Source: a virus
Strand: one strand, 5' to 3'
IMG/VR virus record: IMGVR_UViG_3300036770_007495
Span: 124,001-188,000 of that record
DNA: 64,000 bases
Shown here: positions 1 to 64,000 of the stretch, one piece after another
Numbering within the stretch: the first letter of the stretch is position 1
Layout: each line of letters starts with the position of its first letter
The notes under the pieces: generated by a model
What the model saw: only the letters and a program-made list of their open reading frames with translations
What the model was told of the DNA's origin: nothing
Databases searched by the model: none
Made by a program: the position numbers and the translations under genes

Positions 1-216
1 CATCATTGTGCCTTGAGAATGAGCACGATGTTGTTTGCCATTGCATACAAATGTTACAATGGCACCATCATCTTTGATGTCTGTTGCATGCAACACATTG
101 TGTCCATCATTGCCTGTATCAGCTTTGGCATCAAAAGCGCCAATGTTGTGAACTTCAATGCGCACTGTTGGTGGTATTGCGTGTTTTTCAAAAAAGAACT
201 GCTTGAATGTTTGCAC
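1..216 (-). CDS. Retropepsin-like aspartic protease, partial (runs off the left edge)
   Basis: Only the first 72 codons are in the window; the gene reads leftward off position 1. Starting from GTG at 216, the frame is open throughout. Residues 32-35 read ADTG, followed by a VLHA segment at 41-44. This pattern (hydrophobic-D-T-G then a Leu-His-Ala step) is that of the retropepsin-like clan that includes the RimK-associated putative proteases (PF05618-like). The N-terminus, MQTFKQFFFE, resembles the aromatic leaders of other late genes here and may be a capsid-targeting sequence. The GTG start is chosen because an ATAAATA late promoter lies exactly 5 nt upstream, the spacing shared by most late genes in the window. 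Protease function is inferred from a short motif. Confidence 0.6.
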   Translation of the reverse strand, partial: MQTFKQFFFEKHAIPPTVRIEVHNIGAFDAKADTGNDGHNVLHATDIKDDGAIVTFVCNGKQHRAHSQGTMM

Positions 217-221
217 GCAGT

Positions 222-228
222 TATTTAT
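222..228 (-). promoter_or_regulatory. Late promoter -10 element (ATAAATA) for the protease gene
   Basis: On the minus strand ATAAATA is followed by ACTGC and then the GTG start at 216, a gap of 5 nt. It overlaps the stop codon of the neighbouring gene that ends at 225. Confidence 0.7.
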
Positions 229-1271
229 TTTGCAAATTTGATTTTGTATCCACTAGAATCGTAGCATGCAGAGAAAGTTACATCACATGCTCGCAACTCT
301 TTGAACAATCTGATGCAGCTCCATGCATCATACTCTATGCATGCATTGTTGATGATGAATGCTGTACCAAATGGTGCTGTCTTTTTGCCTGGATGCTTAA
401 ACAATACAAACCAGTCATCTTTTTTGCTGCAAATGTATTCAAGAAGTTGAGCTGCTCCTAAAAAATGCATTGCATCTTCTTTGCATTTGATCAAATTCTC
501 GCAGCAAGCAGCACGAGCCATGCAACCAATGCTGTAAGGCAGCATTGAAAAATCATATGGCACTTCATAAATCTTTGATATTTCAGCAAACTGAAATTCA
601 AACTGCATGGCACTAACTACAGGGCGATCTTTTGCAAACTGATTGATGAATTTTTCAATGTTTGCACGATTGCCAATCCATTTGCTTGATTCTCCAATGC
701 GACCGCCATCGCCTTTCAACTCAATGAGGTTGTTGTTGATCATGATGTCGCCTTTGTCAGCTTTGTATCCACCAGCAAGCAACAACAAAGGCAACTCTGC
801 AGGACCAGAATAGCCACGAGTCTTGCCTTCATCAGAAATGGGACGCATTTTTGTCCACACTTCAGCAGTCAATGCACTTGCTTTAAAATCTGCTTTGTAA
901 TATTCACCCAAGAAATCAACAATGTTGGTTCTTTTGAATGCATTTTCTTGCAGATGCTTCAAGAATAATGGAGCAATTGCATCAGTTGATATCGTTTCCA
1001 ACATCTGCAACACACATTCATTGGATACATCACACAAGTAACCAAACAATTTGTTGAGTTCAGTCAATCTATCAATGACTCTGTTGGCAGCAATGAGCTT
1101 GTTGCTTCTTTTGATTAGATTGTCATTGATAACTTTGAAGCATTTGCCAATTTGTGCATGCTGCTTTTGCAGATCAATGTAATGAACAATTATTTCATCC
1201 CACAAACACCCATCAATAACGTATTCCTTTGCATCATCTGTTGCATCATTTGTTGCTACAACGTTGATCAT
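225..1271 (-). CDS. Putative PD-(D/E)XK-type nuclease-like late protein
   Basis: A 348-residue protein of unknown role. Its middle carries a Glu at about 159 (GPAE), then GDI at 174-176 and IELKG at 183-187 followed by GGR. The E...D...E-x-K spacing matches the catalytic core of the PD-(D/E)XK fold, so a nuclease is plausible but not proven. The N-terminal 120 residues are helix-rich with no recognisable domain. The ATG at 1271 is preferred over an upstream TTG; it lies 5 nt after the stop of the preceding gene, suggesting co-transcription and coupled translation. Its stop overlaps the late promoter of the protease gene. No family name is claimed. Confidence 0.6.
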   Translation of the reverse strand: MINVVATNDATDDAKEYVIDGCLWDEIIVHYIDLQKQHAQIGKCFKVINDNLIKRSNKLIAANRVIDRLTELNKLFGYLCDVSNECVLQMLETISTDAIAPLFLKHLQENAFKRTNIVDFLGEYYKADFKASALTAEVWTKMRPISDEGKTRGYSGPAELPLLLLAGGYKADKGDIMINNNLIELKGDGGRIGESSKWIGNRANIEKFINQFAKDRPVVSAMQFEFQFAEISKIYEVPYDFSMLPYSIGCMARAACCENLIKCKEDAMHFLGAAQLLEYICSKKDDWFVLFKHPGKKTAPFGTAFIINNACIEYDAWSCIRLFKELRACDVTFSACYDSSGYKIKFAK

Positions 1272-1276
1272 GCAAA

Positions 1277-1687
1277 TCAAGGTGCAGTTGACAAATCCTT
1301 GAGTACCGCACTTACTATCTGCTCAACTTGTGCAGGATCTGAGGTGGACAACTGAGAAATTGCAATGTTGATTTGTTTCTCAACATCAGCTGGAATGCTT
1401 GACCTTACTGCTTGAAGTCTGTCACTATCATTGCCTTCAATTGCACCTGCTGTTTGAGCAACAAGTCTAAGCAATTGAATAATGATGGTTCTGAATGTAT
1501 CATAACCGCTCTGAATTTGCTCAGTTGTTTTGTCTGGCTGTTGTGCCATTGCTGCATCAGGTTGAGCAGGAGCTGCTTGTTGATCTTGTGCTGGCGCTTG
1601 CTGCATAGCTACATCAGCAGCTTCATCTTGCTCCATCAAGTAAGTTGCACGAGCTTCTCTAATTACACTGTCAAATATACTTTGCAT
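1277..1687 (-). CDS. Late protein with capsid-targeting-like N-terminus
   Basis: A 136-residue protein. Residues 1-19 end in YLME, fitting the (L/I)-x-E cleavage rule of the T4 gp21 prohead protease. The following QDEA is shared with the protein at 26091-26546 (LLEQDE). An Ala/Gln/Pro-rich linker (about 25-55) precedes a helical C-terminal half. It is read from a CTAAATA late promoter 6 nt upstream. The likely role is a minor head or core protein, inferred only from the promoter and the leader. No homologous family is recognised. Confidence 0.65.
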   Translation of the reverse strand: MQSIFDSVIREARATYLMEQDEAADVAMQQAPAQDQQAAPAQPDAAMAQQPDKTTEQIQSGYDTFRTIIIQLLRLVAQTAGAIEGNDSDRLQAVRSSIPADVEKQINIAISQLSTSDPAQVEQIVSAVLKDLSTAP

Positions 1688-1688
1688 T

Positions 1689-2207
1689 TCAGGTATTTAG
1701 GAGCATGCATTTGGTTTTCAAACAGTTGAAGTAGTTGTTGTTGAGAAAAACCAACTTGTATTTGTCAATGAATCTTGTAGCCTTGTCATAGCTATATTTT
1801 ATCTTGTCACCATTGCTGATTTGCATCAAAAATGATGTGCCTTGATTGTTGCTTATGAGTTTGTTGTAATATTCAATAGGTTTGCTGCTGCAATACCATG
1901 TCAAAGGAAGTTTTTTGGTTGCTTCCATGATGAGTTTGTGAATAAACTCCTTGATTTTACCATTTTCATCATCTGGCACCTGGATGCACTCAGAGCTGTA
2001 ATAGAATACTACTTTGCCTTGTGTTATCCCCATTGCAACATCACAACAATGCTTTATTATGCAATGTGTGAGAACCCTCTTAGCATTAGAATCAAACCGT
2101 TTTATATGATACTGTTGCACCAAATCATTGTATTCAATGAGAATGCATTGCAATAGCTCGCAAAAGTTGCAGATGGTTACATTGTAAAGAGGAAAAGAGT
2201 GCAACAT
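1689..2207 (-). CDS. Hypothetical protein
   Basis: A 172-residue, Cys- and Lys-rich protein that I do not recognise. It starts 1 nt after the stop of the GIY-YIG gene, so the two are probably one transcription unit. Its last codons (LLNT) are encoded by the late promoter of the next gene downstream, so its 3' end doubles as a regulatory element. No signal peptide or membrane segment is evident. Confidence 0.6.
   Translation of the reverse strand: MLHSFPLYNVTICNFCELLQCILIEYNDLVQQYHIKRFDSNAKRVLTHCIIKHCCDVAMGITQGKVVFYYSSECIQVPDDENGKIKEFIHKLIMEATKKLPLTWYCSSKPIEYYNKLISNNQGTSFLMQISNGDKIKYSYDKATRFIDKYKLVFLNNNYFNCLKTKCMLLNT
1694..1700 (-). promoter_or_regulatory. Late promoter -10 element (CTAAATA)
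   Basis: The minus strand reads CTAAATA, then CCTGAA, then the ATG at 1687 (gap 6 nt). The element lies inside the last codons of the upstream gene. Confidence 0.65.
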
Positions 2208-2208
2208 G

Positions 2209-2622
2209 TTAGCGGTGTTCTTTTAATTTACACAGCCTGCAGTTGATAATCCCGTTGTAATATTCCTTTTTTGTCAGAACCTCTCTTTTGATTTGTTCCT
2301 GAATTTCATAATAACCAAGTTCCCACTTGCTGTTGCAAAACTTTATGATTTCAAATTTAAAATTCTCTTTGCCAGAGTTTTTGATATCATCATTTAATTC
2401 ATTACAACTTCCAGTGTATGATTTCCAATCTGATTCTTTGATTACTGTTTCACGCTTTTTCTTTCCTTTGCGCAACGGCTTCTTTCTTTTAGATAAGCAC
2501 TGTTTTTTACCAATGTACTTTTTATCATTGAGTTTATTGGTTATACAATATACAAAACCATAGAATTCATCAGGTATTGTTATATTACATTCCCAGTGTC
2601 CTAAATTTTCACATTCATTCAT
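2209..2622 (-). CDS. GIY-YIG family endonuclease (Seg-like)
   Basis: 137 residues. The N-terminal GIY-YIG core is visible as GFVYCITN followed by KKYIGKK, and a basic stretch follows. The later WKSYTGSCNELNDDI segment is typical of phage GIY-YIG proteins. These are metal-dependent nucleases, often free-standing homing endonucleases in T4-like phages (Seg family). It is shorter than Seg enzymes (about 200 residues) and lacks an obvious DNA-binding C-terminal module. ATG at 2622 is preferred to the TTG at 2631. It is co-directional with, and 1 nt from, the next gene. Whether it homes or has another role is unknown. Confidence 0.75.
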   Translation of the reverse strand: MNECENLGHWECNITIPDEFYGFVYCITNKLNDKKYIGKKQCLSKRKKPLRKGKKKRETVIKESDWKSYTGSCNELNDDIKNSGKENFKFEIIKFCNSKWELGYYEIQEQIKREVLTKKEYYNGIINCRLCKLKEHR

Positions 2623-2662
2623 CTTATGCAATTAGTTATTCAATTGCAGAATCTAATGCAAC

Positions 2663-2905
2663 TCACTTTTTCTTACCTTTTTTAACTTTGCCAGTTAAAA
2701 ATACTGTTTCTGGAAAAGTTCTGCGGCCAATTTTCTTCTTTGCACCTAGAATTTTTGGCACTCTCATATCATTGGGCTGCGGAAAATCAGCATTTGGTTC
2801 ACCCATGTTGTTGTAATATTGAGCATTTGAACCAAAGGCAGCAGATGTATTGTCTTCTGCAATGAAATGTTTATAAAAAGTTGCAAAGTTAGTAGCCTTC
2901 TGCAT
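2663..2905 (-). CDS. Small basic late protein with capsid-targeting-like leader
   Basis: 80 residues. The N-terminus MQKATNFATFYKHFIAE closely resembles the capsid-targeting leader of T4 internal proteins (aromatic/basic, ending in I-A-E at 15-17). The C-terminal third is very basic (GAKKKIGRR, then KVKKGKKK), as expected for a protein packaged with DNA. The ATG at 2905 is chosen because the longer frame upstream is antisense to uvsY. A GTAAATA element lies 11 nt upstream. It is divergent from uvsY with only 22 nt between the start codons. A T4 internal-protein analogue is my inference; no homologue is recognised. Confidence 0.65.
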   Translation of the reverse strand: MQKATNFATFYKHFIAEDNTSAAFGSNAQYYNNMGEPNADFPQPNDMRVPKILGAKKKIGRRTFPETVFLTGKVKKGKKK

Positions 2906-2916
2906 AATATATCTTA

Positions 2917-2923
2917 TATTTAC
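2917..2923 (-). promoter_or_regulatory. Possible late promoter -10 element (GTAAATA)
   Basis: GTAAATA on the minus strand, 11 nt before the ATG at 2905. The spacing is longer than at other late genes here, so the assignment is weaker. Confidence 0.4.
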
Positions 2924-2927
2924 GCCA

Positions 2928-3326
2928 ATGAACGAACTGCTCACCAAATACATTGAGCAAATCAAGGCGGATTTGGAAATTAACCAAATCAACATTGCAT
3001 CTGTTGCACGCAACTTGCCTGCACGCAGACACTTTTGGACTGCGCGTCTCATTGAGCACAAGATCAAAATTTCTGCACTTGAGAAACAAAAGCAAAAGAT
3101 TCTCAAAGATGTGTCACAAAAGCTTTCTGATGATTCTCCAGTAAAGATTGATGCAAAAAACATCAGCAGAGCTGCAGAGCAAAGCGATCAAATACAAAAA
3201 ATCAATGAAGAAATAACTGACAACAAAAACATTGTCGAATTTCTTGAGCAGGTGCAGAGAAACTTTTTTTCTGCAACCTATGACGTAAAAAACGTCATTG
3301 ACATCATGAAGCTTGAGCAGTCATGA
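2928..3326 (+). CDS. uvsY: UvsY-like recombination mediator
   Basis: 132 residues, close to the 137 of T4 UvsY. UvsY helps load the UvsX recombinase onto gp32-covered single-stranded DNA. The protein is mostly helical and charged. Its C-terminal segment (NFFSATYDVKNVIDIMKL) matches the pattern at the end of UvsY proteins, which finish in an amphipathic helix used for hexamer formation. The strongest support is position: it immediately precedes uvsW, as in T4. Divergence from T4 UvsY is large. Confidence 0.75.
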   Translation: MNELLTKYIEQIKADLEINQINIASVARNLPARRHFWTARLIEHKIKISALEKQKQKILKDVSQKLSDDSPVKIDAKNISRAAEQSDQIQKINEEITDNKNIVEFLEQVQRNFFSATYDVKNVIDIMKLEQS

Positions 3327-3341
3327 TGCAGCATGCATTAG

Positions 3342-4796
3342 ATGTTTGTAAAATTTGACATTGTAGATGATAAACCTTGCATCATTGCAGAGGATCATGT
3401 GTTGGAAGCAATCAGACATGAATTCAGCATTGAAAATGCAGCCAAGTCATTTACAACTGGGTACAAGAAAAAATTTATTCCCAGCAGGTTGTATGCAATT
3501 GCTGCAACAGGCAAGTTTGAAATTGGACTTACGCATGACATTCTGCGCACCATTGCTGCAAAACAATTGGCAAGCAATGTGGAGTTGACGGACAAGTTCA
3601 AAAGAAAGCTGCAACCCACCATTGATACATCAGTCTATGATGATTTGGCTCATGAATTGAGATACTATCAAAAAGAAGGTGTTGAAAAGGCTCTGCACAA
3701 TGGCAGAGGCATTTGTCAGCTTGCAACTGGCGCAGGCAAGACGCTCATCATTGCAAGCTTGGCTGCAAGTGCATATGCAAAATTTGAGAATTTTAGATGT
3801 CTCATTCTGGTACCAGATCCTGGACTTGCTCTGCAGACATTCAATGACTTCAAAAACTATCAAGTGCCATTCAAGACATGTTTGTGGACTGGTACAAATG
3901 AACTAGACTTGTCTGCAAATGTCATCATTGCCAATCAGCGCATTGTGCTCACAAGAGCAGAAGAAAATGAATGGATTGAATATGTTGATGTGTTGATTGT
4001 TGATGAAGTTCACACCATCAAAAAAGACAACAAGATCAACAAAATCATCAGCAAAATAAAAACCAATCATCGATTTGGTTTCACAGGCACTTTGCCTACT
4101 CATGCTGTTGATCGATGGAATGTGTTGGGTGCATTTGGCGACGTTGTCATCATCAAGTCAAGTGCAGAATTGCGCAGTGAAGGATTCTTGACCAATGTTG
4201 AAGCTAAAATTTTGAGCATTGCATACAAAAGCAAAGTTCAAAAGCCCATTGCCACACACAACGACAAAGGCAAAAAAATCTCAACAGCCAAGTACAAAGC
4301 AGAATTGGATTTCATTTATCACAATGAATATCGCAACAATATTCTGCAGCAACTGTGTTGCAACTTTAACAACAACATCTTGGTGCTCATCAATCATTTG
4401 GATCATGGGGAGACGCTGGTAAAGACATTGCAAGCTTGCACCACCAAGCAAGTGTTTTATGTGCACGGTGATGTTGAATTGCAAGACAGAGAAACCATCA
4501 AGCAAATGATGGAAAAACACAATGACGTCATTGTCATTGCCATGAGCAAAATTTTCTCAACAGGCATCAGCATCAACAACATTCACATGATTGTATTTGC
4601 TGCAGGTGGCAAGAGTTTTGTACGTGTGGTGCAGAGCATTGGACGTGGATTGCGATTGCATGAGAGCAAAGATCGTCTCATCATCATTGATGTGTTGGAT
4701 CAATTGCCATATGCTAGTGAACATGCTCAGCAAAGACAAACCATTTACAATTCTGAAAAAATCAAATATTCCATTGTTCCTTTTGTAGAAAAATAA
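3342..4796 (+). CDS. uvsW: UvsW-like superfamily 2 DNA helicase
   Basis: 484 residues, near the T4 UvsW length of about 500. Helicase motif I is GAGKT (about residues 130-134), motif II is DEVH, motif III is FTGT, and motif VI is QSIGRGLR near residue 435. UvsW unwinds branched intermediates and R-loops and helps turn off origin-dependent replication in T4. An N-terminal domain of about 100 residues precedes the helicase core, as in T4. It follows uvsY by 15 nt and precedes gp55. Confidence 0.93.
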   Translation: MFVKFDIVDDKPCIIAEDHVLEAIRHEFSIENAAKSFTTGYKKKFIPSRLYAIAATGKFEIGLTHDILRTIAAKQLASNVELTDKFKRKLQPTIDTSVYDDLAHELRYYQKEGVEKALHNGRGICQLATGAGKTLIIASLAASAYAKFENFRCLILVPDPGLALQTFNDFKNYQVPFKTCLWTGTNELDLSANVIIANQRIVLTRAEENEWIEYVDVLIVDEVHTIKKDNKINKIISKIKTNHRFGFTGTLPTHAVDRWNVLGAFGDVVIIKSSAELRSEGFLTNVEAKILSIAYKSKVQKPIATHNDKGKKISTAKYKAELDFIYHNEYRNNILQQLCCNFNNNILVLINHLDHGETLVKTLQACTTKQVFYVHGDVELQDRETIKQMMEKHNDVIVIAMSKIFSTGISINNIHMIVFAAGGKSFVRVVQSIGRGLRLHESKDRLIIIDVLDQLPYASEHAQQRQTIYNSEKIKYSIVPFVEK

Positions 4797-4823
4797 CAAC
4801 CCCACACTATACTAACAAACATT

Positions 4824-5306
4824 ATGTCTGTCAACGGAAAAAAACCAACAACAAAATTTAGCAAAGAGCAATTTTATGTAGATCCAGATGTGCTCAAACA
4901 ACAAATTACTGAGTTTTACCAAACAGAAGTTTGTACTACAGCACTTGGTGAAAGCATCAACAAAATTGCTCAGGGGCTAAGTTTCTCACCCAGCTTCATC
5001 AATTACACTTATCGTGATGAAATGATTGGTGATGCCATTGTAAAAATGTATAGTGCACTCAAGCACAAAAAGTACAATGTAAACACAGAAACAAATCCCT
5101 TCTCATACTTTACCACCATTGCATTCCATGCTTTCATCAATCGCATCAAGAAAGAAAAAAAGCATCATGAAGCTGTTGAGCAGTATCGTGCAAATGAATA
5201 CGAGAAGCTTCTGACTGCTGGAGAAATACATGACGAAAAATATCACATCTACACCAAACCCAACTGCGATGATTCAGACGACCAGCAAGATAGCGATCTT
5301 CAGTGA
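4824..5306 (+). CDS. gp55: gp55-like late-transcription sigma factor
   Basis: 160 residues (T4 gp55 is 185). The region-2-like segment YRDEMIGDAIVKM followed by NPFSYFTTIAFHAFINRI is diagnostic of gp55, a minimal sigma factor that directs host RNA polymerase to late promoters of the TATAAATA type. Many elements of that type are present in this window, which agrees with its function. The C-terminus is acidic (DDSDDQQDSD). Its 3' end overlaps the start of gp47. A TATACT box lies 10 nt before the start, but no convincing -35 accompanies it. Confidence 0.92.
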   Translation: MSVNGKKPTTKFSKEQFYVDPDVLKQQITEFYQTEVCTTALGESINKIAQGLSFSPSFINYTYRDEMIGDAIVKMYSALKHKKYNVNTETNPFSYFTTIAFHAFINRIKKEKKHHEAVEQYRANEYEKLLTAGEIHDEKYHIYTKPNCDDSDDQQDSDLQ

Positions 5307-6315
5307 TTTGCATGTGGGTGTGCATTGCAACAGTGCAATGTGGCACGACATTGCCATCAAATGGGCAGAGTGGTTTGCACAAGATTTACGCAGCAAAAAC
5401 ATCACTGAGATAATTTTTTGTGGTGACTTTTTTCATGAGCGTGATGCTGTTGCAGTAAACACCATTCATGTTGCATGCAAGATTCTCAACATCTTGTCAG
5501 AGTTTAAGCTGCATGTGTTTCCTGGCAATCACGACTGCTTTTACAAAGAAAAGAGTGATGTGCATTCGCTTGCCATCATGCAAGGTCGCAGCAATGTGCA
5601 TGTGTATAGTGAGCCATGTGCAATAAAGATTGGCAACAATTGTGATGCATTTGTGTGTCCTTGGGGCACTTCATTGGAGCAAATTTCCAATTGTGATGTA
5701 GTGTTTGGCCATTTTGAAATTCAAACTTTCAAGATGAACACATTCAAAATGTGTGATCATGGTTTTAGCATCAGACCATTGCTTGAAAAAACACCGCTTG
5801 TCTTCTCTGGTCACTTTCATTTTAGAGATGAGAGATTGTTTGAGATTGGTAAAATTGTGTATGTTGGTAATCCATTTCAAATGGATTTGAATGATACCAA
5901 CAATGACAAAGGCTATTACATTTTTGATGGTGATTCCAAGCAGTATGAGTTTGTGCAGAATGAACACTCACCACTCATTTACAAATTCAAACTGTCCACC
6001 ATTGCAATGCAGCAAATGGACATTGAAGAATTGCATCACAAAGTTGCCAACAACATCATCACATTTATCATTGATGAGCATTTGCAAGATGATGATGTAA
6101 ATTTGATCAAAAATAAACTGCTTGCTTTCAAGCCATTGCAAATCAATTTTGAGAGTGAAATTACAACTGAAGCATCTGATGGTGAATCAAAAGACCACCA
6201 CTTTGATGGCATTGACACAGAGCAGGCCATCATTGAATTCATTGAACTAATGAACTACCCCAACAAAGCAGCATTGCAGAAATACGCTGTTGACATTTAT
6301 CGCAAATATTCATGA
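5230..6315 (+). CDS. gp47: gp47-like recombination nuclease subunit (SbcD/Mre11 family)
   Basis: Metallophosphoesterase of the SbcD/Mre11 type. SDLHVG is followed by CGDFFH, GNHD and GHFH, which together form the di-metal site. With gp46 it resects DNA ends for recombination-dependent replication. Two starts are possible: ATG at 5230, preceded by GGAGA, or ATG at 5269, which would put the SDLH motif nearer the N-terminus as in T4. Either overlaps the end of gp55 in another frame. Length is 361 or 348 residues (T4 gp47 is 339), so 5269 may be the true start. The stop overlaps gp46 by 4 nt (ATGA). Confidence 0.93.
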   Translation: MTKNITSTPNPTAMIQTTSKIAIFSDLHVGVHCNSAMWHDIAIKWAEWFAQDLRSKNITEIIFCGDFFHERDAVAVNTIHVACKILNILSEFKLHVFPGNHDCFYKEKSDVHSLAIMQGRSNVHVYSEPCAIKIGNNCDAFVCPWGTSLEQISNCDVVFGHFEIQTFKMNTFKMCDHGFSIRPLLEKTPLVFSGHFHFRDERLFEIGKIVYVGNPFQMDLNDTNNDKGYYIFDGDSKQYEFVQNEHSPLIYKFKLSTIAMQQMDIEELHHKVANNIITFIIDEHLQDDDVNLIKNKLLAFKPLQINFESEITTEASDGESKDHHFDGIDTEQAIIEFIELMNYPNKAALQKYAVDIYRKYS

Positions 6316-8105
6316 AGCACATCAACTTCAAAAAACTCTCCATTGTAAATTTCTTGTCAGTTGGCAAGGAGCCTGTCACAATTCATTTTGAGCAGGGCAT
6401 CAACATCATCACAGGCATCAACAAAGACATGGCTGACAGACGCAATGGTGTTGGCAAGTCCACCATTGCTGATGCATTATACTTTGCAATCTTTGGTACA
6501 ACCATTCGTGAACTCAAAAAAGACTTCATCAGCAACAGCATCACCAATGCTACTTGTGCTGTTGAATTGGAGTTTGATGTTGTTAGCTATGATGCAACCA
6601 AATGCTACAGAGTTGTGAGAACACTCAGCCCAAGCAAATGCTATTTGTTTGAAGATGATGTGGATGTAACTCGCGACTCAATTGCAAATACATCACAATA
6701 CATTTGTGACATTGTTGAAGCTTCTCCAAGCATTTTTCAAAATTGCGTCATCATGACACTCAATGGAACAATTCCATTCATGGCGCAAAGCAAAGTTGAC
6801 AAGCGCAAGTTCATTGAAAGCATTTTCAATTTGCAGGTGTTTAGCAAAATGCTCTCACATGTGAGAGATGATTACAATGACAACAAAAAATTGTATGATT
6901 TGGAGTTGTTTAAACTCAATGAAACGCAATCAAATCTCACCAAGTTTGAAAATCAGAAACAATCAATTCTTACTGACAGAGCATCCAAGCTTAGCAATCT
7001 GCAAGCATCCATTGATTCAAAGCAGAATGAAAAGCAACAATTGGAACAGCAACTGCAGGCAATTGTACCCATTGATGTTGATAAAATCAATGCAACCATT
7101 GAAGCACTCAACAAGGGATGTGACAAGTGTCAAGAAATCATTGATGAAATGATTCAAAAAACTGCTGTTGCAGAAATTCAAATCAAAAATTTAGCAGCCA
7201 AAAAAAATGCTATTGGCACAGATGAGGATGTGTGTCCCAAGTGTTTGAAACCACTTGAGTGCAATGATCATGAACATCTAGAAAAAGAAAAGCAATCTCT
7301 GCAAGAACAGATTGAAAGCTTGCAGCAACAGCTCAATGTTGACAAAAACAAATTGTCTGATGCAAAAAGCAAGAAGGAAGAAATCAAAAAGCTCATCACC
7401 AAAAACAATCAAAAGCTTACTCAGCATGAGCAAAATGAACGCAGCAAAAATGACATCAACAGAAAAATTGACGTCATTGATGAGCATTTGAAGACTGTTG
7501 ATGAATATGCAAATACACTCAAATGCACAACAACAGAAGTTGATGATGTAATTGTTGATAGCAAAGATAAGCTGCAAAAAATTGAAAAACAGGTTGCAGG
7601 TCAGCTTGAAAATGTAAACCTTCTCAACACAATGAAAGTCATTGTTTCAGAAGAAGGTGTAAAAGCATACATCATCAAGAAGATCTTGGCAATTCTCAAC
7701 AACAAGTTGCAACACTATTTGAATCGAATTGGCTTCAACTGCACATGCAAATTCAATGAATTGTTTGAAGAAGAGATTTACAATGACAAAGGCAAAGCAT
7801 GCAGCTATTTCAATTTCTCTGGTGCAGAGCGCAAGAGCATTGACTTGGCGTGCTTGTTTGCTTTCATTGACATTCGCAGAATGCAGGGCAATGTTGCATA
7901 CAATGTAGTATTTTATGATGAGCTTTTAGATACAAGTCTTGACGACAAAGGTGTTGAGCTCGTGCATGACATCATTGCTGATAGAGCCAAGAAGTTTAAT
8001 GAATGTGCGTACATCATCACACACCGCAAAGAAAGCGCATTCTTTGCAACAAGCAAAGTAATTCATCTGGAAAAGCATAATGGCATCACAAAGCGTGTTG
8101 AATGA
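6312..8105 (+). CDS. gp46: gp46-like recombination nuclease subunit (SbcC/Rad50 family)
   Basis: 597 residues (T4 gp46 is 560). The Walker A motif NGVGKS is at 45-50. Two coiled-coil arms flank a zinc hook with Cys308 and Cys311 (CPKC). The ABC signature FSGAERKS and the Walker B region VVFYDELLD lie in the C-terminal lobe. It is the ATPase partner of gp47 and is translationally coupled to it by an ATGA overlap. All motifs appear intact. Confidence 0.95.
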   Translation: MKHINFKKLSIVNFLSVGKEPVTIHFEQGINIITGINKDMADRRNGVGKSTIADALYFAIFGTTIRELKKDFISNSITNATCAVELEFDVVSYDATKCYRVVRTLSPSKCYLFEDDVDVTRDSIANTSQYICDIVEASPSIFQNCVIMTLNGTIPFMAQSKVDKRKFIESIFNLQVFSKMLSHVRDDYNDNKKLYDLELFKLNETQSNLTKFENQKQSILTDRASKLSNLQASIDSKQNEKQQLEQQLQAIVPIDVDKINATIEALNKGCDKCQEIIDEMIQKTAVAEIQIKNLAAKKNAIGTDEDVCPKCLKPLECNDHEHLEKEKQSLQEQIESLQQQLNVDKNKLSDAKSKKEEIKKLITKNNQKLTQHEQNERSKNDINRKIDVIDEHLKTVDEYANTLKCTTTEVDDVIVDSKDKLQKIEKQVAGQLENVNLLNTMKVIVSEEGVKAYIIKKILAILNNKLQHYLNRIGFNCTCKFNELFEEEIYNDKGKACSYFNFSGAERKSIDLACLFAFIDIRRMQGNVAYNVVFYDELLDTSLDDKGVELVHDIIADRAKKFNECAYIITHRKESAFFATSKVIHLEKHNGITKRVE

Positions 8106-8132
8106 TGCATAGACACGAATACATACAACATA

Positions 8133-9353
8133 ATGAATCATTCACCCTTTAGGCAACCTTTCAGAGCACCATTTGCGCCACCTGCCAGCATTGCGCCATT
8201 GGCTTCTGTGCCTGTTGCTGCACCAACAGTCAATACCCCTGAAGAAAATTTGCCTCGTGCATTGCAGTATGCTGCTGATACATCTGGGTGCGGTTTTTGG
8301 AGAATGATCTGGCCAGAGCATATTTTGAATGCCAATCAAAAAGCAATGATCACTACTACAACAGTGATGAATGCAAGTGAGAGCTTTTATGCACCTCTCA
8401 AAGCAATTCGCATTCAAAGACAAGCTACAGCACCTCAGCTTGAGTTTGTCAAATATTTGAAAGCTCTTCAGGGCAAATACGGTTTTCGCATCATTTACGA
8501 AATTGATGATGTTGTATTCCATGAAGATATTCCTGATTACAACAAATTTAAGTTTGCATTTGAATCACAGGAAATCAGAAACAACATCATGCAAATCATC
8601 AATTTGTGTGATGAGGTTACTGTGACCAACGAATTCATGCGCGATTATTTCCGCGAGAAAACAAACAAGCGCGAAATCTCTGTCATTCCAAACTTCCCAC
8701 CTGAATGGTGGATTGGTAGATACTATGATCCAAAGCGCAGCTACAATGCACTCTTGAAACACAAAAAGAAGCCACGCATTCTTTATGCTGGATCTGGTGC
8801 ACACTTTGATGTTGAAAACAAAGCTGGTCAGAAAGATGACTTTGAAGACATTGTAAAGCACATCATTGATACTCGGCACAAGTATACTTGGATTTTTATT
8901 GGTGCTGCTCCAATGCAGTTGATTCCATACATTCAGCGCAATGAGATTGAATTTCATCCATGGCAGCGCTTGTATGACTTTCCCAAGAAGATCTTTGAAT
9001 TGGAAGTGCAGATGCTCATTGCACCTTTGCAAGACAACAACTTCAACAGGTGCAAGAGTGACATCAAGTTCATTGAAGCATGCTGCATGGGATTGCCTGT
9101 TGCATGTCAGGACATGGTCACCTACAAAGATGCGCTCATCAAGTTTAAGACTGGTGAAGAAATGATGCACAAGATTGAAGAAACTCTCAAGCGTACCAAC
9201 AGGTATGTTGAAGATTCATATTCATTGCGCAAAATTGGTGAAAAGAGATTCTTGGAGCGTGATGAAAATCATGACTGCTACTTGGAATTGATTACAACAT
9301 CATATGGCAGCCCTGAGCGCAAAAATCTTTTGAGATACAATGATAGCATTTGA
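8133..9353 (+). CDS. GT-B fold glycosyltransferase (GT4-like)
   Basis: 406 residues. A Pro/Ala-rich N-terminus of about 35 residues precedes a two-domain GT-B layout. The region IIYEIDDVVF lies in the N-terminal domain. ILYAGSG opens the C-terminal Rossmann half, and the nucleotide-sugar site shows KSDIKFIEACCMGLPV, a GT4-type E-x7-E region. The acceptor is unknown; phage DNA, virion proteins and host glycans are all possible. It sits between gp46 and gp43, among replication genes, rather than with the glycan cassette at 28-33 kb, and its base composition is like that of its neighbours. Confidence 0.8.
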   Translation: MNHSPFRQPFRAPFAPPASIAPLASVPVAAPTVNTPEENLPRALQYAADTSGCGFWRMIWPEHILNANQKAMITTTTVMNASESFYAPLKAIRIQRQATAPQLEFVKYLKALQGKYGFRIIYEIDDVVFHEDIPDYNKFKFAFESQEIRNNIMQIINLCDEVTVTNEFMRDYFREKTNKREISVIPNFPPEWWIGRYYDPKRSYNALLKHKKKPRILYAGSGAHFDVENKAGQKDDFEDIVKHIIDTRHKYTWIFIGAAPMQLIPYIQRNEIEFHPWQRLYDFPKKIFELEVQMLIAPLQDNNFNRCKSDIKFIEACCMGLPVACQDMVTYKDALIKFKTGEEMMHKIEETLKRTNRYVEDSYSLRKIGEKRFLERDENHDCYLELITTSYGSPERKNLLRYNDSI

Positions 9354-9377
9354 TTTCCATTGATATGCACTTATAGT
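9350..9377 (+). promoter_or_regulatory. Sigma70-like promoter upstream of gp43
   Basis: TTGATT, a 16-nt spacer and TATAGT, ending 8 nt before the gp43 ATG at 9386. The -35 and spacer match the promoter before 52607. The predicted start of transcription is at or next to the start codon. Confidence 0.5.
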
Positions 9378-9385
9378 GTATTCAT

Positions 9386-11935
9386 ATGATCGGCTATCGC
9401 AATGCAGTTTATCTGCCTCAAGAAGAATGCGTGAGAGTGTTCACATGGGATGAACATGGCAACAGAACTAAGTTTGATGCACATTACAGTCCGTATGTAA
9501 TGATTGAAGATCCTAACGGCAAAGAAGTTAGCATTTTCAATACCAAGTTGCGCACACGCAAGTTCAAAACTCAATACGATCGCAACAAGTTCATCAAAGA
9601 ATGTGGTACTCGTCGATTGTTTGAAAATCTCAATCCGGTGCAGCAATTCTTGGTTGATGCATATTGGAAGCATAATGCAGAAGCAGACTTTGGTAAATTT
9701 GCTGTGCGTGTCATCACCATTGACATTGAGGTGTATTCACCTTCAGAGTTTCCAACCGCAGAGCATGCTCGTCATCCCATCAACATCATTACGTTTCATG
9801 ACTCTCTTACCAACAGATTCTATTCATGGGGCACTAAAGAATATCATCATAATCGTGATGATTTAACTTATGTGTATTGCAAGACAGAGCGACAGCTGCT
9901 GCTTGACTTTATGGAGTTTTTTGGTACGCTTGAAGTGGATCTTCTCACAGGCTGGAACAGCGCAGGATTCGATATTCCGTACATCATCAATCGCATTGGT
10001 AATGTTCTTGGTGATGAATACTACCAGCAATTGTCTCCTGTGAAGCGTGTTTACAACAGAACACTCAATTCGGGTTTGTTTGGCAAGCAGCAAATTCGCT
10101 GGTACATTGATGGCATCTCTTGCGTAGATTACATTGACATCTACAAGCGCTTTAGTTTTGCCAACAGAGAAAGCTACAAGCTTGACTACATTGCAGAACT
10201 TGAATTGGGCGAGAAGAAGGTGGATTATGGTAATACAAATCTTGCAAGCTTAGCCAATGATGATTGGCAATTGTTTGTAGATTACAACTTGCAAGACGTT
10301 GCGTTGCTTGTGAAGATGGATCAGAAGCTGCAATACATTGAGTTGTTGAGAATGCTTGCATACATGGGTCTTACTACCATGGAAAATGCCATGAGCACCC
10401 TGTCAACCATCTCCGGAACTGCAGCCATCCGAGCCAGACAAAAAGGTCAGTTTTTGCCAACGTTTTTGCGTGGTGAAGATGATGGCAAGAATCCTGGTGC
10501 ATTTGTTGCAGAACCATTGGAAGGATTCCAGACTAGTGTTGTATCATTTGATGCAAACTCTCTGTATCCCAACATCATGATTAGTCTCAACATGTCACCT
10601 GAAACCAAGGTGGGTAAAATCATTGAGAGTGGCGATGAAGGTGTAGTGATTCAACACATCAATGGATCCACTTACAACTTATCACTTGCTAAATTTGCCA
10701 AGTTTGTCAAAGATGAGCAGATTGCCATTTCCAAAGCAAAGGTGTTGTTCAGTCAAAAGAACAAAGGCATCTTGCCTGAAATTGTGGATGAATACTACAA
10801 AGAGCGTGTTGCTGTTCGCAAAGAGATGATGAATCTTAAAAAGAGTGGCAACAAAAGCAAAGATGTACAAGACAAGATCACACAGCTCAATGCCAAGCAA
10901 TTGTGCATCAAGATTTTCATCAATAGCGTATATGGATACATGGGCAACAAAAATGCTCCATTGGGTGATGATGACATTGCTTCATCCATTACTCTGACTG
11001 GTCAGTTTGTAAACAAGTCGTCCAGATCATTGGCACGTGAGTATGTTGCAAGCATTGTAGGCAACAATGACTTTGAAGACATTGCTGTTGCTGGTGATAC
11101 TGACTCTGTCTACTTGTCCATTGCACCTTTGCTGAGACATCACAATGTGCCACTTGCAACTAATGGCAAGGTGACACCCAAGGTGTATGACATCATTGAT
11201 GGTCTCAACAATTACATCAATGAAAAGATCAACGAGAGAATGATCAATGAACTCAATTCAAAAGATCCTCGCATTTTCTTCAAACGAGAATCCATCATTG
11301 ATAAAGCATTGTTCTTGCAGAAAAAGCGGTATGTAGCTCACGTCATTGATGATGAAGGCATTGAGTGTGCCAAGTGGAAGTATGTGGGCGTTGAAGTGGT
11401 ACGAACTGCCATGCCCAAGGCTATCAAGCCCTATGTCAAGAAAATCATTGAGACAATGATTACTTCGCAGAATCGTGCTGATACCAACAAGGTATTGAAT
11501 GAAGCATATGAAGTACTCAAGACTCTCAAGCCAGAAGAAATTGCATATGTCATGGGTGTCAAAGATTATGACAAGTATGCATCTCAATGCAAAGAGTTTA
11601 CAACTGTCAAAGGTATGCCTGTGCATGTTAAATCTGCATATTACTACAACACTCTGCTCAACAAGTTGGAACTGTCGAGCAAATATGAAAAGCTGCAATC
11701 CGGAGACAAATTGAGATGGATGTATCTCAAGACACCCAACAAGTATGGGATGAAGACCATTGCATTCAAGTACTACTATCCAGAAGAATTTCACGCATTG
11801 TTTCAGATTGACTATGAAACAATGTTTGAGAAAATTGTATTCAGTGTTGTGGAGAGATTCTTTGCATGTGTCAAATGGCCTGCGCACAAGCCAAATGAGC
11901 AAATGAGCGCAGATTTATTTGATTTATTTGGTTGA
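9386..11935 (+). CDS. gp43: gp43-like family B replicative DNA polymerase
   Basis: 849 residues (T4 gp43 is 898). The 3'-5' exonuclease motif I is DIE at 113-115. Polymerase motif A is DANSLYPNIM, motif B includes KIFINSVYGYMGN, and motif C is GDTDSVY. All catalytic acidic residues are present and no intein interrupts motif C or A. It is the phage replicase and works with the gp45 clamp and the gp41/gp61 primosome. The C-terminus ends DLFDLFG, resembling the clamp-binding tail of family B phage polymerases. Confidence 0.97.
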   Translation: MIGYRNAVYLPQEECVRVFTWDEHGNRTKFDAHYSPYVMIEDPNGKEVSIFNTKLRTRKFKTQYDRNKFIKECGTRRLFENLNPVQQFLVDAYWKHNAEADFGKFAVRVITIDIEVYSPSEFPTAEHARHPINIITFHDSLTNRFYSWGTKEYHHNRDDLTYVYCKTERQLLLDFMEFFGTLEVDLLTGWNSAGFDIPYIINRIGNVLGDEYYQQLSPVKRVYNRTLNSGLFGKQQIRWYIDGISCVDYIDIYKRFSFANRESYKLDYIAELELGEKKVDYGNTNLASLANDDWQLFVDYNLQDVALLVKMDQKLQYIELLRMLAYMGLTTMENAMSTLSTISGTAAIRARQKGQFLPTFLRGEDDGKNPGAFVAEPLEGFQTSVVSFDANSLYPNIMISLNMSPETKVGKIIESGDEGVVIQHINGSTYNLSLAKFAKFVKDEQIAISKAKVLFSQKNKGILPEIVDEYYKERVAVRKEMMNLKKSGNKSKDVQDKITQLNAKQLCIKIFINSVYGYMGNKNAPLGDDDIASSITLTGQFVNKSSRSLAREYVASIVGNNDFEDIAVAGDTDSVYLSIAPLLRHHNVPLATNGKVTPKVYDIIDGLNNYINEKINERMINELNSKDPRIFFKRESIIDKALFLQKKRYVAHVIDDEGIECAKWKYVGVEVVRTAMPKAIKPYVKKIIETMITSQNRADTNKVLNEAYEVLKTLKPEEIAYVMGVKDYDKYASQCKEFTTVKGMPVHVKSAYYYNTLLNKLELSSKYEKLQSGDKLRWMYLKTPNKYGMKTIAFKYYYPEEFHALFQIDYETMFEKIVFSVVERFFACVKWPAHKPNEQMSADLFDLFG

Positions 11936-11952
11936 AAAACCAACAACAGAGG

Positions 11953-11959
11953 GTAAATT
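11953..11959 (+). promoter_or_regulatory. Variant late promoter element (GTAAATT)
   Basis: GTAAATT, then ACTGC... exactly 5 nt, then ATG at 11965. The 15-mer from GTAAATT to the ATG also occurs before the gene at 26994, which supports a shared regulatory role. Confidence 0.45.
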
Positions 11960-11964
11960 ACTGC

Positions 11965-12315
11965 ATGAGTCAAAATCTTATCGCAATCAAGAGTCAAGGT
12001 GAAACAGTCATTGGTGAGCTCATCGAGCGCACCGAAACCAGTGTAAAGGTCAAGAATCCAGCAAGCTTGTATATTCAGCCAACGCAGAATGGTCAGCTTA
12101 CTGTGCAGTTGTTCCCAGTATTTTTTGGTGAGTTGCTTGATGCTGTAAAGCGCAGCGAAGGCACCGTCTGGACATACAATGTTGCAGGTGCAGGTGTTGG
12201 TGAAGACATTGCTTTTGATGAAAAGCTTGTTGCTCAATACACCAAGATTTTCAATCCTAGCCCCATCATCACCCCAGAAGGATCTGGCAAGGTTGTGAAG
12301 CTTTTCGATGATTGA
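11965..12315 (+). CDS. Conserved phage hypothetical, possible Sm-like fold
   Basis: 116 residues from the ATG at 11965; an in-frame TTG overlapping the gp43 stop is less likely. The N-terminal half (ETVIGELIE, then VKVKNPASLYIQP) has the alternating pattern of a small beta-barrel, like LSm/Hfq-type proteins found next to gp43 in T4-like marine phages. An RNA-binding role would be inference. It is followed by a strong intrinsic terminator, so gp43 and this gene probably close one transcription unit. Confidence 0.65.
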   Translation: MSQNLIAIKSQGETVIGELIERTETSVKVKNPASLYIQPTQNGQLTVQLFPVFFGELLDAVKRSEGTVWTYNVAGAGVGEDIAFDEKLVAQYTKIFNPSPIITPEGSGKVVKLFDD

Positions 12316-12337
12316 GATCATTGAAAAACAATGAATT

Positions 12338-12365
12338 AGAGCCGCAGAAATGCGGCTCTTTTTTT
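12338..12365 (+). terminator. Intrinsic terminator after gp43 unit
   Basis: Stem AGAGCCGCA, loop GAAA and TGCGGCTCT, followed by a T run. It lies between the stop at 12315 and uvsX at 12410. It is a GC-rich hairpin in an AT-rich background. Confidence 0.9.
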
Positions 12366-12409
12366 GTGGTTTGATCTTGATTTTCACTGGTGTCGCCATA
12401 CATATTAAC

Positions 12410-13522
12410 ATGGACAAAGACATCATTTCAGCACTTGATAGCATCAACGAAATCAACCCCTACGCAACTTATCTCAACAACAATACACTCAGCACAGTCA
12501 AAGAATGGATTGATACTGGTTCTTATGTCTTGAATTCAATCATTTCTGGTTCACGCAATGGAGGTATTCCCAAGGGAAGAGTAACAATGATTGCAGGTGA
12601 ATCCATGACTGGTAAGTCTCTTTTTGTGCAAAAAATTCTTGCAAATGCACAGAAGATGGGTTTATTTCCTGTGATCTTTGACACTGAATCTGCCATTGAT
12701 CCTGAAGGTGCAAGTAGATTGGGATTGGATATTAGCAAAGTAAAGTATGTCCCATGTGTTAGCATTGAACAAACTAGAAATGCAGTATATAAATTTTTAG
12801 AAAGCATCAAAGAAAAAGGACTTGAAGGCAAGTTCATCGTAGCCATTGATTCTCTTGGCAACTTACAATCAGAATTGGAGTTGAAGCGCATGGATAAAGA
12901 AAGCACCAGCGCAGACATGGGCACCAAAGCTCGTGCCATGAAGTCACTTTTGCAAACATGCACCAACCTCGGAGCCATTACTCAAACAACTTTCGTAATA
13001 ACTAATCACGTATATGATGATCCAGCAGCAATGTATCCTAGCATTGAGAAGAATATGCCTGGCGGTAAATCAGTGGTATATCTCCCATCTGTCACTATTC
13101 AATTGGCTCGCAAGCCTCTGAAAGATGATGGAGGCAAAACTGTATCCAACAGCGATCTTGCAGTTGGTCAGAAGAATTATGGTGGCATCATCATCAGAGC
13201 ACTCACTCGCAAAAATCGATTCATCAAGCAGTACTTGGAGGGTGAAATGTACCTTTCATTCTCAACTGGGTTGGATCGCTATTACGGACTGCTTGATCTT
13301 GCTGTAGGCATGGGCGTTGTTGTGCAGAATGGTGCAACATATGCACTTGCTGATGGCACCAAACTTGGTTATGCTAAGAATTGGCGCAATGATGTAAAGT
13401 TGTGGGAAGAAACAATTCTTCCACAGCTTGAAGAAAAAATGAAAATTGAATGGGCATACGGCAACAAAAACAGCGAAGAAATTCCAGAAGAAGGAGGCAT
13501 TGAAGATGAAACCCAAGATTGA
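12410..13522 (+). CDS. uvsX: UvsX RecA-family recombinase
   Basis: 370 residues (T4 UvsX is 390). Walker A is GESMTGKS at 63-70. A Walker B-like IVAIDSLGNL and a MAW-like C-terminal core follow. It forms the presynaptic filament on single-stranded DNA with UvsY and gp32. The ATG at 12410 is chosen because the frame upstream reads through the terminator hairpin. The C-terminus is acidic (EEIPEEGGIEDET), as in RecA proteins. The 3' end overlaps the thioredoxin gene by 17 nt. Confidence 0.95.
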   Translation: MDKDIISALDSINEINPYATYLNNNTLSTVKEWIDTGSYVLNSIISGSRNGGIPKGRVTMIAGESMTGKSLFVQKILANAQKMGLFPVIFDTESAIDPEGASRLGLDISKVKYVPCVSIEQTRNAVYKFLESIKEKGLEGKFIVAIDSLGNLQSELELKRMDKESTSADMGTKARAMKSLLQTCTNLGAITQTTFVITNHVYDDPAAMYPSIEKNMPGGKSVVYLPSVTIQLARKPLKDDGGKTVSNSDLAVGQKNYGGIIIRALTRKNRFIKQYLEGEMYLSFSTGLDRYYGLLDLAVGMGVVVQNGATYALADGTKLGYAKNWRNDVKLWEETILPQLEEKMKIEWAYGNKNSEEIPEEGGIEDETQD

Positions 13523-13775
13523 AATTCTATATTTTAGTGCAACATGGTGCGGTCCATGCAAGATGTTCAAACCCATTTTTGATCAATTCATCAGTGAGCA
13601 TCCTGAAGTTGAATGCAAATTCATTGATGTTGAACAGAGTGAAGGGTATGAACATTTCAGAGTAATGGCTGTACCCACCATTATTTTTCTTAAGAATGGC
13701 ATTGAGTGTGAAAGACTCTCTGGTTCAAAAAGTAAAAAAGTGCTTGAACAGACATTAGAAGACATTACATTCTAA
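13506..13775 (+). CDS. Thioredoxin
   Basis: 89 residues. The active site WCGPC is at 14-18, and the cis-Pro region is VPTIIF. This is a short, minimal thioredoxin fold like T4 NrdC. It probably reduces phage or host ribonucleotide reductase or other disulfides. The ATG at 13506 lies inside the end of uvsX and gives a normal-length thioredoxin; the longer frame runs only through uvsX codons. One nucleotide separates it from queC. Confidence 0.92.
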   Translation: MKPKIEILYFSATWCGPCKMFKPIFDQFISEHPEVECKFIDVEQSEGYEHFRVMAVPTIIFLKNGIECERLSGSKSKKVLEQTLEDITF

Positions 13776-13776
13776 C

Positions 13777-14511
13777 ATGAAGAAAATTGTTGTACCTCTT
13801 TCTGGTGGCATGGACTCTGCAGTGCTGCTTTACAAGGCAGTTGAAGAAGCAGATGAAGTGCATTGCATCACATTTGATTATAGTCAGAGGCACAACAGAG
13901 AGTTGCAGTGTGCAGGATGGTTGTATGCAGATGCAAAATACAAAAGCAAGAAGCCAGTATTCTTGAAAAATGTAGATGCATCTTTTATTCGCCATCTTGC
14001 ACCAACTTCTTCTCTCACCAATGATTATATTGAAACACCAGACATCAGAAAGATTGCTGGAGAAGCACAGCCCAAGAGCTATGTACCATTTCGCAATCTG
14101 ATGTTTTTGAGCATTGCATTGTCTCATGCTGAGGCAGTTGGTGCAACAGAGGTGTGGCATGGTGCAACATCAGTTGATTCTTTGGCAGGGTATTGGGATG
14201 CTTCTCCTGAGTTTCTCCCACAGTTAAATGCTGTTGCAGCTCTCAATAGAGAGCACAAGATTCAAGTTGTTGCTCCATTGATTGCTTGTGATAAAGCAGA
14301 CATTGTGAAGATGGGTGTACAGTTGCAAGTACCATTTGCCAAGACATACACTTGCTATTCAGGTGAAGAGCTTGCAGATGCAACAACTCCAAGCAGCAGT
14401 CTCAGAATTCAAGGATTCCTCAAAGCAGGATACAAAGATCCCATCAAATACAAACAGCAAGAACAGATTGACAAGCTGTACATTCAGCACAACTGCCAAG
14501 ACATTGCTTAA
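13777..14511 (+). CDS. queC: QueC-like 7-cyano-7-deazaguanine synthase lacking zinc cysteines
   Basis: 244 residues. The PP-loop SGGMDS is at 9-14. KSYVPFRN and EVWHGA are typical of QueC, which turns CDG into preQ0 using ATP and ammonia. The family's C-terminal zinc site is C-x8-C-x2-C-x2-C-x2-R. Here the first cysteine (Cys193) and the Arg (210) remain, but the other three positions are Asp201, Thr204 and Ser207. The reading frame is intact, so this is substitution and not a frameshift. A class II amidotransferase gene is nearby at 15585, recalling Gat-QueC proteins. The stop shares a TTAA with the convergent gene. Activity and exact reaction are uncertain. Confidence 0.85.
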   Translation: MKKIVVPLSGGMDSAVLLYKAVEEADEVHCITFDYSQRHNRELQCAGWLYADAKYKSKKPVFLKNVDASFIRHLAPTSSLTNDYIETPDIRKIAGEAQPKSYVPFRNLMFLSIALSHAEAVGATEVWHGATSVDSLAGYWDASPEFLPQLNAVAALNREHKIQVVAPLIACDKADIVKMGVQLQVPFAKTYTCYSGEELADATTPSSSLRIQGFLKAGYKDPIKYKQQEQIDKLYIQHNCQDIA

Positions 14512-15518
14512 TAATAGCGATAGCGCTCTTCAATGCGCTGCATGTGCTGCTTGCGAGCAATTCTCATTTGTTCAGCAAGAATAGTTTGCTGTTTAGAATT
14601 GAGTTTGACGCTCTCTTCCAAATCCAATTGAATAGGACGTGCTTCACGAGCTTCTGGTTCTGGAGCAGGAGCAGCAGCTGCTGGAGCAGCAACTTGACCA
14701 AGCTTGTATTTTTCTGATCTATCACCACGCTCCAGCTCAATTTCTGTGACGTGAGATGCAAGAAGTTCATTGCTGACAATGTCACCAACCTTCTTAACAG
14801 CCTTGAGTGCAGAACTGTATTGAGGAGTTCTTGGTACATCCTTCAAACGCACATAGGTAAGCTTGTCACCATCCTGACCCATGAATGAAATGGATGCAAA
14901 TGTTCTCTGATCTTCAGAACGAATTGCTCCCTGTGGCTTGATGTCATTGTTGGTGATGCGCTGCATCAATTCTGCAGGCATTTCTTCTAAATCACCTGCT
15001 GGTGCAGCAGCTGCTGGTTCAGCTTCAACATCACCTTCTTCTGGAACTTCATCTTCAATTTCTTGAGCAATGTCTTGAACAGCAGCACGAACTTGACGTT
15101 CTCTTTGATTGGCAACATTGGCGAGATCCATGCCAAATGTTTCTTGAGCATATTCAATCCAACCTTGAATCCATTCATCTACTGAATTGTATCCTTTTTC
15201 TTGCAATTTTTCAGCAGTCAATTCTCGAAGAATTTCTTTGACCTCTTTGGTAGCAATGACGTTTTCAGCAATTTCAAGTGATTCTGCACAATATCTTGCA
15301 AAAGCAAGTTCTGCTTCACGATAAGATGTGCCTGCAACTTTGCGCAATCTACCATATCGACCTGTAGGAACTTCTTCGCCAATCTTGCCTGCAAAGAATT
15401 TTTTTGCTTCTTTGCCAGGGCCCCATCCAGGAATAGTCTTTTCAACATCTCCAATTTTGACCTTTTCATTCAAAATGTTGTGAGATGCCCAGCCTGGTCT
15501 TTTCAAAATATTGCTCAT
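14508..15518 (-). CDS. Late virion-associated protein, capsid-targeting-like leader
   Basis: 336 residues, family not recognised. The leader ends NILNE (L-x-E at 16-18), fitting prohead-protease cleavage. An N-terminal helical domain (about 60-150) is joined by an acidic and Ala/Pro-rich linker (about 155-195) to a beta-rich segment, then a second Ala/Pro linker and a basic C-terminal helix ending ERYRYY. Two overlapping ATAAATA elements lie upstream, the nearer one 5 nt from the ATG. It is a single late gene set antisense between queC and the amidotransferase gene. Confidence 0.7.
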   Translation of the reverse strand: MSNILKRPGWASHNILNEKVKIGDVEKTIPGWGPGKEAKKFFAGKIGEEVPTGRYGRLRKVAGTSYREAELAFARYCAESLEIAENVIATKEVKEILRELTAEKLQEKGYNSVDEWIQGWIEYAQETFGMDLANVANQRERQVRAAVQDIAQEIEDEVPEEGDVEAEPAAAAPAGDLEEMPAELMQRITNNDIKPQGAIRSEDQRTFASISFMGQDGDKLTYVRLKDVPRTPQYSSALKAVKKVGDIVSNELLASHVTEIELERGDRSEKYKLGQVAAPAAAAPAPEPEAREARPIQLDLEESVKLNSKQQTILAEQMRIARKQHMQRIEERYRYY

Positions 15519-15523
15519 GTTTT

Positions 15524-15534
15524 TATTTATTTAT
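15524..15534 (-). promoter_or_regulatory. Double late promoter -10 element
   Basis: The minus strand reads ATAAATAAATA, two overlapping ATAAATA copies. The proximal copy is 5 nt before the ATG at 15518. Confidence 0.75.
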
Positions 15535-15549
15535 CTCACAACATAATTG

Positions 15550-15577
15550 TTGAAAAATGAATGGCTTAATGTATATT
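15550..15577 (+). promoter_or_regulatory. Sigma70-like promoter for the amidotransferase gene
   Basis: TTGAAA, a 16-nt spacer and TATATT, ending 7 nt before the ATG at 15585, so transcription would begin at about the start codon. It is divergent from the late promoter of the gene at 15518. Confidence 0.5.
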
Positions 15578-15584
15578 GTTGAAT

Positions 15585-16286
15585 ATGTGTGCCATTTTTG
15601 GATCATTTGACCGCAGCATGTACGATGTTTTGTTTGAATCAAACAATGCAAGAGGCAATTTTGCTTACAGTCATTGTTTTCTCAACTCAAAAAGTGCTGC
15701 ACCTTTTCACATCAAAAAGTTCAATAAAATTCCAAAAATCAATGATATTACAGATGTGAGTTCAAATGTGTATCATTTTGGTCATTTTCAAGCACCCACC
15801 AGTTCAGTAAGAACATGGAAAGAAGAAACAAGTCACCCATTTGAGCATGGTGATTGGATTGTTGCTCACAATGGCGTTCTCACCAACTTTAAAGAGCTTG
15901 CTGATGAATATGCGCCCATGCTCAACATCAAAGTTGATAGTGCAATCATTCCAATGATGCTTGCAAATCATACATTTGAAATTGATGCCAAGCAAAAAGA
16001 TGCAGCAATGATTGAAAATGCTGTAAAAACTGTTTTGGAAAAACTCAAAGGCACATTTGCATTGTGGATCATCAATCGCAAGCACAAACGAGCTTTTGTT
16101 GCGCGTCAAGGCAGCACTCTTTTTGCAAATGCTAGCACCGGGAGCTTTTGTTCTGTTGAATGCAAAAGTGAAGGGTGGAGTGAACTATCAGAAGGTTACA
16201 TCTACGAAGTGCTCTTCAAAGCAAAGTGCCTTGCTCCATTTGCTAAGTTTAGCATTGACTCTCCATTCTTGTTTATTCAAGAGTAA
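15585..16286 (+). CDS. Class II glutamine amidotransferase
   Basis: 233 residues from the ATG that puts Cys at position 2 (MCAIFGSF), the N-terminal nucleophile of Ntn-type amidotransferases. Also visible are HFQAPTS and VAHNGVLTNFKEL, typical glutamine-site segments. The domain stands alone with no synthase domain attached, so it must deliver ammonia to a separate partner. The nearby QueC-like gene is the obvious candidate, by analogy with Gat-QueC. Asparagine synthase-like or GlmS-like partners are alternatives. Its 3' end overlaps the convergent gene at 16273 by 14 nt. Confidence 0.85.
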   Translation: MCAIFGSFDRSMYDVLFESNNARGNFAYSHCFLNSKSAAPFHIKKFNKIPKINDITDVSSNVYHFGHFQAPTSSVRTWKEETSHPFEHGDWIVAHNGVLTNFKELADEYAPMLNIKVDSAIIPMMLANHTFEIDAKQKDAAMIENAVKTVLEKLKGTFALWIINRKHKRAFVARQGSTLFANASTGSFCSVECKSEGWSELSEGYIYEVLFKAKCLAPFAKFSIDSPFLFIQE

Positions 16287-16629
16287 GGAGATATCTGAGA
16301 TGATTCATTGCTCCAATCATCTCATCTCTAATGTTGAGCAAATCAGAATGAGATTGAATGTCTTCAACTTCATTGGTGAGCATTGAAATTGCATTGGTGA
16401 GAATCTTTTCAAGGTCAGTGGTTTCATCCAAATTTCTCAAATCCAGGCTCTGTGCAAATGCAACGCGGCCATAAATGCCCTGATAAGTTTCAACAAATGT
16501 ATCCAACAAATCGCCCAAAGAATCATAGAATTTGCCAAAAGCTTTGTGACGAGCATATGATTTGGTTTGCCAATGATAAATTCTAATCTGAAGTTGCAGA
16601 TAAATGAGCTGAGCAATAATTCTTGACAT
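16273..16629 (-). CDS. DUF5856-type ferritin-like helical protein
   Basis: 118 residues from the ATG at 16629; the longer frame upstream is antisense to the gene at 16640. The segment RIYHWQTKSYARHKA, followed by a Tyr/Asp-rich helix ending ETYQGIYG, is characteristic of the phage DUF5856 family. Its HW motif resembles the first helix of Dps/ferritin-like proteins. A four-helix layout fits the length. It has its own late promoter 5 nt upstream, so it is expressed with virion genes. Iron binding or DNA protection is only a hypothesis. Confidence 0.75.
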   Translation of the reverse strand: MSRIIAQLIYLQLQIRIYHWQTKSYARHKAFGKFYDSLGDLLDTFVETYQGIYGRVAFAQSLDLRNLDETTDLEKILTNAISMLTNEVEDIQSHSDLLNIRDEMIGAMNHLRYLLTLE

Positions 16630-16634
16630 ACATG

Positions 16635-16641
16635 TATTTAT
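16635..16641 (-). promoter_or_regulatory. Late promoter -10 element (ATAAATA)
   Basis: The minus strand reads CATAAATA, then CATGT, then the ATG at 16629, a gap of 5 nt. It overlaps the first codon of the divergent gene at 16640. Confidence 0.75.
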
Positions 16642-16954
16642 GAGCGAAATAAGAAAATTTGAAACTGGTGCACACAGAAATGATGATGCTAACAAACCCA
16701 AAATGTCATTGATTCCGCATGCTGAATTGATGCGAGTGCTTGCACGATATCGAGCAGGTGCTGATAAATTTGGAGCACACAATTGGAAAAATGGCATGCA
16801 ATTGTCTGAATTGTATGATAGTGCTCAGCGACATTTGACCAGCTGGTACATGAAAGATCAGAGTGAGGATCATGCTGCAGCTGCAGTTTGGAATATTCTT
16901 TGTGCCATGTGGATGGAACAAAACAAACCTCAAATGGATGACAGAATTTTATGA
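16640..16954 (+). CDS. DUF5664 / MazZ-like dNTP pyrophosphohydrolase family protein
   Basis: 104 residues. GAHRNDDANKPKMSLIPH, ADKFGAHNWKNG, SAQRHLTSW and a final DHAAAAVWNILCAMW helix match the DUF5664 family. Part of this family is now annotated as dATP/dGTP pyrophosphohydrolase related to MazZ of cyanophage S-2L. These enzymes adjust nucleotide pools. No PurZ- or DatZ-like partner is visible in the window, so diaminopurine DNA is not implied. It overlaps the next gene by 4 nt (ATGA), consistent with coupling. Confidence 0.8.
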   Translation: MSEIRKFETGAHRNDDANKPKMSLIPHAELMRVLARYRAGADKFGAHNWKNGMQLSELYDSAQRHLTSWYMKDQSEDHAAAAVWNILCAMWMEQNKPQMDDRIL

Positions 16955-17628
16955 AAACAACGTTGTATGTGAGTTGCACACAAAAAAGCAATGAAGAGGA
17001 TACTTTGATTAATCAGAGTGCGTACAATACAGGCTTCTTGGGTGAAGATGATACACTGCACATTGTTACCAACAATCGCAGAGGTCTCAGCAAAGTTTAC
17101 AATGAGTTCATCAATGAAAAAATTGCCAAAGAGCATGACCGCATCGTTTTCGTTCATGATGATGTCTACATTGATGATGTCATGATCAATGTGAAGCTCA
17201 ATGAAGCAATGTATGGTGAATCAAAGTTTGACATTGTGGGTCTTGCTGGAACACGCAACCCACAAATTAAACACCCTGCATTGTGGCACATCATGGGCAA
17301 GCGCGAAGATCATCGCGGATATGCTGGTCACATTTTTGGCAAACACAAAGTCATGACTGGGTTTGGACCCACTCCAGATCGTGTTGCCATCATTGATGGT
17401 TTGTTTGTTGCAGTCAATGTTGCTCGTGCACTTGAAACTGGATGGAGGTGGAATGAAAACTTTGATTTTCATCATTATGACATTGCAAGCTGCATTGATG
17501 CAAATGCCAAAGGCATGCGCATTGGAGTATGGCCCATCAATGTGTTTCATGCATCTCCTGGACTTGCAAGCCTAGAAGATGTTGCATGGAGCAAGAGCAA
17601 TGAAAAATTCTTACAGTTGTATTCCTGA
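16951..17628 (+). CDS. Glycosyltransferase-like family 2 protein
   Basis: 225 residues. RGLSKVYNEFIN followed by IVFVHDDVYIDD matches the GT-A-like Glyco_tranf_2_5 family (PF13712), whose HDD plays the part of the DxD metal site. A YAGHIFG region and an FHHYDIASC segment follow. The substrate is unknown. It is coupled to the DUF5664 gene and precedes gp41, so it belongs to the early/middle block rather than the glycan cassette. Confidence 0.75.
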   Translation: MKTTLYVSCTQKSNEEDTLINQSAYNTGFLGEDDTLHIVTNNRRGLSKVYNEFINEKIAKEHDRIVFVHDDVYIDDVMINVKLNEAMYGESKFDIVGLAGTRNPQIKHPALWHIMGKREDHRGYAGHIFGKHKVMTGFGPTPDRVAIIDGLFVAVNVARALETGWRWNENFDFHHYDIASCIDANAKGMRIGVWPINVFHASPGLASLEDVAWSKSNEKFLQLYS

Positions 17629-17651
17629 TTTTTGACATATCTTACTAACAC

Positions 17652-18974
17652 ATGAATTTAGACTTGGATTGGATGGAAAAAGTAGTGACATACAAGTCAC
17701 TGGTGGATGAAGAATATTTGCTAACAATCATTGATCATGTAAAGCCAGAGTATTTCACAGACAAGAATCTGCAGGTTGTGTTTGATGTAGTATGCAATTT
17801 CTACAACAAACGCAAAGCATTGCCTACCAACTCTGAAATCAGAGCATATCTTGATACAGATGAAAAACGAGAGAGCTTCAAGAAAGCACTCAACATCATT
17901 TCAACTGTTGACAAGAATCTCAACAGAGATGAATTGTATGACAATACAGAGCGCTTTTTAAAAGAACGCGGCATTTATCAGACCATGATGTCTGTTGCCA
18001 AAGATGTTGGCAGTGGCAACATTGATACCAGTAAAATTCTGGATCAGTTTGAAAAATCATGCACTGTTACTTTGGTGCATGACATTGGATTGGATCTGCT
18101 CACAAATTTTGATCGAGTAGTTCAAGATCTCAAGCGAGTTGATCCTACAATTTCAACTGGATACAAATGGCTTGATGAAAAGCTTGGTGGGGGTTTCATG
18201 CAAGATGGAAGAGCCATGTATGTGTTTGCTGGTGAGACCAACATTGGCAAAAGCATCATTCTAGGCAATTTTGCAGTCAACATTGCCAAGCAAAAGAAAA
18301 CTGTGCTGGTAATTTCTCTTGAAATGTCAGAGATGGTTTATGCTAAACGTCTAACAGCTCAAATTGCAAAAACACCAACTGGCAAACTTGCCGATGATGT
18401 TGAAGTTGTTGAAGCAAAAATGCACAACTTCAAAGATGCGACTGGCGGCAGAATCATCATCAAAGAGTTTCCGCCAAGCTGCATGTCTCCAAGAGACATT
18501 CAAGGTTACATCACCAAAGTTATCAAGAAAGGTATTCACATTGATGCAATTGTTCTAGACTACATCAACTTGCTTACAACCACACGAGGCAAAGATTCAT
18601 ATGAACGCATCAAATACATCAGTGAAGAAACTCGTGCACTGACATACATCTTCAAATGCCCCATCATCACTGTTACTCAGCTCAACAGAACAGGTTACTC
18701 TGTGAGTGAACCAGGACTGACATCATTGAGTGAGAGTTATGCTCTTGGTGCAACTGCTGACTTCATTGCCAGTGCATGGCAAGGTGAAGGTGACAATGAA
18801 GCAGGCATTTTGAGACAATCCATTCTTAAAAATCGCTTTGGTCGTAATCTCGGAACCAATGCATTCAAGATTGATTATTCAACACTCACCATCTCTGAAG
18901 ATCAAGCGCTCAACAACATGACTCAAGATTCTGAAGATGTAGCCAAGGCACTCAGCATCTTAACACAAGGTTGA
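17652..18974 (+). CDS. gp41: gp41-like replicative DNA helicase (DnaB family)
   Basis: 440 residues (T4 gp41 is 475). An N-terminal helical domain precedes a RecA-like core with Walker A GETNIGKS (about 193-200), VISLEMSE, Walker B IVLDYINLL and TQLNRTG. It forms the hexameric 5'-3' helicase of the primosome with gp61. No intein is seen at the Walker A site. Confidence 0.95.
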   Translation: MNLDLDWMEKVVTYKSLVDEEYLLTIIDHVKPEYFTDKNLQVVFDVVCNFYNKRKALPTNSEIRAYLDTDEKRESFKKALNIISTVDKNLNRDELYDNTERFLKERGIYQTMMSVAKDVGSGNIDTSKILDQFEKSCTVTLVHDIGLDLLTNFDRVVQDLKRVDPTISTGYKWLDEKLGGGFMQDGRAMYVFAGETNIGKSIILGNFAVNIAKQKKTVLVISLEMSEMVYAKRLTAQIAKTPTGKLADDVEVVEAKMHNFKDATGGRIIIKEFPPSCMSPRDIQGYITKVIKKGIHIDAIVLDYINLLTTTRGKDSYERIKYISEETRALTYIFKCPIITVTQLNRTGYSVSEPGLTSLSESYALGATADFIASAWQGEGDNEAGILRQSILKNRFGRNLGTNAFKIDYSTLTISEDQALNNMTQDSEDVAKALSILTQG

Positions 18975-18990
18975 TTTTTATCAAAATCAT

Positions 18991-18997
18991 GTAAATA
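18991..18997 (+). promoter_or_regulatory. Late-type -10 element (GTAAATA) before the DHH gene
   Basis: GTAAATA, then CCCAG, then the ATG at 19003, a gap of 5 nt as at virion genes. Unusual for a gene in the replication block. Confidence 0.5.
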
Positions 18998-19002
18998 CCC
19001 AG

Positions 19003-19896
19003 ATGTCAAAGCAAAAAATAGTTGTTTGGTCTGATGTAGATCTTGATGGCGCCATGTGCCAGCTCATGTTGCGATGGCTGCATGGAGCGGAAAACATTGA
19101 GATGCGCATTTGCAATGTGGCGCGTCTGCGTGAGGAGTTGCTCAAATGGTTGATGACTCACAAATTCGCTGATTACAATCAAGTAGTTTTTGCTGATCTT
19201 GATACCACACATGTGGCAGATTTGATTGATGTAGCAAATGTTACCATTTACGATCACCACAGTTCACATGCAGCAAACATCTATACCAAAGCCAAGACCA
19301 ACATCATTGCATGCAAATCTGCTGCAGAAGTAATTTACAGATGCAACAAAGAAGCATTCAGCAAATGCTTGACAGCAGAGAAGATGAAACTGCTGTTGCT
19401 AGTGAGCGATTTTGATAGTTACACTCTTGAACTCAAAGACTCTAAAAATTTGAGCATTGTATTTTGGAGTCAAACAGGCAACAGAGTGGAGCAGTTCTGC
19501 AAAGACTTTGCCAATGGTTTCAAAGGTTTTACACAGCTGCAGCACAATGCCATTGTTTTGTATGGCAAAAAACTGCAAGACATTTTGAGCAACTTGCAGC
19601 TGTTTGTAGGAAGCATCAAAGAAAACAAAGTCATTAGCTGTTTTTGTGATACCGCCCACAATGATGTTGCAACTCACATCATTAATACTCACAAAGCTGA
19701 TGTTGTGATGCTTGTGAATCCCAAAACTCAAACTGTATCTTTTCGCAAACATGATGATTGCAAAATTAATCTTGCAGAATTAGCTGCCAAACTTTGTGAA
19801 AATGGCGGTGGTCATGAAGATGCTGCTGGTGGCAAAATTTCCGAAAATTTCCTTCTGTTTACCAAAACTTTGACACCATATGAACTTAGCGAGTGA
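19003..19896 (+). CDS. DHH/DHHA1 family phosphoesterase
   Basis: 297 residues. DVDLDG at 11-16, an intervening ADLDTT, DHHSSHA at about 86 and SDFDSY supply the metal-binding aspartates and histidines. GGGHEDAAGG near 267-276 is the DHHA1 substrate-binding motif. The family includes RecJ and NrnA-type nano-RNases; the length suits an oligonucleotide or single-strand exonuclease of the NrnA type. It lies between gp41 and gp32. The 3' end overlaps the next gene by 17 nt. Confidence 0.88.
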   Translation: MSKQKIVVWSDVDLDGAMCQLMLRWLHGAENIEMRICNVARLREELLKWLMTHKFADYNQVVFADLDTTHVADLIDVANVTIYDHHSSHAANIYTKAKTNIIACKSAAEVIYRCNKEAFSKCLTAEKMKLLLLVSDFDSYTLELKDSKNLSIVFWSQTGNRVEQFCKDFANGFKGFTQLQHNAIVLYGKKLQDILSNLQLFVGSIKENKVISCFCDTAHNDVATHIINTHKADVVMLVNPKTQTVSFRKHDDCKINLAELAAKLCENGGGHEDAAGGKISENFLLFTKTLTPYELSE

Positions 19897-20146
19897 ATTT
19901 GAACAAGAGTATAACATGCTCGCATTTTGTAGCTTTCTTACCATCATTCATGGCAAGAAACTCAATCTGCCCAACATCTTTTTGTTGTTGCTGAAGAACA
20001 AAAAATACAGAGAACTGTTCAAAACCATGCTTGATTTGGAATGCGATTACCAAATATTCAAGATGTTCATTGATTACGATCCTACACTTTACAAAAGCAA
20101 ATACATTTCAAAATACCTCAACAAAACCAAAGATGCACTTAAGTGA
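19880..20146 (+). CDS. Hypothetical protein at the gp33 position
   Basis: 88 residues, helical and Leu/Lys-rich, not recognised. In T4 the order is 33-59-32 with 33 and 59 overlapping. This gene, the next one and gp32 show the same arrangement and sizes. Sequence similarity to gp33, the late co-activator, is not evident to me, so the assignment is positional only. It overlaps both neighbours (17 and 14 nt). Confidence 0.6.
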   Translation: MNLASEFEQEYNMLAFCSFLTIIHGKKLNLPNIFLLLLKNKKYRELFKTMLDLECDYQIFKMFIDYDPTLYKSKYISKYLNKTKDALK

Positions 20147-20783
20147 GTTTGAGAAACGCATTTACAACGAATATCTAAAAGCACTTCGCAGAGGCAAGCC
20201 ATACAGCACAAGAAAAAATTTCGACAAGGTAGATGATGAGACGTTTGTTTGCTTGAAGCAACTGTCGCAGTTTTTTCTTTCTTTTCCGCACATCAGAATA
20301 GATGCTTTTTTTGATGCAGGATTCAAAGATGCAGAATATCAGCCCTTGTCTTTTTTCAAGAGCATGCGAGCCATCAAACTGTATAATGTTTACATGAATG
20401 ATAAGCTCAACAAAGCAGATGATGAATGGGTGCTGAGTTTTGTCAAAGAGTCTTTGCAATTTGTGTATAAATTCTGCAAAGACAACAACATCAACATAGA
20501 TGAATACATTGACAGTGAATCACCTAGCGGTGTACCTTGGTATGCAATTCATCTGAAAGAATTTAAGGTATGCATATATTTGTTACTTGCATTTCCAATG
20601 TTTGAGAATAAATTAATGCAGCATAGTGATGAGATTGAATTGATTCTTGGTAAAGAATTTATCCAGAATTTTGCCCGTCACAGAACTATGTTTGTCACGT
20701 CCAACAAATGCAAAAAAATTGCACGAGCTGGCCTTGACATCTTAAAAACAGAAACCAAACTAAAACAAACCAAACCTAACTAA
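20133..20783 (+). CDS. Hypothetical protein at the gp59 (helicase loader) position
   Basis: 216 residues, against 217 for T4 gp59, and directly upstream of gp32 as in T4. The protein is helical and rich in Phe and Lys (FFLSFPHIRIDAFF; SFFKSMRAIKLY). I do not see a firm gp59 signature, so helicase-loader function is inferred from position and size. ATG at 20133 overlaps the previous gene. Its last codons (ETKLKQTKPN) are encoded by a G-free AC-rich stretch that forms the leader of gp32. Confidence 0.6.
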   Translation: MHLSEFEKRIYNEYLKALRRGKPYSTRKNFDKVDDETFVCLKQLSQFFLSFPHIRIDAFFDAGFKDAEYQPLSFFKSMRAIKLYNVYMNDKLNKADDEWVLSFVKESLQFVYKFCKDNNINIDEYIDSESPSGVPWYAIHLKEFKVCIYLLLAFPMFENKLMQHSDEIELILGKEFIQNFARHRTMFVTSNKCKKIARAGLDILKTETKLKQTKPN

Positions 20784-20793
20784 ACTAACCAAT
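20752..20793 (+). promoter_or_regulatory. G-free AAAC-rich leader of gp32, possible autoregulatory operator
   Basis: Forty-two nucleotides without any G, built of repeated AAAC/AAAC-C units, run up to the gp32 start codon. No Shine-Dalgarno is present. T4 gp32 represses its own translation by cooperative binding to an unstructured leader. This stretch could serve the same role. Confidence 0.45.
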
Positions 20794-21646
20794 GAAATAC
20801 AGCACCAACATGTTTGATAGCATCAGAGATGCTCTCAACAACCAACAACAGAAACAAAACACTGGCACACGTGACATTCTTACTCTTGAAAAGGGTAATA
20901 CTTATGTGGTGCGCCTTCTGCCTAACATCAAGGATCCAGACAAGACCTGGTTCAAGTATTCCACCTTTGGATGGAACAGCTTTGCAACTGGTGCATATGT
21001 CAGCGCCATTTCTCCAACCAGTTGGAATGAGCGTGATCCCATTGCTGAAGAACGCGTTCGCATCTACCGCAATGGATCTGAGGCAGACAAGGAGAAGATC
21101 AAGAACATTCGCCGCAGTGATCGTTGGATCATGAATGCTTATGTTGTCTCTGATCCAACCAACCCAGACAACAATGGCAAGGTGAAGCTCATTCGCTTTG
21201 GCAAGCAGCTCTTCAACATCATCAACAACGCAATCAGCGGTGAAGATGCAGATGAGTTTGGTGCCAAGATCTTTGACCTCACTTCTGCAGGTGTCAACCT
21301 CAAGATCAAGGTTGATGATCAGGGCGGTTTTGCAAACTACACTGCAAGCCGTTTCACCAGCCCAGCTGATTTGAAGCTCACCGAAGATCAGATTGAAAGC
21401 ATCTACAATTCCGTCAAGGAACTTGACAAGGTGTTCACAATTCGCTCTTATGATGATCTCAAAAAGCTGTTGGATGATCATTACCACTGTCAGGCTTCTG
21501 CTCCTGCTGCAGCTCATGTGCCTGCCAAGGCACCAATCAGCCATGCAGAGCAGTTCACACCAAGTGAAACTACTTCTGAAACCTCTTATGTTGATGAAGA
21601 GGATGACGAAGAAAAAATGCGTAAACTCATCAACGACCTCGGCTAA
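20792..21646 (+). CDS. gp32: gp32-like single-stranded DNA-binding protein
   Basis: 284 residues (T4 gp32 is 301). A short basic N-terminus (cooperativity domain) is followed by the OB-fold core with TYVVRLLPN, WFKYSTFGW and an IRRSDRWIMNAYVV segment, and by an acidic tail (VDEEDDEEK). The Cys/His zinc site of T4 gp32 is absent: the core has no cysteine, as in other marine T4-like gp32 proteins. It covers single-stranded DNA and binds polymerase, loader and UvsY. A second start at 20810 (MFDSIRDAL) is possible. Confidence 0.93.
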   Translation: MKYSTNMFDSIRDALNNQQQKQNTGTRDILTLEKGNTYVVRLLPNIKDPDKTWFKYSTFGWNSFATGAYVSAISPTSWNERDPIAEERVRIYRNGSEADKEKIKNIRRSDRWIMNAYVVSDPTNPDNNGKVKLIRFGKQLFNIINNAISGEDADEFGAKIFDLTSAGVNLKIKVDDQGGFANYTASRFTSPADLKLTEDQIESIYNSVKELDKVFTIRSYDDLKKLLDDHYHCQASAPAAAHVPAKAPISHAEQFTPSETTSETSYVDEEDDEEKMRKLINDLG

Positions 21647-21648
21647 TT

Positions 21649-22245
21649 ATGGACGACAGATCTGCAATTCTCAATTTCGTAGGCCAAATGTATGGCCAAA
21701 TGAAGGAAATCGATTCTAACATTGCTGCTGCTGGCAGTAATGCAAAATTCGGTGGACGAAGTGCAGAAATCAAAAAGGTGTTTGAGGAGGTTGCAGTAAA
21801 TCTGCAACCTCCCGCACCAACTACTGTTGCACCACAAATGATGCAGCAGCCTGTGTTTATACCTGCTCCAATGCCTGCACCTGCTTTGATGCCGGTGCCG
21901 CAACCAGCAGCTGCACAGGAGACACAAGAAGAGCAATTGGAGCTCAAATTTTCATCTTCAGACAAAGATGTTCTCAACAGCATTTACAATGTGCTGTTTG
22001 ACATCAAGAAGCTCTTGTCTGAAGCCATTGATTTGCAAAAGCAGCAACTACAAATGCCTGCAGTTAAGAAGGAAAAGAAAGCATCAACATTAGCTTCATG
22101 CTGTCTATGCGGTGGAGCAGCCAAAGGCAAGAAAGTGAATGAAAAGCTCTACACTGTAACTTGTGAAAGCTGCAAAAATTCAGAAGATGGCGTCAATGAA
22201 TCTGTTGCAAAAGTAGCCTGGAATAACAAAAACAAGCAATTATAG
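21649..22245 (+). CDS. Hypothetical protein with Lar-like zinc ribbon
   Basis: 198 residues. A helical N-terminus (1-50), a Pro/Met/Ala-rich linker (about 53-90), a second helix (about 105-135) and a C-terminal zinc-ribbon-like module: CCLCGG at 151-156, CESC at 172-175 and an AWNNKNK end. The arrangement CxxCGG...CxxC...AWN is that of the Lar restriction-alleviation family. It starts 2 nt after gp32. An anti-restriction role is only suggested by the ribbon. Confidence 0.65.
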   Translation: MDDRSAILNFVGQMYGQMKEIDSNIAAAGSNAKFGGRSAEIKKVFEEVAVNLQPPAPTTVAPQMMQQPVFIPAPMPAPALMPVPQPAAAQETQEEQLELKFSSSDKDVLNSIYNVLFDIKKLLSEAIDLQKQQLQMPAVKKEKKASTLASCCLCGGAAKGKKVNEKLYTVTCESCKNSEDGVNESVAKVAWNNKNKQL

Positions 22246-22251
22246 TTCTAA

Positions 22252-22968
22252 ATGAACCAAATTTGTGTAGATAAGAAAGACTTCTCATCTTTTGTCAAAA
22301 GTCTCGTTAAAATCAACGACTCAGCAATTTTTGCAGTCAGAGAAAATCAAATCACGTGCCTCATTGGATCACCAGACAATGTAACCATTGCATACGGAAC
22401 CTTCAAGTGTGGTACTTCATATGAAGGATGCATCAACATTTCAAGCTTGGTGAAGTTGGGCAAAGCCATTGACCAGATTGGTGAAAATACACCACAACTC
22501 ACTGTCAATGCAAACAATCTTGAATACAAGTCACCTTCTTTGCGATTCAAGTATCATTTGTTGGATCATGGCATCATCAATCAGCCAGCCATCAATGTAA
22601 AGAAAATCAATGAATTTATATTCAACATTGAATTTAGACTTGCTTCTAGCAAGCTCATTGATTTGAGCAAATTCAGTGCATTCAGCACTGACAGCAACAA
22701 AGTGTATTTGTCTTGTGATGGGGAGTCAGTGTTTGCTAACCTGACAGATAGAGCACGCTCCAATGTGGATAACATTGAGTTTGAATTTGCAAAATGTTCA
22801 ACTCCTTTTGATGCTATGCCATTCAATTTGGACTTTTTCCGCAGTCTCAGCTACACAAATGAGAGCAACATCAATGTCAGCATCAATTCTACAAAGCCAG
22901 TTATTGCCATTGATATAGAAAATGAGCGGTATAAATTAAAGTACATCACATCAGCATTTACGTCATGA
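22252..22968 (+). CDS. gp45: gp45-like sliding clamp
   Basis: 238 residues (T4 gp45 is 228). The pattern of a PCNA-like half-clamp is seen: NDSAIFAVRENQITCLIGSP near the start, a KYHLLDHG loop, and KVYLSCDGESVFANLTDRA with a final IDIENERYKLKYI strand. It tethers gp43 and, in T4, activates late transcription with gp33/gp55, so it links replication to the late promoters noted here. The stop overlaps the next gene by 4 nt. The clamp-loader genes gp44/gp62 are not in this window. Confidence 0.85.
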   Translation: MNQICVDKKDFSSFVKSLVKINDSAIFAVRENQITCLIGSPDNVTIAYGTFKCGTSYEGCINISSLVKLGKAIDQIGENTPQLTVNANNLEYKSPSLRFKYHLLDHGIINQPAINVKKINEFIFNIEFRLASSKLIDLSKFSAFSTDSNKVYLSCDGESVFANLTDRARSNVDNIEFEFAKCSTPFDAMPFNLDFFRSLSYTNESNINVSINSTKPVIAIDIENERYKLKYITSAFTS

Positions 22969-23312
22969 GAAAACAACGCAACAAAATTAGTACACCGAGC
23001 TACTTCATCAAGAGACTCAAAGACAACAAGTTCGTTACTTTTAGGATCTTCAATGATTATGCTCCAAGTGATCCACGTCGTTGGACCATTTTGGTAGAGC
23101 CAGGAATTTACAGCGTCTTCATTACGTGTTATGAGAACAAAGAGTTTGCCAATGACATCATGTTTGAATTCAATGATGGCGGCCTTTTGTTTCCTAAAAA
23201 TTTCAGCCTCAAAACTGATTCAATTGAAGTGGTGATCACACATCTCATTAGCAAAGGTGTTAACCCTAGTGCATCAACTTCCATCCATGAAAAAAGACAA
23301 CAACAGCAGTGA
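22965..23312 (+). CDS. Conserved T4-like hypothetical
   Basis: 115 residues. TPSYFIKRLKDN, DPRRWTILVEPG and VFITCYEN are patterns I associate with a short hypothetical found near the clamp gene in marine T4-like phages; its function is not known. A beta-rich core is followed by a Gln-rich end. It overlaps gp45 (ATGA) and the next gene (26 nt). Confidence 0.7.
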   Translation: MRKQRNKISTPSYFIKRLKDNKFVTFRIFNDYAPSDPRRWTILVEPGIYSVFITCYENKEFANDIMFEFNDGGLLFPKNFSLKTDSIEVVITHLISKGVNPSASTSIHEKRQQQQ

Positions 23313-23652
23313 GTTTGTAAATCTTTCTGGTAATTCAGACAACAAAAAGCCTCGCAAAAAGCAGATCAAAGTAACATCTGGTGAGCAGAAGCTTTTGAAT
23401 GCACTCATCAAAGATGCTCTGTTGCAAAATGTAACTGTCAACAAAGAGCGCATGTACAAGGAACAATGTGCTCAAGCAGTCATTGCTGTGCTGAGTGAGT
23501 TCTTGGCAAGTTACATGGTCATTGGTTATGACTTTGAAGGCACCCCCATTCGCATTGTATCAGCCAAAACAGGCATGGATGCTGATGCACTTGCTCAAGC
23601 AATTCAACGATACATAATGACGTCTCATTTAGGCAATGATTTCAATTCTTGA
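23287..23652 (+). CDS. Hypothetical protein
   Basis: 121 residues from the ATG at 23287. The first 30 residues are polar and basic (KKPRKKQIK). The rest is helical, with KERMYKEQCAQAVIAVLSEFLASYMVIGYDFEG. Not recognised. It overlaps both neighbours in the operon (26 and 17 nt), so it is probably co-expressed with the clamp and FEN nuclease. Confidence 0.6.
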   Translation: MKKDNNSSEFVNLSGNSDNKKPRKKQIKVTSGEQKLLNALIKDALLQNVTVNKERMYKEQCAQAVIAVLSEFLASYMVIGYDFEGTPIRIVSAKTGMDADALAQAIQRYIMTSHLGNDFNS

Positions 23653-23914
23653 AAAATGGCTAAAACATGAACATCACAGAAAAATTTTTGCTGTTACCAA
23701 AGGCACGTTTTTAGGTGAAATGTTGGTGTTCATAAAAGAGGAGGGAAGCAATTTTTGCTTCCTTTCTCTCCCTTCTTGTACAAACAGAAAAATACCCAAA
23801 GAAAAATTTGACTTTGGAATAGAAAATGGTATATTGGACTTTGTTGAGAAATCTCCAAGAGATGTCTACAAAGTAACAGTCAAACAATACCAAAAAAATG
23901 AATCTAATCATTGA
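23636..23914 (+). CDS. Conserved T4-like hypothetical
   Basis: 92 residues. A basic N-terminus, then FLGEMLVFIKEEGSNFCFLSLP and a C-terminal DFVEKSPRDVYKV stretch suggest a small beta-sheet domain. It resembles a small hypothetical seen beside the RNase H/FEN gene in marine T4-like phages. No function can be given. Overlaps both neighbours by 17 nt. Confidence 0.65.
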   Translation: MISILEKWLKHEHHRKIFAVTKGTFLGEMLVFIKEEGSNFCFLSLPSCTNRKIPKEKFDFGIENGILDFVEKSPRDVYKVTVKQYQKNESNH

Positions 23915-24776
23915 CGCAAGCAACATCATCCACCGCTCTTTTTGGATGGCCAACAAGAATGCAGGTGATGAGCAAAACAATGGAAGCTTGCATGCATACA
24001 TCTTTTTGCGCTCTCTAAAAAGTTATTGCGACAAGTTCAAGCCAGACAATGTATATTGCGTCTGGGATAAGAAGCTTGAACCCAAAGTGCCAAGCTTTCG
24101 CAAAGTCATTGCTGCAGAGACGTATAAAACCAATCGAGATGCAGAAAAGACCAAAAGTGTCTACACAGACTTTGACATCATTGAGCAATTCGTTAGTGCT
24201 CTTGGGTGCTTTAATGTCTACCCCTTTGCACTTGAGGGGGACGATGTTATTGCATATCTCACTAGAAAGATCAAAGAACCCAAGCTAATCATTAGTGCAG
24301 ATCGTGATTTGCTGCAGCTCATTGATGCAACAACGAGCTATTATGATGTAAACAAAAAAGCCATCATCAATTTGAGCAACTTTGAATCCACTTTTGACAT
24401 TGCATTCAATGACTTTGTCAAATACAAATGCCTCATTGGTGATGCTGCTGACAACATTGCCAAAGTGCTCACACCTGCCAAAGCCAAAAAGGTCATCAAA
24501 GGTGATATGCAACTCACCGAAGAACAACAACAGCAGTTTGAGTTCAATTTTAAGCTGACTGATTTGCACAATTCATATGAACACCAGCCCGGTGAACTGG
24601 AAAAAATGGATGAACAATTTGAGCATATGACTCACAATGGCAGCTTCAAGCTGTTTCAAACCATGTGCAGGCAGCATCAAATGAATGACATCATTGCCAA
24701 AGATCAAGATTGGCAGCAAACTTTCTTCGGGCGCAAAAGCCTATTTAACATTGTAAATATGTTCAAAGACGCCTAA
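23898..24776 (+). CDS. rnh: 5'-3' exonuclease / RNase H (FEN family)
   Basis: 292 residues (T4 RNase H is 305). Metal-binding motifs are IIDASNIIH at the N-terminus, EGDDVIAYL, SADRDLLQL and YKCLIGDAADN. The enzyme removes RNA primers and flaps during lagging-strand synthesis. A helical C-terminal region follows, where T4 RNase H contacts gp32. Last gene of the gp41-gp32-gp45 series before a late gene. Confidence 0.93.
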   Translation: MNLIIDASNIIHRSFWMANKNAGDEQNNGSLHAYIFLRSLKSYCDKFKPDNVYCVWDKKLEPKVPSFRKVIAAETYKTNRDAEKTKSVYTDFDIIEQFVSALGCFNVYPFALEGDDVIAYLTRKIKEPKLIISADRDLLQLIDATTSYYDVNKKAIINLSNFESTFDIAFNDFVKYKCLIGDAADNIAKVLTPAKAKKVIKGDMQLTEEQQQQFEFNFKLTDLHNSYEHQPGELEKMDEQFEHMTHNGSFKLFQTMCRQHQMNDIIAKDQDWQQTFFGRKSLFNIVNMFKDA

Positions 24777-24779
24777 ATA
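24773..24779 (+). promoter_or_regulatory. Late promoter -10 element (CTAAATA)
   Basis: CTAAATA overlapping the stop of the FEN gene, 7 nt before the ATG at 24787. Confidence 0.65.
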
Positions 24780-24786
24780 CATTCAT

Positions 24787-24975
24787 ATGAACTTTGTACG
24801 TCCAGTCAGAATGGTATCTCCATCAGGAGCAATGACCAATCCACGCATTGTAGAGCAGCGCGTGGGAGATAAAATCTATGTTGAAGCACATTGGTATGAT
24901 CCCAACAATGGCACCTTTTTTCACAAAGGTACTGTTGAGATCAAGGATGCCAATCCAGATGCTAACAAACATTAA
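24787..24975 (+). CDS. Small late hypothetical protein
   Basis: 62 residues, beta-rich (KIYVEAHWYDPNNGTFF), with no recognised family. A late promoter is set just before it, so it is probably a small virion or assembly protein. Both ends are polar and there is no membrane segment. Confidence 0.65.
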   Translation: MNFVRPVRMVSPSGAMTNPRIVEQRVGDKIYVEAHWYDPNNGTFFHKGTVEIKDANPDANKH

Positions 24976-25023
24976 ATCTGATATATCAGTTGATAAAAGG
25001 TAAAAGAGACATTACATTTGGTA

Positions 25024-26094
25024 ATGCAATTGCCTGAAGCATATGTAGTCAACAAATTCTACCAATTTGCTGGTGCACCAAAATACAACAGGTACACCAA
25101 GACATATCAAGCATCTTGCCCCATTTGCAGAGAAGGCAAAAGTTGGCTCAAAAAGCGCAGATGCTACTACATTCCAAATCGCAACAATGTGTTTTGTCAC
25201 AACTGCGGTTGGAATGGTACAGCATACAAATGGGTCAAAGAAGTAACTGGATTGAGTTACAATGAAATTATGCTGGATAGTCTCAACTATGAGACTTTTG
25301 ATTGCAACAAATCAAACGCAGAAGAGACTGCAGCATTTGAGGTAGCACCAACACTGCCAGGAGATTGCATCAATTTGTTTGATGAGCAGCAAGTCAAGTT
25401 TTACAAAGACAATGACATTGTTGCAAAAGCAGTGCAATACATTGAGCATCGCAAATTGCATCAAGCCATCAACAAGCCAGATGCATTGTATTTGTGCTTT
25501 GATAGAGAACAGAAAACTGGCCACGACAAGCGCATTGTGATTCCATTTGTTGATTGCAACGGCAAAATCATCTTTTATCAATCACGCAGCTTCTTGCAAA
25601 ATCCTGATGATGTGTTGCCAAAATACCTCTCCAAAGCAGGTGGAGACCGATCATTGTTTAACATCAACAAGCTTGATGCTTCTGCTACAACAATGTTTGT
25701 ATTTGAAGGTCCGTTCAATGCATTCTTCTGCAAAAACTCTGTTGCTGTAGGCGGCATTCAAGAACGAAGCATGATGCTGTTCTCCAACAAACAACAAGAA
25801 CAGATTGATGTTTATTGCAAATTCTATGATGTTGTGTGGGTGCTTGATTCACAATGGATTGACAATGCAAGCTACCTCAAAACACAAAAGCTCATTGAAA
25901 TGAAGCAAAAGGTGTTCATTTGGCCCAAATTGATTGGAATGAAATGCAAAGACTTCAATGATGTTTGCATGGCATTAAATGCCAAAGAAATACCCCCTCA
26001 TTTTATTCTCAAGAACACTTATGAGGGGGTACAGGCTCAACTGATGCTGTCAAGCATGCGTCAAAACAACAGCATGCCAATCAGTGCAGCTTAA
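25024..26094 (+). CDS. gp61: gp61-like DNA primase
   Basis: 356 residues (T4 gp61 is 342). The N-terminal zinc finger has Cys32, Cys35, Cys58 and Cys61 (CPIC...CHNC). The TOPRIM-like core includes KRIVIPFVDCNG, IFYQSR and VFEGPFNAFF. It makes RNA primers on the gp41 helicase. ATG at 25024 is preferred to the TTG two codons upstream. Near its 3' end lies a perfect 11-bp inverted repeat (25991-26031). The stop shares TTAA with the convergent late gene. Confidence 0.93.
   Translation: MQLPEAYVVNKFYQFAGAPKYNRYTKTYQASCPICREGKSWLKKRRCYYIPNRNNVFCHNCGWNGTAYKWVKEVTGLSYNEIMLDSLNYETFDCNKSNAEETAAFEVAPTLPGDCINLFDEQQVKFYKDNDIVAKAVQYIEHRKLHQAINKPDALYLCFDREQKTGHDKRIVIPFVDCNGKIIFYQSRSFLQNPDDVLPKYLSKAGGDRSLFNINKLDASATTMFVFEGPFNAFFCKNSVAVGGIQERSMMLFSNKQQEQIDVYCKFYDVVWVLDSQWIDNASYLKTQKLIEMKQKVFIWPKLIGMKCKDFNDVCMALNAKEIPPHFILKNTYEGVQAQLMLSSMRQNNSMPISAA
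25991..26031. repeat. Perfect 11-bp inverted repeat inside gp61
   Basis: TACCCCCTCAT and its exact complement ATGAGGGGGTA flank a 19-nt loop. The arms contain runs of five C/G, rare in this AT-rich sequence. The repeat lies in coding sequence and has no T run after it, so it is not a typical terminator. Confidence 0.8.
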
Positions 26095-26546
26095 ACAAAG
26101 CGATATTTTGGCTCATTGCTGGTTGCAAGATAACCCTTGAAGGTTTCTGCAAGAGCAGAGATTTCTTTGGCAACACGAGCAATCTTCTTGGCTTCAGCAG
26201 TGCGCATCTTGTCAAAAATGGTGTCAGGTACAGCTTTCTTGAGCTGCATCTGAATGGAATTGCCATCAGTTCCGTTGAGATAATCAACCATGCCATCCAA
26301 CTGCTCAATCCATCCTTGCAAATTCTTGATCATTTGCATTTCACGCTGAGCGGCATGCTGCAAAATCTGACGATCTTCTGGGCTGATGTCTGAAGCACCG
26401 AGATCAGCAGCATTGCTACCCTCATCTCCTGCTCTAAAATCAGGTTGTGCGGGTGCTGCATTGTCGCTAGCCTGCGCAGGTGTTGGAAGACCTTCATCTT
26501 GCTCCAACAGAGTTGAGAAAACATTGCTGAAAATATTTTGTGACAT
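26091..26546 (-). CDS. Late head-associated protein with capsid-targeting-like leader
   Basis: 151 residues. The leader MSQNIFSNVFSTLLE ends in L-x-E at 13-15 and is followed by QDE, as in the protein at 1277-1687. An Ala/Pro/Asp-rich linker (20-50) leads to a helical C-terminal domain. A late promoter lies 5 nt upstream. The shared leader and linker suggest the two proteins are related in targeting though not in the C-terminal domain. Minor capsid or core protein is the inferred role. Confidence 0.68.
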   Translation of the reverse strand: MSQNIFSNVFSTLLEQDEGLPTPAQASDNAAPAQPDFRAGDEGSNAADLGASDISPEDRQILQHAAQREMQMIKNLQGWIEQLDGMVDYLNGTDGNSIQMQLKKAVPDTIFDKMRTAEAKKIARVAKEISALAETFKGYLATSNEPKYRFV

Positions 26547-26551
26547 GTAGT

Positions 26552-26558
26552 TATTTAT
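26552..26558 (-). promoter_or_regulatory. Late promoter -10 element (ATAAATA)
   Basis: Minus strand ATAAATA, ACTAC, ATG at 26546 (gap 5 nt). Divergent from the CTAAATA element at 26568. Confidence 0.75.
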
Positions 26559-26567
26559 TGTCTTGCT

Positions 26568-26574
26568 CTAAATA
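26568..26574 (+). promoter_or_regulatory. Late promoter -10 element (CTAAATA)
   Basis: CTAAATA, 6 nt, ATG at 26581. Forms a back-to-back late promoter pair with 26552-26558, only 9 nt apart. Confidence 0.7.
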
Positions 26575-26580
26575 TTCACG

Positions 26581-26985
26581 ATGGATAATAACTTTATGAG
26601 CAATCAGCAACGCAGCTTTGGTCCAGGAGCTGCAAACACAACTGGCCCAGGCAAGGGCCGATCAGGTGCTGATGGTGAGGGCAAAATGGAACCATTGATG
26701 AAAGTTGCTCCAGTCAATGGACCAACTGTGCAGAATAAACCAGTTGCAGAGCAATTGCTTCCACATGAACTCAATCAAATGGTTCAAAAGTTTGGATCTC
26801 TCATTTACACCATCAGCAACATTACAGAAGATCTGCGCAAGTCTCTTGACAACCCAAGCTTGAAAGATCACCAGAAAGTTATCATCATTGCTGTGATTAG
26901 AATTCTCAGACCACTTGGCAAAAAGATATTCAATGCAGGCATGAAGCTGCAAGATGCACTCTTGCCATTTGAGAAAAACAAGTAA
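26581..26985 (+). CDS. Late hypothetical protein
   Basis: 134 residues. A Gly/Ala/Asn-rich, flexible N-terminus (1-50) is followed by a helical domain (LPHELNQMVQKFGSLIYTIS and a second helix with VIIIAVIRILRPLGKKI). Not recognised. A late promoter lies 6 nt upstream, so it is a likely virion protein. Confidence 0.65.
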   Translation: MDNNFMSNQQRSFGPGAANTTGPGKGRSGADGEGKMEPLMKVAPVNGPTVQNKPVAEQLLPHELNQMVQKFGSLIYTISNITEDLRKSLDNPSLKDHQKVIIIAVIRILRPLGKKIFNAGMKLQDALLPFEKNK

Positions 26986-26988
26986 ATT
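26982..26988 (+). promoter_or_regulatory. Variant late promoter element (GTAAATT)
   Basis: GTAAATT, ACTGC, ATG at 26994, gap 5 nt. The sequence from GTAAATT to ATG is identical to that before 11965. Confidence 0.45.
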
Positions 26989-26993
26989 ACTGC

Positions 26994-27437
26994 ATGGAAC
27001 GTCCATGGATCCCCATCGTAATTGCATTGGTTGTTAGCACCATTGGCGGCTTTGTTTTGCAAAACATTTTAGGTTTTTGGCCTGGTTTTGGAGCTGTTAC
27101 ATTGCTGCAAATCATCATTGGAAGTGCAACCAACCAAATGGCAAGAGTCAAGACTTCTCTTGAAATGGAGAATCAGCTCACACAGCGCATCAAAGATGCA
27201 GCCAAGCAGACTCTGAAGCTCAAATGTCCTTGCACCAACATGGTTGAGCAAATTGTACCAATTCGATTGGATGAACCCAATTTTTACAAATGCCTCAATT
27301 GCGAAAAGAACATCAGTGTCAATTTGCAAGCATCCACTGCTCTCATGACTGACATCATCAACATTGATGCAACTCACAGTCAAGTGGTAAAAACCATGGA
27401 AGAAGTTTCAAAAGAAGAAAAGTATGATGACCAGTGA
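26994..27437 (+). CDS. Membrane protein with zinc-ribbon-like cysteines
   Basis: 147 residues. Two hydrophobic segments (about 5-22 and 27-45) form a probable N-terminal hairpin. A charged helix follows, then CPC (about 80) and CLNC (about 102), which could bind zinc. The C-terminus is acidic. A conserved hypothetical of this shape occurs in marine T4-like phages; its role is unknown. Overlaps the next gene by 14 nt. Confidence 0.68.
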   Translation: MERPWIPIVIALVVSTIGGFVLQNILGFWPGFGAVTLLQIIIGSATNQMARVKTSLEMENQLTQRIKDAAKQTLKLKCPCTNMVEQIVPIRLDEPNFYKCLNCEKNISVNLQASTALMTDIINIDATHSQVVKTMEEVSKEEKYDDQ

Positions 27438-27822
27438 ACGATTCATTGAAAGCTTGCCTGAAGTAGCTGCATCAATTACACAACCACTCAAGCCTGAAGT
27501 ACCAGATGTTGAGCAAGTTGTAAAGCTATTTGATCAAATTGTCGCAGATGTTGCAAAAGCAGGAGACTATGTTGCAATCATGAACATTTACAATGCTGCG
27601 CAACTGTATGGTAAAAATGGTTCCTTGGAACACTTCATTCAAGCTCTCACAGAAATGTTCAAGAAGAGCGCCAAACAAGAGCATTTGCACACCATTGATT
27701 TGCTTTGCAAAAACATCAAGAACACCACTACATGCATCAATGCATTTTCTGATTACAAAAAAGAGATGCTCATGGTTGCATTTTTAGGATTTACAGGATC
27801 CATTTTGACACAAAACAGTTGA
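27424..27822 (+). CDS. Hypothetical helical protein
   Basis: 132 residues, almost entirely helical (VEQVVKLFDQIVADVAKAGD; HTIDLLCKNIKNTTTC). Not recognised. Translationally coupled to the membrane protein gene upstream by a 14-nt overlap. No targeting leader or membrane segment is clear, apart from a hydrophobic stretch near the C-terminus. Confidence 0.6.
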   Translation: MMTSERFIESLPEVAASITQPLKPEVPDVEQVVKLFDQIVADVAKAGDYVAIMNIYNAAQLYGKNGSLEHFIQALTEMFKKSAKQEHLHTIDLLCKNIKNTTTCINAFSDYKKEMLMVAFLGFTGSILTQNS

Positions 27823-27852
27823 TCAAAATTGGAAACGCATTTACATTGTGGA

Positions 27853-28119
27853 ATGAATACCACTGATATCCAAAATGCTCCCTCCAAGACAATGTCTCTT
27901 GATGAAATCGTTCGCTGGAACTGTTTGATTGAAGCCATCAAAGTTGCAGACATTCAAATGAAACATCTAGGCATTGATCCAGAAAAGTACGATTGGGTCA
28001 AGCCTGTTGCCATTGAAAAATACATTGATGAGCGATTTCATTCCATGAAACACGACATTGTGTATGAGATCAAAAATGGTGTGGAGGTGGAAAAAGAAGA
28101 AGATCTGTTTTTCAAATGA
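27853..28119 (+). CDS. Hypothetical protein
   Basis: 88 residues from the ATG at 27853 (a TTG at 27829 is less likely). Helical, with WNCLIEAIKVADIQMKHLGI and an acidic tail ending DLFFK. Not recognised. It overlaps the GT4 gene by 4 nt (ATGA), tying it to the start of the glycan cassette. Confidence 0.6.
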   Translation: MNTTDIQNAPSKTMSLDEIVRWNCLIEAIKVADIQMKHLGIDPEKYDWVKPVAIEKYIDERFHSMKHDIVYEIKNGVEVEKEEDLFFK

Positions 28120-29093
28120 TATACGTTGTAAGCTCAACAAACAAAACAGGAATTAGCATGTCGGCGCAGGGTTACCTGCGCCCTCTGCGTGTTGCCGGCA
28201 TTGATCATGAGTTTGTTGATTACAGAGATTTTTTGAAAGATGTTGCTGCTTATCAAAACAAGAAGTGTTTGATTGTGCCAGTTCCATCTGCATGGAGATT
28301 CACCTTAAAAGATCAAGTGCCTTTCATCAATGCATTTGTTTGTGAGTCCAACGTAATACCAGAATCTGATGCAAAGAAATTGAGATACATTGAACAAATC
28401 TGGACACCCAGCAGATTTTGTCAAAAGGTGCTTTTCAACAATCATTTTGCAAGCAAGTATGTTCCATACAGCATGGAAATGCCTTTGAGAGAATGCACCA
28501 AAAATCAAAAGGTGTATACATTTCTTTGTTCCTTTGACGGCAAGTTTACCATTCATCGCAAAGGTATTATTCATGCCATCACTGCATTCAAAAGAGCATT
28601 TGAAGATATTGAGAATGTTGCAATGGTGATCAAAACATTTGACCTCAAGCCAGCAAGTGAAAAGCTTTTGAATGAATGCATCAATGGTGACAAAAGAATA
28701 ACAATCAAAACCAATTTTGTCGAGACAGTTGATGAAATCTATGATGATGTAGACTGCTATGTTTCATTGCATGCATCAGAAGGTTTTGGACGACACATTG
28801 CAGAAGCAATGCTTCGCAAAATAACTGTCATTTGCACCAACTATGGAGGCAATACTGATTTTTGCACACCTGAAACAGCCAAACTTGTAGACGGTGAATT
28901 TATTAACCACAAACATGATGCACAATATCATTGGAATGGGCTCTGGATTTATCCCAACATTCTTCACGCACAATTGCACATGCGCCGATTGTATGAAGGA
29001 TGGGTGCATACAGATGTTGAAAAAGCTTATAAACAAGTTAAATCTATGTATAGTGATGAAGCTGTAGCAAACATCATTAAGAAAATTTTATGA
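28116..29093 (+). CDS. GT4-like glycosyltransferase
   Basis: 325 residues, GT-B type. TFLCSFDGKFTIHRKG, VMVIKTFD-like strands and SLHASEGFGRHIAEAM (donor nucleotide site) followed by YGGNTDF are typical of GT4. It opens a run of five glycan genes, each start overlapping the previous stop. Its codon use is still like the phage core, unlike the genes that follow. An 8-bp GC hairpin lies in its first codons (28163-28182). Confidence 0.85.
   Translation: MIYVVSSTNKTGISMSAQGYLRPLRVAGIDHEFVDYRDFLKDVAAYQNKKCLIVPVPSAWRFTLKDQVPFINAFVCESNVIPESDAKKLRYIEQIWTPSRFCQKVLFNNHFASKYVPYSMEMPLRECTKNQKVYTFLCSFDGKFTIHRKGIIHAITAFKRAFEDIENVAMVIKTFDLKPASEKLLNECINGDKRITIKTNFVETVDEIYDDVDCYVSLHASEGFGRHIAEAMLRKITVICTNYGGNTDFCTPETAKLVDGEFINHKHDAQYHWNGLWIYPNILHAQLHMRRLYEGWVHTDVEKAYKQVKSMYSDEAVANIIKKIL
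28163..28182. repeat. GC-rich perfect hairpin in the 5' end of the GT4 gene
   Basis: GGCGCAGG, loop GTTA, CCTGCGCC: an 8-bp perfect stem beginning 47 nt after the start codon. The local GC content is far above the surroundings. It could affect translation or transcription of the glycan cassette. Confidence 0.7.
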
Positions 29094-29827
29094 ATATACT
29101 ATTTTTTCATATTCCTAAAACAGCAGGAACTTTTTTTGCTAATCAACTAAAACACACACTCAAGCTTAATCTGTATAGATATTTTACACAGAGCAAAATA
29201 CTCGAAGCATTGAACTGTAATACAATGCCTGAAAACTCTCTAGAGGCTCTCAAGAATGTAAGATGCATCAAGACCTCACAATATGAACCTTGTATAAATG
29301 CAGATACTATTTTTGATAATGATGATATAGCTTTATATGCACATGAATTTGATGAATCAATACAAAAATTTTTTAATTCAGATAAATGGATAAAGACAAC
29401 CATTGTGCGTGATCCTACAGAGAGATTATTTTCTGCATACGCGCAGCGCCAGCGCAATAATGATTTAAATGAGTTTGCGCATTGTGTAGACTTATATCAG
29501 TTTTATTTTGTCTATCATTCACTTACACGTGATGAGCATAAGATGGAATTAAATGATGATACTGCCCCCATTATTCTAGAGCAGTCAATTAAAATTATGA
29601 AAGATAAATTTAATACTATCTTTCATCAAACTCATTTAACTCAGCAATTTACAAGAGTTTTCTCACATGTAAATAGTTTAAATGTAATAAGTGAAAGAAG
29701 TTGCAATATTACAGACGATCATGAGATACTAACAATAGATTATTCAACAGCAAAAAAACTCTGCAAATTTATTAACTATGATTATGAGTTTGTAAGAATT
29801 TTTAATGAAAGTCTACTTTACGCATGA
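29090..29827 (+). CDS. Sulfotransferase (PAPS-dependent, carbohydrate type)
   Basis: 245 residues. HIPKTAGT at 7-14 is the 5'-phosphosulfate loop and RDPTERLFSAY at 107-117 the 3'-phosphate site of the Sulfotransfer_2/heparan O-sulfotransferase group. It would move sulfate from PAPS to a sugar hydroxyl. ATA and TTA codons are common here and scarce in the replication genes, indicating recent transfer. It overlaps both neighbours (4 nt), so it is expressed with the other glycan enzymes. No PAPS-making gene is seen. Confidence 0.85.
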   Translation: MNILFFHIPKTAGTFFANQLKHTLKLNLYRYFTQSKILEALNCNTMPENSLEALKNVRCIKTSQYEPCINADTIFDNDDIALYAHEFDESIQKFFNSDKWIKTTIVRDPTERLFSAYAQRQRNNDLNEFAHCVDLYQFYFVYHSLTRDEHKMELNDDTAPIILEQSIKIMKDKFNTIFHQTHLTQQFTRVFSHVNSLNVISERSCNITDDHEILTIDYSTAKKLCKFINYDYEFVRIFNESLLYA

Positions 29828-31089
29828 AAAAACAATTAGTAGTTGCAAGATACAAAGAGAATTTAGATTGGGTTAAAGACATTGCGTGTGTAGACAATAT
29901 AGTAATTTACAACAAAGGTGATGAAATTGTTGATTGTGATTTAAAAAGACACACAATAATACAATTATCAAATGTTGGCAGAGAAGCTCATACATATCTA
30001 TTTCATATTATAGAAAATTATTATAATTTAGAAGACATAATAATTTTTTCACAGGGTGATCCTTTCCCACACATACATACTCATAAAATAAACAAAGGAA
30101 CAACACTCAACGAGCACCTGTCAGCTGTTAATTTTAACACACTTGACTGCAATTCGTTGTTTGGTAAAGATTATGATGAGAGTGTAGGTCTTTTTGCAAA
30201 AAGTCTCTTTGAATACTGTTTCAAAAATGAGCTACCACCCGCGGTAAATTTTTCACCAGGTGCACAATATATAGTACCAAAATCTTGCATACTCACTAAA
30301 TCTCTTAATTTTTACAAAGACTTATATGAGAGTTTATGCATACATAGAACTGGTGTAAAAGACGGAATTTGCAATGCATGGACTGTAGAAAGAATATGGA
30401 CGTACATTTTCAATAATAAATACAAAGAAAGAGATGTATTTGCAAACTCCTCAGTAGCTACAATGTATAGTACAAAATACAATATTGAACACCTGACTCA
30501 AAAAGAAGATCAAGCAGTTATTGGTCCGCTGCAGGATGATGAAGCGCTTCTGTTGTATGCTATGATACGAGTTACAAGAATAAAGAATATCATTGAAGTC
30601 GGATTTGGACAAGGTCACTCAGCTCGCAATTTCTTAAAGGCTGTTGGCTTAGACGGAAAAGTCGTAAGTATAGACAGTAGTACAGCTCATCAACTTTCAC
30701 CCAATCATACGCCAATTTTGCAGAATGCAGAAAACATTAAAGCATCAGATATCCCATTTACAAAAGCAGATTTAGTTTTTTATGATTGTCATCACTACGA
30801 TGCACAAATGTCGCTGCATAAAAAATTGCTTGAGAGTAATATTATTACAGATGATACTATTTTGGCGTTGCATGATACAGGTCTTCATCCATACAAGGTA
30901 GTAAATTGGTCATATGAAATAGATGGTGGATGGGTACATCAAGCTGTAGAGAGAAGAATGGTTAACACTCTCAAGAGTCAGGGGTGGGATGCAATGTGCT
31001 TGGATACAAAAAAAGAAGATTATGATTGTGGGCTACTTTATAGACATGGTATTACAATTATGAAAAAATTTAAGCAGCTTATCACATGA
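29824..31089 (+). CDS. DUF3431-class I methyltransferase fusion
   Basis: 421 residues. Residues 2 to about 180 show the DUF3431 pattern: VVARYKENLDWV, NVGREAHTYLFHI, FSQGDPFPHIH and FSPGAQYIV. From about 235 a class I SAM methyltransferase follows: IIEVGFGQGHSARN (motif I), VVSIDSS and VFYDCHHYD, like Methyltransf_24. A two-domain enzyme for glycan tailoring is likely, joining a glycosyltransferase-like domain with O-methylation. Codon use is foreign-like (many ATA and TTA). It overlaps both neighbours by 4 nt. Confidence 0.78.
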   Translation: MKKQLVVARYKENLDWVKDIACVDNIVIYNKGDEIVDCDLKRHTIIQLSNVGREAHTYLFHIIENYYNLEDIIIFSQGDPFPHIHTHKINKGTTLNEHLSAVNFNTLDCNSLFGKDYDESVGLFAKSLFEYCFKNELPPAVNFSPGAQYIVPKSCILTKSLNFYKDLYESLCIHRTGVKDGICNAWTVERIWTYIFNNKYKERDVFANSSVATMYSTKYNIEHLTQKEDQAVIGPLQDDEALLLYAMIRVTRIKNIIEVGFGQGHSARNFLKAVGLDGKVVSIDSSTAHQLSPNHTPILQNAENIKASDIPFTKADLVFYDCHHYDAQMSLHKKLLESNIITDDTILALHDTGLHPYKVVNWSYEIDGGWVHQAVERRMVNTLKSQGWDAMCLDTKKEDYDCGLLYRHGITIMKKFKQLIT

Positions 31090-32072
31090 AGATTGTAATA
31101 GTAGGTGCAGGATTGTCTGGTGCTGTAGCAGGTCGGCTACTAGTAGAAAAAGGACATTCTGTGACTATTTTTGAAACACGGAGCCACATAGCAGGTAATT
31201 GCTACGACTCAAATGTATGTGGCACAATGGTACACAACTACGGACCGCACATCTTTCACACAGATGATGAAGAGGTCTTTGCATTTTTATCTCAATTTAC
31301 TGAATGGGTGCCTTTTGAGTATAAGCCAAAAGGTATAACACGGCTTGGTGTTATTTCTTTACCATACAGCAAAAAAACACAGAATGAACTCAAAAGAGAA
31401 CTTTCACAGGAAGAAATTATTGATGTAATATTCAAAGACTATTCAGAAAAACAATGGGGCACATCATTTGATCAAATTCCTAAATCTATTACTAATAGAA
31501 TTCCCAAGACAAAGGATTGTGAAGATCCAACATGGTATGAAGGACAAAAATACCAATGTATCCCTAAAGATGGGTATACAAAAATGTTTGAAAAAATGCT
31601 GCAGGGAATTGATGTAAAACTAAATTGTTCCAGTAATGATTGGAGAGAGGAGTTTGCGGACCTTGTAATTTTTACAGGCAAAATAGATGAGTATTTTGAT
31701 TACTGTTTCGGACATCTTCCATATCGATCTCTTTGGTTTAAACACATCACATCTGAAAATAAATTTGATGTTGTTGCCTACAACCAGAATACAAAAATGG
31801 TTGATTTTACTAGAACGTATGATCATAGTTTTTTTACACCCAATCACAAAGGCACCACTATAATTACAGAAGAATATCCAGAGCCATACAATGGCAAAAA
31901 TACTCCTTTTTACCCAATTCCATGGGGTGAGGGATTACAGATGTATGCAAAATATAAAGAACTTGCTGATAAAGAGCAAAACACTATTTTTATAGGTAGA
32001 CTCGCAACATATACTTATCTCGATATGTGGATGGCAGTCAAGCAAGCATTTTTAAAGCTCAAAAACATATAG
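31086..32072 (+). CDS. glf: UDP-galactopyranose mutase
   Basis: 328 residues. The FAD-binding GAGLSGAVAG at 7-16, ETRSHIAGNCYD, YGPHIFHT and FTRTYDH are typical of bacterial UGM (about 370 residues; this one is slightly short). It converts UDP-galactopyranose to UDP-galactofuranose, supplying Galf for a glycan. Together with the sulfotransferase and glycosyltransferases this indicates synthesis or modification of a galactofuranose-containing polymer. AT-rich codon use as in its neighbours. Confidence 0.93.
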   Translation: MKIVIVGAGLSGAVAGRLLVEKGHSVTIFETRSHIAGNCYDSNVCGTMVHNYGPHIFHTDDEEVFAFLSQFTEWVPFEYKPKGITRLGVISLPYSKKTQNELKRELSQEEIIDVIFKDYSEKQWGTSFDQIPKSITNRIPKTKDCEDPTWYEGQKYQCIPKDGYTKMFEKMLQGIDVKLNCSSNDWREEFADLVIFTGKIDEYFDYCFGHLPYRSLWFKHITSENKFDVVAYNQNTKMVDFTRTYDHSFFTPNHKGTTIITEEYPEPYNGKNTPFYPIPWGEGLQMYAKYKELADKEQNTIFIGRLATYTYLDMWMAVKQAFLKLKNI

Positions 32073-32101
32073 AAAAATCAAAATTTATGCATATGATATC
32101 A

Positions 32102-33121
32102 CTAAAAATGAAAGTTAATTGACGCAAAAGAATCTTTTACTATTTTCCAAACATGATCCTGATATGTATTATCAGGCAGTAGTTCAAAATATTCCTGATA
32201 TGTTTCATATGATTTCTGTGCCCGTATTATAGACTCATCTACCTTTTTAATTGAATCTGTAAGTACTAGCTCAAAGTTTGACAGATCGTTTTTTAAAAAA
32301 TAAAAGCTATTATTAAACATATTTTGAAATAACCATTCACCGGAGTCACTTGATAATTCAAAAGAAATTATTGTATTCCTACACACTAAAGAGTGCAAAT
32401 GACGATACCCCCATGCAGTATTGCCAGGCAAACACAAAGAAATTTGATATTTTTTGAGTTCTGAATAATACTCAGCTAATGATAAAAGCTTATCTTTAGC
32501 TCCTACAACTGACAAGTAATAATCTTTACCTCTCAATCTTTCAGGCAATACTCTATCATCAGGATGCAGCCAGCCATAAAAATTATCCTTTAGAAATGAA
32601 TTATTTAATATCTTATTAAATGCTTCAATTCTCCAATTCTTGTTGTTAAAAAAATCACTACCAGTTATCTTTCCAACAAAGAAAATTTTATTTTCCCTTG
32701 CGAGATCATTAGAGTGCGGTGTGAAGTCAATCGTAAATCTAGGTATTAAGATAGTTTTTTTGGATATGCCTCTGCTATGTGGGCTGCTTTCTTCAAACTT
32801 GTTGAGAACAATTACACCATTAATTCTTTCAATTAAGTCGCTATTCAATTTAGCAGTGAGGGTAGGACATGAGTCACCTACATTCAGAAGAAATACCCCG
32901 CCTTTAAATTTCAATATTTGTGGAAGCAAAGAGTTAAATCTATCTATATTATCTTGTGCGTAATTTGAAGTATAGACATAGTCAATTATCCATATATCTG
33001 ATTGTGGAATTTTTGCTATGTCTATGTGTTCTACAATTTCATGCTTATCTCTTTTTAATGTATTTAAAAAATGCTTATAGCGTAATTGTAGTGTATTTGA
33101 AGAAGTAACAGCTATGCGCAT
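32102..33121 (-). CDS. Exostosin-like glycosyltransferase
   Basis: 339 residues from the ATG at 33121; the ORF extends farther upstream into the preceding fibre gene. The C-terminal half, with ISLCLPGNTAWGYRHLHSLVCRNTIISF and a following SSDSGEWLF, resembles the exostosin/GT47 nucleotide-sugar region. The N-terminal half is a Rossmann-like domain. Codon use is AT-rich like the plus-strand glycan genes, but this gene is convergent with them and lies 8 nt downstream of the vWA fibre gene. Perhaps it glycosylates the fibres. Family assignment moderate. Confidence 0.65.
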   Translation of the reverse strand: MRIAVTSSNTLQLRYKHFLNTLKRDKHEIVEHIDIAKIPQSDIWIIDYVYTSNYAQDNIDRFNSLLPQILKFKGGVFLLNVGDSCPTLTAKLNSDLIERINGVIVLNKFEESSPHSRGISKKTILIPRFTIDFTPHSNDLARENKIFFVGKITGSDFFNNKNWRIEAFNKILNNSFLKDNFYGWLHPDDRVLPERLRGKDYYLSVVGAKDKLLSLAEYYSELKKYQISLCLPGNTAWGYRHLHSLVCRNTIISFELSSDSGEWLFQNMFNNSFYFLKNDLSNFELVLTDSIKKVDESIIRAQKSYETYQEYFELLPDNTYQDHVWKIVKDSFASINFHF

Positions 33122-33129
33122 ACTGCTAT

Positions 33130-34860
33130 TTACGCACCATAGCACTTGATGGCAAACTGCCATTCTGCATCATCAAATGGTGTCTCAACAACAATTTTGA
33201 GGCTGCTTGGTGTTGCATTGCCCTTGGTCATTGCAAGAGTACCAGTCAGTGCAGTTGTTGTAATTGCCGCATAACCCAAAGCTGTCAATGCAGCATTGTA
33301 TGTCTGACTGCCAATGAAGCAAGAGCTGCTGATGTTGGGTCCCCAAATGACGCTAAAGCGTGCAGGAGCCGCAGATGCAGCGCTGTATGTAACACTATAT
33401 GGTCCAGTCTGTGAACCAGCATCAAATGCAAAGTTGTATGTGCCTCTTGCACCAGCACCACGTACAGGAGTATCGCAATATACAAATGGCAATGCAGGGC
33501 AGCTTGGGAAGTAATCGTACTTGACAACAGGTGACTCTGTGATGTAATCAGAATATTTTGTATTCTCATCTGTAACAGAGCTTCCAATGTTCATCCATGC
33601 TGCATCTGCATAATCATTGAGCATTTGATTAACTGTGAATGCACCATATGTGTTGTTAGCAAAATCAGCTGTATCTGTTATGAAATACACATACTTTTTG
33701 TACGTGGTATTATAATCACGCAAGATGGTTGCAGCAAGATACAATGCATCAATGCCGTTTTCTGGTGCTTCTGCACCACCTGCATCACAATAGAAAGCAT
33801 TGCCACCTTTTGCGGCTTCAAGCAAAAATTGCTGTGCATCACTCACTGAATCATTAAATGTAATGACTTGCGGACAAACAATATTTCCAAAAGAGATGAT
33901 GGAAACTTTCTTGACAGCATTGGTGTGTTCTGCAAGCACTTGCAATGCAAATTGTGCGCTTCGTGTTCCCATGCTTGCGGTTTGATCCAAAACAAACACC
34001 AACACAAATGGATCCAAGCAAAGATTTGGGCATGCAACTGCTTCAGGAACTGGTGGCTCAATTGCAGCATATGCACCACCAAGCATGGTTGTTGGCAATG
34101 GCTTCAGCGGAATGGATTGTGGTGATTCAATGGAGAGGTTTTGAATCACTGGAAACTGATAAACAAAAGGAGCAGCAGGAACAGATACAACTGGTACTGC
34201 ATCAAATCCTTCAACATGAAAGTTTTTGATGGCAAATTTTGCTGCTGGTGCATTGCCGCACAATGGTGCAGCATATGAAACACCCACTTTGTAAAAAGAT
34301 GATGTTGCAACATTAAGTGATACTGGATAATCAAGCAGCACTTTGTATGCATCACCATCAAAGCGCGCTATTTCTATGAACGAGCCTGCACTATGAAGAC
34401 GAAACCTAAGAGTCTCATATGCAAGTGCAGAGCTCATGAGAGCATAGGAGGAATCCAGTGCAGACAATGCAATGGTGGTAAGATATACAAAGGTGGATCC
34501 TGTTCTGATGGTTAGTGAAGCAACATTGTTGGCTGCAACACCTGTATCCTTGCCATTACCTGATGCTGCAAACAACCCATGTGTATCAAATCCAATGCCC
34601 AAGACACCACCACTCAATCCAGAGATGGAAGCAAATGCATTGTATCCAGAACTTGGCGCATATCCAAGTGATGCGCCAATTCCGCCTCCTGTTAGTGTCG
34701 CAACAGCTGCATCATACAAGAACGTGCAAAAGCCGCCTTGTGCATTGTTGGCACCGCACAAAGCATACTGCAATGACCAAACAATGTCTTGATATGCATT
34801 GAAAGGTTCATCATGAGCAATGCTTGCTGCAAAAGCAGAGTTGGATATTTGTGTTGGCAT
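33130..34860 (-). CDS. Virion adhesin with lectin-like and von Willebrand A domains
   Basis: 576 residues. The N-terminal region (about 20-200) has a concanavalin-like pattern (GGFCTFLYDA, GGGIGASLGYAP, LGIGFDTHG). A Pro-rich linker follows, then a vWA domain from about 284 with LVFVLDQTASMG, a DxTxS form of the MIDAS metal site (Asp292, Thr294, Ser296), and YFITDTADF. A C-terminal beta-rich domain of about 100 residues ends the protein. It starts 3 nt after the RCC1 fibre gene stop. A receptor-binding role is inferred from position and domains. Confidence 0.78.
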   Translation of the reverse strand: MPTQISNSAFAASIAHDEPFNAYQDIVWSLQYALCGANNAQGGFCTFLYDAAVATLTGGGIGASLGYAPSSGYNAFASISGLSGGVLGIGFDTHGLFAASGNGKDTGVAANNVASLTIRTGSTFVYLTTIALSALDSSYALMSSALAYETLRFRLHSAGSFIEIARFDGDAYKVLLDYPVSLNVATSSFYKVGVSYAAPLCGNAPAAKFAIKNFHVEGFDAVPVVSVPAAPFVYQFPVIQNLSIESPQSIPLKPLPTTMLGGAYAAIEPPVPEAVACPNLCLDPFVLVFVLDQTASMGTRSAQFALQVLAEHTNAVKKVSIISFGNIVCPQVITFNDSVSDAQQFLLEAAKGGNAFYCDAGGAEAPENGIDALYLAATILRDYNTTYKKYVYFITDTADFANNTYGAFTVNQMLNDYADAAWMNIGSSVTDENTKYSDYITESPVVKYDYFPSCPALPFVYCDTPVRGAGARGTYNFAFDAGSQTGPYSVTYSAASAAPARFSVIWGPNISSSCFIGSQTYNAALTALGYAAITTTALTGTLAMTKGNATPSSLKIVVETPFDDAEWQFAIKCYGA

Positions 34861-34863
34861 TGA

Positions 34864-37440
34864 TTAGAGCTGTACAAGTGTAGGTACGAGAACGTTTGCA
34901 ATGGATGTCGGCAAACCACATTGTCCATTTGTATTTTTCCCCCATGCATACAAGTCTTTCTGTATTACACTGTCAGTGATTGCATAAACTGTTTTGTTTG
35001 ATGCATAACCAATTACAATGAAATCATCAAACTTGTTGCGCTGAATTTTTACTGCTTTGGTTTTTGTTGTTGTAGCAGCAGTTGTTGTACCATCGCCTGC
35101 AGCACCATCTGTATTAACACCACCAACACTGTACAATTCACCTGCTGTGGTGAGCATAAACAGTGTATCTGTGTGGTATTGAATTTTTTTGATGCCAGTA
35201 AATGGTGCAAGTGGCACTTTAGGAATAGTTCTATCAGTTGTTGTACCGTCTCCCAACTGATAAGCTCCGTTTTCACCCCATGTAACAATGTTGTTGCCAG
35301 TTAGTCGTGCAGCTATGCTTAGCAAGTTAGTACTGTCAGCATTGATTGTGAGAGCTACAACACCTGACAATTGAAAAGCACCAGATACACTTGAAACAGG
35401 CTTGAATACGGTTTGATCTGCTACAGCATTGTTGCCAAGAGCACCACTATTAAAGCTGCCTACGCTCCACAAATAATTTTTATCATCTGTAGTGACATAT
35501 GCATTAGAATTAGTCGTATACCCGCCAGCATATACATTGTTTACAGTTGATATGTTTGCTGATACCTTGTAGAAGATAGTTCTATTTGACTTGTTGGTCA
35601 AGCCAAGATTACCATTTTGATTGTTGCCTGCAGCATGCAATTCATCATTTTCATCAATTACAAATGCAAATTGAGTTGCTGCAGAGTTGCTAGTTGTTAC
35701 CTTTTTAACTTTGAGTGCACTCAAGCTTGAATAGTTTCCATCTTGAATGTAAATTGTTTCATTTATTTTTACTGGGGTTGTTTGATCTGTAGTTGAGCCA
35801 ATTCCAAGACACCCACTAGAGCCTTCACCCCAACCGTACAAATTGCCTGCATCAGTAATTGCAAACATACATACTTCTGGTACTGCATCTGAAGCATTTG
35901 TATATGATCCTGCAATTTGTGTTACCTTCTCATAATTAAAATACAGAGGATTAATTTGTTTGAAAGTGTTGTTAACAGTTGTTGCACCTGCACCTAGCAG
36001 ACCTACGGAACTTTTACCAGCTGTATATACATTACCTTCACTTGTTAAAAGTGCAGAGAAATTACCAATGGAGTATGCACTAATTGCATATTCATTAGCA
36101 CTAAATCCAACAGCAATGGAGAAGAAAAATGGTACATCCACATTGTTGCTGCCATAGCCAATTGCTGATCCATATGTTGCAGTGTCTGAATTACCTGCGC
36201 CTCTAACATTGTTTGCAGCATCCAAAACAAATCCATGTTTGTAACACACCATGGTTGTACCTGTATTTAGAGTAGGAATAATGATGCGGCTTGCAAATCT
36301 TGGATTTTGTGACTGTAGTACATCTACTGTTGCACTCAAGCTGCTGATTTGAGAATCAACAGCTGTTTTGCTGATGTAATCATTGATGCCCAATTGATAT
36401 TGAATTCCTTGATTTGGGAAAACTAAATTTGTAGTTGATGTATCAGTTGTTACATTGTATGCTGTAAGGGCAACATTGTCTACAGTTACAGTTGAAGGTT
36501 CAAAAATTACATCTTGCAGATACTTGATGATGTAAACAAAATTTGATGCAGTGAGCAAAGGAACATTGAAGTTTGTTCCTGTGCCACCATAATACTGGCC
36601 AATGGCTGCACACAGTGCTGAATAAACTGTACCATCTTTTGTAGAACCATCACACAAGAAATAGCCATGAGGTACTGTGGTTGAAGTTGCATTGAAATTG
36701 CCGCCTGATCCATATGGCACAATGCTGCCCACTGGAACCTGATTGCTGCTCAACACCATGTATTGAGTTTGATAAGTTCCAGGAGTTGCAAACACAAGAT
36801 TGCCAAAGCTGTCAGTTGTCAAGACAGATCCTGCAGCACCATCAAATGCGGGCATGTTGAATACTGCTGCACCACCAGCTGCACCAAACTGAATTGCTTG
36901 TGACAATTGCAAAAATGCATTGTTGCGAGGTGTAATTTGATCAAACTGTTGATTTGCAGTTGTTTGAAGCTCACGCGCACCAACAAATTCTAATCCTAAT
37001 CCTGCAAGTTCAGTGTCAAGTTGCGCTGCACTCACAGTCTTGACACTCATGACACCAGTTGTTGCATTCAACTGCAATGTCTCATCATCAACTCTGTTGG
37101 CAAGAGGTCCAGAGAAAAGTGTCCAATTGCCAGCGGTGCTGTATGGCTTTGCTGCAAGGCGATAAATGCCACCAGCAATGCTGTCATATGCTACATCACC
37201 TGCTTCTGCTTCTGCAGCCCATGTGCTTGGATGCCCTGTTCCAAAATAAAGAAACAAAGATGTTGGAAGTGCACCAGTTGTTACACCATCACCAACAAAA
37301 AGTCTGCGAGTATCAACAGTGTAGCCCAGTTCTCCTTCAGAGAGTACAACATTTGTACGTTCAGTATTAGAGCCGCGACGAATAAGCAGCTTTAAAAGTG
37401 TATTTTCTGTGATTTCAATTCTACCAGCACTATTGCTCAT
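34864..37440 (-). CDS. Tail fibre with Mtd-N, collar and RCC1 beta-propeller domains
   Basis: 858 residues. Residues 18-60 (LLIRRGSNTERTNVVLSEG, then LGYTVDTRRLFVGDG) form an Mtd-N-like domain. A tail-collar domain follows at about 235-310 (VPVGSIVPYGSG ... GYFLCDGS). From about 455 to the end there are seven RCC1-type repeats, each with a W/V-G-x-N/G...G.LG core, e.g. LYGWGEGSSGCLG, IVTWGENGAYQLG and LYAWGKNTNGQCG, enough for a complete seven-bladed propeller. A late promoter lies 5 nt upstream. The propeller is probably the receptor-binding tip. Confidence 0.85.
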   Translation of the reverse strand: MSNSAGRIEITENTLLKLLIRRGSNTERTNVVLSEGELGYTVDTRRLFVGDGVTTGALPTSLFLYFGTGHPSTWAAEAEAGDVAYDSIAGGIYRLAAKPYSTAGNWTLFSGPLANRVDDETLQLNATTGVMSVKTVSAAQLDTELAGLGLEFVGARELQTTANQQFDQITPRNNAFLQLSQAIQFGAAGGAAVFNMPAFDGAAGSVLTTDSFGNLVFATPGTYQTQYMVLSSNQVPVGSIVPYGSGGNFNATSTTVPHGYFLCDGSTKDGTVYSALCAAIGQYYGGTGTNFNVPLLTASNFVYIIKYLQDVIFEPSTVTVDNVALTAYNVTTDTSTTNLVFPNQGIQYQLGINDYISKTAVDSQISSLSATVDVLQSQNPRFASRIIIPTLNTGTTMVCYKHGFVLDAANNVRGAGNSDTATYGSAIGYGSNNVDVPFFFSIAVGFSANEYAISAYSIGNFSALLTSEGNVYTAGKSSVGLLGAGATTVNNTFKQINPLYFNYEKVTQIAGSYTNASDAVPEVCMFAITDAGNLYGWGEGSSGCLGIGSTTDQTTPVKINETIYIQDGNYSSLSALKVKKVTTSNSAATQFAFVIDENDELHAAGNNQNGNLGLTNKSNRTIFYKVSANISTVNNVYAGGYTTNSNAYVTTDDKNYLWSVGSFNSGALGNNAVADQTVFKPVSSVSGAFQLSGVVALTINADSTNLLSIAARLTGNNIVTWGENGAYQLGDGTTTDRTIPKVPLAPFTGIKKIQYHTDTLFMLTTAGELYSVGGVNTDGAAGDGTTTAATTTKTKAVKIQRNKFDDFIVIGYASNKTVYAITDSVIQKDLYAWGKNTNGQCGLPTSIANVLVPTLVQL

Positions 37441-37445
37441 GCTTA

Positions 37446-37452
37446 TATTTAG
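37446..37452 (-). promoter_or_regulatory. Late promoter -10 element (CTAAATA)
   Basis: Minus strand CTAAATA, TAAGC, ATG at 37440 (gap 5 nt). It overlaps the 3' end of the upstream fibre gene. Confidence 0.75.
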
Positions 37453-38288
37453 CTAAGAGCCATCAATTCGCTAGGAATATCAAACACAGGAATTGCTTTT
37501 TTACCATATGGTGCGCCCATGTCAACAACAATGAATCCTGCTGATGACAGAGTGTATGTTGCAGAACCTGTTCCAGTGGATGCAAGATACTGAGTTGTGC
37601 CTTCTTTTGAACCCAACGGAAACTGGTTGTAGAACCCTCCAAATGCACCATATGAGCTCAAAGGCAAACGTGATGCATTGTAGAGTGATGACAATGCAAT
37701 GGCATTGCTCTTGATCTGAAGAGATTGTTCATCAATTGCTGCACACAAAGTCATTGAAGCTGTTGAGCCAATGCCCTGACCCAGCAAAGTTGAAACATTG
37801 ATGTTTGCATTTGTGATTGTACCAACACGCAATTGATTGCTGCTAATGATGATGGTGGAATTATCCACTCTTGCACTCAATCCTTGTGTTGTTGCTGCAA
37901 TTGCACCAGACAAGAATACAAGTGAAGAACTTGCAGTATTGATGGTGAGTTGATTGGATCCATTAAATTTGATGGAAGTACCATCAACTTGTGCACCAAT
38001 ATACTTCCATGCTGATGTTTGCGTTGCATCAGTACCAGTCAATTGGTACAGCAAACTGTTTTCAACAACCAAGTCACCTTGATATGCTGCAAGAGATGTC
38101 TTGTTTGCAGCAATGGGTGTAAATGATTTAGACCCCACAACCAATCCGCCCATTGTTGCACCATCACCAACAAAAACTCTTTTGGAGTCAATGGTGTAAC
38201 CCAATTCACCTTGATCAAGAGTAATCAGCAGTCTTTGTGATTCAAGACCGCGGCGCAATTTGAGTTTAATGATTTTTATGTCAGGCAT
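37449..38288 (-). CDS. Tail fibre protein with Mtd-N-like domain
   Basis: 279 residues from the ATG at 38288. Residues 8-50 (KLKLRRGLESQRLLITLDQG, then LGYTIDSKRVFVGDG) are clearly related to the N-terminus of the next fibre gene, at both protein and DNA level. The rest is a Ser/Thr/Ala-rich beta structure without a named domain. It ends in a PVFDIPSEL segment. It follows the upstream fibre gene by 5 nt and is probably co-transcribed with it. Confidence 0.72.
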   Translation of the reverse strand: MPDIKIIKLKLRRGLESQRLLITLDQGELGYTIDSKRVFVGDGATMGGLVVGSKSFTPIAANKTSLAAYQGDLVVENSLLYQLTGTDATQTSAWKYIGAQVDGTSIKFNGSNQLTINTASSSLVFLSGAIAATTQGLSARVDNSTIIISSNQLRVGTITNANINVSTLLGQGIGSTASMTLCAAIDEQSLQIKSNAIALSSLYNASRLPLSSYGAFGGFYNQFPLGSKEGTTQYLASTGTGSATYTLSSAGFIVVDMGAPYGKKAIPVFDIPSELMALS

Positions 38289-38293
38289 ATTGT

Positions 38294-39895
38294 TTAGGGA
38301 ATATAAAATTCTTTGACGTACTTCCACACACCAATGCCGCCATCACATTCACCGCTGTGTGCAGCTCTGAAGCTTGTAGAGATAGTAGCGGATTTGATGC
38401 GAATAAAACCAGTTGCAACTGCAGGCTGCAATCCATACTTTGTCAAATAATCAGTGATGTATGAAGTTGTAGTTCCTGTGCCAGATCTATTCTTGTAACA
38501 GAAAGCAATGTTGCGCTTGTCAATGTTGGGTGCATTGTTTGCGTCTGTTGTCTTGATGTCTACAGCAGAAGAAGTTGTTACATTTGTGACACTTGCATAG
38601 AAATTCTTGTAATACAATTGATTGTCAAGATAAATGATGAGAGTTGTTACTCTATCAATAACTTTTGGTCTGCTGCTTGTGCCTGTTGATCTTGTGAAAG
38701 AAGAATTGTAAACATTGTCGCTGATGTCTGTTACAGAATTGTTGACAGTGAATGTGTAAAAACCGTCTCTGCACTTGTCATATGCGCGTGTAACAATTTC
38801 TACAGCAATGAGTTTATTCTGCGCCATGTATTCAGGTGTTATTGTGTAAGTTTGAACACCAGTATTAATTGAGCAGCTGCCTTTCTCACCCTTTTCAGCA
38901 AGATAGTAGTAATCTTTGTATCTGAAATTTGTGTAGAACATTTGAGGTTCATCAATTGCATAAAAGAGCGTATTGCCAATTGTGAGAACATTCATGTTGG
39001 TGCTGTCACCATTTTGACTGTACACACTAACTGATGATACTCCTTGTGAAAGTACAATTGCCCATCCATTGTCACCTGTTGCAGGAGTTGCAGGATTTGC
39101 TGCAGGGTTCACATGAGATCCTTTGGATACCTGAGTCATGTACATGTTGTTGTTGTACTGCTCATTGAACCAAACGGTGTATCTTCCTGCACCGCTGCGA
39201 GATACACTTGCAACATTGTATGCAGAACGAATAGTGGTGCTAACGCCCAGTGTGCCGGGTGCTGCAGTAACATTTTGTGGCAGCGGAAATGTAAAGTTGT
39301 TTGTATCAGTTCTTGTAACTGGGTATGAACCATTAAGTGTTGCATCAGAAGCAGTGAGGCTAATGATTTGTCCTGTAGCAAGACCATGATTAGCTTTGGT
39401 GCACTGTACAATGCCACCGCTTGAACCTGTATCAACTGTATATGAAATTCCTGTGATGGGCTTGCCATCAAAATTTACCCAGCATTGACGAATGGGGCTA
39501 AGAAAAATTTGCTCAACAAGTCCTTTGCTGTTGACGTTGATGGTATCAATTTGAGAATATGATCCTTCAGGATTTGGATCCAAGTCAGGCAATGCTTCCA
39601 AAACAACTTGACCAAAATCTACATGTCCATTGCCATCTGTCACAAGTGGAAACCCTTCACCAGAAACAGAATCAGTGTTAGTGTATTCCAACTCACCAGC
39701 AGAAAGTTTGCCAGAAATTGTGACGCTGCCACTCACCTGAATGCCATTGCCAGATACACCCAAAGCAAGTGCAGAAGCTTGACCACTACCATCATACATG
39801 GTTTGCAATCCCTGTGTAGGAAGTGCTGCACCTTCAGCATGCAATACACCCTCGTAGGTAGATTCAACTGTTTGATCGAGTAAACTGGTAGGCAT
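38294..39895 (-). CDS. Tail fibre-like structural protein
   Basis: 533 residues. The N-terminus (MPTSLLDQTVESTYEGVLHA ... GSVTISGKLSAGELEYTN) has the look of phage fibre attachment regions. The middle shows repeated beta-strand patterns (GLATGQIISLTASDATLNGSY), and the C-terminal half is beta-rich with several Cys. A late promoter lies 7 nt upstream. First gene of a three-gene fibre run toward the RCC1 protein. Confidence 0.7.
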   Translation of the reverse strand: MPTSLLDQTVESTYEGVLHAEGAALPTQGLQTMYDGSGQASALALGVSGNGIQVSGSVTISGKLSAGELEYTNTDSVSGEGFPLVTDGNGHVDFGQVVLEALPDLDPNPEGSYSQIDTINVNSKGLVEQIFLSPIRQCWVNFDGKPITGISYTVDTGSSGGIVQCTKANHGLATGQIISLTASDATLNGSYPVTRTDTNNFTFPLPQNVTAAPGTLGVSTTIRSAYNVASVSRSGAGRYTVWFNEQYNNNMYMTQVSKGSHVNPAANPATPATGDNGWAIVLSQGVSSVSVYSQNGDSTNMNVLTIGNTLFYAIDEPQMFYTNFRYKDYYYLAEKGEKGSCSINTGVQTYTITPEYMAQNKLIAVEIVTRAYDKCRDGFYTFTVNNSVTDISDNVYNSSFTRSTGTSSRPKVIDRVTTLIIYLDNQLYYKNFYASVTNVTTSSAVDIKTTDANNAPNIDKRNIAFCYKNRSGTGTTTSYITDYLTKYGLQPAVATGFIRIKSATISTSFRAAHSGECDGGIGVWKYVKEFYIP

Positions 39896-39902
39896 TTGCT
39901 TT

Positions 39903-39909
39903 TATTTAT
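39903..39909 (-). promoter_or_regulatory. Late promoter -10 element (ATAAATA)
   Basis: Minus strand ATAAATA, 7 nt, ATG at 39895. Confidence 0.68.
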
Positions 39910-39918
39910 CGCAATCGG

Positions 39919-41802
39919 TTAGTTTAACAATACTGTTTTAGAGCCTGATACAGAAGGTACAAAATTATTGATGCGTGTTTTTGTAATTTGAAGCACATCA
40001 TTTTGCAAATCCCATATTTGCTTCAAAACTCTGTTGAGTGTACCTGGACTTGATGCAATTTCATTGTCATGCACATAGAAGTTGTTGGCATTGTCAATGG
40101 TAATGCTGTTGAATTCATCATTTGTCAAAGCAACAATGCCTTGATTTACAAGATTGCCGATGTAGTCATAACTTGCTGCATATCTACCAGCAAGATAATT
40201 CTTTATGTACATTGTATTGGAGATGATTTTGTGCAATTCTTTGTTGAGAACAAATGCTTGAATCATTTCTGAATCATTAACTCTCAAGTTGTTGATTGCA
40301 TAAATGGTGAAGTCAGTTGATCCGAGCACACTTGTGTAGAGTGTTGGTTCTGTGTAATGTAAAATTCTGTTGAATGACTCACTCAAATATCCTGCAAAAA
40401 CAAAAATCTCATCAGCATCCAAGTTGCTAGGCAAGAGTGACATGCTGCTTACTGCAATGCCTTTTCTCACAATGGCTCTTCCATCATTCCAGCGCCATTT
40501 TGCGCGATTGTAACGAGAAAACTCATTGTTCCAAATGTGGTCATTTGTAAATCCGCTTTTGTAAAATAGCCATTTGCCAATGCTTACATCTGGTCTGTTG
40601 ACAAACTTTTTGAACACGTTTACATTGGTAAACATGTACATGATGTTGCTGTCATTGTATGAAAACTGCAATCCCTTGAAATATTCACCATCAATCAATT
40701 CATCCTGCAAAATGTATTCTTGCTCAATGTTGAGATCCACATCACAAATTTGCAGAGTATTTGTTTTGGTTGTTAAATTGCTCACAATTACATAGACCTT
40801 GTCAAAAACATCATTGTATTGAAAAGCACGTGCAACTGTTGATGTGCCAATGGTGAATGCTCTGGTTGTTATGTATGATAGATTAGAATCATACACTTTG
40901 ATGCATCTGTTGCCCTTGTCATGCACATACACACGATCAATGGAATCATTTGCATAAATTAAATCAGGGCCATTGAATTTTGTCTTGGCAAGAGCATTAC
41001 CCTCACCACCAATTGATGCAACTAAAAATCTCTTGTTGGTAAGAGGTACATCATTGTTGTAAAAGCCACCAACATCATATTTGTAGACATTGTTTTGCTT
41101 AACATCACAAACATACATGAAATTGTTAGTGATGCTGAAGCTGCTGAGTTGCAAAAATGTTAAATCGCTGTTGGTATCAACATTTGCATTGTCATGAGTC
41201 ACTTGCAATGATGTTAAATCAGGATTGCTACTCAACGCAATGATGGATGTAGGCGAAATGCCCAAGAAAGCATAGCCTACTTCATCTTGAATTTTTACAG
41301 CTTGCAGCTGAATTGCATTACCAATTGCACCAAGACCAACACCAGAAAAAGGTGTAAAAGTTGTAGCATCAGTTGGATCCTGTGCAATCCATGCTGGCAA
41401 TGCACTTAAACAACCTGCTGCACGATCAAAATTGTGTGGAATATCATTGCTTGCAATGAAGCATTTGGAATACAGATACAAAGAGTTGTTGTAGAGCTTA
41501 TACAGTCGGTCATTCAAAACTCTACCATTGAATGTCTCATTTGCTGCAATTTGTACATCAACATTGAAGTCATATGGCAGAGACAATTCATCTTTCAGAA
41601 TTCTATCTCTAAAAAACTTTGAAGTCACCACATCTGCTGCATACGTATTTTTATCTGCAAGTTCTGCTGCATTATCAGCAATGTCTCTAGAAGCATAGAT
41701 GTTTCCATCAACTACATGGTAGTATCCAACGTAGTCATTTCCGGTCAATGCAAAGTCTTTGCCGTTGGTGTATCCAACTTTGATGGAGGAGTAATCAATC
41801 AC
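39919..41802 (-). CDS. Virion protein with NHL/propeller-like repeats
   Basis: 627 residues. The middle has repeats of the type MYVCDVKQNNVYKYD, RVYVHDKGNRCIKVYD and NFYVHDNE, as in NHL or six-bladed propeller domains. The flanks are mixed alpha/beta. It starts with GTG at 41802; a GTAAATA late element lies exactly 5 nt upstream, which supports that start. It shares the repeat style with the 1309-residue neighbour, suggesting common ancestry. Probably a tail or fibre-network component. Confidence 0.72.
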   Translation of the reverse strand: MIDYSSIKVGYTNGKDFALTGNDYVGYYHVVDGNIYASRDIADNAAELADKNTYAADVVTSKFFRDRILKDELSLPYDFNVDVQIAANETFNGRVLNDRLYKLYNNSLYLYSKCFIASNDIPHNFDRAAGCLSALPAWIAQDPTDATTFTPFSGVGLGAIGNAIQLQAVKIQDEVGYAFLGISPTSIIALSSNPDLTSLQVTHDNANVDTNSDLTFLQLSSFSITNNFMYVCDVKQNNVYKYDVGGFYNNDVPLTNKRFLVASIGGEGNALAKTKFNGPDLIYANDSIDRVYVHDKGNRCIKVYDSNLSYITTRAFTIGTSTVARAFQYNDVFDKVYVIVSNLTTKTNTLQICDVDLNIEQEYILQDELIDGEYFKGLQFSYNDSNIMYMFTNVNVFKKFVNRPDVSIGKWLFYKSGFTNDHIWNNEFSRYNRAKWRWNDGRAIVRKGIAVSSMSLLPSNLDADEIFVFAGYLSESFNRILHYTEPTLYTSVLGSTDFTIYAINNLRVNDSEMIQAFVLNKELHKIISNTMYIKNYLAGRYAASYDYIGNLVNQGIVALTNDEFNSITIDNANNFYVHDNEIASSPGTLNRVLKQIWDLQNDVLQITKTRINNFVPSVSGSKTVLLN

Positions 41803-41807
41803 ATGAA

Positions 41808-41814
41808 TATTTAC
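41808..41814 (-). promoter_or_regulatory. Late promoter -10 element (GTAAATA) before a GTG start
   Basis: Minus strand GTAAATA, TTCAT, GTG at 41802 (gap 5 nt). It overlaps the stop region of the upstream gene. Confidence 0.7.
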
Positions 41815-44800
41815 TCATAGTCAACAAATTCAACACCCAAGATGTTGATTGTTGCTGGCAGAGATTGTGAAACTTGGCTCAAGACTTGTTGTTTGAGTGA
41901 TGTCTTGAGTGATTCATTTGCAATGCCAGAGTTTTTGATGATGATGGATACATTGTTGCTCTTCATGCCTGGTGCTCCAAATGCAAACATGCGCTTGATG
42001 ACATCAATGTTGTTGCGCATGCCACAAGGCAAATGGAATGTTAAGTCAGATACATTGTAATCCTGCATTGTGATGAATCTTACATCATTTTCTGAAAGAG
42101 CTTTAGCATAAATTTTCGGATACAGCAGTGTTGCATTGCTTGCAAAGTATGCTTGCGGCTGTTTCAAGAATTGAGCAAGTGTTGCACCATTGACAAATTG
42201 TGTAGTTCCAAATGCAATTGCATTTGAAATCAATGGCTGCTGCACAGCATATTTTGCTGCACCAAAATTAACTACATCTGCTGTCTTGCCATCAATGAAT
42301 ATGGTTGCATTGCCCTGAATGCCATCAAGTCTCAAAGCAAAATGCTTGGTTCCTGGCAAGATGTTGTCAAGATCCACAGTTGTTGTGACTGTTTTGATGT
42401 CTCTATTGTTGTATTTGTTAGCAAGCTTCACCACAAAATCAAGCTTGTTGCCGCGATTCTTGTATTTTTGCTGCAAATATTGTGAATTTGTGAGATTGAG
42501 CGTTGCATTTTCAGAGTAAAGCACATCAGTTGCAACAGATGCAATGATGTTGCCTTGTGTATCCAGCTTTGCAAGATGTATTTTGTTGTTTGCATCTTTG
42601 GATGCAACAATGGTTGTATGAACCAATGCACTGCCAATGTATTCATAGCAGTTGGTGATTGCAAAATTGATGGTGCTCAATGCATTGAGTGTACTGACAT
42701 TGTATTGCAACACACGCTCACTATTGTATTTTACAACCTTGAAGTCGCCATTGAGGATGTAAATGTTTTGATCCTTATCAACATCAAAATCTCTGATGTA
42801 GTTGATAACTTGAGCAGAGGAAAGTGACTTGAATGCTACATATTGCTCATTGGTTGCATAGTTGTAATTGACAATTTGATTGTTGTTATACAGATACAAG
42901 GCAGCATTGGTGCCATAAGGTATTGCTTTTGTGCCTAGAGTACCTACAATGCCACGATCACCATACAAAATACTCTTGGATGCAGGTGCTACTTCAAATG
43001 TTGACAGAGTCTCTGTAGCAAAATTGAAGCGAGATACAGTCGTCTCATCAGCATGAAGAATATACACATCATCATTGTTTTGAACAACATCAATCCAGTT
43101 GAAAGTTGATGGAGCATTTGACAAAAGGCCAATGTCGTTGAGTGTTCGTACAATTAAATCAGCATAAAAGCTTGGTGTACTTGCTGCCAACACATTGTAA
43201 GAATAGCTGATGTTGTTAAAATCAGACAATCCATTGGCGCCTGCATATGCACCATATCCATTTTGCACAGCTTCTAAAAATTGTCTAAAGCCTGTGTAAA
43301 GATTTGGACCAGTATTGACTTGAAATACAACTGCACTATAAGCATATGGTGAAGTTGTTAGCAAATCACGCGCAGTAACAATATCATTGTTGTAAGTTGC
43401 AGTAGAAGCATTGATGTTGAATGTTGTGGAATCAGCACCATAAGGAGATGATTCATCTTGAAACACCAAATTAACAACTCTGGTTATTGTTGATGTTGTT
43501 CTTGGTGCAGAGACAACAATCATTGTGCGTTCTGTAGCACCATATTCACTAAAGAGCCTCACATTGACACGTTCATCATACAATGCTTCATCATTATTGA
43601 AGTAAGGAAGCAGTGTTTGCTTGAGAATTGTATCACGCATTTGAATCAAAGGCTCAAGAGTTGAGTTCATGGACCCTGAATCATCAAACCAAATGTTGAG
43701 CTCTGTGTTTACATCAATGAGACCTGCATCAGCAAGATTGTATTTGTCATACAGAGTGCCATCAGCATGCATTTTGTACAATGCATAGTTGGAGATGGCA
43801 CCAAAGTCATCAATGGCATCAAAGCGTGGCACAAAAAGAGTTGGTTCAGGCAACAAAGTCTGTGTGATGCGATTGAAATCACTGTTGTAAATGTTGAGAG
43901 CAGATGTGCTCTGCAACATGATGAGTGGTGTTACAACAGGATCTTTGATGAGAGCAAATCCAGTATCAGTCAAATTGCCAAGAACTTGATAAGCATTGAG
44001 ATTTTTCCAATCATCACACTTGAGCCAGAAGGAAATGGTGAATGCATAATTTGCATTAATTGCATCATAGTTCTGAACTACATCATATGAATTGCCATTG
44101 AGTTCATATGCTTTGTTTGCAATGTAGGCATCTGAATACAGTTGATTGTTGCTTGTCTTCCACTGCAAACTATCAATGATGAGTGCATTGTCATGAGTTG
44201 CAAGATGTTCATTGATGCGTTTGTTGCCAATTCTGTAGTAGAAGTATTCTTGATTGGGTTCAAAAACTACATCACTCTTCTTATCAAAGAAATCATATGC
44301 AAATGATTGCTGTTGCAAGTATGCAGATACAAAATCCTCATATGTTCCATATGTTACATTAACAGCTTTAGCTGCATCCAATGGTGACATCTTGTTGGAA
44401 TTGTAGTATCTATCCACCCATTCAGCAGATGAATTATTTGGACCAGCAGATAGCCAGGTGCAAAGATATTGACCATCTTCACCTTGTGCAGCATTCTTGA
44501 GAGCAAGGATTTGATCAGCTGTGTAAGGTGAATCACCAGCATAAGCACCATCTGTTCTCAATGAAGCATCATTTACATTGAGTTGCTCATACGGATACAG
44601 AGATGCAGATGTTTTGAATGATGAATATGCATCAGACTTAGCAACAAAGTCATTGGAAAACATTGTGAAGTTGATGGTGATGTTTTCATCACCCTTTTCT
44701 TGACTGTTGCCTGCAAAAATGTTGGTGTAATCTCTGTTGATGGGACCAGCATTGTTGTTTCTTTGGTTGGTGTAACTTGCTTTGTCAAGAGTACCAAGTT

Positions 44801-45740
44801 GAGTTGACTGATTCTTGAGAACAATGGGTCTTGCTGGCACTTGCAGTGGAGTTGCATCTGCATATTGAGTAGCAACAAGCAAATTGCTTGGCAAATCATT
44901 GAGCAAAGTTGCATCATTGATGTTTAGCTTGTTGACATCATCAGTTGTGTATGAAGCCCATGAAGCATTCAATTTGCTACCCACTTGCAGTTCATTGGAC
45001 CTCACCAAAAAGTTAAAATTGTTGAACAGCAAGTAGTTGCTTGCATTGTATGCACTCAGCAATTGCAATTTGTTGCTATCAAAACCAGATACACCCAAAA
45101 ATTTGGTGCGATTGCCTGAGAGAGGCTTTCTTAAGAACAAAGACTCACCAGATGAATCAAAAATGTATTCAAAAATTGTTTCGTCAATGTAATTGAAGTT
45201 GAGATCATCGTAATCTGTGTATCCAGTAGCAAAAACTACATCTTCATTGCTGTTGATGGCAAGATAAAACTTCTCATGCTTGTATTTGTAGCAAATGCGT
45301 GCATACTTCTCATCAAGCATTTCAAAATTGAAGAATGACTGATCAGGCACAGGCATGGAATCAAGTGCAAGCAATCTATGTGAAGTTGCTGCATTGAAAT
45401 CAAATGTGAATGTCTCTCTTTGACCATCAAAATACAAATACTTGGTAGCAGCATTTTGAGTAGCATCAATTGATAGACCCAGCTGTGTGGTTATGATTGA
45501 GCCCGGTTTCTTTTGCAGAGGTCTTAACTCAAAAACATCATCAAGACTCAATTCATTGGACAGCACCAGCGCGCTGTAATTGTTCATGGCAACATCTCTT
45601 GCGCTCAACATGAAATTGTGCAAGAAAATGTTGATGCCTTGCTGATTGTTGCTTGTGTTGCCTTTGAATTTAAAATCAACATCATCATGATAAGTGCAGC
45701 TTGCACTAGTCATGTGTGTCGAATAATTGAATACCTGCAT
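41811..45740 (-). CDS. Giant virion adhesin with von Willebrand A and lectin-like domains
   Basis: 1309 residues, the longest gene here. An N-terminal beta region is followed by a concanavalin/LamG-like segment near 560-600 (YAFTISFWLKCDDW), a vWA domain from about 680 with an intact MIDAS (IWFDDSGSM, Asp686, Ser688, Ser690), NHL-like repeats near 930-1010 (IYILNGDFKVVKYN) and a second LamG-like segment near 1190 (FALRLDGIQGNATIFIDG). The C-terminal 80 residues may bind the virion. A late promoter lies 5 nt upstream. Probably a receptor-binding or fibre-bridging protein. Confidence 0.75.
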   Translation of the reverse strand: MQVFNYSTHMTSASCTYHDDVDFKFKGNTSNNQQGINIFLHNFMLSARDVAMNNYSALVLSNELSLDDVFELRPLQKKPGSIITTQLGLSIDATQNAATKYLYFDGQRETFTFDFNAATSHRLLALDSMPVPDQSFFNFEMLDEKYARICYKYKHEKFYLAINSNEDVVFATGYTDYDDLNFNYIDETIFEYIFDSSGESLFLRKPLSGNRTKFLGVSGFDSNKLQLLSAYNASNYLLFNNFNFLVRSNELQVGSKLNASWASYTTDDVNKLNINDATLLNDLPSNLLVATQYADATPLQVPARPIVLKNQSTQLGTLDKASYTNQRNNNAGPINRDYTNIFAGNSQEKGDENITINFTMFSNDFVAKSDAYSSFKTSASLYPYEQLNVNDASLRTDGAYAGDSPYTADQILALKNAAQGEDGQYLCTWLSAGPNNSSAEWVDRYYNSNKMSPLDAAKAVNVTYGTYEDFVSAYLQQQSFAYDFFDKKSDVVFEPNQEYFYYRIGNKRINEHLATHDNALIIDSLQWKTSNNQLYSDAYIANKAYELNGNSYDVVQNYDAINANYAFTISFWLKCDDWKNLNAYQVLGNLTDTGFALIKDPVVTPLIMLQSTSALNIYNSDFNRITQTLLPEPTLFVPRFDAIDDFGAISNYALYKMHADGTLYDKYNLADAGLIDVNTELNIWFDDSGSMNSTLEPLIQMRDTILKQTLLPYFNNDEALYDERVNVRLFSEYGATERTMIVVSAPRTTSTITRVVNLVFQDESSPYGADSTTFNINASTATYNNDIVTARDLLTTSPYAYSAVVFQVNTGPNLYTGFRQFLEAVQNGYGAYAGANGLSDFNNISYSYNVLAASTPSFYADLIVRTLNDIGLLSNAPSTFNWIDVVQNNDDVYILHADETTVSRFNFATETLSTFEVAPASKSILYGDRGIVGTLGTKAIPYGTNAALYLYNNNQIVNYNYATNEQYVAFKSLSSAQVINYIRDFDVDKDQNIYILNGDFKVVKYNSERVLQYNVSTLNALSTINFAITNCYEYIGSALVHTTIVASKDANNKIHLAKLDTQGNIIASVATDVLYSENATLNLTNSQYLQQKYKNRGNKLDFVVKLANKYNNRDIKTVTTTVDLDNILPGTKHFALRLDGIQGNATIFIDGKTADVVNFGAAKYAVQQPLISNAIAFGTTQFVNGATLAQFLKQPQAYFASNATLLYPKIYAKALSENDVRFITMQDYNVSDLTFHLPCGMRNNIDVIKRMFAFGAPGMKSNNVSIIIKNSGIANESLKTSLKQQVLSQVSQSLPATINILGVEFVDYE

Positions 45741-45745
45741 ATGAG

Positions 45746-45752
45746 TATTTAA
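45746..45752 (-). promoter_or_regulatory. Late promoter -10 element (TTAAATA)
   Basis: Minus strand TTAAATA, CTCAT, ATG at 45740 (gap 5 nt). Confidence 0.75.
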
Positions 45753-45761
45753 CTCATTGCA

Positions 45762-46718
45762 TTAGTATTTGATGCAAGGAAGTAATGCAATGTTGCGTGG
45801 TCTGGTTTCTATACCCTGCAACTGAACATTGCTATTTTCAACTCTTGCTAGAGTATTTGATGGCGGGCTATTTACAAAAGAATCTGTAAATGCATTTGGA
45901 GAAGACTTAACAAATCCTGCTGCAAGAGCAGACTCAGATGTAAGATATCTAGCAGAAAATTCTGAACCTACATCTACTACGCGTGTCAGGAGATTGTGCT
46001 CACCAACTTGATGAGATTGATTGCTGCCAAAGGTTCTGCCTACATCAACATCAGCACGCTGATCACCGCCTGCTCGACTCCAGCCGCGAATAAATTCACC
46101 ACGCAAATCTGGTAGTTCACCGCCACTGCCATATGTAGCACCAAGAATAGCGTAAAGATTAGAGAAATCAGCAGCAATTCCTTGTGCTATACCATTGCCA
46201 TTCGGCACTTGACCACCACTGCAGATGAGATATCCAGTTGGCGCAGTTTGACCAGCAAACCAAAATACTGCGCCTGTTGGAACAGCAAATGCACCAGCAC
46301 CAACTGCTGCATCAACATATTGCTTGGTAACTGCATCCAGCAATTGAGTAGGATTTCCTGTGAGCGTCAAGTGTCCAGTCATGGTACCACCCGACAAAGC
46401 CAAAAATCCGGATTTTACATTGGCTAGAACTTGCGCGTCTTGTGTATCAACGTAGCCTTTGTTTGCTGCATCAAGAGTTTTAAATGGGCTGCCAGTAAGA
46501 GCCAAATAACCAGTCATTGCATCACCTGTTTTGCTCACTTTGTTGGTATAGATATCAGGTAGAATGATGCTGCTGATGGATTTGTAAAGTGTTGCAAAGC
46601 TTACTTTTTTGGTGTATCCATCACCACCAATTTGATCAACAACAAAAACATCGCCATTGTAAAGCAATGAAGCTGGTGGGAGTTGAGAAATGTTGACTTG
46701 TTGTGCTTGCTGGGCCAT
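45762..46718 (-). CDS. Short tail fibre-like protein with collar domain
   Basis: 318 residues. Repeats of the kind KTGDAMTGYLALTGSP / GGTMTGHLTLTGNP, each followed by LDAxxKxYVD, are the shaft pattern of many phage fibres. A tail-collar domain follows (VPTGAVFWFAGQTAPTGYLICSGG, then LPDLRGEFIRGW). It may be the counterpart of T4 gp12 or a long-fibre tip. A late promoter lies 5 nt upstream. Confidence 0.85.
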   Translation of the reverse strand: MAQQAQQVNISQLPPASLLYNGDVFVVDQIGGDGYTKKVSFATLYKSISSIILPDIYTNKVSKTGDAMTGYLALTGSPFKTLDAANKGYVDTQDAQVLANVKSGFLALSGGTMTGHLTLTGNPTQLLDAVTKQYVDAAVGAGAFAVPTGAVFWFAGQTAPTGYLICSGGQVPNGNGIAQGIAADFSNLYAILGATYGSGGELPDLRGEFIRGWSRAGGDQRADVDVGRTFGSNQSHQVGEHNLLTRVVDVGSEFSARYLTSESALAAGFVKSSPNAFTDSFVNSPPSNTLARVENSNVQLQGIETRPRNIALLPCIKY

Positions 46719-46723
46719 ATGTG

Positions 46724-46730
46724 TATTTAT
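46724..46730 (-). promoter_or_regulatory. Late promoter -10 element (ATAAATA)
   Basis: Minus strand CATAAATA, CACAT, ATG at 46718 (gap 5 nt). Confidence 0.78.
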
Positions 46731-46733
46731 GCG

Positions 46734-47381
46734 TCAAGAGGTGAGACGTGGAACGATGGAATACTGGAAAAAGCGTGTGGTGAGAGGCAACCCACTGCGA
46801 GTAGCAAGTTCTGCACCCACAACCTTGAGATTATCATCTTCTGCAACAATGGGCAGCTCGTTTTTGCTCAAATACAAATTGAAAGCATTGCCTTGAGCAT
46901 CACTTGCAACAGCAAAAACATCATGTGATGTAACAGGCATCAACTGTGTTGACATGATGTTGATCTCTTTTACAGTGTTGTAATAAGAATCTTTTGCCAA
47001 CTCAAACAACACCTTGTGAGTGCCTGTGTAGCTGGATGCATACTGCAAAACAAACAAAGCAGTTAATGTTGTGACAAATGAGGATGTCTGTTTGACATAA
47101 GTATGATTTATGTTTTGAGTGATGCTCATTATTTTGCCTGATTCAGCAATTTCAATGGCACCTGCAGATGCAATGGTGTTGTGCAAATCCAATGCATCTT
47201 CATATGTTGTTCCATCACCAAAATCCGCTACAATGTGCAGCACAGGATCTGTCTCTTCTTGAATTTGATACAAGTTGAAGTTGATGGGTGCAATGCCCTT
47301 GATGAAATAAGGTCCATACACACTCACATAATCAGCAACAGGCTGTGTAGCAGATAGGTTGATGTTTAAAGTTGCATTCAT
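46734..47381 (-). CDS. Structural protein, PKD-like beta domain
   Basis: 215 residues. HIVADFGDGTTYEDA and INHTYVKQ are reminiscent of a PKD/Ig-like domain (WxFGDG...HxY pattern). Not otherwise recognised. Its ATG overlaps the stop of the upstream 990-residue gene by one base (TAATG), so its translation is coupled to it. Probably part of the baseplate-fibre attachment complex. Confidence 0.62.
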   Translation of the reverse strand: MNATLNINLSATQPVADYVSVYGPYFIKGIAPINFNLYQIQEETDPVLHIVADFGDGTTYEDALDLHNTIASAGAIEIAESGKIMSITQNINHTYVKQTSSFVTTLTALFVLQYASSYTGTHKVLFELAKDSYYNTVKEINIMSTQLMPVTSHDVFAVASDAQGNAFNLYLSKNELPIVAEDDNLKVVGAELATRSGLPLTTRFFQYSIVPRLTS

Positions 47382-50353
47382 TAGTTGAAGAAGAGAGCAC
47401 CATTTTGTGCATTGAAAGATGCATTGGCTGTTGACAACACATCAATGGTGGAGAATGTTGACAAAGCATTTACAAAGTTGTAAGTGAATGGCAAATCATC
47501 AGGAGCAAACACACCTGTCAAGTTGTCATCAAACACAATGGCATCACCAACCAAATTAAACCATGCGGCAAAAACATATGACATGTTGTTGAGGTCATAA
47601 CCTGTCCATGACAATGCATATTTGTCATTCTGCTGTGCATATGAAACATTTGCATTTCCATAACGAACAATGTTGACGCTGCTCAATGGATTTGCAAACA
47701 TTGAAGATAATGTTGATACATCTGCATTTGTTGGGAATTTCTTTTCAAATGCATTTGTTTTGACATTGTATCTGTAGATGGTTGGGTAAATGCATTTTGC
47801 ATTGGTTGCACTCAAAGCATCTTCAAGCAATGTTGTTTTGAATGTCCAGACATCATTTGTATGTTCCACAAAGAAGCTGTTGGAGCATTGCTCATTTGCA
47901 TTGATAGTGATGGTGCTGTTGAATGTGCCAGTTTTGATGAAGTTGCCTACATCATCCATTTCAATTTTATCAAACACAACATAGTGAGGTGTTTTGATGA
48001 TGATGGTGTTGTAAATGAGATTGAAATTCTCAACACTTGTTGAGTAAATTTCATTTTTAACTGCAGCAGGATACTTGAAGAAGGTTGCAGACAATGCTGA
48101 TGAGAGCGGCATCACCTGATTCTGAATGATGTTTTTCACAAGAATGCTACCAATCTTAGCTTTGATTTGCTCAAGTGTTTCATTGCTAATTTGTGCACTT
48201 GCTGCAACAATGGTAGTACATTCAGGATTTACTACTCCAATGTAATTGTCTAGTGATTCAGAATAATCATAATCAGCAATGGTGTAGCATTCATTGTTGA
48301 AGTAGTTGCTGTCAAACACCTGATAGATGTTGCTAGAGAGTGCTGGTGCTACAACAGTTGCTGTCAAAGCAGCCATGTTTCTACCAGGCACAAGCACATT
48401 GGTAGCGCTCAAACCTGCATCACACAAAATTGCATAATACACTTTGGAGTTGGCATTCCATGCAACAGAATCTGATGATACATCTGGTAAGATTGAATTG
48501 TCAGGTGCAGCAAAAAAGCCACCATCTCTGATGGAGCAAATGTAATTTGGATTGATGCTTGCGCATGCAAAGTATGGTGAGTATTCTCTAAAGTAAAGAG
48601 TGTATTTGCTGCCTGTGAGTGTAAACATTCCTGCACTTGCAAATGTGTATCCAGTGGAGAAGGTTCCACCTCCAGGAGGCAATGCATCAATGGTCTTTGC
48701 AGTCAATCCTGTTCTGATGGATCCAAAATAATCATCATCTACAATTGCATAGTCGAAACCAAATCCTTGTTCAACATCATTGAATACATGTCCATCAATG
48801 GTGATGCATTTGGAGTTGATGTTGTTGATGTTGTTGATGTTTTGATTGTAACGCTTGACATCTTTGAGCAAGCCAAATTCATTGCCATACACATCCTGCT
48901 TGTATTGTGTAAAGATGCCTTCATCAAAAACGCGCTGCAAATGCACATCAAATGCAGATGCATTGTGTGTGTCAGCATTGATGTACAGAGGTTCAGAAAA
49001 GTATGCAAAGAAGTTTTGCAAATACTCACTGCTCTTGATGTATCCATAAGCAAGACCTGCATCAAGCTTTTTGACATTGCCAGAATAGTCTATTGCAAAC
49101 TGCAAAGGATATGGCAAATTGCTGAAGTAAAAATTGGTTACATTGCCATAAATGTTTGGATCAGGAAATACGTAAACATGGTTGGGCTTCAAGCTGCCCT
49201 GATTTACATAATATGACTTGCTGGGAGCAGCAAATTGCAACACACCCATTTTGTCTGGGCGGAAAAACAATCCCAGCTGCTGGGCAGTTTTGAGTTGATC
49301 TTCTGGAACAGTTGCTGTGGTAACAAATCGTTTGTTGACAAGATTGCCACATGCATTTTCAGCCTTGAAAAGTGTGCCTGAAACAAACTGACTTTGCGAG
49401 TTGGTGGACAGGTAATAGAAGTCTGTACCAATGTATTTTTGCACCAATTTGCGCTTGAGTGCATATGTGGAAGACAATGCTTGTGTATCTGCATTGAGCA
49501 ACTCAGCAATGGGATTGATTTCGCAATTGAAATCAAACAAAGTTTTCTCAATGAAGCGCTGCGGATTAATGACCAAGCCTGCACCAATTTCTTTGAGATA
49601 AAAAGGTGTTGCAAAGATGTCTGCAAGAACAGCATTGCTAAATCCAAGAAACAATTGCGCAGAAATTGTATTCACATTGCTTGTGAAGTACTTGCGACGC
49701 AATTCATTTGTTATCTGCAAATCATCAGGTGTTGCAGATGGATCCAAATCAAAATAATTGCTGTATGTATCAAAGTAGTCAACTACATCAATTTGCAAAG
49801 TCTGCGCAATCTGCTGCAAATCAATGTTGATTGCGCCTTCATCTTCTGCTGCATACAAATAGTCAATGATGTTTTGAAATACTGTTTTCTCAATGGATGT
49901 TGTTGATCCTTTGATGCGTACTTCTTGAGATCTGGACTTTATTGCTTCACGCTTTTTAGCATAAAACAAGCAGATGTCTTTGAGCTTTTGAGCATAAAAT
50001 GGAATTGCAATGGCAAGATCTGATGCATCATCATAATCAAGATTGCTGAGAAATCGCTTCTCATCAATGGTAGTAAAATTGATGGCAATGTCTCTGAGCA
50101 GATCCACATAACGCTGCCTGATTTCATTGGTTTGAACTGCAGGTGTTTCATTGGTCTGCAAATACCATTGCTGCAAATAATCATTGTAGCCTTGAGTAAA
50201 TTGCTCTGGCGTAGCCACCTGCTTGGAATACTTGAGATATTCAAAGAAGGAGAATGGCTGAAAATTGTCCAAAGTGTCGGCGGTGCCAACGTTTGCATTG
50301 GTTATTGAGTAGTCAACTGTTGCAGACCCAAAGTTGAAGTTGTTAGATGCCAT
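47381..50353 (-). CDS. Large conserved T4-like structural protein
   Basis: 990 residues. The N-terminal 200 residues (FSFFEYLKYSKQVATPEQF, DEKRFLSNLDYDDASDLAIA, KLKDICLFYAKKREAIK) match a large structural protein shared by marine T4-like phages, usually near baseplate and fibre genes. The rest is beta-rich and variable. ATG at 50353 is preferred; the preceding GTG is only one codon away. A TTAAATA late element lies 6 nt upstream. A baseplate-to-fibre connector is my inference. Confidence 0.72.
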   Translation of the reverse strand: MASNNFNFGSATVDYSITNANVGTADTLDNFQPFSFFEYLKYSKQVATPEQFTQGYNDYLQQWYLQTNETPAVQTNEIRQRYVDLLRDIAINFTTIDEKRFLSNLDYDDASDLAIAIPFYAQKLKDICLFYAKKREAIKSRSQEVRIKGSTTSIEKTVFQNIIDYLYAAEDEGAINIDLQQIAQTLQIDVVDYFDTYSNYFDLDPSATPDDLQITNELRRKYFTSNVNTISAQLFLGFSNAVLADIFATPFYLKEIGAGLVINPQRFIEKTLFDFNCEINPIAELLNADTQALSSTYALKRKLVQKYIGTDFYYLSTNSQSQFVSGTLFKAENACGNLVNKRFVTTATVPEDQLKTAQQLGLFFRPDKMGVLQFAAPSKSYYVNQGSLKPNHVYVFPDPNIYGNVTNFYFSNLPYPLQFAIDYSGNVKKLDAGLAYGYIKSSEYLQNFFAYFSEPLYINADTHNASAFDVHLQRVFDEGIFTQYKQDVYGNEFGLLKDVKRYNQNINNINNINSKCITIDGHVFNDVEQGFGFDYAIVDDDYFGSIRTGLTAKTIDALPPGGGTFSTGYTFASAGMFTLTGSKYTLYFREYSPYFACASINPNYICSIRDGGFFAAPDNSILPDVSSDSVAWNANSKVYYAILCDAGLSATNVLVPGRNMAALTATVVAPALSSNIYQVFDSNYFNNECYTIADYDYSESLDNYIGVVNPECTTIVAASAQISNETLEQIKAKIGSILVKNIIQNQVMPLSSALSATFFKYPAAVKNEIYSTSVENFNLIYNTIIIKTPHYVVFDKIEMDDVGNFIKTGTFNSTITINANEQCSNSFFVEHTNDVWTFKTTLLEDALSATNAKCIYPTIYRYNVKTNAFEKKFPTNADVSTLSSMFANPLSSVNIVRYGNANVSYAQQNDKYALSWTGYDLNNMSYVFAAWFNLVGDAIVFDDNLTGVFAPDDLPFTYNFVNALSTFSTIDVLSTANASFNAQNGALFFN

Positions 50354-50359
50354 CACAGT

Positions 50360-50366
50360 TATTTAA
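50360..50366 (-). promoter_or_regulatory. Late promoter -10 element (TTAAATA)
   Basis: Minus strand TTAAATA, 6 nt, ATG at 50353. Confidence 0.65.
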
Positions 50367-50396
50367 ACGCATGGCGCAGAAATGTAAATCATTTTA

Positions 50397-50855
50397 TCAA
50401 CGGTACCAGGAATCATTACGCTCAAAAGCATCTTGAAGAGTTGATTCAGCAATTTCCATTTCTTCAAAAGTTACATCCTCAGTAACATCTACAGCATCTT
50501 TGTGTTCATCACCAACTTCAAAAATGCCTGTTACTTCCAAATCTTCAATTTCAGGCCAACGACTTCCAATGTATCCATTTGATGCATTTGGACGCTCTTC
50601 TTCTATGGTGTATGTAACTTCTCCTTCAAGCACATAATCACCTGGTCTGTTTGGAAATTTCACAGTAATGTCATCACCCTTCCATGTCTGCTGAACGAAT
50701 CTAAAATCATCATCAAGATCACCATCATAGTCACGTTCTTCTTCCTGCTCCGCAGCAGAAGCAGAATGATCGTACTGCTCAACGTTTTCTTCACGCTTCT
50801 GCTTTTCTTTGGTTTCATTGTATACAACTCGATTGTAGAGTCTGTTAAAATTCAT
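50397..50855 (-). CDS. Acidic late hypothetical protein
   Basis: 152 residues, strongly acidic after a basic first 15 residues. WKGDDITVKFPNRPGDYVLEGEV suggests a small beta domain. Not recognised. It has a late promoter 5 nt upstream. It lies between the metallopeptidase-like gene and the large structural gene, in the same direction. Confidence 0.65.
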   Translation of the reverse strand: MNFNRLYNRVVYNETKEKQKREENVEQYDHSASAAEQEEERDYDGDLDDDFRFVQQTWKGDDITVKFPNRPGDYVLEGEVTYTIEEERPNASNGYIGSRWPEIEDLEVTGIFEVGDEHKDAVDVTEDVTFEEMEIAESTLQDAFERNDSWYR

Positions 50856-50860
50856 AATGC

Positions 50861-50867
50861 TATTTAA
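50861..50867 (-). promoter_or_regulatory. Late promoter -10 element (TTAAATA)
   Basis: Minus strand TTAAATA, GCATT, ATG at 50855 (gap 5 nt). It overlaps the stop of the upstream gene. Confidence 0.72.
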
Positions 50868-51328
50868 TACTCGCCAATTGTTATTTTTGACATGGTTTTG
50901 TACAGCTGCAGCACATATTTGAACTGTTTTTCATGCTTGCGGCACATTTTTTCTGCAGGTGAGCTAAAGTATTTGGACTCTGGCACAATTTGCTTTTCAT
51001 GCCACTTCATCACATTGAATTGATGCCAATGCATCATCTCATGCATGATGCTGATGAACAATTGTTTTTGTAGTTTTTTTGCATCAGTGCATTCAATTAT
51101 TCTGTTGCACAAAAAAACTTCATCCTCAAATGCATAATATCCATAATTTACATCATCTCTCTTGTCTACTCTCAATGCAATGTAATGATGCTTTACTGGT
51201 GTTGAATCACAGTCAAAATGAACATTGTAGAATGCTGTATATGCAGCACCAAAAGTGACGCAATCAAAATTACACTCATCAAGAATTTTCTTGGCTATGC
51301 CTGATGGATAAAAATGAAATACTTTCAT
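50864..51328 (-). CDS. HExxH metallopeptidase-like protein
   Basis: 154 residues from the ATG at 51328; the much longer frame upstream is antisense to the gene at 51374. ISIMHEMMHWHQF carries HEMMH at 96-100, the zinc-binding HExxH motif. SSPAEKMCRKHE follows, where Glu126 could be the third ligand, as in SprT/gluzincin-like peptidases. Substrate unknown; virion maturation or host-protein cleavage are possible. No late promoter is obvious at the usual spacing. Confidence 0.7.
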   Translation of the reverse strand: MKVFHFYPSGIAKKILDECNFDCVTFGAAYTAFYNVHFDCDSTPVKHHYIALRVDKRDDVNYGYYAFEDEVFLCNRIIECTDAKKLQKQLFISIMHEMMHWHQFNVMKWHEKQIVPESKYFSSPAEKMCRKHEKQFKYVLQLYKTMSKITIGEY

Positions 51329-51373
51329 AGCTTTTGCAAATGGGCATAAATAAACTTGTCCATTGTATTTACT

Positions 51374-51784
51374 ATGAGCTTTCCAACATTCAAAACATTT
51401 TTTGAAACTACTGCAACTGATCCGACTGTTAATAAAGCTGTCAATGGATATGGTGATGGAAATGCTGCAGGCAAAATGAGAACCAGCCGCATAACTGGCA
51501 CCAGCAAAAACCCAAATTTGCTTGCTCAAAGCTCCATCAACACTCAAACTGCAACTAAAAACAACAAGATTGACAAAGTTGCAAATAATCCTGCAGCACA
51601 AGAAGTTTTGAATGATCTTGATTTGCAAGAAATTCAAAACACTCACGGCATTGATTTGAATCAAATGCAAAATGATCAGCCCAAGCAAGTCAATGCAAAA
51701 ATTAATGCAGCAGTTGTAAAGTCTGTTGATGCAACAGGCAAGCCAATTTACAGATTGATTCACTACAAGCCAATTCAGCAATGA
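51374..51784 (+). CDS. Late hypothetical protein with aromatic leader
   Basis: 136 residues from the ATG at 51374 (the frame begins earlier at a TTG). The N-terminus MSFPTFKTFFET recalls the leader of the protease gene at 1-216 and T4 capsid-targeting sequences, but lacks a standard (L/I)-x-E. The rest is Asn/Gln/Lys-rich and probably disordered up to residue 70. An ATAAATA lies 21 nt upstream. It overlaps the neck gene by 4 nt (ATGA). Confidence 0.62.
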   Translation: MSFPTFKTFFETTATDPTVNKAVNGYGDGNAAGKMRTSRITGTSKNPNLLAQSSINTQTATKNNKIDKVANNPAAQEVLNDLDLQEIQNTHGIDLNQMQNDQPKQVNAKINAAVVKSVDATGKPIYRLIHYKPIQQ

Positions 51785-52575
51785 GTTACTACTCCGGAGC
51801 ATATCAAGCACCAACATGCGGCGTGTTTTACACTGGCGCTAACAATGGAAACTTTGATTGTCAAGTCAATGTCAACAACTTGAACAACAATGCTTCTGAA
51901 CGTGAAACCATCTCCAATTCCATTCAAGAAGCCATCAATCGATTTGGATCCACTGTAGCATACTATGTGAATACATACAATGTATCTGCTGCAAACAACA
52001 TTTATGGTGAAGATCCAACCAGCACATTCTTTGGTCCAACCAATGTGGTGATGTACATCAAATTGTCTGAAAATTCAGTTACATTGCGCAGATTTGGCTT
52101 TGATAGTGGTGATGACATTACAGCATATGTGCACATCAGTTCATATTATGCAACATTTGCACCATTGAGTGTGTATCCTGCATTGCAGCAAGCCATTGAA
52201 CCCAAAGCAGGTGATGTATTCCAGATGATTCAGTATGGTGCAACCAGACCAGGTGATCGCAATGGCAAATTCTTCGAAATCACTGAAAGAGTTGATCAAG
52301 AAATGGATGATCCAAGCATGAATCCATTGGGTGGACACTACATGTGGAAATTGCGTGCTCGCCGTCTTGACTTTAGCTTTGAGCCTGGATTGTCTGGTGA
52401 AAGAGGTGCTGCACAGGTGTTTGACAATGCTCTCAATGGCATCATGCCTGGCGGTACACAACAACCTTCACCTGACAAGACATATCCCGGCAGCGCAGAT
52501 GCAGAAAGCCTCAACATTTTTGATCAAAGTGTAAACAACACAAGTGTTTATGGAGAATATGGTTACAACCCTTGA
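51781..52575 (+). CDS. gp14: gp14-like neck protein
   Basis: 264 residues (T4 gp14 is 256). The pattern NIYGEDPTSTFFGP, VVMYIKLSE, FGFDSGDDITAYV and RPGDRNGKFFEITERVDQE (a gateway-like beta-barrel part) fits the gp14 neck family of T4-like phages. Order supports it: it precedes the terminase and sheath genes, as 14 precedes 17 and 18 in T4. gp13 and gp15 are not evident next to it. Joins the head and tail after packaging. Confidence 0.7.
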   Translation: MSYYSGAYQAPTCGVFYTGANNGNFDCQVNVNNLNNNASERETISNSIQEAINRFGSTVAYYVNTYNVSAANNIYGEDPTSTFFGPTNVVMYIKLSENSVTLRRFGFDSGDDITAYVHISSYYATFAPLSVYPALQQAIEPKAGDVFQMIQYGATRPGDRNGKFFEITERVDQEMDDPSMNPLGGHYMWKLRARRLDFSFEPGLSGERGAAQVFDNALNGIMPGGTQQPSPDKTYPGSADAESLNIFDQSVNNTSVYGEYGYNP

Positions 52576-52599
52576 TTTTTCATTGCATGGTGTTATTAT
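52572..52599 (+). promoter_or_regulatory. Sigma70-like promoter for the Cas4/RecB-like gene
   Basis: TTGATT, a 16-nt spacer and TATTAT, ending 7 nt before the ATG at 52607. Same -35 and spacer as the gp43 promoter. Confidence 0.5.
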
Positions 52600-52606
52600 T
52601 TGATAG

Positions 52607-53323
52607 ATGATCACATTTGATGAAGCAAATCACAAGTATTACAATGAGTTTGGCACTGAATACATTAGTGTAACAACTTTTTTGAATACATTAAAGAAGC
52701 CTTTTGATACTGAAAAGCACGCTGCACGTGTTGCTGAAAAGAACAATACTACACCTGATGCAATCAAAGCAACATGGAAAGCATTGACTGTTGAAGCTCA
52801 AGAAAAGGGCAAGGCTTTTCACAAAGCCATGGAAGATTACATCAAATATGGAGAGATTGATGCTCAATATTCAGATCTCATCAAAAGTCTCAACAAGGCC
52901 AGTGAAGGCTTCAAGGCCAACAAGAAGACAGCAGAAGGTTTGCTGTGGAATGATGAATCACAAATTGCAGGAACAGCGGATTTGGTGTTGGAAAATGATG
53001 ATGATTTCTTCATCTTGGACTTCAAAACCAACAAAAAGTTCACTTTTATGAATGCTTTTGGTGAAAAATTACTTGCACCTCTCGACTTCTTAGATTATTG
53101 TGAGTTTACAATTTACTCTTTGCAATTGTCCTTGTATGCTTACATGAAGCAAAAGCTCACTGGAAAGCACTGCAAGGGGTTGAAAGTGCTTTACTTGACT
53201 GTAAATACATTCAACAACACAAGATATTGGAGAGAAATTCCCATCATCTATTGCAAAGACACCATTGAAAAACTAATACAACATCGCAAAGCATCTCTAT
53301 CTACACAGCATGCAAATACATGA
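52607..53323 (+). CDS. PD-(D/E)XK exonuclease (Cas4/RecB-like)
   Basis: 238 residues. ISVTTFLNTLKKPF is followed by KGKAFHKAMEDYI (motif with His), GTADLVLEN (Asp) and FILDFKTNKK (D-x-K), the catalytic order of RecB/Cas4-type nucleases. The QLSLYAYMKQK segment after it is the usual QxxxY motif. It likely processes DNA ends or degrades DNA. An early-type gene inserted between neck and terminase genes. Overlaps the next gene by 14 nt. Confidence 0.85.
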   Translation: MITFDEANHKYYNEFGTEYISVTTFLNTLKKPFDTEKHAARVAEKNNTTPDAIKATWKALTVEAQEKGKAFHKAMEDYIKYGEIDAQYSDLIKSLNKASEGFKANKKTAEGLLWNDESQIAGTADLVLENDDDFFILDFKTNKKFTFMNAFGEKLLAPLDFLDYCEFTIYSLQLSLYAYMKQKLTGKHCKGLKVLYLTVNTFNNTRYWREIPIIYCKDTIEKLIQHRKASLSTQHANT

Positions 53324-53723
53324 TACTGCAAATAGTCGGTTCTCCAAATCCAAAGTTGAAGAGTTTTGGAGAATGGTTGAAGGGGTAAAATGGGAAGAAG
53401 GCCGTAGTGCTGAAACCATTAAATTGGATCTGATGAAAATCATGACTCCCTCTTGTGCTGAAACCAACAAGCGCATTGCTTATTTCTATGCTCTGCATTT
53501 GGTTGATGCTTTCAAAAAGTGGCAGCATACAGCAGGTGATGAAGAGAAGTATGACATGATTGATCTTGAATTTGCTGCAAGCAATGCAGTTGGTGGTGGT
53601 AAATTCAATTATGATCAGTTTGTTGCTGCACCGCAGTATCTTGCAGCAGAAGCTAATAATGTGTCTATTGAAGACAACTTCATGAAATGCTTGCCAACTG
53701 ATGATGATTACTACTATCAATAA
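53310..53723 (+). CDS. Hypothetical protein
   Basis: 137 residues. A helical domain (SKSKVEEFWRMVEG; KRIAYFYALHLVDAFKKWQ) with an Asp/Tyr-rich tail (DDDYYYQ). Not recognised. Overlaps the exonuclease gene by 14 nt and is followed by a bidirectional terminator, so it ends that transcription unit. Confidence 0.6.
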   Translation: MQIHDTANSRFSKSKVEEFWRMVEGVKWEEGRSAETIKLDLMKIMTPSCAETNKRIAYFYALHLVDAFKKWQHTAGDEEKYDMIDLEFAASNAVGGGKFNYDQFVAAPQYLAAEANNVSIEDNFMKCLPTDDDYYYQ

Positions 53724-53747
53724 TTAAAACAACAATCAACAACAAAA

Positions 53748-53777
53748 AAAAAGAGCGGCATTTCTGCCGCTCTTTTT
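53748..53777. terminator. Bidirectional intrinsic terminator
   Basis: AAAAAGAGCGGCA, loop TTTC, TGCCGCTCTTTTT: a perfect stem with A and T runs on the two sides. It serves the convergent genes ending at 53723 (+) and 53801 (-). Confidence 0.92.
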
Positions 53778-53800
53778 GTTTTCAATGTTCTCTTTTACTC

Positions 53801-54355
53801 TCAGTCAAAGATTGATTTGCCAGGAGTGAGCTTGCTGTTGACTTTCATGCTGCCTTTGCTCATGAGAGTCTTGCCCTTGTCACCAAGTGCCTTTGGTTCT
53901 GCTTCAAGATCAACGTTAACAGAGGCATCAGCCTTGCCGCCAGTCTTGCCTGTTACAGTACCGCCCACTTTCATCTTGCCCTTGCCCATGAGATCATGGC
54001 CTTTGTTGCCAATTGGCTTTGGAGAAGGCTCAACTACAACGCTTTCTGGAAATGCTCCTTCATCTTCGTCTTCATCATCCATCATCTCATCACCGAGATC
54101 AGCGCCAAGATCTTCTGCGCCCAATTCTTCATCGGTCATTTCATCTTCCATGCCGCCTTCAAGCTGGCCCATGAGTGCATCATGAAGCTTCTGTGCAAGT
54201 TCACGTGGAAGAGAAATTGTGATTTCTGTTTCATCACCCATGTCATCAGAAACATCAACATCAAGAGCTTCAAGGTCTTGGTTTTCAGTATCCATGTCAG
54301 ATGGGTTGTCCATCACTTCTTCGTAGAGAGTATCAAAAAGAGATTTTTGTGTCAT
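53801..54355 (-). CDS. Nested shorter product of the same frame (internal late start)
   Basis: 184 residues sharing the stop of the 54607 gene. Its own CTAAATA lies 5 nt upstream inside the coding sequence, where it reads ALNTG. The product starts with a capsid-targeting-like leader. Whether it, the long form, or both are made is not known. Confidence 0.6.
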   Translation of the reverse strand: MTQKSLFDTLYEEVMDNPSDMDTENQDLEALDVDVSDDMGDETEITISLPRELAQKLHDALMGQLEGGMEDEMTDEELGAEDLGADLGDEMMDDEDEDEGAFPESVVVEPSPKPIGNKGHDLMGKGKMKVGGTVTGKTGGKADASVNVDLEAEPKALGDKGKTLMSKGSMKVNSKLTPGKSIFD

Positions 54356-54607
54356 ACCGGTATTTAGGGCCACTGCCTGTGCTTTTTCAACTCCTAAAGA
54401 AAATTTTTGAGGCTCAAACAAATTATTTTTCTTGCCCTTCTTGGAGTCCAGTGCTGGTACAAAGCCTGAAGCATTGGCAGGGCCACCTTTTTTGTCCATG
54501 TCCATGATTTCAGCGCCCATGGTTGGCTTTTTAATTTTCATTGTTGGCAGTGGCTTGCCGCCTTTGCCGCCTTTGAGTTTGATTTTGACTGTAGATTTGC
54601 GTTGCAT
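53801..54607 (-). CDS. Acidic late protein with nested in-frame late start
   Basis: 268 residues from the ATG at 54607. Residues 1-84 are basic and Gly/Lys-rich (KIKLKGGKGGKPLP). A second in-frame ATG at 54355 begins MTQKSLFDTLYEEV, whose LYE at 10-12 of the short form looks like a prohead-protease site. The C-terminal region is very acidic with a helix near 150 and three basic Gly/Lys repeats of the type GNKGHDLMGKGKMKV / GDKGKTLMSKGSMKV. Both starts have a CTAAATA late element at 5 nt. A head-core or scaffold-like role is possible; no family is recognised. Confidence 0.7.
   Translation of the reverse strand: MQRKSTVKIKLKGGKGGKPLPTMKIKKPTMGAEIMDMDKKGGPANASGFVPALDSKKGKKNNLFEPQKFSLGVEKAQAVALNTGMTQKSLFDTLYEEVMDNPSDMDTENQDLEALDVDVSDDMGDETEITISLPRELAQKLHDALMGQLEGGMEDEMTDEELGAEDLGADLGDEMMDDEDEDEGAFPESVVVEPSPKPIGNKGHDLMGKGKMKVGGTVTGKTGGKADASVNVDLEAEPKALGDKGKTLMSKGSMKVNSKLTPGKSIFD
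54361..54367 (-). promoter_or_regulatory. Late promoter -10 element inside the coding frame
   Basis: Minus strand CTAAATA, CCGGT, ATG at 54355 (gap 5 nt). Confidence 0.68.
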
Positions 54608-54612
54608 AGCAT

Positions 54613-54619
54613 TATTTAG
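54613..54619 (-). promoter_or_regulatory. Late promoter -10 element (CTAAATA)
   Basis: Minus strand CTAAATA, ATGCT, ATG at 54607 (gap 5 nt). Divergent from the terminase promoter 8 nt away. Confidence 0.75.
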
Positions 54620-54626
54620 GGCTGCA

Positions 54627-54633
54627 ATAAATA
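54627..54633 (+). promoter_or_regulatory. Late promoter -10 element (ATAAATA) for gp17
   Basis: ATAAATA, 8 nt, ATG at 54642. The longer spacing than elsewhere still leaves little room for a leader. Confidence 0.65.
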
Positions 54634-54641
54634 AAAGCACT

Positions 54642-56360
54642 ATGGCAAATAAAAAAGGTGACTATTATCTCAACAATCCTGCGCTGCCTACCAGCAGGGC
54701 AGAGTTTGAGTATACACCAGAAATGTTGAAGGACATCAAAAAATGCGAGCAGAACTTGCTATTTTTTGCTGAAAACTATTTTTACATCATTGATCCAGAT
54801 GAGGGCAGAACCATCATCAAGCTCTACAAGTATCAAAAAGATGCTTTGAGAATGCTGCGAGACAACAGATACAATTTGTTGCTTGCAAGTCGACAAATTG
54901 GTAAAACCACATTGCTGACCATTTATGCACTGTGGATTGCATGTTTCAATGAAGATCAAAACATCATGATTGTGGCTAACAAAGAGAGCACAGCCATTGA
55001 AATCTTCCGAAGAGTGCGTCTAGCATATGAGCAATTGCCCAACTGGCTCAAGCCTGGTGTTGATGAATATGGCAAGACTAGTATGACGCTCAACAATGGT
55101 TCCAGAATTGGTATTTCCACAACAACAGGCAGTGCTGCTCGTGGTACTTCCTTGAATGTATTGATTCTTGATGAGTTGGCTTTCATTGATCCACCTTCCA
55201 TCATGGAAGATTTCTGGCGTTCTGTGTGGCCTACCATTTCTCGCTCTAAAAAATCCAAAGTTCTCATTGCATCCACTCCCAAAGGCACAGACAACTTGTT
55301 TTATCAATTGTATGATGGCTCAGTAAAAGGTGAAAATGGCTTTGCCAGCATGACCATCAAATGGGATGCTGTGCCAGGGCGTGATGAAAAGTGGAAAAAA
55401 GAACAAATCAAGCAAATTGGCAGCGTTGAATCATTCCTCCAAGAATATGAATGTGAATTTTTGCAGAGCGGTGAATCTTCCATTGACGTAGAAACATTTG
55501 AACGCCTCAAGCAAAATTGTTCCATTGCACCCTATTCTTTGGATGATGGCAAGTATATGATTTGGCAGCAGCCCAAAGCAGATAGATTATACATTGTGGG
55601 TGTTGACGTTGCTGAAGGTGTGGGTCAGAACTATTCTGTTGCACAAATTCTCGACATAACTGATTTGACCAACATTGAACAAGTTGCTGTGTATCGAGAC
55701 AATGTAATTGCACCTGCTCAATTCACAACAAAACTGTTTGAGATATTGCAGCAGTGGGGTAATCCATTGGTGCTCATTGAAAGAAACAATTGCGGTGCTC
55801 AAGTTGTTGACAATTTGCGCAACATTCATCAGTATGAGAACATTGTGAGCTATGGTGCTGAACTAGCAGGTCGCAAAAAAGACTTTTTGGGTGTTGTTGC
55901 TCATACCAACACCAAGCAGCGAGGTGTTCTCAACATGAGATATTGGGTGAATGTGCTCAATTGTGTTCGTTTCAATCACATGCAGACCATCATCGAGCTC
56001 AAAGACTTTGTGCGCAAAGCCAATGGCACATGGAGTGCACGAGGCAATGGCACAGATGACTGCGTCATGAGCCTCATTTGGGCACTTGTTGTTTTGGACA
56101 ATGATCCACAGTTTGGCATTTGCAGCCAATATTTTGAAGTTGTTGACTTGGATGAAAACAGCAAACCAAGAAGCATCAAGCCCATGGATTATGGCCTCAA
56201 ATATTTTACAGCCAACAACAAAAAATTTGATATGTTTGGCAACATGCTAGAGGCATCTAAATATGAAGATGCAGCTACTTTGCCAATTCTGTTTGGTTCT
56301 GCTGGTCAACAAAATGAAGATTTAGCTGACTTAGAATTGCAAGGCTGGAAAATTTTATGA
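54642..56360 (+). CDS. gp17: gp17-like terminase large subunit
   Basis: 572 residues (T4 gp17 is 610). Walker A SRQIGKTT at 83-90, Walker B LILDELAFID and the C-terminal RNase H-like nuclease with GVDVAEGVGQNYS and NGTDDCVMSL. It pumps DNA into proheads and cuts concatemers. The true start is the ATG at 54642; the frame upstream is antisense to the gene at 54607. The stop overlaps the next gene by 4 nt. A gp16 small subunit is not recognised in the window. Confidence 0.97.
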   Translation: MANKKGDYYLNNPALPTSRAEFEYTPEMLKDIKKCEQNLLFFAENYFYIIDPDEGRTIIKLYKYQKDALRMLRDNRYNLLLASRQIGKTTLLTIYALWIACFNEDQNIMIVANKESTAIEIFRRVRLAYEQLPNWLKPGVDEYGKTSMTLNNGSRIGISTTTGSAARGTSLNVLILDELAFIDPPSIMEDFWRSVWPTISRSKKSKVLIASTPKGTDNLFYQLYDGSVKGENGFASMTIKWDAVPGRDEKWKKEQIKQIGSVESFLQEYECEFLQSGESSIDVETFERLKQNCSIAPYSLDDGKYMIWQQPKADRLYIVGVDVAEGVGQNYSVAQILDITDLTNIEQVAVYRDNVIAPAQFTTKLFEILQQWGNPLVLIERNNCGAQVVDNLRNIHQYENIVSYGAELAGRKKDFLGVVAHTNTKQRGVLNMRYWVNVLNCVRFNHMQTIIELKDFVRKANGTWSARGNGTDDCVMSLIWALVVLDNDPQFGICSQYFEVVDLDENSKPRSIKPMDYGLKYFTANNKKFDMFGNMLEASKYEDAATLPILFGSAGQQNEDLADLELQGWKIL

Positions 56361-56935
56361 GCGACATTAGACAGGCACCATTCAACAAAGCACGCGTTGA
56401 CAAGTTTACACTGGTTGTAAATTTGCCGCCTGCTTTGAAAGGCATCAACAGCAAATTTGAACGCAACAACAAAACAGTGAATTTGGATGCATTGCAATTT
56501 TCTGTGTATGGAACCATCATTCCTGACATTGTTGTACCAGCCATTGAAACACGTTTTGGAGGCAGCACCATTTATGTATCATCTCACAACAGACCATCAT
56601 TTCCTGCTGTGAGCATCAATTTCACCATTGACAATGAGTTCAACAATTACTGGTACATCTATCAGTGGCTCAACTTGATGCGTGATGAAAAGGAAGGTGT
56701 ATTTGGCATTGTAAATGGCCGCGGCCTTGCTGAATCCAATGCTGCTCTCAAGCAATATTCCACCACTTTCACCTTGTATGGGCGTGATGAATTCAACAAC
56801 AATGTCATCAAATTTGACTATTTTAATGCTTTTCCTACAAAATTAGGCAGCATCACCTGGAATTATCAAGACAGCAAGGAAATAACATGCTCCTTTGATT
56901 TTGTGTTTTCCAACATTACTTCTGCCTTGCTTTAA
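56357..56935 (+). CDS. Tail tube-fold protein between terminase and sheath
   Basis: 192 residues. VDKFTLVVNLPPAL, LDALQFSVYGTIIPDI, GGSTIYVSSHNRPSF and FTIDNEFNNYWYIYQWL follow the tube-protein pattern (gp19/gp54 family). In T4 the sheath gene precedes the tube gene; here this gene lies before it. It may be the main tube protein, a tube terminator or a neck-tail adaptor. Coupled to gp17 by an ATGA overlap. Confidence 0.68.
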   Translation: MSDIRQAPFNKARVDKFTLVVNLPPALKGINSKFERNNKTVNLDALQFSVYGTIIPDIVVPAIETRFGGSTIYVSSHNRPSFPAVSINFTIDNEFNNYWYIYQWLNLMRDEKEGVFGIVNGRGLAESNAALKQYSTTFTLYGRDEFNNNVIKFDYFNAFPTKLGSITWNYQDSKEITCSFDFVFSNITSALL

Positions 56936-56953
56936 ATTTGTGCCTGGATTTTC

Positions 56954-56960
56954 ATAAATA
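56954..56960 (+). promoter_or_regulatory. Late promoter -10 element (ATAAATA) for gp18
   Basis: CATAAATA, TCTAC, ATG at 56966 (gap 5 nt). Confidence 0.82.
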
Positions 56961-56965
56961 TCTAC

Positions 56966-59608
56966 ATGGCATCAAGAATTATCAACTCTCCAGGGGTTCA
57001 AATCAATGAAATCGATGAATCAGCAATTCAGGCAAATGTTTTTGGTACTGATGTATTGATCACTGGTTTCGCAAGCAAAGGCCCAACAGATGAAGTCATC
57101 AGTGTTTCTTCACTTTCTGAATTTGAACAGATTTTCGGCACACCAACCAATGCTGCAGAGCGTTATTTCTACTACTCTGTAAAGCCTCTGTTTGGAACAG
57201 GTGCTAATTTGCTGCTCAGCCGCTTGCCATATGGCGGCGGAAATGGTGATGGCTTTGGTTCACAATACAGCGCAGTAGTTTACCCTGTTGTTGCTGTATC
57301 TGGTAACCCAATTGATTTTAATCTTGCTGATGCTACTGCAACAGCTACAGCAGACATTAATCTTGCAACAGGTGCAGTATCATCTGTAGCAGTAGTACTG
57401 TCTGGTCAATATTATGCTGTTGCTCCAACAATCACAGTATCTGCTCCTCAGACACCTGGTACAACTGCAACATTTACAGCAAACATTACCCTTGCAGGCG
57501 CTGTATCTTCTCTTACTACTACTCAAGCAGGATCTGGATATACTTCTGCACCAACCATAACAATTGCTGCACCAAGCTACAACAACATTGGTGGTATTCT
57601 GCCAACACTTGATAGTGCAAGTGTTGATGCATATGTTCTTGGCAAGCCTCTTCACTTTACTCTTACCAAGGCTCAATATTTGTCATGCATCAATGGTGAA
57701 GCATTTGTGTGGAACAAAACTCCAACAACAGCAGGTGTTGTACAAAACATTGCAAGCATCAGCGATTTCGGCAAAGCTGGCGTTGTAATCTTCAACAAAG
57801 CACAAACAACCATCAATGACAAGTATGAAGGTTATTACATTGGCATGGTTGACAACACCAATGCAAATCCTGCAACTCAGTTTGATGGCATTGTTACAGC
57901 AACAACAGTTAACGTTGCTGCTCCAAACGTTGGCAGCAAGGATACAACAACACCTGTTCCTGCAACTCGCCTCAACTTTGCATTGTCGGGTAGCAATGCA
58001 TCCAATGGCACAATGTCGCAGGCATTTGAAAATGCTGCTTCATTCAACATTGGCACAAATCAATTCAACGATTACCTCACACTTGGAGTTGTGAAGCTTC
58101 GTCAGAGCATCTTCTCACCAGACACAATCAAGCTTGATTATGTTCTTGAAGAGAAGTTTGTTGCAAGCCTTGACTTCTACCGTCAGCGCACACCAGAAAA
58201 TGGTGGTCCAATCACTTCTGCATACATTGGCAATGAAGTTGATAATGGCTCACGCAACATCACCATCATGGTCAACGACTTTGTGTCAAATCGCAATGGC
58301 GCAACCTGGATTGGTCTTGATGGCTTGCCAAGCAAGAGTGTTAGAATGCTCAGCCGCGAGCTTGAAGGCTTGCTTACTGATGCAACAACATTTGCAAGTG
58401 TCTCTGGCACAATCGGCATTACACCTGGTGCATTCAATGCTGCAAAAACATCATTTGCAACTAATCTCAATGGTTATGCTGACGACTTGCTTGCACTTGG
58501 TGCATATGTAAATCCAGCACCTGCTGATAAGACCATTGGTAGCTTGCCAAACAAGATTGATCGCATCCTTCAGTTGGTTGAAAATGATGAATTGTTTGAC
58601 ATTGACATCTCTGTTGAAGCTGGTCTTGGTACCATCTATGCAACAACTTGCGCAGCACGCACAAGTTACTATGATGACACCTTGATGAATTCAACATTGC
58701 AGCAAGCTCTTGGTTACTTGCAGACAACTCTCAATTACACCGCACCATCTGATGATACATTGGACTTGAGAGGCAACTACAACACCATCTTCAGCAAGTT
58801 TGCTGACTTTGCACGTGACAGACTGGATCACATCTTCATTGCTGATCCAATTCGTCACATCTTGGTGCAGGGCAACAATTCCAAGACACTCAATGACAAT
58901 TCCAAGAGCTGGTCACAGCATGTGTTCTCACCATTGCGTCACCAGTTTGAGCTTGCCAACACCAGCTATGCAGCAGCATATGCAAACTGGGCACGAGTCA
59001 ATGATGGCTTCTCTCAGACAAATGTGTGGGTGCCATTCTCTGGCACAGTTGCATCAGACTTTGCTCGTTCCGACAGAGACTTTGCATACTGGGCAGCACC
59101 AGCAGGCTTCCGCCGCGGTTTGGTGAGCGAAGTGGATGACATTGCAATTGCTCCTAACCAGAAGCAGCGCGATGACTTGTACAAGTTCAACCTCAATCCA
59201 ATCACACAGTTTGTGCGCGAAGGCATTGTAATCTTTGGTCAGAAGACTCTCAACCGCATTCCAAGTGCATTTGACCGAGTCAACGTCCGCCGCTTGTTCA
59301 TCTTGCTTGAGAAGCAGACCAAGGCAATTGCTCGCTACTATGTGTTTGAGCCAAACACCTTGTACACTCGCACACGTCTTGTGGATGACTTGACACCAAA
59401 CTTTGAAGCTGCTAAAACAGCAACAATCAATCAGGGCATCTACGACTACATCATTGTTTGCGATGACAGAAACAACCCACCATCTGTCATTGATGCAAAC
59501 GAGCTTGTGGTTGACATTTACATCAAGCCAGTTCGCACTGCAGAGTTCATCTTGGTGAACTTCCATGCAACAAGAACAAGTGCCAACTTCCAAGAAATCT
59601 TGAGATAA
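56966..59608 (+). CDS. gp18: gp18-like tail sheath protein
   Basis: 880 residues, well over T4 gp18 (659). The N-terminal segment INSPGVQINEIDES and the C-terminal WVPFSGTVASDFARSDRDFAYWAAPAG, NPITQFVREGIVIFGQKTL and RLFILLEKQ are characteristic of contractile sheaths. An inserted segment (about residues 110-210) contains two copies of a Gly/Ser/Thr repeat (SGQYYAVAPTITVSAP; GSGYTSAPTITIAAP), probably a surface domain. It ends in an intrinsic terminator. Confidence 0.96.
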   Translation: MASRIINSPGVQINEIDESAIQANVFGTDVLITGFASKGPTDEVISVSSLSEFEQIFGTPTNAAERYFYYSVKPLFGTGANLLLSRLPYGGGNGDGFGSQYSAVVYPVVAVSGNPIDFNLADATATATADINLATGAVSSVAVVLSGQYYAVAPTITVSAPQTPGTTATFTANITLAGAVSSLTTTQAGSGYTSAPTITIAAPSYNNIGGILPTLDSASVDAYVLGKPLHFTLTKAQYLSCINGEAFVWNKTPTTAGVVQNIASISDFGKAGVVIFNKAQTTINDKYEGYYIGMVDNTNANPATQFDGIVTATTVNVAAPNVGSKDTTTPVPATRLNFALSGSNASNGTMSQAFENAASFNIGTNQFNDYLTLGVVKLRQSIFSPDTIKLDYVLEEKFVASLDFYRQRTPENGGPITSAYIGNEVDNGSRNITIMVNDFVSNRNGATWIGLDGLPSKSVRMLSRELEGLLTDATTFASVSGTIGITPGAFNAAKTSFATNLNGYADDLLALGAYVNPAPADKTIGSLPNKIDRILQLVENDELFDIDISVEAGLGTIYATTCAARTSYYDDTLMNSTLQQALGYLQTTLNYTAPSDDTLDLRGNYNTIFSKFADFARDRLDHIFIADPIRHILVQGNNSKTLNDNSKSWSQHVFSPLRHQFELANTSYAAAYANWARVNDGFSQTNVWVPFSGTVASDFARSDRDFAYWAAPAGFRRGLVSEVDDIAIAPNQKQRDDLYKFNLNPITQFVREGIVIFGQKTLNRIPSAFDRVNVRRLFILLEKQTKAIARYYVFEPNTLYTRTRLVDDLTPNFEAAKTATINQGIYDYIIVCDDRNNPPSVIDANELVVDIYIKPVRTAEFILVNFHATRTSANFQEILR
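57340..57590 (+). repeat. Two tandem beta-repeat units within the sheath gene
   Basis: The two encoded units each run about 35-40 residues with the pattern AxTAxIxLAxGAVSSxxxxxxGxxYxxAPTITxxAP. The copies differ at many positions, so it is an old duplication. It accounts for part of the sheath's extra length. Confidence 0.7.
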
Positions 59609-59625
59609 GACACAAAAACAAAGAG

Positions 59626-59654
59626 GAGTGCAGCGCAAGCTGCACTCTTTTTTT
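59626..59654 (+). terminator. Intrinsic terminator after gp18
   Basis: GAGTGCAGC, loop GCAA, GCTGCACTC, then a run of seven T. Only 9 nt before the next late promoter. Confidence 0.93.
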
Positions 59655-59663
59655 GTTTAAACC

Positions 59664-59670
59664 ATAAATA
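59664..59670 (+). promoter_or_regulatory. Late promoter -10 element (ATAAATA)
   Basis: ATAAATA, CTAAC, ATG at 59676 (gap 5 nt). Confidence 0.8.
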
Positions 59671-59675
59671 CTAAC

Positions 59676-60170
59676 ATGAACGAAGACCTAAAAGAGCTGC
59701 AAAACATCTATGAAAGTGCTGTCAATGAAGGCATTTTGAATAGAATTGGTGCCAACATTGCAGGTGCAGTTGGGACTGCAGGTGGTGCACTCAAGGGAGC
59801 ATATTATGGTGCAACAGGCAATGTGCAAGGTGCAGCTGATGCAGCATTAAAAGCAAAAAATGCTAAATTTGATTCATACAAAAAAGCTGCTGATGCAAAG
59901 TTAGAAAAAGTTTTTAACGAAGTGGTGACCGATCTTACAAAGCTCAATTTGGTAGATCAAGCAAGAATGAAGCCATACATTGATGGATTCAAACAAAACC
60001 TTGCAACTTCTTTTACTCAATTTTTGCAGGGATTGACTGCTACAGTTGCACAAGCTCCAGCAGCCCCCACTCAAACCACACAGCAAACTACTCAAACCAT
60101 CCCACCATCTCCACCAGCAAGTACTACTGCTACGCCTCCTGCTGCATCACAGCCGGTTGGTCCTATGTAA
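59676..60170 (+). CDS. Late virion protein with Gly/Ala amphipathic region
   Basis: 164 residues. The leader MNEDLKELQNIYE ends in I-Y-E, so prohead-protease cleavage is possible. A Gly/Ala-rich stretch (GANIAGAVGTAGGALKGAYY) follows, which could lie along a membrane, then a Lys-rich helix and a Pro/Thr/Gln-rich tail. Not recognised. Preceded by its own late promoter. Confidence 0.65.
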   Translation: MNEDLKELQNIYESAVNEGILNRIGANIAGAVGTAGGALKGAYYGATGNVQGAADAALKAKNAKFDSYKKAADAKLEKVFNEVVTDLTKLNLVDQARMKPYIDGFKQNLATSFTQFLQGLTATVAQAPAAPTQTTQQTTQTIPPSPPASTTATPPAASQPVGPM

Positions 60171-60186
60171 TGCATTTGCATAATTT

Positions 60187-60627
60187 ATGGCTCACAAAGA
60201 GTTTAAACAAGGCGTTTACAAGCCCATCAACAGGCAGAAATACATTGGTGATAAACTGCCTTTTTATAGATCAGGTTATGAGCTAAAATTCATGCGATGG
60301 GCTGATGCTAACCCCAATGTTTTGAAGTGGGGAAGTGAAAGCATCATTGTCCCTTACAAGAGCCCCATTGATGGTAAAATGCATCGCTATTTTGTAGATA
60401 ATGTGGTCATCATCAAAGAAGGAGAAAACATCAAAAAATATCTCATTGAGATCAAACCACACAAACAAACACAGCCGCCAACTGCTCATGGCAACAAAAA
60501 ACAGACCACCATTTTGTATGAGCAAGCTACATATGTCATCAATCAAGCCAAATGGGAAGCAGCAAAGAAGTGGTGCAAAGATCATGAATGGGAGTTTCTC
60601 ATCTTAACAGAGAAGCATTTGCCATAA
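60187..60627 (+). CDS. gp4: gp4-like head completion protein (nuclease fold)
   Basis: 146 residues (T4 gp4 is 150). KYIGDKLPFYRSGYELKFM, PNVLKWGSESIIVPYKSPID, GKMHRYFVDN and LIEIKPHKQ are diagnostic of gp4, which shares the TnsA/PD-(D/E)XK fold with Glu, Asp and E-x-K in order. It is needed to complete DNA-filled heads. No late promoter at the usual spacing; the start is 17 nt after the previous stop. Confidence 0.92.
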   Translation: MAHKEFKQGVYKPINRQKYIGDKLPFYRSGYELKFMRWADANPNVLKWGSESIIVPYKSPIDGKMHRYFVDNVVIIKEGENIKKYLIEIKPHKQTQPPTAHGNKKQTTILYEQATYVINQAKWEAAKKWCKDHEWEFLILTEKHLP

Positions 60628-60630
60628 ATA
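60624..60630 (+). promoter_or_regulatory. Late promoter -10 element (ATAAATA) for the lysozyme gene
   Basis: ATAAATA, CTATG, ATG at 60636. The first ATG of the ATGATG pair is 2 nt away and the second 5 nt; the second fits the pattern. It overlaps the gp4 stop. Confidence 0.75.
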
Positions 60631-60635
60631 CTATG

Positions 60636-61523
60636 ATGCAAGATTTTAAAACATTTTACAGACAGCACTTAATTGAAGAATCATTCAAACAAGATCTTGC
60701 AATGATGGCACTTGCTGTATCACTTGCACTCACAACTGGCATTGGGCTGCATAAAATTGGTTTCATACAAGACAGGGACAGCGTTGAATATGCATTGAGA
60801 AATGCACAAGACATGGGATACAATGTTCAGGAGATTGTACAGCAATCTAAACAGCCAGAGATTCAACAAAAAGCAAAAGAAATTCTGCAACAAAAACAAG
60901 ATGACAAGGCTGAACAGATGTACAAAAAAGCTGTTGAGCCGCCTGCTCAGCCTCTACAACCTTCTGTTTTGAAGCCTGCTAAAGAGACTGAACAAGAATT
61001 TCTCAGAGCAGCCATGGAATACATCAAAGAAAATGAGCTTGGTCAAGCAGGCATAGAATATCATAAACCATACCGAGATCACAAAGGCAAACCCACCATT
61101 GGCATTGGTCATTTGATTACACCCAAAGAGCAAAGCAAGGGCATTTTTAAGAAAGGCATTTCTGAAGATCAGGTTTATGAGTTGTTTACCAAAGATATTC
61201 AAACCAAGCTGCAAACAGCACGCAGAATATTTCCCAAGTATGATGAATTTCCGCTTGATTTGAAAATCAAGTTGTTGGATGGAATTTTCCGTGGTGATGT
61301 ATCAGGATCACCCACCACCATCAAGCTCATCAATGCAGGCAAATGGGAAAAAGCGGCAAATGAGTTTCTTGACAACAAAGAATACAAAGAAGCAGTTAAA
61401 AAAGGATATGGTACTGGGCCACGCATGAAGAAAATTGCAGATGCAATCAAAGCAATGGGTAATAAACAGCAGCCAGAAGCAACAAAACCTAAATTGCAAC
61501 CAGAAACAACGCCGTTTTATTAA
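60636..61523 (+). CDS. GH24 (T4-type) lysozyme with capsid-targeting-like leader and hydrophobic segment
   Basis: 295 residues. The leader MQDFKTFYRQHLIE ends in L-I-E at 12-14, fitting cleavage by the prohead protease. A hydrophobic segment (about 21-38) and a Gln/Lys coiled-coil linker (60-120) follow. The GH24 domain (about 120-275) keeps Glu134, Asp148 and Thr154 around PTIGIGHLIT, the T4 lysozyme triad of E11, D20 and T26, with five extra residues between Glu and Asp. It follows gp4 where T4 has 53 and the tail lysozyme gp5, but has neither the OB fold nor the needle of gp5. Start chosen by promoter spacing. Confidence 0.85.
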   Translation: MQDFKTFYRQHLIEESFKQDLAMMALAVSLALTTGIGLHKIGFIQDRDSVEYALRNAQDMGYNVQEIVQQSKQPEIQQKAKEILQQKQDDKAEQMYKKAVEPPAQPLQPSVLKPAKETEQEFLRAAMEYIKENELGQAGIEYHKPYRDHKGKPTIGIGHLITPKEQSKGIFKKGISEDQVYELFTKDIQTKLQTARRIFPKYDEFPLDLKIKLLDGIFRGDVSGSPTTIKLINAGKWEKAANEFLDNKEYKEAVKKGYGTGPRMKKIADAIKAMGNKQQPEATKPKLQPETTPFY

Positions 61524-61532
61524 CGGTGAACA

Positions 61533-61539
61533 ATAAATA
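61533..61539 (+). promoter_or_regulatory. Late promoter -10 element (ATAAATA)
   Basis: ATAAATA, CTCAT, ATG at 61545 (gap 5 nt). Confidence 0.8.
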
Positions 61540-61544
61540 CTCAT

Positions 61545-62093
61545 ATGGCACAGACAAATCAAACCATTGGAAACTTTTATGACCGCGCAGTAGCTCGTGA
61601 ATTCTCACGCGACTTCTTGTTTCGAGTTCTGAACATCACTTTTGCAGGCGGTGCTGTCTTCAATGAAGATGAGCTTGTTTATGCAAAAACAGCAAAACTA
61701 CCTGCTCGTCAAATTACCAACGTGCAGAGCAAGTACATGGGTCTCAACTTCAACTTAGCTGGCACAGCTGTATATCCAGGCAGCGACAGCTATGCAATTT
61801 CTTTTTATTGTGATGCCAATTCTTTGCTGAGAAACAAATTTTTGCAGGAATCTCGTCGTGTGTTCGATGATGCAACCAGCACAGGTGATTACAACATTGC
61901 TGGTCGTGCAAGTTCCATCACTTTGTTGCAGCTTGACAAGGCATTGGAACCAGTTTCCACATTCCGTCTTGTGGGTGCCAACATCAAAAACGTGGGTGAA
62001 ATTCAATACAACATGGCAGATGGCACTGGTCAGCCTGTTAATTTTGATGCTACCATCTCTTATCACTTCTTTGAAGAGAACGCACCAGCCTAA
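61545..62093 (+). CDS. Tail tube/baseplate tube-initiator family protein
   Basis: 182 residues (T4 gp19 is 163). SRDFLFRVLNITFAGGA, LVYAKTAKLPARQITN, MGLNFNLAGTAVYPGS and YAISFYCDANSLLRN follow the tube-protein fold. It could be the major tube protein gp19 or a gp48/gp54-like initiator; its neighbours (baseplate hub-like genes) favour a baseplate role. It has its own late promoter, consistent with high expression. Confidence 0.78.
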   Translation: MAQTNQTIGNFYDRAVAREFSRDFLFRVLNITFAGGAVFNEDELVYAKTAKLPARQITNVQSKYMGLNFNLAGTAVYPGSDSYAISFYCDANSLLRNKFLQESRRVFDDATSTGDYNIAGRASSITLLQLDKALEPVSTFRLVGANIKNVGEIQYNMADGTGQPVNFDATISYHFFEENAPA

Positions 62094-62099
62094 TAAATA
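62093..62099 (+). promoter_or_regulatory. Late promoter -10 element (ATAAATA) before a GTG start
   Basis: ATAAATA, GTTAG, GTG at 62105 (gap 5 nt). It overlaps the stop of the upstream gene. Confidence 0.75.
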
Positions 62100-62104
62100 G
62101 TTAG

Positions 62105-62812
62105 GTGCCACAGTCACCACGAGAAACCTATTTAGCACTCCTAGACAGATGGGAGTATAATCTTGCACTCAATTCTCAGTGGGTGCTCATCATTCACGAT
62201 TTGCCCCGCATTCAAGGCATTGTGAGAAAAGTACAGCCTCTAGAAGCATGGACACCCAACTCAGATTGGAACATCAATGAAGTCATCTACGAAAAACTCA
62301 CCAACGAGCAGGTGCAAACAACAGAAGCCATGGGATGCTTCTTTGTCAACAATGTTGTTGTGCCTGGTGAAGCATACAATCAAGAAGAAGCTACCATTTC
62401 CAACAGTGGTGGTTACATCAATGTGGGTGTAGCAGGCAAGAGAACATCTTTTTCTGGCAAACGAGTAGCAACATCATTCAGAGAAACCAATTTAGACTTT
62501 GTTGAGACAGTGCTGCGCCCATGGGTCATTGCATGTTCACACATTGGCTTCTTTGCTTTTCAGTCAGCTGCAGACAATGTTAAGATTCCTAGAATGCAGC
62601 TCATCAATTTTTCACGCCTCAAGCATACTCCTGTGTCACCTTATGATTCTGAAACATTCAGACCCATCAGAAAAATCTACAACTTCTACAATGTAGCACC
62701 CATTGAGATTGATACCAAGACATACGATTACACTGAAGACCAAGGAACACCGCAAATGAGACAAGTGGGCTGGATTTTTGACAATTACAGCATACAATAC
62801 TCTAGACAATGA
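62105..62812 (+). CDS. Baseplate tube-like protein (gp48/gp54-type candidate)
   Basis: 235 residues, GTG start supported by the promoter spacing. WEYNLALNSQWVLIIHDLP near the N-terminus and FRETNLDFVETVLRPWVIAC, KIPRMQLINFSRL and IRKIYNFYNVAPI resemble tube-fold baseplate proteins that cap or start the tube. It lies between another tube-fold gene and hub-like genes. The stop overlaps the next gene (ATGA). Identity as gp48 or gp54 is not settled. Confidence 0.65.
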   Translation: MPQSPRETYLALLDRWEYNLALNSQWVLIIHDLPRIQGIVRKVQPLEAWTPNSDWNINEVIYEKLTNEQVQTTEAMGCFFVNNVVVPGEAYNQEEATISNSGGYINVGVAGKRTSFSGKRVATSFRETNLDFVETVLRPWVIACSHIGFFAFQSAADNVKIPRMQLINFSRLKHTPVSPYDSETFRPIRKIYNFYNVAPIEIDTKTYDYTEDQGTPQMRQVGWIFDNYSIQYSRQ

Positions 62813-63669
62813 TGCAACATGCATTTTATTCAGAGCTAGACTTGCCTTGTGCTAAACAAAAAATGTTGGTGAGTCAAATGAGCAGCAGCATGTTTATGCA
62901 GCTGCAAAAGTATTTGTTGGAAAACAATGATGATCTCATTGAACAATATTTCAATTACATCATTACAAATTGCAACAAACATGCAATGGATGCAAAAAAG
63001 CTCAACTGCATTGATAAGCTTGCATGCTTGATGAAGATTCGAAGCATCAGTTGTGGAGATGCAGTCATTTTCACCAATCAACAAAACGTTCAAGCAAGCA
63101 TGAGCATGAACAGCATCATCAACTCATTGTTGTGCTGCAAAGAACATGTATTCAATGTTTCCAAAGATGTTCAAATAACCATTGGACTACCAAACAGCAT
63201 AAATTTGCATGAAGCATCCAGAGTAATTGAGCAATGCATCAAAAGCATCACTGCAAATGGTGCTTGCTTTGATGCAAATGACTTGACTGAACAACAGATG
63301 CAGCAATTCATGCAAAATTTGAATGCATCTGCTGTTGCACACATCAACAGATTCATTTCAATGCATGCAGATTTGAAAATCATTGCATTTCAAGGCAATC
63401 AACACCTGCAACTTGATGACATCATCTTGAGCCCATTCAATGACTCCATCATTGAATTTTGCAAGTTCATTTTCAAAGATGATTTGATGAATCAATACAA
63501 GAATATTCACACTCTGTGCAGCAAATCTCATCTGACACCTGACTTTTTGCTGAGCATTGCACCCATTGAGCAGCAATTGTATATCAAACTGTTGGCTGAA
63601 GAGATTGAAGCAACCAATGAGCAGTTGAAACAACAGGATAAATCAGTAAATATGCCAAATTATGGATAA
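62809..63669 (+). CDS. T4 gp26-like baseplate hub protein
   Basis: 286 residues from the first ATG of ATGATG. YSELDLPCAKQ, LNCIDKLACLMKIRSISCGD and CKSITANG are of the type seen in the T4 baseplate-hub family (PF12322-like, gp26). The N-terminal beta part and helical C-terminal half fit. T4 gp26 is 208 residues, so this is longer. It overlaps the previous gene by 4 nt and the next by 8 nt. Confidence 0.6.
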   Translation: MMQHAFYSELDLPCAKQKMLVSQMSSSMFMQLQKYLLENNDDLIEQYFNYIITNCNKHAMDAKKLNCIDKLACLMKIRSISCGDAVIFTNQQNVQASMSMNSIINSLLCCKEHVFNVSKDVQITIGLPNSINLHEASRVIEQCIKSITANGACFDANDLTEQQMQQFMQNLNASAVAHINRFISMHADLKIIAFQGNQHLQLDDIILSPFNDSIIEFCKFIFKDDLMNQYKNIHTLCSKSHLTPDFLLSIAPIEQQLYIKLLAEEIEATNEQLKQQDKSVNMPNYG

Positions 63670-64000
63670 CTTCTCAAATGTACTGACTCAACTCAAGAAA
63701 ATCAATGAAGAGTCAATCATTGACTGCTTTGTACCTTCTGCCAACAAGCAAGTCAAGTTCAAACCCATGACTGTTGCACAACAACAGCAAATCATCAAGA
63801 ATCTTGCCAATGGTGCATCTGACAACCTCAAAATCATCAACAGCATCAATGACATCATCATTGCCAACAGCATTGATTGCAATGATTTGAAAATCATTGA
63901 CAGAGAAGTTGTGTTGCTGCAATACAGACTGCATGATGCAACCATTGATGAACAAGATCAAACAAAAATCAAAGATGCAATCAAGAGCATCAAAAAAGAA
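63662..64000 (+). CDS. T4 gp26/gp51-like baseplate hub protein, partial at right edge
   Basis: The first 113 codons are present; the gene continues past 64000. VPSANKQVKFKPMTVAQQQQI and LKIIDREVVLLQYRL match the hub protein family pattern (FVPS..g..v.FkpmTvaQq). Its ATG at 63662 lies within the end of the previous gene, which it may resemble as a paralogue. Translational coupling is likely. Confidence 0.65.
   Translation, partial: MDNFSNVLTQLKKINEESIIDCFVPSANKQVKFKPMTVAQQQQIIKNLANGASDNLKIINSINDIIIANSIDCNDLKIIDREVVLLQYRLHDATIDEQDQTKIKDAIKSIKKE

Follow-up and report, generated by a model that had tools for sequence, protein, structure and literature searches.

Late transcription in bacteriophage T4 is standard textbook matter. 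In the phages that have been studied well, leaderless translation generally counts as exceptional. The box of the T4 late promoters (TATAAATA; gp55/gp33/gp45) lies at -13 to -6 relative to +1 (PMC1524935). Phage mRNAs that begin at the AUG are known as isolated cases, such as that of lambda cI (general knowledge; PMC9031893). The closest cellular precedent for a promoter adjoining the start codon is the Deinococcus-Thermus group, where leaderless genes have a "-10 region adjacent to ORF" with the motif TANNNT and a spacing requirement (PMC12340547); phages are not mentioned in the main text of that paper. In pelagimyophages, a published survey looked for late promoters without success (PMC7029224), and in the far-T4 phages, which have a longer capsid protein, the core genes of T4 transcription regulation were not detected (PMC4360716). 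Our search of the open literature, which was incomplete, turned up no T4-like phage in which leaderless genes are described as the rule.

The window analysed here is a stretch of 64,000 nucleotides, bases 124001-188000 of the 224,703-base virus record IMGVR_UViG_3300036770_007495 (G000). It was compared with the relatives G001 (204 kb), G002 (116 kb, a fragment), G008 (236 kb; IMGVR_UViG_3300043464_001630) and G009 (87 kb). Gap means the number of nucleotides between the end of the promoter hexamer and the start codon. Gene starts were assigned by a crude computational caller; N-terminal data are absent. In our view, the record is very likely a member of an uncultured T4-like lineage with late and early promoters fused to start codons, mRNAs that are leaderless or carry a leader of 1-3 nt, and translational coupling of operon-internal genes. 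Its probability may be put at roughly 0.86.

A T4-type box precedes late genes of the record such as those for sheath, tube, terminase, tail fibre and endolysin. The original prediction had listed 26 NTAAATA/T elements directly before genes on both strands, and every one of these boxes and gaps (26/26) matches the extracted upstream sequence: 19 are at 5 nt, three at 6, two at 7, one at 8 and one at 11 (Table 1). The boxes of 11965 and 26994 read TAAATT, the remaining listed ones TAAATA. The element at gap 11 (2905) is exactly placed, but the case itself is weak. The start at 54355, taken for a separate gene, shares its frame with 54607 and is an internal start. One box had been missed; it precedes 33121(-) at gap 5, as it does in the G001 orthologue. 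Nor is the distance strictly fixed. Five nucleotides is the mode (19/26 listed boxes), but gaps of 6, 7 and 8 also occur: a crude set of 280 genes has 41 at 5, 16 at 6, 7 at 7 and 3 at 8. The peak of the box-to-start distances at gap 5, in this genome as in its lineage relatives, is what the original prediction would have it.

Table 1. Promoter elements and transcription proteins of the window (window coordinates)
Feature	Position	Strand	Gap (nt)	Start codon	Remarks
Late box TAAATA	222..227	-	5	GTG 216(-)	
Late box	1694..1699	-	6	ATG 1687(-)	
Box, weak case	2917..2922	-	11	ATG 2905(-)	
Late sigma factor, T4 gp55 homologue (160 aa)	4824..5306	+			phrog_234, E 1e-25
Sigma70-type -10 TATAGT	9372..9377	+	8	ATG 9386(+)	DNA polymerase
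Late box TAAATT	11954..11959	+	5	ATG 11965(+)	
Late box	15524..15529	-	5	ATG 15518(-)	G001 and G002 orthologues gap 5
Late box	16635..16640	-	5	ATG 16629(-)	Orthologues: G002 gap 5, G001 gap 6
Late box	18992..18997	+	5	ATG 19003(+)	DHH phosphoesterase
Probable sliding clamp (gp45-like)	22252..22968	+			Iterative HMM; PCNA/PDB clamps weak, E about 0.07
Late box	24774..24779	+	7	ATG 24787(+)	2-nt leader predicted
Sigma70-type -10 TACATT	25013..25018	+	5	ATG 25024(+)	-35 TTGATA
Late box	26552..26557	-	5	ATG 26546(-)	Divergent from box 26569..26574
Late box	26569..26574	+	6	ATG 26581(+)	
Late box TAAATT	26983..26988	+	5	ATG 26994(+)	
Sigma70-type -10 TACATT	27842..27847	+	5	ATG 27853(+)	-35 TTGATC
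Late box	33127..33132	-	5	ATG 33121(-)	Absent from original prediction; G001 orthologue gap 5
Late box	37446..37451	-	5	ATG 37440(-)	RCC1-like/tail protein
Late box	39903..39908	-	7	ATG 39895(-)	Tail-fibre-like
Late box	41808..41813	-	5	GTG 41802(-)	G001 and G002 also gap 5
Late box	45746..45751	-	5	ATG 45740(-)	
Late box	46724..46729	-	5	ATG 46718(-)	Tail collar fibre
Late box	50360..50365	-	6	ATG 50353(-)	
Late box	50861..50866	-	5	ATG 50855(-)	
Late box	54361..54366	-	5	ATG 54355(-)	Internal in-frame start of ORF from 54607
Late box	54613..54618	-	5	ATG 54607(-)	Divergent promoter overlapping that of 54628..54633
Late box	54628..54633	+	8	ATG 54642(+)	Terminase large subunit; predicted leader ACT
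Late box	56955..56960	+	5	ATG 56966(+)	Tail sheath
Late box	59665..59670	+	5	ATG 59676(+)	
Late box	60625..60630	+	5	ATG 60636(+)	Endolysin/tail lysozyme; G001 and G002 gap 5
Late box	61534..61539	+	5	ATG 61545(+)	Tail tube
Late box	62094..62099	+	5	GTG 62105(+)	

Within the window, TAAAT[A/T] stands at gap 5 before 20 ORF-opening ATG or GTG codons, whereas the other offsets average 0.8. When every hexamer was counted at every offset before the 2644 ORF starts of the whole record, TAAATA at gap 5 ranked first of all pairs, with 41 occurrences where 0.78 were expected (log10 of the Poisson p about -54). As a chance control, the reversed form of TAAATA-N5-ATG was counted in each genome. The ratios were 42 to 5 in the record, 42 to 4 in G001, 28 to 1 in G002, 72 to 5 in G008 and 34 to 2 in G009. 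The enrichment and the reversed-pattern controls together rule out AT-richness or chance as the source. Overlap with stop codons cannot be the cause of the distance either, because no more than 10 of the 58 boxes coincide with the stop of an upstream gene and the first genes of divergent units have boxes as well.

With the T4 box at -13 to -6, a gap of 5 would make the first base of the start codon +1. This inference of the original prediction agrees with the T4 geometry, an initiator signature, the gaps of orthologues and the absence of Shine-Dalgarno (SD) motifs, all without mapped 5' ends. Of the 35 gap-5 genes, 30 have a C or T at -1 and none has an A. With the AUG at a distance of 7-12 nt, an A still occupies the sixth position after the box (28/41, p 2e-6), mostly preceded by C or T, and the same holds for 19 of 24 cases in relatives at 36-45% identity with gaps of 9-12 (p 3e-6). 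Since this A persists with the AUG further downstream, the initiator tracks the box, and the lineage appears to have placed its start codon on the initiator. A pyrimidine-A step at the fifth and sixth base after the box is thus supported, as far as sequence alone can tell, as a sign of +1 that does not depend on the AUG. The TATAAATA sites of T4 have a purine at the sixth base in 26 of 32 cases. Orthologue pairs of G000 and G001 conserve the gap (5/5 in 20 pairs, 6/6 in 11, 7/7 in three and 8/8 in two), while the letters of the spacer differ.

We propose that a gp55-directed RNA polymerase would recognise TAAATA and initiate at the sixth base downstream. In most late genes this base coincides with the A or G that opens the start codon, and the predicted mRNA would be leaderless; gaps of 6-8 would result in a leader of 1-3 nt. 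Such gaps are common, so some mRNAs may carry these extra nucleotides. Homologues of two of the T4 proteins are encoded in the window, that of gp45 being a probable one (Table 1). The co-activator gp33 was not found; a search with a KVP40 query recovers little beyond T4.

The genes had been predicted to lack SD motifs, and indeed they do. SD-like motifs, counted 5-16 nt before the starts, are observed in 4% of the genes of the record (control 2%), 3% in G001 and 1% in G002. The corresponding values are 55% in T4, 46% in the Pelagibacter phage HTVC008M, 45% in KVP40, 36% in S-PM2, 58% in phiM9 and 51% in Cr30; T4-like phages other than T4 range from 28 to 58%. In the record, the motif is missing from early genes as well. 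Ribosomes would have to initiate on a 5'-terminal AUG without SD contact, which we infer. A promoter at the leaderless position is found for 108 of 255 genes, compared with 18 at a shifted control. A further 75 of the 255 overlap a co-oriented upstream gene or lie within 10 nt of it, and an overlap of exactly 4 nt is seen in 28 non-box neighbours. Such overlapping or abutting operon-internal genes fit translational coupling to the upstream gene, by which they would be translated; the coupling itself is inferred. For about 60 of the called genes, both a promoter at this position and a close upstream neighbour are lacking. Some of these are false calls; weaker promoters or leaders may account for others. 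Folding of the 5' end of the RNA was dropped as a distinguishing signal, since all genes share weak structure there.

The record encodes about 24 tRNAs, one of which combines the anticodon arm GGG-CTCATAA-CCC with an apparently unpaired 1:72 position. Its fold, read by eye, appears to be that of an initiator tRNA. According to a review (PMC9031893), leaderless mRNAs are strongly favoured when initiator tRNA is in extra supply. The exact arm was not found in the other loci searched, and an initiator tRNA is therefore not established as a trait of the lineage. A search for ribosomal protein S21 found none; one for RegB gave no match anywhere and so carries no weight. A formyltransferase-like protein was considered as Met-tRNA formyltransferase and rejected, being PurN-like instead. 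As to the host, a capsid scan of genome-bin contigs gave zero matches; a lone 41% match in a Chthoniobacteraceae bin, from a sugar-methyltransferase scan, is no evidence of a host.

The trait reaches well beyond a single genome. In 48 loci with a capsid about 70-92% identical, 213 genes are at gap 5, and SD motifs are at background (7% vs 7%). With at least 599 stretches matched in the capsid scan, the lineage is a large one. Annotated phage capsids reach about 34% identity at best, so a cultured member is absent from the collections searched. Among DNA polymerase relatives, those more than 50% identical share the trait. At about 31% identity, SD use is ordinary (27-76%) and the gap-5 peak is missing; one relative at 42% (L203) was too short for the gap and SD comparison. 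Sheath relatives at a greater distance (36-45%) show gaps of 5-6 and of 9-10, with little SD (15% vs 8%). TAAATA-N5-ATG is near control in KVP40, S-PM2, Syn9, P-SSM2, XG4, Cr30, phiM9 and phiM12, and slightly above it in T4 (10 vs 5 reversed). The gap-5 box is not a general property of T4-like phages: T4, KVP40, the cyanophages, phiM9 and Cr30 are without it. Of course, loci of one lineage share kinship and their counts are not independent events; relatives were grouped by bands of similarity, without a capsid tree. With these reservations, the predicted leaderless trait is a mark of an uncultured T4-like lineage.

With T4 the lineage shares the box sequence, its site before late structural genes, the gp55 homologue and the purine at the sixth base. 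In T4, however, boxes near genes are mostly at least 12 nt upstream and no called gene has TAAATA at gap 4-8, whereas here the start codon is at the predicted +1. What is new relative to T4 is best described as T4-type late promoters fused to start codons, with the reservation that 5' ends are unmapped. The Deinococcus-Thermus genes share a -10-type element a few bp before the ORF, a leaderless mRNA (inferred in our case) and the spacing requirement, but they are cellular and use TANNNT, whereas the phage uses a late-sigma box and host-type early promoters. Messages of the lambda cI type start at the AUG, as those of the lineage are inferred to do, yet they are isolated cases and not a genome-wide rule. 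As regards the far-T4 phages, the record has a gp55 homologue and a capsid gene of 491 aa, without a direct sequence comparison. In HTVC008M, TAAATA (mostly TAAATAG) stands at exactly gap 5 from the ATG of ten genes, with a pyrimidine at -1 in nine of ten, but its SD use makes leaderlessness partial at most. HTVC008M and the distant relatives with gaps of 9-10 look like intermediate states.

The original prediction spoke of a leaderless late regulon. This scope was too narrow, as early promoters are placed alike and the lack of SD motifs is genome-wide. In the early region (7-50 kb of the record), host-type promoters TTGA-N16-18-TATAAT end 5-7 nt before start codons; an example is TTGACT-N17-TATAAT-GAATGC-ATG at record position 12898. 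The early genes would thus have sigma70-type promoters in the equivalent position. In an ORF-based test, the gaps between the sigma70 -10 element and the start peak at 5-7 in G000 (17), G001 (18) and G002 (8); the same test gave no such peak in T4 or most other T4-likes. Before non-box genes of the record, 38 -10-like hexamers are at gaps 5-8, whereas no other gap has more than 2; T4 has zero at gaps 5-8. Early genes, too, look leaderless in these three genomes, to judge from promoter position.

Could leaderlessness nevertheless be limited to the late genes, the early ones being ordinary? The late signal does exceed the early one in strength, and TATAAT-N6-ATG as an exact word shows clear enrichment in the record only (10 vs 0) and not in G001, G002, G008 or G009, so that early leaderlessness in the relatives rests on the looser ORF-based test. 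The sigma70 gap peaks in three genomes, the 38 hexamers and the early genes without SD nevertheless make this restriction improbable. Even less can be said for misassigned start codons, with the true starts downstream behind normal leaders and SD motifs. The starts are, admittedly, computer-called, and those at 16629, 54355 and 60636 lie inside longer ORFs. Yet the sheath N-terminus M-A-R-x-I-x-S-P-G is conserved from the assigned start, also in relatives with gaps of 5, 6, 9 and 10, orthologous starts agree, and a genome-wide SD signal is missing; we give this possibility hardly any weight.

Somewhat more serious, though still unlikely, is the view that the box is a real late promoter, while most late mRNA arises by read-through from upstream and the box mainly acts as an AT-rich, SD-independent translation signal, e.g., for ribosomal protein S1. 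The lack of SD motifs throughout the genome and the weakly structured 5' ends of all genes, as in a non-SD host, would agree with it, and the ten box genes that share the box with an upstream stop codon leave room for read-through. A translation signal, however, would not require a sigma-specific hexamer, nor should the element differ by class at equal phase (TAAATA in late, TATAAT with a -35 in early genes). The C/T-A initiator follows the box and not the AUG, and boxes also precede the first genes of divergent units. We therefore retain promoters fused to start codons as the preferred reading.

If this reading is true, gene and promoter annotation of such phages changes, because leaders and SD motifs are taken for granted when starts are called and promoters searched for. 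Each genome would offer in the order of 100 leaderless genes for studying how ribosomes start at a 5' AUG. The hosts would be constrained: they must translate leaderless mRNA well. More tentatively, and with less than even odds, a widespread uncultured T4-like lineage may have abandoned SD initiation, expressing all temporal classes from start-codon-fused promoters and coupled operons, and some members, including the one described here, may supply an initiator tRNA that might bias host ribosomes to phage messages.

At window 54601-54645 two late boxes (TAAATA, the T4-type late promoter) are divergent and overlap within about 35 bp, serving the minus-strand start at 54607 and the terminase start at 54642 on the plus strand. 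The minus ORF beginning at 54607 contains a second, internal boxed start at 54355.

A partial form of the placement is seen in the cultured Pelagibacter phage HTVC008M (KC465899; loci L085-L088). In ten of its genes TAAATA, mostly as TAAATAG, lies exactly 5 nt upstream of ATG; despite this, a Shine-Dalgarno motif is found in about half of its genes. A published search found no late promoters in pelagimyophages (PMC7029224).

In a record-wide hexamer table, ATGCAC and TGAGTG turn up repeatedly ahead of ORF starts, with 18 nt between their offsets, a spacing that suggests a short tandem repeat. The 204-kb relative G001 (L068, L059) has five near-identical early promoters, TTAAAAT-CTTGAACATCT...TTATATTGAA-N4-ATGAAT, each upstream of a different small ORF.

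Sigma factor, tRNA and translation genes of the record
Feature	Locus position	Record position	Strand	Evidence
ECF-like sigma factor	L006:14454-15035	34454-35038	+	TIGR02937, E 4e-13
tRNA-Met(CAT)	L008:7163-7236	67163-67236	+	GGG-CTCATAA-CCC anticodon arm, apparent 1:72 mismatch
Small RF-1-domain protein	L013:12997-13392	about 220897-221292	-	GGQ motif
tmRNA call	L007:18613-19056			ARAGORN; odd tag peptide GAEQCMLLNQTLG

The sigma factor is the second one encoded by the phage; it lies in the early region, and its promoters are unassigned. Because of its anticodon arm and the apparent mismatch, the tRNA-Met is likely a phage-encoded initiator tRNA, as far as sequence can tell; it belongs to a cluster of 23 tRNA genes. 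The RF-1-domain protein is of the release factor/ribosome-rescue type. The tmRNA is possibly a false call.

For 10 of the 58 box genes of the record and 18 of 71 in G001, the preceding gene uses the TAA of the TAAATA box as its stop codon; stop, promoter and next start codon therefore fit within 14 bp.
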